Assembly: GCA_013298595.1 (NCBI GenBank)
Contig: JAAFIG010000026.1
Coordinates: forward strand, 44,681 to 68,638
DNA from: Deinococcales bacterium
GTDB lineage: Bacteria > Deinococcota > Deinococci > Deinococcales > JAAFIG01
Reading direction: 5' to 3'
DNA length: 23,958 bases
In this document: positions 1 through 23,958 of the stretch, piece after piece
Layout: every line of letters starts with the position of its first letter
How positions within the stretch are numbered: position 1 is the first letter of the stretch
Made by a program: the position numbers and the translations under genes
Notes under the pieces: model-generated
What the model saw: only the letters and a program-made list of their open reading frames with translations
Databases searched by the model: none
Told to the model about the DNA's origin: nothing

Positions 1-3000
1 CCGCAAACTCAAATTATGATCAAGTATACCTGTCGCTGAAATGACCATCGGATTGTCAGAAAATCCGTTTTGTAGCAATCCAGCGGTGTTAAAAACGCCA
101 CCAGGGATGTAAACAGCATCAGCTGAATCAAGCAAGATTTTTGGTGAAATACCACCAAGTGTATTGACTGATTTCGTCCAACGCACTGACCCTTCGGTAC
201 GATCGCCAATCGTCAGGTTTAATTCTTGATTGACAAGCTGCTGTGCGACCATAGGAATTTGAATCTGTCGATTGGTTGATTCTAAACCATTGGTGGCAAT
301 AACCGTAAATTGCCCTGCTGCTATTGACTGTCTAAACGACATCAAGGCACTGTACGTTCCATCGGCACCTGTCAACACTCGGACATCGGGATAATTGGGG
401 GTTTGTATTGTCACCGCTGCGTTTGCGATAACTTGACCATTGCCATCTTGAACCACACCGAATAGTTTTACTGTGGTCAGCGGCATAACGAGGTTTTGGG
501 TGATTTCTGTGATGTCACCATTGGTTCCTGAGGCAACGGTAGCGTTTAATGTAGATTCGTTGATTTCATAAGCGGACCACTTTTTGCTGGCGGTATACTT
601 AAATTCAAGTACCGTTGCAGGTATGACTGGAGTGACACATAAATAGTTACCATTGAGATCCGTAGTCGTGCGGCACATCAAACGGTTGTTGGTATCACGA
701 ATTTCAACACTGTACCCAACAAGTTTTTCGGCAGCACTAAACTGGTTACTCAGACTGCCAGCTAACTGCAGTGTTCGCCCTAGCGGTGCCGCTTGAGGTT
801 TGGTTCGGTTGGAGTTGGCTTGATTCGCCCCTTTACGACTCCAACCATTAGCTAGTCCTGTTGAAGAAGTATTAATCGCAACTAAGGTATTCCTACCAAC
901 GACAGCAAGCAATAATCCTTGGGTGACACTTGGTACAGGTATGATCTGTGCATCTCCAGCTGTTCGCCACGCTTCAACACCTGAAGCTAAATACGCACGT
1001 ATCTGATTTGGGTGGAGTGCATAGAGAATATCGTCGGCACCAACAGCTAACCCTGTTGCGGGTGTGTTAAAGGTTTTTAAGGTATCGTTACTGCCAATCT
1101 GCACAATTTGATCATTGGTGGTAACGATCACTCTACCATCGTCTAATGCCAGCAAGCCCGCGTTGGAAGCAGCAGCGACGCTCTTTGATCGTGCGACATC
1201 ACCAAATCTATCGAGCCACACGATAACGCCTTCGGCTTGACCAGCAGTCATAAACACAGGGAACCCTGTCGAGGCGATAACAAATTGTTGACCAACACCG
1301 TCTCGAGTCCAGCGTAAGAATCCGCTGGCATTGACAGCTCTTAACATGCCAAATGAATTAAGGGCATATAAGGTCTCGTCGCCACCCACAGCTATTTGTA
1401 TTGGAGCATCAGTCGTAGCAAACTTCCAACGCAATGAGCCGCTGGTTTCAAGGACTGAAATCGCATCACGGCTGGCGATAACAAGCCGCTGAGCATGATC
1501 CAAAGCAATTGGAGCAGTGATACCAGTTGCTGCTGTGTAGCGCCACTTCTCTATGCCATTTGGTGCGTAAGCCACAACCGAACTACCAATAGCGAGATAG
1601 ATGGTTCCATCAGTGGCGATTGTCGGTGAGAAACTTGACGGAGCAGTCAGATCGATGGTCAAGCCAATTTGTCCATCAGGGTTAACTTCAACCAGCTTAG
1701 CTGTTGTTGTGCTGACATAAGTTTTTCCATTGCTATGGGTGACAGGAGCGCCAATCACATCACCAGGTAGTGTAGTTCGCCAACGTGTCATTCCTAAAGC
1801 CAAGCGGTTCAGAATAATTTTTGGTGCAGCCCGATTTAACACTTTCGGTGTCAGTACTTGTTCAAATGGTGTTGTTATCACCGCGACTCCGTCGCTCACT
1901 TCGATGGCTAACGTCACTCGAGTATTAGTCGGAACAAAGCGGTATACACCTTTGAAGTTGCCTTGTGCATCCGTAGTTAAAATATCAGTAACTTGACCAG
2001 TGATTGACACTCTGGCATTGGCAAGTGGTTTTTGCTCGTTATCGAGTGCTTGACCAAGCAGTTCTAACGTTGTTACAGCAATCGAAAGGTCTTGGTTGAC
2101 GACTGTTACTGCACTATCGAGCCCAGCCGCCACAGTCGTTGGGTAAATCAAATCTCCATAAAGACCAGTAAATTCAAGTTGTAAATCAGTCGCTGGCAAA
2201 GTCGCTGGTGCTTCGCATGCGTAGTTACCAAGTGCATCGGTGACACCGTTACAAAATAACGTGCCATTGACTCTGGTGATTTGAAACGTGTAATTTTCAA
2301 TTGGTTGACCAACAACACTCGCATTGGTCAGTGTCCCAGTCACTTTGATGCGACGAGTCGCATCTGTGCTAAAGGTACTGACACCGTGATTACTGATATT
2401 GGCGTATTTTTGAATCCAAGCGCCGCTAGCTGGCGCGGTTGACGTTGAATTAATGGCATACAATTTGTCGCCGCCTGCGTATACTGTACCGTCCACGCCC
2501 ATACTGATTTCGCGCACAGGTGCAGGACTGGAAAAACGCCAAGCTTCCGTGCCATCAGGCTGGTAAGCAATGACCAACCCTAATGCTGGCGCGCCACTTT
2601 GATCATTTTTTATTGCTGCCACATACAACAGACCATCGTTACCTAAAGTCATTGTCTGGAAAAACACGCCATTGGCAGCAGTGGTTTGCCAACGCACTGA
2701 ACCATCTGTCCGAATCGAAGACACCTGATTTGGATTCATGGCAAACACTTGTCCAACATCACCTATTACCACTTGCGACGCCACAAAACTCGATTTCCAA
2801 AGCGGTTTTAAATCAGCCGATACAACATCTAAACCAGTACCTGAAGGCAAATACAACTCACCGTTGTGACCAATTGCCATTGCAGCATTTCTCTCAACAT
2901 TCCAACGTTTTGTTCCATCAGGGTTGTACGCCTGTAACTCTTGCCCCACACGCACCAGTAGCGAATTATCAGGTAAGACTTTCAGATCACCAACACCAAC

Positions 3001-6000
3001 CATACCAAGCTCAAGACTTCTTTGCATAACACCACTTGTGTTTAACATGATCAACAAATTGGCTTGATCGGTGGCACTGGAAGCACTTAAAACCGCAATG
3101 CCATCTCGAGTTCTGGCTAAGGTGCCATCCGCTCGTCGGTTGACATCAAACACATACCGCCAACGGATTGAAGCATCTGGACGTACGGCGATCAATTCGC
3201 CTGCGTGGGTGACATAAATTGTTCCATCCACACCAACCATCGGCGCCGTGTGCTTGGTATCAGTCAGTATCGTATTTCCTAAAGTCATTTCCCAACGAGG
3301 ACTTCCATCAATTGCAATCGCATGTAGACGAATAACACCGTTGGCATTGCCGATGTAATACAAGGTTCCATCGGCACTGATTGCAGGGGCAGCCATAAAC
3401 GGTGCGCCTGTCAGATTCGCCCAACGGGCAGTGCCGGGAGTCCGTGTTTCTAAACGTAAATCGGCTTTGACTTCTGTCACAACATTGGCTGTTGCAGTTA
3501 CACCAAGTGTTTTCACAGCCACATTGTTTGCTGTATCTCGAGCTTGCCATAAAACACTGACTTGACTATTGGCAGGTGCTACAGCGTAGCCCGTGTATAT
3601 CCCAGTGATATTATCGGCGTCTAATTCCAATGGCGATGTTCCGATGCCACTGATTTTCAATTTGCCTCGGTAAGGTGCACCATTGGTGGCGGTATCAATG
3701 AGTTTTCCTGTAAACTTCACGGTGGTTGCGGCTAAGCTAAGATCTTGACGGGACTCACTGATGTTGTATGCGTGTCCTGTTGGAATGACAGCGGTTTGTG
3801 TCGCACTACCCCAGAACCCTTCTACTGTGAACACAACGTTCACAGGTCCACTTGTGGTGACTCTGCCAAAACAAGTGAATTTACCGTCAGCACCAGCCAA
3901 GGCTCGACATAACTCCGAACCATCTAACAACTTAGCGCCAATCACGCCAGGTAAGGTCATGTCTGGTACATAGCTGTTTGTGATCACACCAGCGATTTGC
4001 ACGGGTCGTGCCACCAAGAGATCAACATTTAACAATTGATATTGACCAGATTGAACATTTTGAATATCAATAAGATTTTTGCCTTCAGCTTGAAAGTAAC
4101 GAGCAAACACGTCCAGTCTGGCTCGCGGTGCATTGGGCTTTAAAACCAAAACTAAGCGGTACTCACCACGTATACCCGTTTGGTACTCAACCGTACTTAC
4201 AGTTGATAAAAAGCCTGTATCGCCTAGCAGTGACACTGTACCACCTGACACTTGGACATCACCAGTATCACGCACCCGTCCTTTGACTTCAATCGTTGTT
4301 GGCAAACCCTCAATATCTTGGGTGATGGTATTTGCTTTACCTTCTGGCACAGTCATCGTCGGCGTTGAACTCACACCCCAGTCACCAGTCAACGTATGAG
4401 TGACCGAGAACGCAGCTGCAGATTCGAGGACAACTGTGCAACTGTACTGCCCAGAAATTTCAACTTGTGTGGCACAAATTTCGGCACCAGAAACATGCTT
4501 AATCACCACGCGACCACGCAATGCGGCATTCTCGAGGTAGCCGTTTTTGGCTTGTCCAATAAATTTCACCACGCGACCACTCGAAATATCAATATCGGCA
4601 CTGACTGGCAATTTGGCTGTGCTTGAGGCGTTGGTGTACACCGAAGTTTTTGCGCCGTAGCCAGCGTTCACGCCATCCACTGATGCCTCAACATCAAATT
4701 GACCACTGGCATGTCCAGCTTTTAACAACAGATCAAGCGTATATGTGCCATCAGTACCTGACTTGGTGAAGTTTCTACCGTTGGTCATAAAGGTGGCGTC
4801 AAAATTATCCGAACTGTTTTGGACTACAACACTGGCACCAGCCACAGTGTTACTAAGACGGTTTTTCACCACACCAGTCACTCGCACCACGGGCGTACTG
4901 ACAACCACATCCTGCTGCACACTTGATTTTGATGCTAACAACATATTGCGTAAGGCATTGGAGGCGTCACCCCAATCACCTCGAGCTTGATAAATCACAT
5001 CGATATCGGCAAACTGCTTAATTGTAGCTGTACAGGTATACGTTCCATCTGGCACCGTCTGTGGTTTAGCATCATTGATTGTTTTCCAGACCACTTGGCC
5101 TCGACATAATTCTCCCACTTGTGGACTAGAAATAATTACTTCACCAGGTATAACCGTATTAGTAAGAGCATTTTTTAACACACCAGTAAATTCAACCGTA
5201 CGCTCACCTAAGCGTAAATTCCCATTGACGTCCTTCACAGTTGTTGTATTTGCACCAGTAAACAAGTACTCATTCCATCCATACAAACTTCCCGATGTGT
5301 TGCTACCAGCGGAGTGTAAACGTACAGCCCCAGCGGTAACACCTTCTTTTAACACGCCAACAAACTCAAAACCCTCAGAACTTAGTCCCATGCGAAAAGA
5401 AGCATCGGCTGCAAGTAAGGAATTATCGGTTAGCAATCCGGCAAATAATTTTTGTGGCACATTGGTGTTATCTACAACTTTACCTGTGATGCGCAAAACC
5501 GCTGGACTGGCTTCGATATCTTGATTAAAAGGCTCTTCTTCTTGGGTTGTTCCAGTCAATTTAGCAGGAACTTGTACTCGAGTTACTGATGTCCCCCAAT
5601 CACCTTTTATCTCAAAATCAACATCAAACGAACCAAGCGTATTGACATCTGCCACGCAAACGTAAGATCCGTCCGGAACAGGCAGTCCAACTGGAAGACT
5701 CGAATATTGATACTCACGAAAGGTCTGGTTGTTGGCAGAATACGTATTGCTAGAAGCACCGTTTTCACCTGTCGAAACATAGTTCAATTGTGAATACGGC
5801 AGGTCTCGCAACATCGAGTGCCCAAGCACTTTAGATTTACAAAGTTGCTGACCATCAGCTTTACGAATCGTTAGAACACCACCCAGTGTATGTCTTGGTA
5901 AAAAGCCATTAAGAACCTGACCAGAAAATTTAATCGAACGACTTAGCTGTAAATCTTCAGTTACTTCTCTTAAACCATTAGCGATCAAACGAACACCAGC

Positions 6001-9000
6001 TCGCTTTGCAAAGCGCAAGCCAGGAGAATTCACCGTAATGTCATAGAGCACATCTCGGTCTGCTTGAGACTTTACAAATGCGATATAAAGATCGTACAAT
6101 CCATTTTCATTAGTTGACACGGTTCGGACTTGCCCAGGAGCACGAATTTGCATTTTTGCTAGACGAACAGGTTGCCCTTCGGGATCTACGACTTTACCTT
6201 TTAAGTGTAAAGTCGTAGGTGAAACCTCGAGGTCGTTTTGTAGTGACAAAATCTCACCAGGTGTAGCGCGACGACTAAACGACACTTGAAACTGTTCACC
6301 ATCGAGTTCAAGTGTTACTTTCGGAGCACTAGCTGAACCAGGTTTTGGTGGCATGGTGCAACTAAAGTAACCAGTGGCATCTGAAGCAATCGTACAGGTA
6401 CCAAGTTCGGCGGAAACCATTTTCACAACTGAACCCAAGAACGGCACATCAGGCGCATTTTTATTTTTTACCTTACCAAAGACTTGGTAATTGCACAGGT
6501 GCCCCATAATTTGAAGTTGGGTCATACCAGCATATAAATCAAGAGCAGCTTCCTCAACACCAGCATCGCCTGAAGTACCCGAATCACATGTCCCACTCAG
6601 CAAAATGCGAGCTTGCTCGAGAAATGGTGCTAGCTCCTCTGCTGTTGGCAATTGTTTTAGGTAAACATTTTTCTTATTGTATGAGGCATAACTTCCTTCA
6701 TCGTATGTAAATTGCGATTCCGCTTCGGGTACTCGCCAAGCTTCACCCAGAACAACATCCCCTGGACTGCCTGGTACGTTGACCCCATCAGGTCCAGCGC
6801 GGTTATTGCCAGCAATACCATCAGGTGAACCCATTAAGCCAACTAATGGTGATTTTTGAGGCACTCGAGCTAAAATATTATACGCACCACCGATGTTTAA
6901 AAAGTCAATCATCGAGTCACCGAAGAAGATTTTGCCAGCACCTGTATTTGGGTCTACATCAATAGTAAAGCCTTTTTCTAGCTCCAAGAACTTATAATCT
7001 GCTGCTACACCGTCAATCCATAAATGTGGTGATTTATTGGCACGAACTTCAACAATATGACCACGGTATTTCAGTGCCAAAGCAGTGGCAATAGCAAACG
7101 GTTGACCTGGTCGTTGCAGCTCATGGCGGACCTGCAAGCGTGGTTCGGTAAATGCTGGGTCTTTAGGGCGGATGTAGTCAAATTCACCTAAAGCATGAAC
7201 ACTATTTCGTGGACCATCAAATGTGCCAATGTGTGGATCCCCTCGAACTGCTGCAATTGAATGAGAATAAGGTACCAACGGAAATTCAGGTAAACCAAGC
7301 CTACTGGGATCGCTACAAAGACCTTGTCCTGCATAGTAAAAATCGATTTGATGTTCATCTATTTGATTGGCAATATAGCCACCACCAGCAACACCCTTGG
7401 TTGTTGATGGGTATGCTATTTGTACAGTGTGTTTCCAAGTTTGCGGACCTATTAATTTCAAATCTAATTTCGCAGCTACGTAATCGAGCGTATCAACTTT
7501 ATTGGACTTAACTTTATAGTAGGTAACAGGTTTTCCTCCATCTAAGCTAATATTAATAAACTCAACGTTAGGCGCTCTAGCAACAATAATGGCTTTACCG
7601 ATATCATTACAATCGGTTTCATAATTTATCGACACATTTCTATTGAGCATTCGCACTGTATTGCCAGATGTGTTGACCAATTTTTCAATGCCACATCTAA
7701 TTCTGTATTTACCTAAGTGATTTGAAAATGGTATTGCAGGAATAAATGCACTACTCGCGTCAGGCTTGTACCATCCGATAGCGATGATTTCGGCATATCC
7801 TTTTTCACTTTGCTTTGCAAAGTCACAAATTGCTTTAGGTATAGAAAATTGAAAACCAACTGGCTGTAGTTCAACGTCATATCTATTTGTGATTTTCTGA
7901 TCTGGTAAATAATATTTTGCGCCATCTATACCAACTTTAGTATGCTTATCTGAAGGAATAAGCGGTAGCTTATATAGCGCTGTACTTCCATCTTTCCAAT
8001 CTTTAGAAAACAACTCGATACCAAGTAGCTTTGAAGGAATATAAGCCGTTTGCGGTGCTTGGGCGCCACCAAATATTTTAGATAAGTTCCCAAAAATAGG
8101 AACAATAGGCTTTTCCCATGCAATCCATGATTGTACAGTAACCAAATCGTTTTCATTTACATGAATGTCGCCAAGTGGCTTGTCAGGATTAAATCGAACT
8201 ATTGAGTAAGGTAATGATGCAATGTTGCGTCGTAGAGCAATACTGGAACTGCGCTCATTTTGACCTGAGGTGACTTTGGGATCAATACAAGTTGGCTGAC
8301 CACGAGTAGGTAACTTAGTACCAACACACTCAAGCCCATCTGCAAGCAGCGGGCGTGCAAAAATTTGAGACTCAGGAAACAAGAAATTGCCTTCAATTGT
8401 GGCATTCAATTCGGGTAATCCATTTAATCCAGGAATTGTTTTTAATTTCTTCACTATTTCAGACAAGAAGGGCACATCTGCGCTGATAGCACCATAAAAC
8501 GGTCTAAACGTAAATTGTGGGTGCGTATCTCCAACGGGATCAAATGCCGCATTATCACGAACTATGTCATATCTTCTCACAAGCTCGCCCAGAGAAGCAT
8601 GGGCAAATTGAAATTCGGGACCAATGTCTAGTGTTAAAAATTCTTGTGCAAGTGTGTCTTTAGGTAGTGGAATCTCTGGTGCATTGAGTCCAGGCAATAG
8701 ATTCATTGCTTTGATCATTTCATTGACAGGACCTAACAATCCCGATACCACCCAATCACACCACGGACACAACTTACCCTTCAATCCAGCTTGGAGTTTA
8801 AGTCCTAATTTCATGCCAAATCGGTAACTTGCATCGTAGTAAACATTTTTATCGCCTGCAGAACCAAATAAACCACCTATGGCAAAAATCTTATCTGGCA
8901 ATAAATAGTTTATGCGAGTTTCGGAAGGGTTATCAGTGATTTCAAACTTTGTTCGATCGCCGAGTTGAAAATTTGTATTCAAGGAAATCATTGCTGCAAT

Positions 9001-11574
9001 TGTTTTACTCATTGTCCAGTTGACATTAGGACCTATTGATAAATCAACACCTATTTCACCACTTAACACCGGCTTGACAGTCAAATCCACCCCAAAAACT
9101 GCACCAATATAGGTTGGCATAGGAATAGGAATTGTGAGAAATTTAGACGGTGAACACTCAAAAGCGAACTTGACATTTGGTCTTAATGCTAGCGATCCTG
9201 AAACTACCGCCTTTAATTCCTCCCAACCGTATTCCGCAAAAACATCTTGTTGATTATAATTTACAAAGTTGATGCGTGCGACAAAATCACCAACTAAAGA
9301 TAGGTTATTTTTGAATTCAACCACGCTAAAACCGTCTTTGAGTTTGTCGAATAATTTACTAACGCTTGGTTTTGCAGCTGTACAAGGAATTATTGAATCA
9401 TTGTTTTTAAACAGAGTGGTTTGGTTTTTTCGCGGTTCACCTTTTTTTGAGTAGGTGGTGATTGGGGTGTTTGAACCTTCAAAAGAGAATTTTGTTTCTA
9501 CGCTTCTCTTGCTCAAAATCCCTTGTTGTACAAGCTTTTGTGTATCTAAACTCACTTTTAATTCTTGAAAAACACTCAGGTCTCCTGTCATTTCCACCTG
9601 AATCAACGAGTAGTTACCTTGATTTCTAACTTTTTTTACTTTTCCAAAAATTTTACTAGAGCCTGTTGGTACAATGATTTGCCCTTCTCGGATTGTTGTA
9701 TCTTTCAAAACAGCACTCACCAAAGATTTATAAGGATTGTCGGAGTCAATTTTAAGCCATGCAACTAAATCTTGGTATTGAAATGCACCGATTGAAATAG
9801 CTCTTGTATTTGCGTCTATTTGGATATCTCGAGAAAAATAGTCTTTTGTTATGTCTCGTGTTTGAATGTCTGGAAATGGATAAACAAATGCATCGTCTGA
9901 AACTGCAACGGCATCGTTTTTCAAACCTGTGATGGTCACAGATACTGGTTGGGCAAGTATTTGAGGCTGAGTCCTTAACCGCGCCGTCACATAAGCAAAG
10001 CCACTTGCAACTTGGCTTTGGACTTCGATGCTATCAGTGGCAACAGGGTAATTTAGTATCCTAACTTGTTTTGCGTCGCTAACTATCCATTCGATATCTT
10101 GACTCACTTCAACTTCTTCATTTTGATTGTTGTATGCAGTTACAGAAAGTCTGGTTTTTTCACCGTAGGTCTGCAAAAGAGCATTGTTTGGTGACACGTA
10201 CAACTTGATTGAATCGTATTCCTGAGGCAATGCGGTTCTCAACTTTGGATAGACAAAAGCAAAGTCTTGATATGCAGTTCTTGCTTTGATGTTAGATAAC
10301 TTTGATGTCCTAACTGAAGCGTTACTCAGTCCAGACTGAAGCGACACAGCATAAGAAACTTCAGTCGCTAAACGCGAGATTCCTTGCCATAGTCCTGTAC
10401 TTTCAGACCGGGATAGGTCTACTTTTATTGTCTCCAAGTCTGGTGATTCAAGTCGCCCATCTGTGATTGGTCTTCCGCCTACAGGAACCAATGTCAGTTT
10501 CAATTCTTTTACAGTAGGAGGTACTTCGGTCACATTTATTTGAGTTAGAGCAAACCGAGGTACAGTCGTTGAGTTCCCAGTGACATTAACAAGATTGCTA
10601 TACGCATTCACAACGCCTGTTTTGCTATATATCAAAACAGTGACTGGTTGAGGTTCAGCGACTGCAAAAATGTGTGTTTGTTTCTGCGTCAGCTTCGGAT
10701 CGAAAATGCTTGTTGCGCCATCTCCCCACTGAATAATGGCACGGTCTGTATTATTGAAACCTGTCATAGCTGCAAAACCAAGGGGATATTCTGCAAATGT
10801 TGGAATTGTGCGGCTTGCTTGAAGTTTAATGTTTGCAGGAACATCGTTTTGCGTAACTTGAGTCGTTTGAATTTGACGGCTTAATGGTTGTACCCCAAGA
10901 TCAATTTCGTCGACACCCTGAACAAGTAACGTTCCGGCAGAATCTCTACCTTCAACAAGTGCAATCTGGTTTTCTCCTGTTGGCACTGCAACCAATTGAC
11001 CCGCCAGACCACCATCAACTTCTTTTAGTGGTATTGAAAACATTCCAACACGAGCCGTGTAATACAGCGGTATTCCAGAAATACCAACTTTGCTTGCGCG
11101 TATTGCAAGATCTCCTACAGAACGTTCTAAGCTAAGCCTTTTTCGCCTCGACGCTATTTCTGATGCACCACGAACTATTGCCGATTCTACGTTATCTTCT
11201 TTACTGACATCGATACTTCGTGCAAAGTGGTAAAGCTCAACTCCTCCGACACTTGATTTTGCAGTTAAGTTGATTTCGTATTTACCTAAAGGTACATTAT
11301 TAATTTCAACTGGCAAATCTCGAGTCGTTCCAACAGCTAATTTATTGCCTGAAAGCAAAATATTTTTGCGAAAAACTTCAGGATTGGCACCTTTTACAAT
11401 AGAATTGTCATCTTGCTTGAGCACCAATTCAATAAATTGAACACTTTCTGGTGGTGTTGGTATATTAAAACCCAGTGTAATTTTTTCAGCTACAAAAGGC
11501 TTTGGAGGCAAGTTATTCCCACACGCATTGAGTAAAACAGCCAGTATGATAAATGCTAAAGTAATTTTTTTCAT
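1..11574 (-). CDS. Giant modular surface lipoprotein (PKD, VWD, Ig-like modules, PQQ-like propellers), C-terminus beyond window
   Basis: Starts at ATG 11574 and stays open to base 1, so at least 3858 residues; the C-terminus is outside the window. The N-terminus MKKITLAFIILAVLLNAC is a lipoprotein signal with lipobox LNAC and Cys18 as lipidation site, so a membrane-anchored, probably surface protein. Domains in order: Ig-like N-terminus; PKD-like motif WGDGATS at 283-289; a long beta-rich region (about 700-1400); a VWD domain from GDPHIGTFDG (1445-1454) to GLMGSPDG (1579-1586); tandem paired Ig-like/carboxypeptidase-regulatory-like modules (about 1700-2710); PQQ-like propeller 1 (about 2710-3055); an Ig pair; propeller 2 (about 3262-3585); another Ig pair; and the start of propeller 3 near 3797. 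A GAGGA Shine-Dalgarno sits 8 nt before the ATG. It is the last gene visible in the minus-strand block, 34 bp after the 320-aa gene. Export and modularity are seen; a ligand- or matrix-binding role is inferred. Confidence 0.9.
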   Translation of the reverse strand, partial: MKKITLAFIILAVLLNACGNNLPPKPFVAEKITLGFNIPTPPESVQFIELVLKQDDNSIVKGANPEVFRKNILLSGNKLAVGTTRDLPVEINNVPLGKYEINLTAKSSVGGVELYHFARSIDVSKEDNVESAIVRGASEIASRRKRLSLERSVGDLAIRASKVGISGIPLYYTARVGMFSIPLKEVDGGLAGQLVAVPTGENQIALVEGRDSAGTLLVQGVDEIDLGVQPLSRQIQTTQVTQNDVPANIKLQASRTIPTFAEYPLGFAAMTGFNNTDRAIIQWGDGATSIFDPKLTQKQTHIFAVAEPQPVTVLIYSKTGVVNAYSNLVNVTGNSTTVPRFALTQINVTEVPPTVKELKLTLVPVGGRPITDGRLESPDLETIKVDLSRSESTGLWQGISRLATEVSYAVSLQSGLSNASVRTSKLSNIKARTAYQDFAFVYPKLRTALPQEYDSIKLYVSPNNALLQTYGEKTRLSVTAYNNQNEEVEVSQDIEWIVSDAKQVRILNYPVATDSIEVQSQVASGFAYVTARLRTQPQILAQPVSVTITGLKNDAVAVSDDAFVYPFPDIQTRDITKDYFSRDIQIDANTRAISIGAFQYQDLVAWLKIDSDNPYKSLVSAVLKDTTIREGQIIVPTGSSKIFGKVKKVRNQGNYSLIQVEMTGDLSVFQELKVSLDTQKLVQQGILSKRSVETKFSFEGSNTPITTYSKKGEPRKNQTTLFKNNDSIIPCTAAKPSVSKLFDKLKDGFSVVEFKNNLSLVGDFVARINFVNYNQQDVFAEYGWEELKAVVSGSLALRPNVKFAFECSPSKFLTIPIPMPTYIGAVFGVDLTVKPVLSGEIGVDLSIGPNVNWTMSKTIAAMISLNTNFQLGDRTKFEITDNPSETRINYLLPDKIFAIGGLFGSAGDKNVYYDASYRFGMKLGLKLQAGLKGKLCPWCDWVVSGLLGPVNEMIKAMNLLPGLNAPEIPLPKDTLAQEFLTLDIGPEFQFAHASLGELVRRYDIVRDNAAFDPVGDTHPQFTFRPFYGAISADVPFLSEIVKKLKTIPGLNGLPELNATIEGNFLFPESQIFARPLLADGLECVGTKLPTRGQPTCIDPKVTSGQNERSSSIALRRNIASLPYSIVRFNPDKPLGDIHVNENDLVTVQSWIAWEKPIVPIFGNLSKIFGGAQAPQTAYIPSKLLGIELFSKDWKDGSTALYKLPLIPSDKHTKVGIDGAKYYLPDQKITNRYDVELQPVGFQFSIPKAICDFAKQSEKGYAEIIAIGWYKPDASSAFIPAIPFSNHLGKYRIRCGIEKLVNTSGNTVRMLNRNVSINYETDCNDIGKAIIVARAPNVEFINISLDGGKPVTYYKVKSNKVDTLDYVAAKLDLKLIGPQTWKHTVQIAYPSTTKGVAGGGYIANQIDEHQIDFYYAGQGLCSDPSRLGLPEFPLVPYSHSIAAVRGDPHIGTFDGPRNSVHALGEFDYIRPKDPAFTEPRLQVRHELQRPGQPFAIATALALKYRGHIVEVRANKSPHLWIDGVAADYKFLELEKGFTIDVDPNTGAGKIFFGDSMIDFLNIGGAYNILARVPQKSPLVGLMGSPDGIAGNNRAGPDGVNVPGSPGDVVLGEAWRVPEAESQFTYDEGSYASYNKKNVYLKQLPTAEELAPFLEQARILLSGTCDSGTSGDAGVEEAALDLYAGMTQLQIMGHLCNYQVFGKVKNKNAPDVPFLGSVVKMVSAELGTCTIASDATGYFSCTMPPKPGSASAPKVTLELDGEQFQVSFSRRATPGEILSLQNDLEVSPTTLHLKGKVVDPEGQPVRLAKMQIRAPGQVRTVSTNENGLYDLYIAFVKSQADRDVLYDITVNSPGLRFAKRAGVRLIANGLREVTEDLQLSRSIKFSGQVLNGFLPRHTLGGVLTIRKADGQQLCKSKVLGHSMLRDLPYSQLNYVSTGENGASSNTYSANNQTFREYQYSSLPVGLPVPDGSYVCVADVNTLGSFDVDFEIKGDWGTSVTRVQVPAKLTGTTQEEEPFNQDIEASPAVLRITGKVVDNTNVPQKLFAGLLTDNSLLAADASFRMGLSSEGFEFVGVLKEGVTAGAVRLHSAGSNTSGSLYGWNEYLFTGANTTTVKDVNGNLRLGERTVEFTGVLKNALTNTVIPGEVIISSPQVGELCRGQVVWKTINDAKPQTVPDGTYTCTATIKQFADIDVIYQARGDWGDASNALRNMLLASKSSVQQDVVVSTPVVRVTGVVKNRLSNTVAGASVVVQNSSDNFDATFMTNGRNFTKSGTDGTYTLDLLLKAGHASGQFDVEASVDGVNAGYGAKTSVYTNASSTAKLPVSADIDISSGRVVKFIGQAKNGYLENAALRGRVVIKHVSGAEICATQVEISGQYSCTVVLESAAAFSVTHTLTGDWGVSSTPTMTVPEGKANTITQDIEGLPTTIEVKGRVRDTGDVQVSGGTVSLLGDTGFLSTVSTVEYQTGIRGEYRLVLVLKPNAPRARLDVFARYFQAEGKNLIDIQNVQSGQYQLLNVDLLVARPVQIAGVITNSYVPDMTLPGVIGAKLLDGSELCRALAGADGKFTCFGRVTTSGPVNVVFTVEGFWGSATQTAVIPTGHAYNISESRQDLSLAATTVKFTGKLIDTATNGAPYRGKLKISGIGTSPLELDADNITGIYTGYAVAPANSQVSVLWQARDTANNVAVKTLGVTATANVVTEVKADLRLETRTPGTARWANLTGAPFMAAPAISADGTLYYIGNANGVIRLHAIAIDGSPRWEMTLGNTILTDTKHTAPMVGVDGTIYVTHAGELIAVRPDASIRWRYVFDVNRRADGTLARTRDGIAVLSASSATDQANLLIMLNTSGVMQRSLELGMVGVGDLKVLPDNSLLVRVGQELQAYNPDGTKRWNVERNAAMAIGHNGELYLPSGTGLDVVSADLKPLWKSSFVASQVVIGDVGQVFAMNPNQVSSIRTDGSVRWQTTAANGVFFQTMTLGNDGLLYVAAIKNDQSGAPALGLVIAYQPDGTEAWRFSSPAPVREISMGVDGTVYAGGDKLYAINSTSTAPASGAWIQKYANISNHGVSTFSTDATRRIKVTGTLTNASVVGQPIENYTFQITRVNGTLFCNGVTDALGNYACEAPATLPATDLQLEFTGLYGDLIYPTTVAAGLDSAVTVVNQDLSIAVTTLELLGQALDNEQKPLANARVSITGQVTDILTTDAQGNFKGVYRFVPTNTRVTLAIEVSDGVAVITTPFEQVLTPKVLNRAAPKIILNRLALGMTRWRTTLPGDVIGAPVTHSNGKTYVSTTTAKLVEVNPDGQIGLTIDLTAPSSFSPTIATDGTIYLAIGSSVVAYAPNGIEKWRYTAATGITAPIALDHAQRLVIASRDAISVLETSGSLRWKFATTDAPIQIAVGGDETLYALNSFGMLRAVNASGFLRWTRDGVGQQFVIASTGFPVFMTAGQAEGVIVWLDRFGDVARSKSVAAASNAGLLALDDGRVIVTTNDQIVQIGSNDTLKTFNTPATGLAVGADDILYALHPNQIRAYLASGVEAWRTAGDAQIIPVPSVTQGLLLAVVGRNTLVAINTSSTGLANGWSRKGANQANSNRTKPQAAPLGRTLQLAGSLSNQFSAAEKLVGYSVEIRDTNNRLMCRTTTDLNGNYLCVTPVIPATVLEFKYTASKKWSAYEINESTLNATVASGTNGDITEITQNLVMPLTTVKLFGVVQDGNGQVIANAAVTIQTPNYPDVRVLTGADGTYSALMSFRQSIAAGQFTVIATNGLESTNRQIQIPMVAQQLVNQELNLTIGDRTEGSVRWTKSVNTLGGISPKILLDSADAVYIPGGVFNTAGLLQNGFSDNPMVISATGILDHNLSLR
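820..1790 (-). repeat. PQQ-like beta-propeller 2 in the giant lipoprotein
   Basis: A second set of blades with RW/KW motifs (MTRWRTTLPG, IEKWRYTAA, SLRWKFATT, FLRWTRDG, VEAWRTAGD), each linked to a DGTIYLA- or DETLYAL-type strand. It ends with VAINTSSTGLANGWSRKGAN, close to the terminal linker of propeller 1 and reminiscent of the W-x-x-x-G-x-N signature of PQQ-like domains. Propeller starts at about 3440, 1785 and 185 give a supra-repeat of propeller plus Ig pair with a period near 1.6 kb. The third propeller begins with GSVRWTK at about 185 and leaves the window. Confidence 0.65.
2410..3450 (-). repeat. PQQ-like beta-propeller 1 in the giant lipoprotein
   Basis: Repeated blades of the form [SG]-x-RW...DG-x-[LIV]-Y-V/L run through this stretch, for example ARWANLTG, SPRWEMTLG, SIRWRYVFD, TKRWNVERN, SVRWQTTAA and TEAWRFSSP, each followed by a DGTxYxx-type strand. 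This is the usual appearance of PQQ-binding-like/quinoprotein beta-propellers (about 40-50 aa per blade, roughly 7 blades). It ends in a linker YAINSTSTA...GAW, which recurs at the end of propeller 2. Cofactor binding cannot be judged; such propellers in surface proteins are commonly structural or binding platforms. Confidence 0.65.
3450..6480 (-). repeat. Tandem array of paired Ig-like modules within the giant lipoprotein
   Basis: A coding repeat with a period of about 570-625 bp (~200 aa). Each unit is two beta-sandwich-like modules. The first carries a Cys pair of the form C...G-x-[YF]-x-C, and four linkers contain an acidic/aromatic turn GDWG or GFWG (near 5600, 4975, 4380 and 3810). Cys pairs fall at residues 1727/1739, 1912/1973, 2157/2181, 2367/2379 and 2556/2568. 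Motifs such as DGTYTC, GQYSC and DGKFTC resemble carboxypeptidase-regulatory-like or Big-type folds. The DNA has diverged between units, so this is an old protein-level repeat and not a recent tandem duplication. Confidence 0.7.
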
Positions 11575-11582
11575 ATTTGAAA

Positions 11583-11587
11583 TCCTC
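11583..11587 (-). promoter_or_regulatory. Shine-Dalgarno of the giant lipoprotein gene
   Basis: GAGGA on the minus strand, 8 nt upstream of ATG 11574. It fixes that ATG as the start, and the lipoprotein signal follows directly. Confidence 0.7.
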
Positions 11588-11608
11588 AACACCAGCATCA
11601 GTTAGATG

Positions 11609-12571
11609 TTAATTTGGAAACAGATCGGGTAATATGTCTTCTGGATAGTATCCAGTTAAAGGATATTCATATTCCCACTGAAGTGTTTTTAGTTGATCAG
11701 TACAGAATTCTTTCGTAACAAAATATTTTATTCCAAGATTAAATCGATTTCTTGGCAAATACGAGAGCTCAAAGTGTTCAAATTTTTTACATAAGTGATT
11801 TATTAAATCATTATTTTTACTTTGAAATTTTTTTTCATTCCGATTAAATGTTGATTCCTTTGGCGAAATAATATAGATTTTTCTCTGCTCTGCCCCGCAG
11901 CAATTATTATCTCGCAGAAATACAATTCTATGGCGAGCAAAACTACTATCGAAAGAATTCCAATGGGTTTGAAAAATGGAATTTTCTTTAGATCGTTTAT
12001 TTAAAAATTCGATGACATTCTTTTTACTGCTGTTTGGTTTTTCTGCAAGGTTAAGAAAGTCAGAGAACTTTCCCAACATGATATTTTTTATCATTGATTT
12101 TCCATTTTTCCACGAAATCTCAACACCGTTTAAGTCTTGAATTCCACCAATACGAACTCTAAAATTATACTGAAGTAAATCAGATATAAATTTTTGATAA
12201 GCCTCGCCTCTTATAAATTTGGTCAATTTACATTTAGGTTCTTTCTCACATTCTGAAAAATCAAAACGATTTTTTTCATTAATGCTCGCCTGAATATATA
12301 AAATCATTCCTTCGTCTTTTGTGTATTCAAAAAACTGTTTTTTTACCTCTGAAGTGCAACTTGAAGGAACTCCAACGCGACCTTCAAAATACCTTCTCCC
12401 GATATATGGGTCAAAGACTAAAGCTTCATCAGCTTCAAATCTGTTACACAACGCTTCTGGCGTATTATTTCGTAGACTTGAAATATAAATATCTAAAAAA
12501 ACAATGGTAACTACGCTAAAAATAGTTAAAAAAACCCAGCTTTCTTTTACAAATTTAACAACTTTTTCCAT
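11609..12571 (-). CDS. Unrecognised membrane-anchored protein, 320 aa
   Basis: Not recognised. ATG at 12571, TAA at 11609. Residues about 10-32 (SWVFLTIFSVVTIVFLDIYI) form one hydrophobic segment, fitting an uncleaved signal anchor with the remaining ~290 residues outside the cytoplasm. The exported part has at least nine cysteines (for example CEKEPKC and NNCCGAEQ), suggesting disulfides, and is Lys/Asn/Phe-rich with no repeat. It lies 13 bp after the small lipoprotein gene and 34 bp before the giant gene, so it is probably co-transcribed. The Shine-Dalgarno is weak (TAGGT). The gene looks more AT-rich than its neighbours and has no CTCGAG site, unlike the rest of the operon, which may indicate separate origin or relaxed turnover. 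An accessory role in assembly or anchoring of the surface proteins is only a guess from position. Confidence 0.75.
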   Translation of the reverse strand: MEKVVKFVKESWVFLTIFSVVTIVFLDIYISSLRNNTPEALCNRFEADEALVFDPYIGRRYFEGRVGVPSSCTSEVKKQFFEYTKDEGMILYIQASINEKNRFDFSECEKEPKCKLTKFIRGEAYQKFISDLLQYNFRVRIGGIQDLNGVEISWKNGKSMIKNIMLGKFSDFLNLAEKPNSSKKNVIEFLNKRSKENSIFQTHWNSFDSSFARHRIVFLRDNNCCGAEQRKIYIISPKESTFNRNEKKFQSKNNDLINHLCKKFEHFELSYLPRNRFNLGIKYFVTKEFCTDQLKTLQWEYEYPLTGYYPEDILPDLFPN

Positions 12572-12584
12572 ATGTCATACCTAC

Positions 12585-13376
12585 TCATTGCTCATATTTT
12601 ACAATTGTTTTTGTACTGTTTAAATTACTCAGTCTGGTTTTTTCGCTTGTTTTTTGAGTCATCAAATTTAGAAAAGCAGCAGCATCTGATATATTTATTT
12701 GCTCACTAGGTGCGACGGTTTCAGATTCAGTATCGAAATTCGTCGCAATCACAATCGCAATATTTTGTTTTAGTTGATCGAAAGAATATCCATTTTCTCC
12801 AGTTATATATTCTAGAAACGTGCTTTTCGTAAAAATTGTTGGAGCAATTGCCGTTTCGTCAGTCGCATTACGGAGTTTAACAATAAAACCTTGAGCATCT
12901 TTTACTAAATTCCACCGTAATTGAAGCTTTGTGTTGGTGAACTCAACAATATTGGGTTGTGCAAACGGTAGAGAATCAGAAATATTTTTTATTTCAAATA
13001 CAGAAGATTGAGTAATGCCCATTACCTCCACCTGTAGTGTGTATTTACCAACTATTGGCGGAATAGTAATCTCTGGAAAGATTACCCAGTCTGAGTTGGC
13101 TGGGTATTTTCGTATAATTGCTTTATTTGCATTCCAATTCGCTGGACCCAAAATGCTAATTTTTGCCTCTGAGTTCACTTTGTGCCCTAAGGAATCCCTA
13201 AGCTGTACAAAAATTGTTGTGCCTAAGAGGGCATTAGTCGAATTTGGCTGAAGTTGGTAATTGTAGGTTCCACCTGCAGAAATAATTGAGATTTTTATTT
13301 GATTATCTTGGCACGCAGTTAGAAATAAAAAACTTAATAGTACCAATATTGAGATTTTTTTCATTGTTTTATTCAT
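12585..13376 (-). CDS. Small Ig/FnIII-like lipoprotein
   Basis: A 263-aa product from ATG 13376. The signal KKISILVLLSFLFLTACQ has lipobox LTAC, so the mature protein is lipid-anchored and begins at Cys. ATG 13376 is preferred over the in-frame TTG at 13391, because that TTG overlaps the ribosome-binding site (GGAG, 9 nt before 13376). ATG 13364 (MKKIS...) is also possible but lacks good spacing. The mature part shows two beta-rich halves: an Ig-like N-terminal region (KYTLQVEVMG near residue 115 is a typical closing strand) and a region LRWNLVKDAQGFIVKLR typical of fibronectin-III-like domains. The specific family is not recognised. It sits 97 bp after the 2168-aa gene and 13 bp before the membrane-anchored gene. 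Periplasmic or surface location is inferred; no CTCGAG sites occur in it. Confidence 0.75.
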   Translation of the reverse strand: MNKTMKKISILVLLSFLFLTACQDNQIKISIISAGGTYNYQLQPNSTNALLGTTIFVQLRDSLGHKVNSEAKISILGPANWNANKAIIRKYPANSDWVIFPEITIPPIVGKYTLQVEVMGITQSSVFEIKNISDSLPFAQPNIVEFTNTKLQLRWNLVKDAQGFIVKLRNATDETAIAPTIFTKSTFLEYITGENGYSFDQLKQNIAIVIATNFDTESETVAPSEQINISDAAAFLNLMTQKTSEKTRLSNLNSTKTIVKYEQ

Positions 13377-13385
13377 ACAGCAGTT

Positions 13386-13389
13386 CTCC
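13386..13389 (-). promoter_or_regulatory. Shine-Dalgarno deciding the start of the small lipoprotein
   Basis: GGAG on the minus strand, 9 nt before ATG 13376. It lies inside the TTGGAG that would be the alternative TTG start (13391), which argues against that longer start. Confidence 0.55.
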
Positions 13390-13473
13390 AATACTAATCT
13401 TTGCCTTGCTAAACCAGAGATACATGATGAAAGTGTTAACTTGCCTAGGCGTAATTATTGCCCATGGTATGAT

Positions 13474-16400
13474 TCATCGCCTAAATAACCCTTCGCCCAC
13501 AGCGAAGTCCAGTCGCACGTACATACCAGAGTTAAGGTACGATGTACCAAATCCAGAAGTTCCAATGAAGTTGATTCCCCCAACGATCCGCACAGCTGGT
13601 AAAACTTGGTAACTGACTTCTGGTGCAAGCATAAACGCCACGGTTGCCGTATTTGGCTGCCAGGTCACTCCACTGCATAAGCCTACTCCAACTTTTTGAT
13701 TGATGTTGTGCATTCCACACACGGTGACCTGTGCACTCAATCCTAGTTCTGAGATAGCTAAACTGCTCGAGAAGCGGATTTCCAAGTCTGGGTTGAGTTG
13801 TATGCTACTGTGTACCTCTGCTGTAACGTCTGAATTTAGACTTGGGGATAAAACGCCATTGCGGTATCCCAATTGACCCAAGACTGTGTAATTGCTACCA
13901 CGGTACGCTCCTGCAATACTAAAGCGCTCACCGTCGCCCCTTTGTGCTCGTACTACTTCGATGTTCGGTGCCAGCACTGCGTTAGGACTGATTTGAATCA
14001 TGCCTGCCAAGTTGTAAAACCCTTTGTACTGACCGTTTGTGTCTACGCTGTATTGCACTCGAGCGCCTGCTCGTAACCCGCCAATGTCCCAGTCGGTGGT
14101 GTATCTCAAACTTGTTTCCAAACTGCCTGTGAGCACACCAAAGTCGCTTAAGCGCAATTCACCACCAAATCCAAAGCTGAGTCCTTCAATTGCCCGTATC
14201 GGTGCATTGATGTTAATTCGAGCGACACCTAGTTCTCCGGGTAAGGTCGGTAACTCGTAACTCGTGCTGAAATTAACTTGGTCGATTTGTGCATCTATGC
14301 CAAATCGCGTTTGATTGCGAAGACCGTTGGCAGCATAAACTAATTGGCTTTGTAGCCACACACTTAGGTCTTTTTGGATCGCCCATTTTGCACTAAATTC
14401 TGTTTCACCAGTGGTACCGACGGACACAGGGATACGCTGGGTCAATCCAAATTCAAACTTTTGATAGGTCAGCACCGCAGACCCAACCACAAACGACCCA
14501 GTGTTGTTTTGCGAATTACTAAAGCGCCCTTGGTAACCAAGTCCTGCTTTCAGCGTACCAAAATCTACCGAAAATGCCTTAAATGCCTCAAGTTGTAGGT
14601 TCGTTTGGTATTGATTTGTTTGCTCAAACGATTGACCATATTGGGCGACGCCGATCAATTGAATATCTTCTGGAAGTAGTAAAGCCGTAACACTAAACTC
14701 GAGACGTTGCCCTGCTCGTTGGTTATTTGGGTCAATGTATCCTAGCCCAAGTGCTTGATACTTGGCTCGAGCTGTTAAAAGTGCATTCTGGTACTGCCCA
14801 CTGGCGCTGAGTCCCCAATCGCCAGACCAAGCCAGTTCTAAGCTCCCTTGGAGTTCAGGGTCTTTGTACTCGAGTGCGGTGCTGCCAAACAGCGGTTTGT
14901 CCATGCCTAAACGCATGGCGGAGACACGCACTGAGAATCCACTGCTTTGGTATTCAAGTTGGGTTCCGAGTTGCCAATCAAGATATTGTGTTTGCACAGA
15001 GCTGTTGTATTCAATAACGACGTATTGCGGATTGCCTTGGCTGTCTGTTGGGTATAGAGGCTTTTGCAATCGAATATCACCTGTGTTGTTGGTGATGTTG
15101 TAATCCAAACCACGTTGTAGTTCTTGTTCGCGCACAATGATATTGGGGTTGTCTTTAGCGCGGGTGATGATTCGTACGCGCTCGCTTTCTGGTGTCACTG
15201 GTACTTGCTCGAGTCGGTAGAAACTGGTGCCATCTCCTTGCTCACCAAATGGCTGTGTGGGTGTTTGATTGCTCAGTCGTGAACTTGGTCGTAGGGCTGC
15301 GAAACCACGAATGGTTAAGCCTGAATCGGCCACATTCCAGCGCAAACCATTGATCATCGCGTTGTAACTTGAAAGCCCATCAAGTTGCCCTGCTCGCAGT
15401 TGTCCGTATGTGACATTGTTTTGTTGCCATTCATAACGCACGTAGAATGGGTCGTCGCTGTTGGCGTTGCGGCTACCACTCGAGGCATCACCGGTTAGCA
15501 ACAAAGAATCAGTATTTTGGTTACTTTGGCGAACCATCCCGCCAAAAGCAAAACTCGAATCTTGCCAACCAGCCTGACCATTGATCGCAATAGTCAAACG
15601 TTCATCAGCATTAATCTGCCACGTTAACACACCTTGTAAACCAATCAGAGCACTAAACCCTTGGCTGGAGAGTCCAAGTTGCACTGAAGCAATACCAAAT
15701 ACTTGCCCATCAAATCGCTCCAACGGAATGACCACCAATGGAGCTTCAAGGTTAAGACGCAGCAGGATTTCAGTTGTGGGTAATTTTGACCATTGCAGCA
15801 AAGTTTGTCCATTAATCAGATTAACCACTCGAGTTTCCCATTGATCACCAAGCAGAATTTGCAACGAGACTGAATTTGAACCAACCAACTTACCTTGTGG
15901 GTCAAGAACAGCTATTTGCAAAAAGTCTTGATTGCCATCGCGCCAACTATGACCGATCACCCGCGTTGCCAAGGTGCCTAGTTCACCGCTCACTTGGTTT
16001 GTGTTAGGAACAACTCGAAAATCTACGGTATTGATCCCAAGATTGATGCGTAAAGCCCGAGTTCTTGGCTGCAATTGATCTTGTAATGCTGGGAACAACA
16101 ATTGCTGAGGTTCTAAACCCTCGACGCGGATTATTGTTGAACCAGTTTTTAACCCAGCGAAGCTGTAAAGTCCTTGACTATCGGTGATTCGGATCGCACC
16201 ATCTGTTAGCAGCACACGAATACCTTTTAAGGGCAAGTCCGTTGGGTCAAATTGACCATTCATATTTTGATCTACATAGATCCGACCAAGCAACACGGTG
16301 GATTGATTGAGAGCTTCAATCTGCACAGGTTCAGATTGAGCCGCTGCCAGTACCACCAGTGACCCCGTAGGGAGGGATGCTGAACCAGTGGCACGGACTT

Positions 16401-19400
16401 GCACTGCAGATGTGCCCCGAGCCGCTGGAGTCGCACCTAGGCGCAGGGTAAAGTTGAGTTGCTGATTTGCCTCGAGCCGATCAAAGGTGATACGGATTTG
16501 TTGGTCTGAGATCCGGGTTGCTGTCAGCGGTTTCCCATTTTGCATCACAGAATCTTTAACAAACACAAAACCGTTTGGGGCTGTCAAATCTAATGTCAAT
16601 GCCTGAATAAAAATCTCACCCGTATTTTTCAGTCGAATCTCAGCTACGGTGGTTGCTCCCACCTGCACCACAGGGCGGTCAACCTGAACTTGTACCTCAA
16701 GACGCGGTGTGACCAAGCCAATTGCTCGAGCTTGCCCACGACCATTGGCGAGTACATTCACAACTTGAGGGTCTGGACTGCTGGGCAAACTGCCTGAGGG
16801 TTCACGCACATCGACCGTGACGTTACCAGAGCGCACAGTGGCACTAAACTCTCCGCGTGCATCGGTTTGAATCAGTTGTTCATTGCCACTGGGGTCAGTA
16901 ATGTTTAAGGAGATATTGCCTAAACCCAGTTCTCCAAGATCAAGAAAACCATTGCCGTTAGAGTCAGCAAAAACTCGCCCAATAACGGTGCCAATCGGAC
17001 GCGCAACCTCAACCCGAATTTTCGCAGGTAATGAGCGCAAACCTGAGCGATCCGCAACGGTATATTGAATTTCGAGGGTACCTGTAAAACCTGTGGCTGG
17101 TGTAAAGGTGACCAAACCAGTACTCGAGGTACTAAATCGTCCCTGTGGCAAAGCTAATTGAATTTGTATGCCCGAACTAGCAGGGTCAAGATCTATCGAA
17201 TTTGGGTCAAGGTTGGCTTGCCCATTGGGGTCGGTATCATTGAGTAACACAGGAATTGCTACTGCTAACTCAAGGGCGGTCACGGCATCATCATCAACCG
17301 CCACAGGTGGGTCATTGCGAATACCTGAGACATTGATTGTGATCGTGGCTGGATTGGAAATACCGCCGTTAAAATCTGCAACCACATACTCAACACTAAC
17401 CAATCCAGAAAAACCAGTTGCAGGGGTAAAAACAACCAAACCAACTGGCGCTGTTTGAAACACACCTTGACCAACAATTTCGACGCGGGTTTGTAGACCC
17501 ACCAAAGTTGGTTCGAGATCAATACTGGCTGGGTTTATGGTTTGGGCGCCGTTGATATCTGAATCATTAAGAAGTACCGCCAACTGCACAGGTGTTTCAA
17601 CTGGAGTATTGGCAACATCAGCCGCTGCAACTGGTGGTGTATTTGGCACAGTGACACGAATCGAGGCTCGATTTGAAAGACCTTGAAAAAAGTCACTGAC
17701 TGTATAGTCAATCGTTGCAACACCAGCAAAACTACCTAGTGGATCAAACAAGACTGCACCATCGGTTCGCGTACTAAACAAACCAACCGCGGAGATTTGA
17801 CGTGATGTTTGTATCCCAGCAATATCTGGGTTTAAATCTACGGTTTCTACGTCGATGGTGGTATTCCCGTCGGGGTCAGTGTCGTTACTTAAAACATTGA
17901 CCACAACCGCAGTATTTGGCAATGTGCTGGCTAGGTCGTCTCGAGCGATTGGCACTTGGTTCAAATCTAAAGTGGTATTGATATCATCTTGGGTACTTGC
18001 AGCTGCATCATAGATAATATCTCGAGTACCATTTTGTGTTGTGCGTTGAGGATCAAGCATTTGAACCGTTAATGGACGTTGGTACATTGCCACTGGAACC
18101 GTACCATCTACTGCGACGGTGAGCGTAAATTCAACCCAACCGCCAGCAGGTAAAATAATGCCCGATGCTGCGCTCAGCACCGGAGACTGGTTGTTTCCTA
18201 GGTTCTGCAGAGCACTTGGACCAACAGCAGATTCTGTCAGACCGCCATAAGTAACCTCTGAAAACTGCTCAAGTAAAAACCCAGCCATCAAGCCAAATCC
18301 CTCACACTGAAGAACTTTGGCATTACTTGCACCAACTGCATTTTCCAGCCGAATTTTGTAACGTACTTTTCCGGGGAGATTGACTCGAGACCACAGGGCT
18401 TGGACTTGCACGGTCACATTAGGTAAAGCCGACACCAGACTTGGTATCAGGCTCGCATCAACATTGTTAAAGACAAAACCATCATCGCCTCGAGTAGGCA
18501 AGTGCGAAACAGGGATCTGACCAGTACCACCATTATTGCTTTGGTTCTCAGCCGGACTGCTTCCTCGAGATCCACCCAAGACCGTTGTGATCGCACTATT
18601 TCCACTGAGATAGATGGTACCACCACCGCCACCACCACCAGCCGCATGCACGGTATCTCCACCAAGTATTGAAGCACCACGTCCACCTTGAGCCTCAACC
18701 GTTAAACCACTCATGGTGCTGCCAATCGGCAATAAAATAACCACGCTACCGCCTGCACCGCCACCACCAACATTGCCAGCATTTCCTGGTTGACTAAGTG
18801 TCGGAGCATCCAATCCATTGGCACGAATTGTGCCTGTACCAACCACTGATCCAGCCCGTAGAAAAACAATGCCACCACCACTGCCGCCATGGGCTCGAGG
18901 TTGATTGCGGTTGGCCCCAGCACCACCACCGCCCCCTAAATAGATGCGCGTCAGATCATTGGCGATGCGTGCACCACCAAAACCGCCTTGTGAACGTGGA
19001 TGTCGTTTAAAATTAGGAATTTCAGTTGGCGACCAGTTATCGCCACCACGACCACCAGCACCGCCATTAGCGCCACCGCCACCACCAGTACCATTTGTAC
19101 CACCGCCACCTGCGTTCGCTGGAGCCCCAAAACCCGCGCTGCCTTCTGGGATTCCTTCAGTAACAAGGTCAACCAAAAAACCTACTTGGTTAATGTATCT
19201 CGGAGTTCCAGCGATGCCCTCACCTTTACCTGCATCATTGTCAAAACCTTCACCAGCATTGATACGGTACTCAATGGGTTCGCCGAAATCTCCACTGGTG
19301 CTGGTTAATTGGCGTCCTCCAGCACCACGAAACCCTAAACCACTCACATCCACAATCCCTGACATGGTCAGTTGACCAGCAGTATCAAAAGTAAGTACAC

Positions 19401-19980
19401 CACCACTCGTACCGTTCCATACGGCAGCGGTTAAACTGCTGCTGGTTGTGGCAGTTGAATACTGTGGAACACGGATGATTTGGAATCCATATTGACCTGT
19501 TTGAGAGTCCGCATTTTGCATGATATATGAGTGAACCAGTCCATTATTGCTCCCAGCACCACGGATGGTCACGGAGACATTGTTTGAACTTATGACTTCC
19601 ACAAATTCGTGTTGCCCTGATTGGATGAGTGTTGATCCATTGGCTGGATCTCCAATTACACCATCACCATATAAGTCCGCATCGGCTAACTCTAATTCAG
19701 CACCTTGCATTTGAATGATCAGCAATAAATCACCAGCAGTAATTGGCGTTATAGCACCATCCACATTGCGATTGCCTAATGTGAGCGTCCTCTCCCCTGC
19801 TGATAATGAACCCACACCTGAAAAGTAGGTATTTACTACACCAGATAATATCCCACCTACCCCATCTTTACCTGGGGTCGCACTCATTGCCATTGCTTGG
19901 GAATAGATAATTGAAATAAGCAGAAACAGCAAATTAACAAATTTGCGCACAACACATGTATTTTGAAAATGTAACAGCAT
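13474..19980 (-). CDS. Giant exported protein: Gly-rich region, cadherin-like repeats, SdrD-B/DUF11 domains, C-terminal beta-barrel-like region (2168 aa)
   Basis: ATG 19980, TGA at 13474. The signal peptide spans residues 1-31 (basic VRK, hydrophobic core, cleavage likely after QAMA). About 40-280 is beta-rich. About 281-467 is extremely Gly-rich, with GGGG blocks and strands of the type seen in Gly-rich surface proteins. About 679-991 holds three cadherin-like/tandem-95 repeats (VLSNDTDPDG, VLLNDSDING, VLLNDTDPNG). About 997-1075 is SdrD-B-like with the acidic loop DSNGNGFLDLGE; about 1091-1217 is DUF11-like; about 1229-1317 is a second SdrD-B-like segment (DQNMNGQFDPTD). From about 1448 to the end, alternating polar/hydrophobic strands with aromatic girdles, ending YVRLDFAVGEGLFRR, look like an outer-membrane beta-barrel. 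A strong AGGGAG ribosome-binding site lies 5 nt upstream. First gene of the block. Barrel identity is inferred from strand pattern; surface display of the N-terminal repeats follows if it is correct. Confidence 0.88.
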   Translation of the reverse strand: MLLHFQNTCVVRKFVNLLFLLISIIYSQAMAMSATPGKDGVGGILSGVVNTYFSGVGSLSAGERTLTLGNRNVDGAITPITAGDLLLIIQMQGAELELADADLYGDGVIGDPANGSTLIQSGQHEFVEVISSNNVSVTIRGAGSNNGLVHSYIMQNADSQTGQYGFQIIRVPQYSTATTSSSLTAAVWNGTSGGVLTFDTAGQLTMSGIVDVSGLGFRGAGGRQLTSTSGDFGEPIEYRINAGEGFDNDAGKGEGIAGTPRYINQVGFLVDLVTEGIPEGSAGFGAPANAGGGGTNGTGGGGGANGGAGGRGGDNWSPTEIPNFKRHPRSQGGFGGARIANDLTRIYLGGGGGAGANRNQPRAHGGSGGGIVFLRAGSVVGTGTIRANGLDAPTLSQPGNAGNVGGGGAGGSVVILLPIGSTMSGLTVEAQGGRGASILGGDTVHAAGGGGGGGTIYLSGNSAITTVLGGSRGSSPAENQSNNGGTGQIPVSHLPTRGDDGFVFNNVDASLIPSLVSALPNVTVQVQALWSRVNLPGKVRYKIRLENAVGASNAKVLQCEGFGLMAGFLLEQFSEVTYGGLTESAVGPSALQNLGNNQSPVLSAASGIILPAGGWVEFTLTVAVDGTVPVAMYQRPLTVQMLDPQRTTQNGTRDIIYDAAASTQDDINTTLDLNQVPIARDDLASTLPNTAVVVNVLSNDTDPDGNTTIDVETVDLNPDIAGIQTSRQISAVGLFSTRTDGAVLFDPLGSFAGVATIDYTVSDFFQGLSNRASIRVTVPNTPPVAAADVANTPVETPVQLAVLLNDSDINGAQTINPASIDLEPTLVGLQTRVEIVGQGVFQTAPVGLVVFTPATGFSGLVSVEYVVADFNGGISNPATITINVSGIRNDPPVAVDDDAVTALELAVAIPVLLNDTDPNGQANLDPNSIDLDPASSGIQIQLALPQGRFSTSSTGLVTFTPATGFTGTLEIQYTVADRSGLRSLPAKIRVEVARPIGTVIGRVFADSNGNGFLDLGELGLGNISLNITDPSGNEQLIQTDARGEFSATVRSGNVTVDVREPSGSLPSSPDPQVVNVLANGRGQARAIGLVTPRLEVQVQVDRPVVQVGATTVAEIRLKNTGEIFIQALTLDLTAPNGFVFVKDSVMQNGKPLTATRISDQQIRITFDRLEANQQLNFTLRLGATPAARGTSAVQVRATGSASLPTGSLVVLAAAQSEPVQIEALNQSTVLLGRIYVDQNMNGQFDPTDLPLKGIRVLLTDGAIRITDSQGLYSFAGLKTGSTIIRVEGLEPQQLLFPALQDQLQPRTRALRINLGINTVDFRVVPNTNQVSGELGTLATRVIGHSWRDGNQDFLQIAVLDPQGKLVGSNSVSLQILLGDQWETRVVNLINGQTLLQWSKLPTTEILLRLNLEAPLVVIPLERFDGQVFGIASVQLGLSSQGFSALIGLQGVLTWQINADERLTIAINGQAGWQDSSFAFGGMVRQSNQNTDSLLLTGDASSGSRNANSDDPFYVRYEWQQNNVTYGQLRAGQLDGLSSYNAMINGLRWNVADSGLTIRGFAALRPSSRLSNQTPTQPFGEQGDGTSFYRLEQVPVTPESERVRIITRAKDNPNIIVREQELQRGLDYNITNNTGDIRLQKPLYPTDSQGNPQYVVIEYNSSVQTQYLDWQLGTQLEYQSSGFSVRVSAMRLGMDKPLFGSTALEYKDPELQGSLELAWSGDWGLSASGQYQNALLTARAKYQALGLGYIDPNNQRAGQRLEFSVTALLLPEDIQLIGVAQYGQSFEQTNQYQTNLQLEAFKAFSVDFGTLKAGLGYQGRFSNSQNNTGSFVVGSAVLTYQKFEFGLTQRIPVSVGTTGETEFSAKWAIQKDLSVWLQSQLVYAANGLRNQTRFGIDAQIDQVNFSTSYELPTLPGELGVARININAPIRAIEGLSFGFGGELRLSDFGVLTGSLETSLRYTTDWDIGGLRAGARVQYSVDTNGQYKGFYNLAGMIQISPNAVLAPNIEVVRAQRGDGERFSIAGAYRGSNYTVLGQLGYRNGVLSPSLNSDVTAEVHSSIQLNPDLEIRFSSSLAISELGLSAQVTVCGMHNINQKVGVGLCSGVTWQPNTATVAFMLAPEVSYQVLPAVRIVGGINFIGTSGFGTSYLNSGMYVRLDFAVGEGLFRR

Positions 19981-20211
19981 TTACTCTCCCTCTCGCGCCA
20001 AAGGCATCAAACCTACGCTATGAAAGGTAGCACAGCTGATGATTTATTCGAGGTCACAATCGACAGCGCTTGGATACTTTACTTTTCTACTTCTTTGAAA
20101 TACACCTTGATAAACTTTCCAATTGAATGCGAAAGATTGTTTTGGGCGGTGGTTGAAGTATGTTTGAATCGGACCTTTTGGACGCGATTAGAGGGTCGAA
20201 TTGAGTTGGCG
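19981..20211. other. Intergenic stretch upstream of the surface operon
   Basis: 231 bp between the operon start and the protease fragment. It should hold the operon promoter, but no convincing -35/-10 pair was found by eye. A plus-strand open frame at 20020-20217 has no ribosome-binding site or recognisable family and is not called. There are no CTCGAG sites here. Confidence 0.4.
19986..19991 (-). promoter_or_regulatory. Shine-Dalgarno of the 2168-aa protein
   Basis: AGGGAG on the minus strand, 5 nt before ATG 19980, supporting that start over the internal Met residues of the signal peptide (residues 30 and 32). Confidence 0.65.
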
Positions 20212-20424
20212 TTATAATTTCTCCCACTCAGCGTTTAATAACTCTGAGGCGAAAGTCGCAAGATTATTGCTATGAAATACCTCATTCCTATAGCCAACAA
20301 TCCGACCTTTAAAGCTTACACCCAAAACCCGATTATTTCGTGGATCTACGTGTGGACCACCACTCATTCCTGGTATCAACTCTGTACCTAAGTGGGGGAC
20401 AAAACCCCAATAACATTGTCCCAA
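20212..20424 (-). pseudogene. C-terminal remnant of a trypsin-like serine protease
   Basis: A short frame ending at TAA 20212 contains LIPGMSGGPHVDPRNNRVLGV, the signature around the catalytic serine (GxSGGP) of S1/trypsin-like or V8-like peptidases, followed by a normal C-terminal strand and helix (LATFASELL). The ~200 residues that should carry the catalytic His and Asp are missing: this frame has a stop 9 nt upstream of the first listed codon. Another minus frame just upstream (about 20408-20506) is open and reads protein-like (VDPFLTHELDNRVWDNVIGV), so a frameshift may lie near 20410-20425, but that frame also hits a stop soon. It cannot encode an active enzyme as it stands. It points in the same direction as the surface operon and ends 231 bp before it. 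Confidence 0.6.
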
Positions 20425-20453
20425 ACACGATTATCCAATTCATGAGTCAAGAA

Positions 20454-20530
20454 TGGGTCTACCGTAAAGTAAAAACCAAGAGTGCAATAGACCCATAATT
20501 AAGCTGTTATAAACGCATATAGGTATTTAT
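20454..20530 (+). repeat. Degenerate repeat, copy A
   Basis: GGGTCTACCGTAAAGTAAAA at 20455-20474 matches copy B at 20661-20680 in 18 of 20 positions, and GCTGTTATAAACGCATAT at 20503-20520 resembles the GCTATACGCACATAT of copy B. The middle is diverged. Same orientation as copy B, about 206 bp before it. Confidence 0.45.
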
Positions 20531-20660
20531 TCTTCAAACTCATCCTCAGCAGTTGCTTAAAAATGTAATCGGTTTATCTGGTCGCCAGTGGCAAACGTAT
20601 CAAACTAATTTAGAAATCTTTTCAAAGCTAGTCAAAAGCAATCGTCTAAAATGGGTCTTA

Positions 20661-20732
20661 GGGTCTACAGTTAAGTAAAAGTGAAAAGTATCGGTAGTGT
20701 GAATTCGACCAGCTATACGCACATATGGGTAC
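20661..20732 (+). repeat. Degenerate repeat, copy B (left arm of an inverted pair)
   Basis: Bases 20670-20724 (55 bp) form an imperfect inverted repeat with 20904-20958 (also 55 bp). The outer 21 bases match at 19 (GTTAAGTAAAAG..AAAAGTA) and the inner 13 at 12 (GCTATAC[GA]CACAT); the middle is weak, with AATTC shifted by one base. The whole palindromic unit would be 289 bp, the size of a MITE-like or structured intergenic element. Confidence 0.5.
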
Positions 20733-20762
20733 ATTAAAGATATTAAAAAAAGAGTGTGACAA

Positions 20763-20779
20763 CCCTAAAAACTAAAAGT
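20763..20779 (+). repeat. Possible left Tn3-type inverted repeat (partial)
   Basis: CCCTAAAAACTAAAAGT matches the reverse complement of 21786-21802 in 15 of 17 positions and is followed, after a short non-matching spacer, by TTTTAACGC, comparable to the AACGTTAG inner end on the right. It lacks the outer G-rich end. If real, the remaining element is an internally deleted ~1.05 kb derivative. Confidence 0.35.
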
Positions 20780-20903
20780 CTCAATTTTAACGCATAAACC
20801 TTTTCAGAGACAGTTTAATTATCGAAAAATGTATTTTTGTTTAACTTGCACCGAGAGGTTTTTTCAGTTTGGATAGCGTGCTGCACAAGTTAGATTGAAT
20901 CTC

Positions 20904-20968
20904 ATGTGTGTATAGCAGTTTAGAATTGCGCTATGTGTACTTTTTGCTTTTACTTAACCGCAAAGCCA
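20904..20968 (-). repeat. Degenerate repeat, copy C (right arm, inverted)
   Basis: Reverse complement of copy B: 20938-20958 pairs with 20670-20690 (19 of 21) and 20904-20916 pairs with 20712-20724 (12 of 13). Copies A and B read in one direction and C in the other. Confidence 0.5.
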
Positions 20969-21033
20969 CTTATGGTTCTTCGCTTGGGATGGTCATTGGT
21001 AAATCATAAGCTAAGTGTGATTTAGGTTACTAA

Positions 21034-21762
21034 GCCGATTTTGGCAATTTACTCTACCGACAGGCTTTATTGGGCTACCAGTTCAGCCCTCGCATTCGTG
21101 ATGTCAGTTCATCACGTTACTGGCGTATCTCAAGAAAAAGCGATTATGGACAACTCAATGACATTGCCAAAAATCGTATCAATACCGCATTGTTAGCTGA
21201 CCATTGGCAAGATGTGCTGCGCTTAGTGGGAAGTCTAAAGGTCGGTGCAGTTAAAGCACCTGAAATCATGCGGATTCTGGCTCGAGATGGCAAAACCACT
21301 GGTTTAGGAAACGCCGTGGCAGAGGTTGGACGAGTTGCAAAAACACTGTACTTGTTGGATTACTTGGATGATGAAGCTTATCGAAGGCGCATCCTTGTAC
21401 AACTTAACCGTGGTGAGCAGCGTGGAAAGGTAGCTCGAGAAGTCTGTCACGGCAATAAAGGCGAACTACAACAACAGTACCGTGCTGGTATGGAAAATCA
21501 ACTTGGAGCGCTGGGATTGGTGGTCAATACAATTATCTTGTGGAACACGCTTTATTTACAAAGTGCAGTTAAGCAACTCGAGGCAATGGGTGAAGAATTA
21601 CTCGATGAGGACGTGGCTCGAGTCTCACCGCTTAGGTGGCAGCACATCAATATGTTAGGAAGGTATAACTTTGTGTTATCTCCAAGTGTTGCAGGTGGTG
21701 ACTTGCGTCCTTTGCGTGACCCGAATGCTGAAACAGACTTGGACTTCGATCTAGATTGGTAA
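21034..21762 (+). pseudogene. tnpA: Tn3-family transposase (TnpA), C-terminal fragment
   Basis: Opens after TAA 21031 and ends at TAA 21762, about 242 residues against ~1000 for a full Tn3-family TnpA. Family signatures: LLGYQFSPRIRD at the start; RILARDGKTTGLGNAVAEVG; the segment QLNRGEQR...CHGNKGELQQQYR, where the Glu at 21415-21417 is the likely third catalytic (DDE) acid; QLGALGLVVNTIILWNTLYL; and the terminal DEDVARVSPLRWQHINMLGRY. The two catalytic Asp residues and the DNA-binding N-terminal part are absent, so it cannot transpose itself. No start codon or ribosome-binding site is convincing (TTG 21070 is only the first start-like codon). The remaining frame is uninterrupted, so the truncation is not very old or the reading frame was lost only 5'. 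It carries four CTCGAG sites like native genes. A candidate right-end inverted repeat follows 15 bp after the stop. Confidence 0.85.
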
Positions 21763-21777
21763 GTGTAAGTTAGGCTA

Positions 21778-21814
21778 CTAACGTTACTTTTGATTTTTAG
21801 GGAAGCCGAAACCC
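21778..21814 (-). repeat. Candidate right terminal inverted repeat of the Tn3-family element
   Basis: Read inward from the outer end it begins GGGTTTCGGCTTCCC and ends AAAAGTAACGTTAG. This is the size (37 bp) and style of Tn3-family ends: a G-run outside and an ACGTTAAG-like box inside. It lies immediately after the transposase stop, where Tn3 elements carry one end. It deviates from the classical GGGG start by one base, and no 5-bp target duplication could be confirmed. Confidence 0.45.
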
Positions 21815-21957
21815 GCATAGGGGTGTGACAATCGTAGATGTGGAGAGTTTCAATTCTTTACACCTGATTGCAATAATTAAATCACAAAATAGTAATAATT
21901 GTGAATAATGTCACATGACTAAAAGCGATATTCTAAATTGACTTAATATGCAGAGAA
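21815..21957. other. AT-rich spacer between transposon end and aspS
   Basis: Contains GTGTGACAA at 21823-21831 (also at 20754-20762), a weak inverted repeat TCACAA/TTGTGA near 21880-21906, and ACTTAATATG at 21941-21950, repeated at 21966-21975 inside the aspS 3' end. No T-tailed GC hairpin was found, so the aspS terminator is not identified. Confidence 0.35.
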
Positions 21958-23748
21958 TTACCTTAACTTAATATGTAAGTTCGTCAATTGTACTTCATCT
22001 ACAGCACTTGGCGCATCTGCCATGACATCCGCACCTTTGGCATTTTTAGGAAAAGCAATCACATCCCGAATTGTTTCAACATTCGCCATCACAGCCACCA
22101 TGCGATCTAAACCCCAAGCAATACCACCATGTGGTGGCGTGCCATACTCGAGGGCTTCCATAAAAAAACCAAACCGATTGCGAGCTTCAGCAGTGCTAAA
22201 ACCAATAGCGTTAAACATTTTTTCTTGCACTTCTGGATTGTGAATACGAATACTGCCACCACCAACTTCGTAACCATTAATCACTAAATCATAGGCTCGA
22301 GCTTTCATACTGCCCATTTCAGGAGTGCCGAATTTTGCTAAATCTTCGAGTGTTGGGCTAGTAAACGGGTGGTGCATAAAAGTAAAGCGTTGATTGTCTT
22401 CATCCCATTCGAGCAATGGAAAATCCACAACCCAAGACATGTGGAATCGAGGCGAATCAGCTGTAATTAGCTGTAACTCATCACGCAAAGTCAGTCGAAC
22501 AGCTCCAAGAGCTTTTAATGTTGTGTCTTTGCTGTCGGCTCCAAATAACAAAGTTTGACCAATTATTGCACCCGTCAACTCGAGTAAACCCGTTATTTCG
22601 GTAGGGGAGAGGAACTTAGCAATACCACCCTCGAGTCCTGATGCCGTGGTTTTTGTCCACGCTAATCCTTTAGCCCCATTTTGTTTTGCCACTTGCTCGA
22701 GCGCCTCGATTTGCTTACGACTGAGTTCGGCAGGTGCTACTAAAACCCGTACGGTGCCGTTTGCCTCGAGTGCCGATTTGAAAACTGCAAAACCAGATTC
22801 CGCCAAGATACTCGAGGCATCTTGAATTTCTAAGCCAAAGCGTTGATCGGGTTTATCCGAACCAAATCGATTCAAAGCATCAGCATAAGTCAAACGTGGT
22901 AAGGGGAGAGGGATTTCCAGATTGAGCGTTTGTTTAAACACATGTTGCAATAAGCGTTCATTTAACTCGAGCACATCATCTACATCTACAAAACTCATTT
23001 CGATATCGAGTTGTGTAAAATCTGGTTGGCGATCAGCGCGTAAATCCTCATCGCGGAAACAGCGGGCAATTTGGAAATACTTATCAAAATTAGCGATCAT
23101 CAAAAGTTGCTTAAAAAGTTGAGGGCTTTGTGGCAACGCATAAAAATTCCCTGCGCTGGTACGACTCGGCACCAAATAATCTCGAGCACCTTCAGGGGTA
23201 GATTTTGTCAGCATTGGCGTTTCAACACTGATAAAACCTTCGGCATCTAAAAATTGGTAAATACTTGAGATGGTTTTTGAACGCAACTTCAGCGCTTCAC
23301 GCAGTGGTTCACGGCGTAAATCTAAGTACCGATACTTCAAACGAATCTCTTCTGAAGCAGTAACAGGTGTGCCATCCACAGGAAATGGCACGGGTTTAGC
23401 TTTGGCTAAAATTTCGAGATTACTGGGAATAATTTCAATTGCACCAGTAGCATACGCATCCGTTTTATTTTGCATCGCTCGAGCTTGCACAACACCCGTT
23501 ACCTCGAGCACAAATTCGGATTTACACAAATCGGCATTAGCAAAACATGGATTACTCGAGTCAACAGTGATTTGCACAATACCAGTGCGATCACGCAGCA
23601 CAATAAAGCGAGTATCTGGGAATTCACGGACTCGAGACACCCAGCCGTTCAGGGTGACGGTTTGACCAGTGTGGCTTTCTGAGAGATCGTTGCAGTAATG
23701 GGTTCGTTTCACAACCTGAGCATACGGCATTCTTGGTTTTGAATGCAC
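21958..23748 (-). CDS. aspS: Aspartyl-tRNA synthetase, bacterial type
   Basis: Charges tRNA-Asp with aspartate in the cytoplasm; class II, 596 aa from GTG 23748, the usual bacterial length. Domains: N-terminal OB-fold anticodon-binding domain (about 14-125, TVTLNGWVSRVREF); class II motif 1 region around 155-180; aspartate/ATP pocket QSPQLFKQ at 207-214; motif 2 RCFRDED at 229-235; the bacterial GAD insertion (about 290-420); flipping-side signature FTFMHHPFTSP; motif 3 GLDR at 546-549. The enzyme looks complete. Start is uncertain: GTG 23748 has AAAGGT just upstream but very close; ATG 23730 lacks a clear Shine-Dalgarno; homologues begin near KRTHY, residue 14. From memory the sequence is nearest to Thermus/Deinococcus AspRS. 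It carries 13 CTCGAG sites in 1.8 kb. It converges with the transposase fragment. Confidence 0.97.
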   Translation of the reverse strand: MHSKPRMPYAQVVKRTHYCNDLSESHTGQTVTLNGWVSRVREFPDTRFIVLRDRTGIVQITVDSSNPCFANADLCKSEFVLEVTGVVQARAMQNKTDAYATGAIEIIPSNLEILAKAKPVPFPVDGTPVTASEEIRLKYRYLDLRREPLREALKLRSKTISSIYQFLDAEGFISVETPMLTKSTPEGARDYLVPSRTSAGNFYALPQSPQLFKQLLMIANFDKYFQIARCFRDEDLRADRQPDFTQLDIEMSFVDVDDVLELNERLLQHVFKQTLNLEIPLPLPRLTYADALNRFGSDKPDQRFGLEIQDASSILAESGFAVFKSALEANGTVRVLVAPAELSRKQIEALEQVAKQNGAKGLAWTKTTASGLEGGIAKFLSPTEITGLLELTGAIIGQTLLFGADSKDTTLKALGAVRLTLRDELQLITADSPRFHMSWVVDFPLLEWDEDNQRFTFMHHPFTSPTLEDLAKFGTPEMGSMKARAYDLVINGYEVGGGSIRIHNPEVQEKMFNAIGFSTAEARNRFGFFMEALEYGTPPHGGIAWGLDRMVAVMANVETIRDVIAFPKNAKGADVMADAPSAVDEVQLTNLHIKLR

Positions 23749-23906
23749 TTACCTTTGGGATAACAAGTTTTGAGGGATGAAAAAGCTTACACGTTTTTGA
23801 CACTCGATAAAATCTAAGTTGTGATCAACGTAGATGAGAGTTTTATTCCCCAACATTCCCCAGTGATGTTTGATAATGCTGCCTGCTCGAGGTTGGGTCG
23901 CTCGAG

Positions 23907-23935
23907 TTGGGTTTGAGTTTGAACTGAAATATAAT
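23907..23935 (+). promoter_or_regulatory. Candidate sigma-70-type promoter, rightward
   Basis: A perfect -10 box TATAAT (23930-23935) is preceded by TTGGGT (23907-23912, 3 of 6 to consensus) with exactly 17 bp spacing. It points out of the window, away from aspS, so it would drive a gene beginning beyond 23958. A CTCGAG site (23901-23906) abuts the -35 box, and another lies at 23886-23891 within a repeated context GCTCGAG-[GT]TTGGGT. Confidence 0.5.
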
Positions 23936-23958
23936 TTGTTTTTTACGTAAAATGCTAT

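Follow-up and report, generated by a model that had tools for sequence, protein, structure and literature searches.

The question raised by this locus is whether the palindrome CTCGAG recurs in it through chance and codon choice or as a DNA word in its own right. The window, that is, the whole stretch of 23,958 nucleotides that was analysed, belongs to a 4.58-Mb genome in 68 contigs (G000) of the order Deinococcales, not to a cyanobacterium. The initial annotation had put the word at about 48 copies, above chance, and a direct count gave exactly 48 (first at 1302, last at 23901), making CTCGAG the top-ranking 6-mer. Base composition predicts 4.3 copies and Markov models of orders 1, 2, and 3 predict 2.3, 3.8, and 10.3; even at order 3, the Poisson probability of at least 48 copies is 2e-17. 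The sites fall in the following features:

1302..11324, minus strand: large surface-type ORF (3866 aa), 12 sites (1302, 1917, 3105, 3537, 4531, 4980, 5577, 6226, 6616, 6864, 9828, 11319)
13766..18899, minus strand: 2168-aa ORF with Ig/cadherin-like domains, 17 sites (13766, 14058, 14698, 14766, 14869, 15208, 15479, 15828, 16471, 16725, 17123, 17940, 18021, 18384, 18489, 18564, 18894)
21281..21622, plus strand: Tn3-family transposase ORF (21070-21762), 4 sites (21281, 21434, 21577, 21617)
22147..23636, minus strand: aspS (21958-23748), 13 sites (22147, 22296, 22579, 22630, 22696, 22765, 22811, 22966, 23181, 23478, 23503, 23555, 23631)
23886..23906, no strand: outside long ORFs, 2 sites 15 bp apart (23886, 23901)

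The 13 copies in aspS and the two intergenic ones are as first annotated, and so is the use of all three codon phases (Leu-Glu at 23503 and 22765; Ala-Arg at 23478 and 22296; Ser/Asp-Ser/Ala-Ser contexts at 23631, 23555, and 22811). Seven aspS sites encode Leu-Glu, four are read as xCT CGA Gxx, and two as xxC TCG AGx. Near-misses in this gene are few (TTCGAG 3, CTCGAA 0, ATCGAG 2, CTCGAT 1); the earlier figure of about three TTCGAG stands, while that of one ATCGAG has to be raised to two. The aspS genes of four other high-density relatives examined contain 14 to 18 sites, that of the site-poor G004 none. A translated search with aspS places the genome in the Deinococcales, the nearest public MAGs being 88% and 78% identical.

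At 2.0 sites per kb against 5.9 genome-wide, the window actually has few copies of the word. The 3866-aa surface-type ORF is low in sites (1.0 per kb), with 12 seen against 34 expected from its protein opportunities at genome-average use, and the Tn3-family transposase ORF has the density typical of the genome in a mobile-element gene (4 seen, 4.0 expected from opportunities). Low-GC, probably foreign, genes have a low CTCGAG density, and in these genomes a scarcity of the word may point to recent gene acquisition.

CTCGAG as an exact DNA word across the genome

CTCGAG occurs 27,159 times in the whole genome (5.9 per kb; 5,927 per Mb; one per 169 bp), whereas its reversal GAGCTC occurs just 15 times. 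Relative to composition, the observed/expected ratio (O/E) is 29.8 in G000 (800-kb sample), 22.2 in G006, and 1.0 in G004. In the first 400 kb of G000, CTCGAG is the top 6-mer and the next most enriched palindrome reaches just 2.5x. Shuffling of synonymous codons left an excess of 12.6x in G000 (800 kb) and 8.4x in G006, with all three phases enriched (2257/931/717 sites against 196/86/29 expected), the codon frequencies used being themselves already inflated by the CTCGAG sites. The sites are about as dense in non-coding as in coding DNA (5.4 and 5.9 per kb, respectively, in G000; 6.4 and 6.0 in G006). Where non-coding DNA was defined strictly, four genomes together yielded 420 sites for an expectation of 14.8. 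All 20 sampled contigs of one genome were rich. Genome-wide counts near a codon-aware expectation would have refuted the reading of CTCGAG as a hyperabundant word; with 27,159 copies genome-wide and 12.6x over the shuffle in 800 kb, it was not refuted. The hyperabundance of CTCGAG thus depends neither on codon phase nor on whether the DNA is coding.

The unit is exactly the hexamer CTCGAG, with sharp specificity. The nine classes of one-base neighbours are found at 0.14-1.55x in G000 and at O/E 0.16-1.53 in strict non-coding DNA of the four genomes, and in 800 kb of G000 there are 4645 sites against 2210 for all nine neighbour classes summed. The commonest near-misses are transitions (TTCGAG, CTTGAG, and CCCGAG), as expected because decay from abundant sites should give them. 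The flanks have almost no base preference (C at +1, 1.25x). The HIP1-like behaviour proposed from the window alone, namely a phase-independent palindrome with the full word favoured over its neighbours, is therefore borne out genome-wide and in relatives. Many other palindromes are near-absent from the family f1, including GGCC (O/E 0.01-0.02), GAGCTC, CCGCGG, GGCGCC, TCGCGA, CGTACG, GACGTC, and GCGCGC, but not from the site-poor G004; CGATCG is also depleted in a CTCGAG-rich genome (O/E 0.09).

The word has left its mark on proteins. In G000, 67.7% of Leu-Glu, 62.7% of [APST]-R-[ADEGV], and 36.6% of X-S-[SR] peptides carry CTCGAG, against 10.7, 1.4, and 0.4% of the same classes in G004, and outside the sites CTC accounts for 9% of Leu codons and GAG for 20% of Glu codons. 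The word thus occupies 37-68% of the positions at which the proteins would allow it. The Leu-Glu dipeptide is found at 2.2-2.4x its expectation in each of the four f1 genomes; the ratio is 1.74 in G001 and 1.09 in G004. Since Leu-Glu is roughly doubled, the DNA word has altered amino-acid sequences, and these results show that the DNA-level force on CTCGAG outweighs most synonymous constraint and part of the constraint on amino acids. This is a clear case of a DNA word altering proteins genome-wide, which matters for analyses of codon usage, dN/dS, and homology.

Gaps between sites are close to geometric (CV 1.03; Fano factor 1.13 per kb), with repulsion at short range: the pair correlation is 0.17 at 6-10 bp, 0.38 at 11-15 bp, 0.50 at 16-20 bp, 0.76-0.88 at 21-60 bp, and 1.0 beyond. 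Control words had no comparable short-range repulsion. Regular spacing or helical phasing was rejected, spacing being random beyond 60 bp with no period except 3 and no helical or nucleosome-like one, and density did not dip at gene starts.

Distribution and maintenance among relatives

All four genomes of family f1, whose members are uncultured relatives of Deinococcus and Thermus, are rich (5.9-6.5 sites per kb), as is genus g5 of the sister family, and a weaker enrichment extends to much of the Deinococcales. The aspS tree is (G004,(G001,(G003,(f1)))) with 98-100% support, and whole-genome densities along it are 0.3 (G004), 3.6 (G001), 6.2 (G003), and 5.9-6.5 per kb (f1); G004 forms a long branch and its placement is less sure. 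In short samples (at most 20 kb each), several genomes of families f3, f4, and f5 have a codon-aware excess of 2-3x, and the Thermus-like g13 has none by this measure. A milder enrichment is present in Meiothermus-like relatives (genera g10-g12), whose identity is inferred. Viral contigs were also scanned for an abundance of CTCGAG, but the hits, mostly high-GC contigs plus a poly-Ser ORF of low complexity, were of no use.

Orthologues were compared in about 120 kb of pairwise-aligned coding DNA, in small sets (6-25 orthologues each) with genes overlapping between pairs. Between f1 genomes at 60-66% nucleotide identity, 29-53% of the sites are identical against 10-15% of same-composition control hexamers, so that CTCGAG is kept 3-4 times better, and one-off forms at orthologous sites are mostly 2-13% against 23-29% for the controls. 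From the high identity and the few one-off forms it follows that sites either stay whole or vanish entirely. Between G000 and the site-poor G004, 1.8% of CTCGAG sites are kept, under the control value of 4.9%, and protein constraint is therefore not the reason for their maintenance. Taken together, the comparisons show evolutionary maintenance and lineage-wide presence of the word, with loss or absence in one relative (G004), and hence a force active at the DNA level that acts on the complete hexamer at every location, is inherited within the lineage, and is lacking in G004.

Known words with similar behaviour

HIP1 (GCGATCGC) is found in cyanobacteria at 0.3-2.7 copies per kb (Elhai 2015, PMC4390886). 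In both cases a short palindrome reaches hyperabundance throughout the genomes of a bacterial phylum, has been lost sporadically where genomes are small, and has no obvious role as a single copy. CTCGAG differs in being a hexamer without flank preference rather than an octamer, in belonging to another phylum, in having no common methyltransferase that we could find, and in its density of 5.9 per kb, over twice the highest for HIP1 (2.7 per kb). HIP1 proper is thus not matched, the word being CTCGAG and the genome Deinococcales. Two properties of the HIP class are nevertheless fulfilled, CTCGAG being the top over-represented short palindrome at a frequency at or above the 500-2500 per Mb range in coding and non-coding DNA. 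To our knowledge, the function of HIP1 has stayed open for decades and has been treated as a cyanobacterial matter.

Alternate HIPs, such as GGCGCC in Calothrix PCC 7103, rCCGGy, and GCsGC, have also been described (PMC4390886). These too are hugely over-represented palindromes of hexamer scale, and a cognate methyltransferase has been proposed for them, but they belong to isolated strains, whereas an entire family and some of its sister family have CTCGAG in common. The O/E of GGCGCC is 15.5 in Calothrix D253, slightly below that in PCC 7103 (PMC4390886), against 22-30 for CTCGAG. HIPs and alternate HIPs are already known in cyanobacteria; CTCGAG extends HIP-type behaviour to a second phylum, Deinococcota, as an independent and stronger instance. 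We found nothing on CTCGAG in Deinococcota in the open-licence literature, to which our search was confined. With a second system that is graded along one clade, comparison becomes a way to look for the reader, and the cause is open to direct testing.

CTCGAG is also the recognition word of XhoI/PaeR7I restriction-modification systems, and related methyltransferases are present in some members of the order. Restriction-modification targets are normally avoided and not enriched, whereas CTCGAG is enriched. The XhoI-family nuclease (PF04555) was confined to G012-G014 and G108, the G108 copy having internal stops, and was not found in families f1 or f2; a XhoI system in the rich genomes is accordingly rejected, the nuclease being missing there.

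Possible causes of the enrichment

We tentatively read CTCGAG as a HIP-type word created and maintained as DNA chromosome-wide, in any gene or frame, with a methylation-linked ratchet as the favoured cause. Because the word is a perfect palindrome without flank preference, a dimeric or symmetric sequence-reading protein is inferred to recognise it, although no such protein was identified. The reader would most likely be a DNA methyltransferase activity for CTCGAG, for which there are no methylation data in these MAGs. Its methyl mark may bias repair or recombination in such a way that a strand with the complete word beats one with a near-miss, and CTCGAG would then become a genome-wide attractor up to what proteins tolerate and even past it, as in the doubling of Leu-Glu. 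A ratchet of this kind was proposed for cyanobacterial HIPs by Elhai (PMC4390886). We favour it because sites would then be placed at random over long distances, be equally dense in coding and non-coding DNA, and be present whole or not at all. Vsr-type short-patch T:G repair as the sole cause is disfavoured, transversion near-misses being depleted as much as or more than transitions. We know of no biochemical demonstration of the ratchet, even in cyanobacteria.

The pattern of TCGA also fits. In two Thermus-like genomes, TCGA outside CTCGAG has an O/E of 0.03-0.09, and CTCGAG makes up 74-91% of all TCGA; one of the two encodes an orthologue of M.TaqI, which scores 521 bits against the solved enzyme. 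TaqI would be blocked by m6A at CTCGAG, and such a modification would leave CTCGAG in place where TCGA is otherwise lost. Along with this pattern, methyltransferases of the L048 type in G024 and G007 are hints of a link to methylation. L048, from the site-rich G024, shares 49% identity with the methyltransferase that adjoins the XhoI-family nuclease gene of G108 and is itself without a recognisable nuclease gene next to it, and L046 of G007 matches the same PADLOC model; no member of this family was seen in G000. A second methyltransferase type lies beside the XhoI-family nucleases of G012-G014 and has a relative in a site-poor Thermus-like genome, and therefore methyltransferase presence alone gives no abundance.

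Five methyltransferase families (PF00145, PF01555, PF02384, PF07669, and PF02086) were searched in 12 genomes and the hits clustered. G000 has six candidates of unknown specificity, and no member of the five families is orthologous across all rich genomes, so that this search yielded no single conserved orphan methyltransferase; the tie to such an enzyme suggested in the initial annotation remains a hypothesis. Non-orthologous methyltransferases among the rich genomes are the main weakness of the ratchet. Also against it, one site per 169 bp is about six times the ceiling of roughly 1 per kb for the version in which the word supplies mismatch-repair signals. It is possible, though we hold it with more doubt than conviction, that the genomes of the family, in a phylum unrelated to cyanobacteria, have been saturated with the word by a drive at the DNA level (through biased repair, recombination, or uptake) that also remodelled the proteome, with no conserved methyltransferase and with a novel reader in Deinococcota. 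If true, what reads the word in Deinococcota would be a genome-wide, sequence-specific system of a new type.

The main rival, which predicts much the same as the ratchet but seems unlikely to us, is that CTCGAG is a preferred word in natural transformation, so that fragments with it are taken up and recombined more, as a molecular drive. Precedents are the DUS/USS of Neisseriaceae and Pasteurellaceae and the methylation-dependent RAATTY of Campylobacter. Like CTCGAG, DUS/USS are short words spread genome-wide by suspected drive in genomes that keep ComEC. Uniform coding and non-coding density, maintenance in orthologues, and low density in low-GC genes agree with uptake, and no rich genome of 90% completeness or more lacks ComEC (PF03772; present in G000, G001, G003, and G005-G007), whereas the site-poor G004 and G110 do. 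The gene is, however, present in 100 of 111 genomes, including all 27 site-poor Thermus-like genomes and G105, and missing in G100, whose CTCGAG:GAGCTC ratio is raised; being near-universal, ComEC does not discriminate. Moreover, known uptake words are longer, non-palindromic, and near 1 per kb, and repulsion on a scale of about 40 bp would require very short recombination tracts.

That repulsion is best explained by direct selection for sites of an abundant nucleoid-organising or repair protein coating the chromosome at CTCGAG, an account that we nonetheless regard as rather unlikely overall. The rise of the pair correlation from 0.17 at 6-10 bp to 1.0 beyond 60 bp, without counterpart in control words, resembles a footprint, and the strict hexamer specificity and palindromy suit a dimer. 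Spacing past 60 bp is random without helical or nucleosome-like period, there is no dip at gene starts, where tight binding should interfere, and no candidate protein was identified.

Less probable still is a self-mark for defence, in which the density of CTCGAG, perhaps methylated, tells the cell's own DNA from foreign DNA, with degradation of whatever lacks the mark. The near-absence of many other palindromes in the same family but not in G004 would agree with it, yet G001 is enriched in CTCGAG without avoiding other palindromes, XhoI-family nucleases are absent from f1 and f2, and no dedicated gene was found.

Finally, ordinary codon or composition bias, even though part of the raw excess in high-GC relatives is Leu(CTC)-Glu(GAG) codon use, and an assembly or binning artefact have next to no chance of being the cause, the former being ruled out by the codon-shuffle excess of 8-13x in f1 in all phases and the equal density in strict non-coding DNA, and the latter by four independent genomes and all 20 sampled contigs being rich.

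Depletion of palindromes other than CTCGAG

In the genome of the window (G000) and the site-rich relative G006, the observed/expected ratio of GGCC is 0.01-0.02, and GAGCTC, CCGCGG, GGCGCC, TCGCGA, CGTACG, GACGTC and GCGCGC are nearly absent family-wide, based on samples from G000 and the site-rich relatives G005, G006 and G007 (loci L025-L044, L161-L200 and L271-L290). Neither the site-poor relative G004 nor the moderately CTCGAG-rich genome G001 showed this depletion. Current restriction-modification alone seems an unlikely cause, because G000 appears to have too few DNA methyltransferases (MTases).

In the Thermus-like genomes G044 and G050, TCGA is nearly gone outside CTCGAG (L229, L230 and further loci), and 74-91% of all TCGA lies inside CTCGAG. 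G044 encodes an orthologue of the TCGA methyltransferase M.TaqI.

Candidate XhoI-type methyltransferases and a split nuclease gene

Two genes are candidates for MTases of the type of XhoI, which recognises CTCGAG:

L048 643-2331, XhoI-type MTase candidate of the site-rich genome G024
L046 1177-2907, XhoI-type MTase candidate of G007

The G024 gene itself contains 12 CTCGAG, and no recognisable nuclease gene was found adjacent to it. In G108 (L294/L295), an XhoI-family nuclease gene adjoining its methyltransferase gene is split by two in-frame stops.

Placement of CTCGAG along genes

In G006 (L181-L200), CTCGAG density climbs to ~10/kb in the 50 bp past stop codons, perhaps located in terminator hairpins; no such rise was seen in G000. 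Within the window, the following open reading frames (ORFs) were distinguished:

1-11598, giant surface-type protein (CarboxypepD_reg/beta-propeller)
11609-13391, two ORFs of 31-35% GC, zero CTCGAG, no Pfam match
13474-19980, giant surface-type protein (bacterial Ig/cadherin-like repeats)
21070-21762, Tn3-family transposase

Both giant ORFs use CTCGAG at about half or less of the level that their sequence permits at the genome-average rate. The low-GC pair is probably recently acquired DNA; it adjoins the site-poor giant ORFs. The transposase ORF carries four CTCGAG in 693 bp, a genome-typical density, by which it would be long resident or swapped among site-rich genomes.
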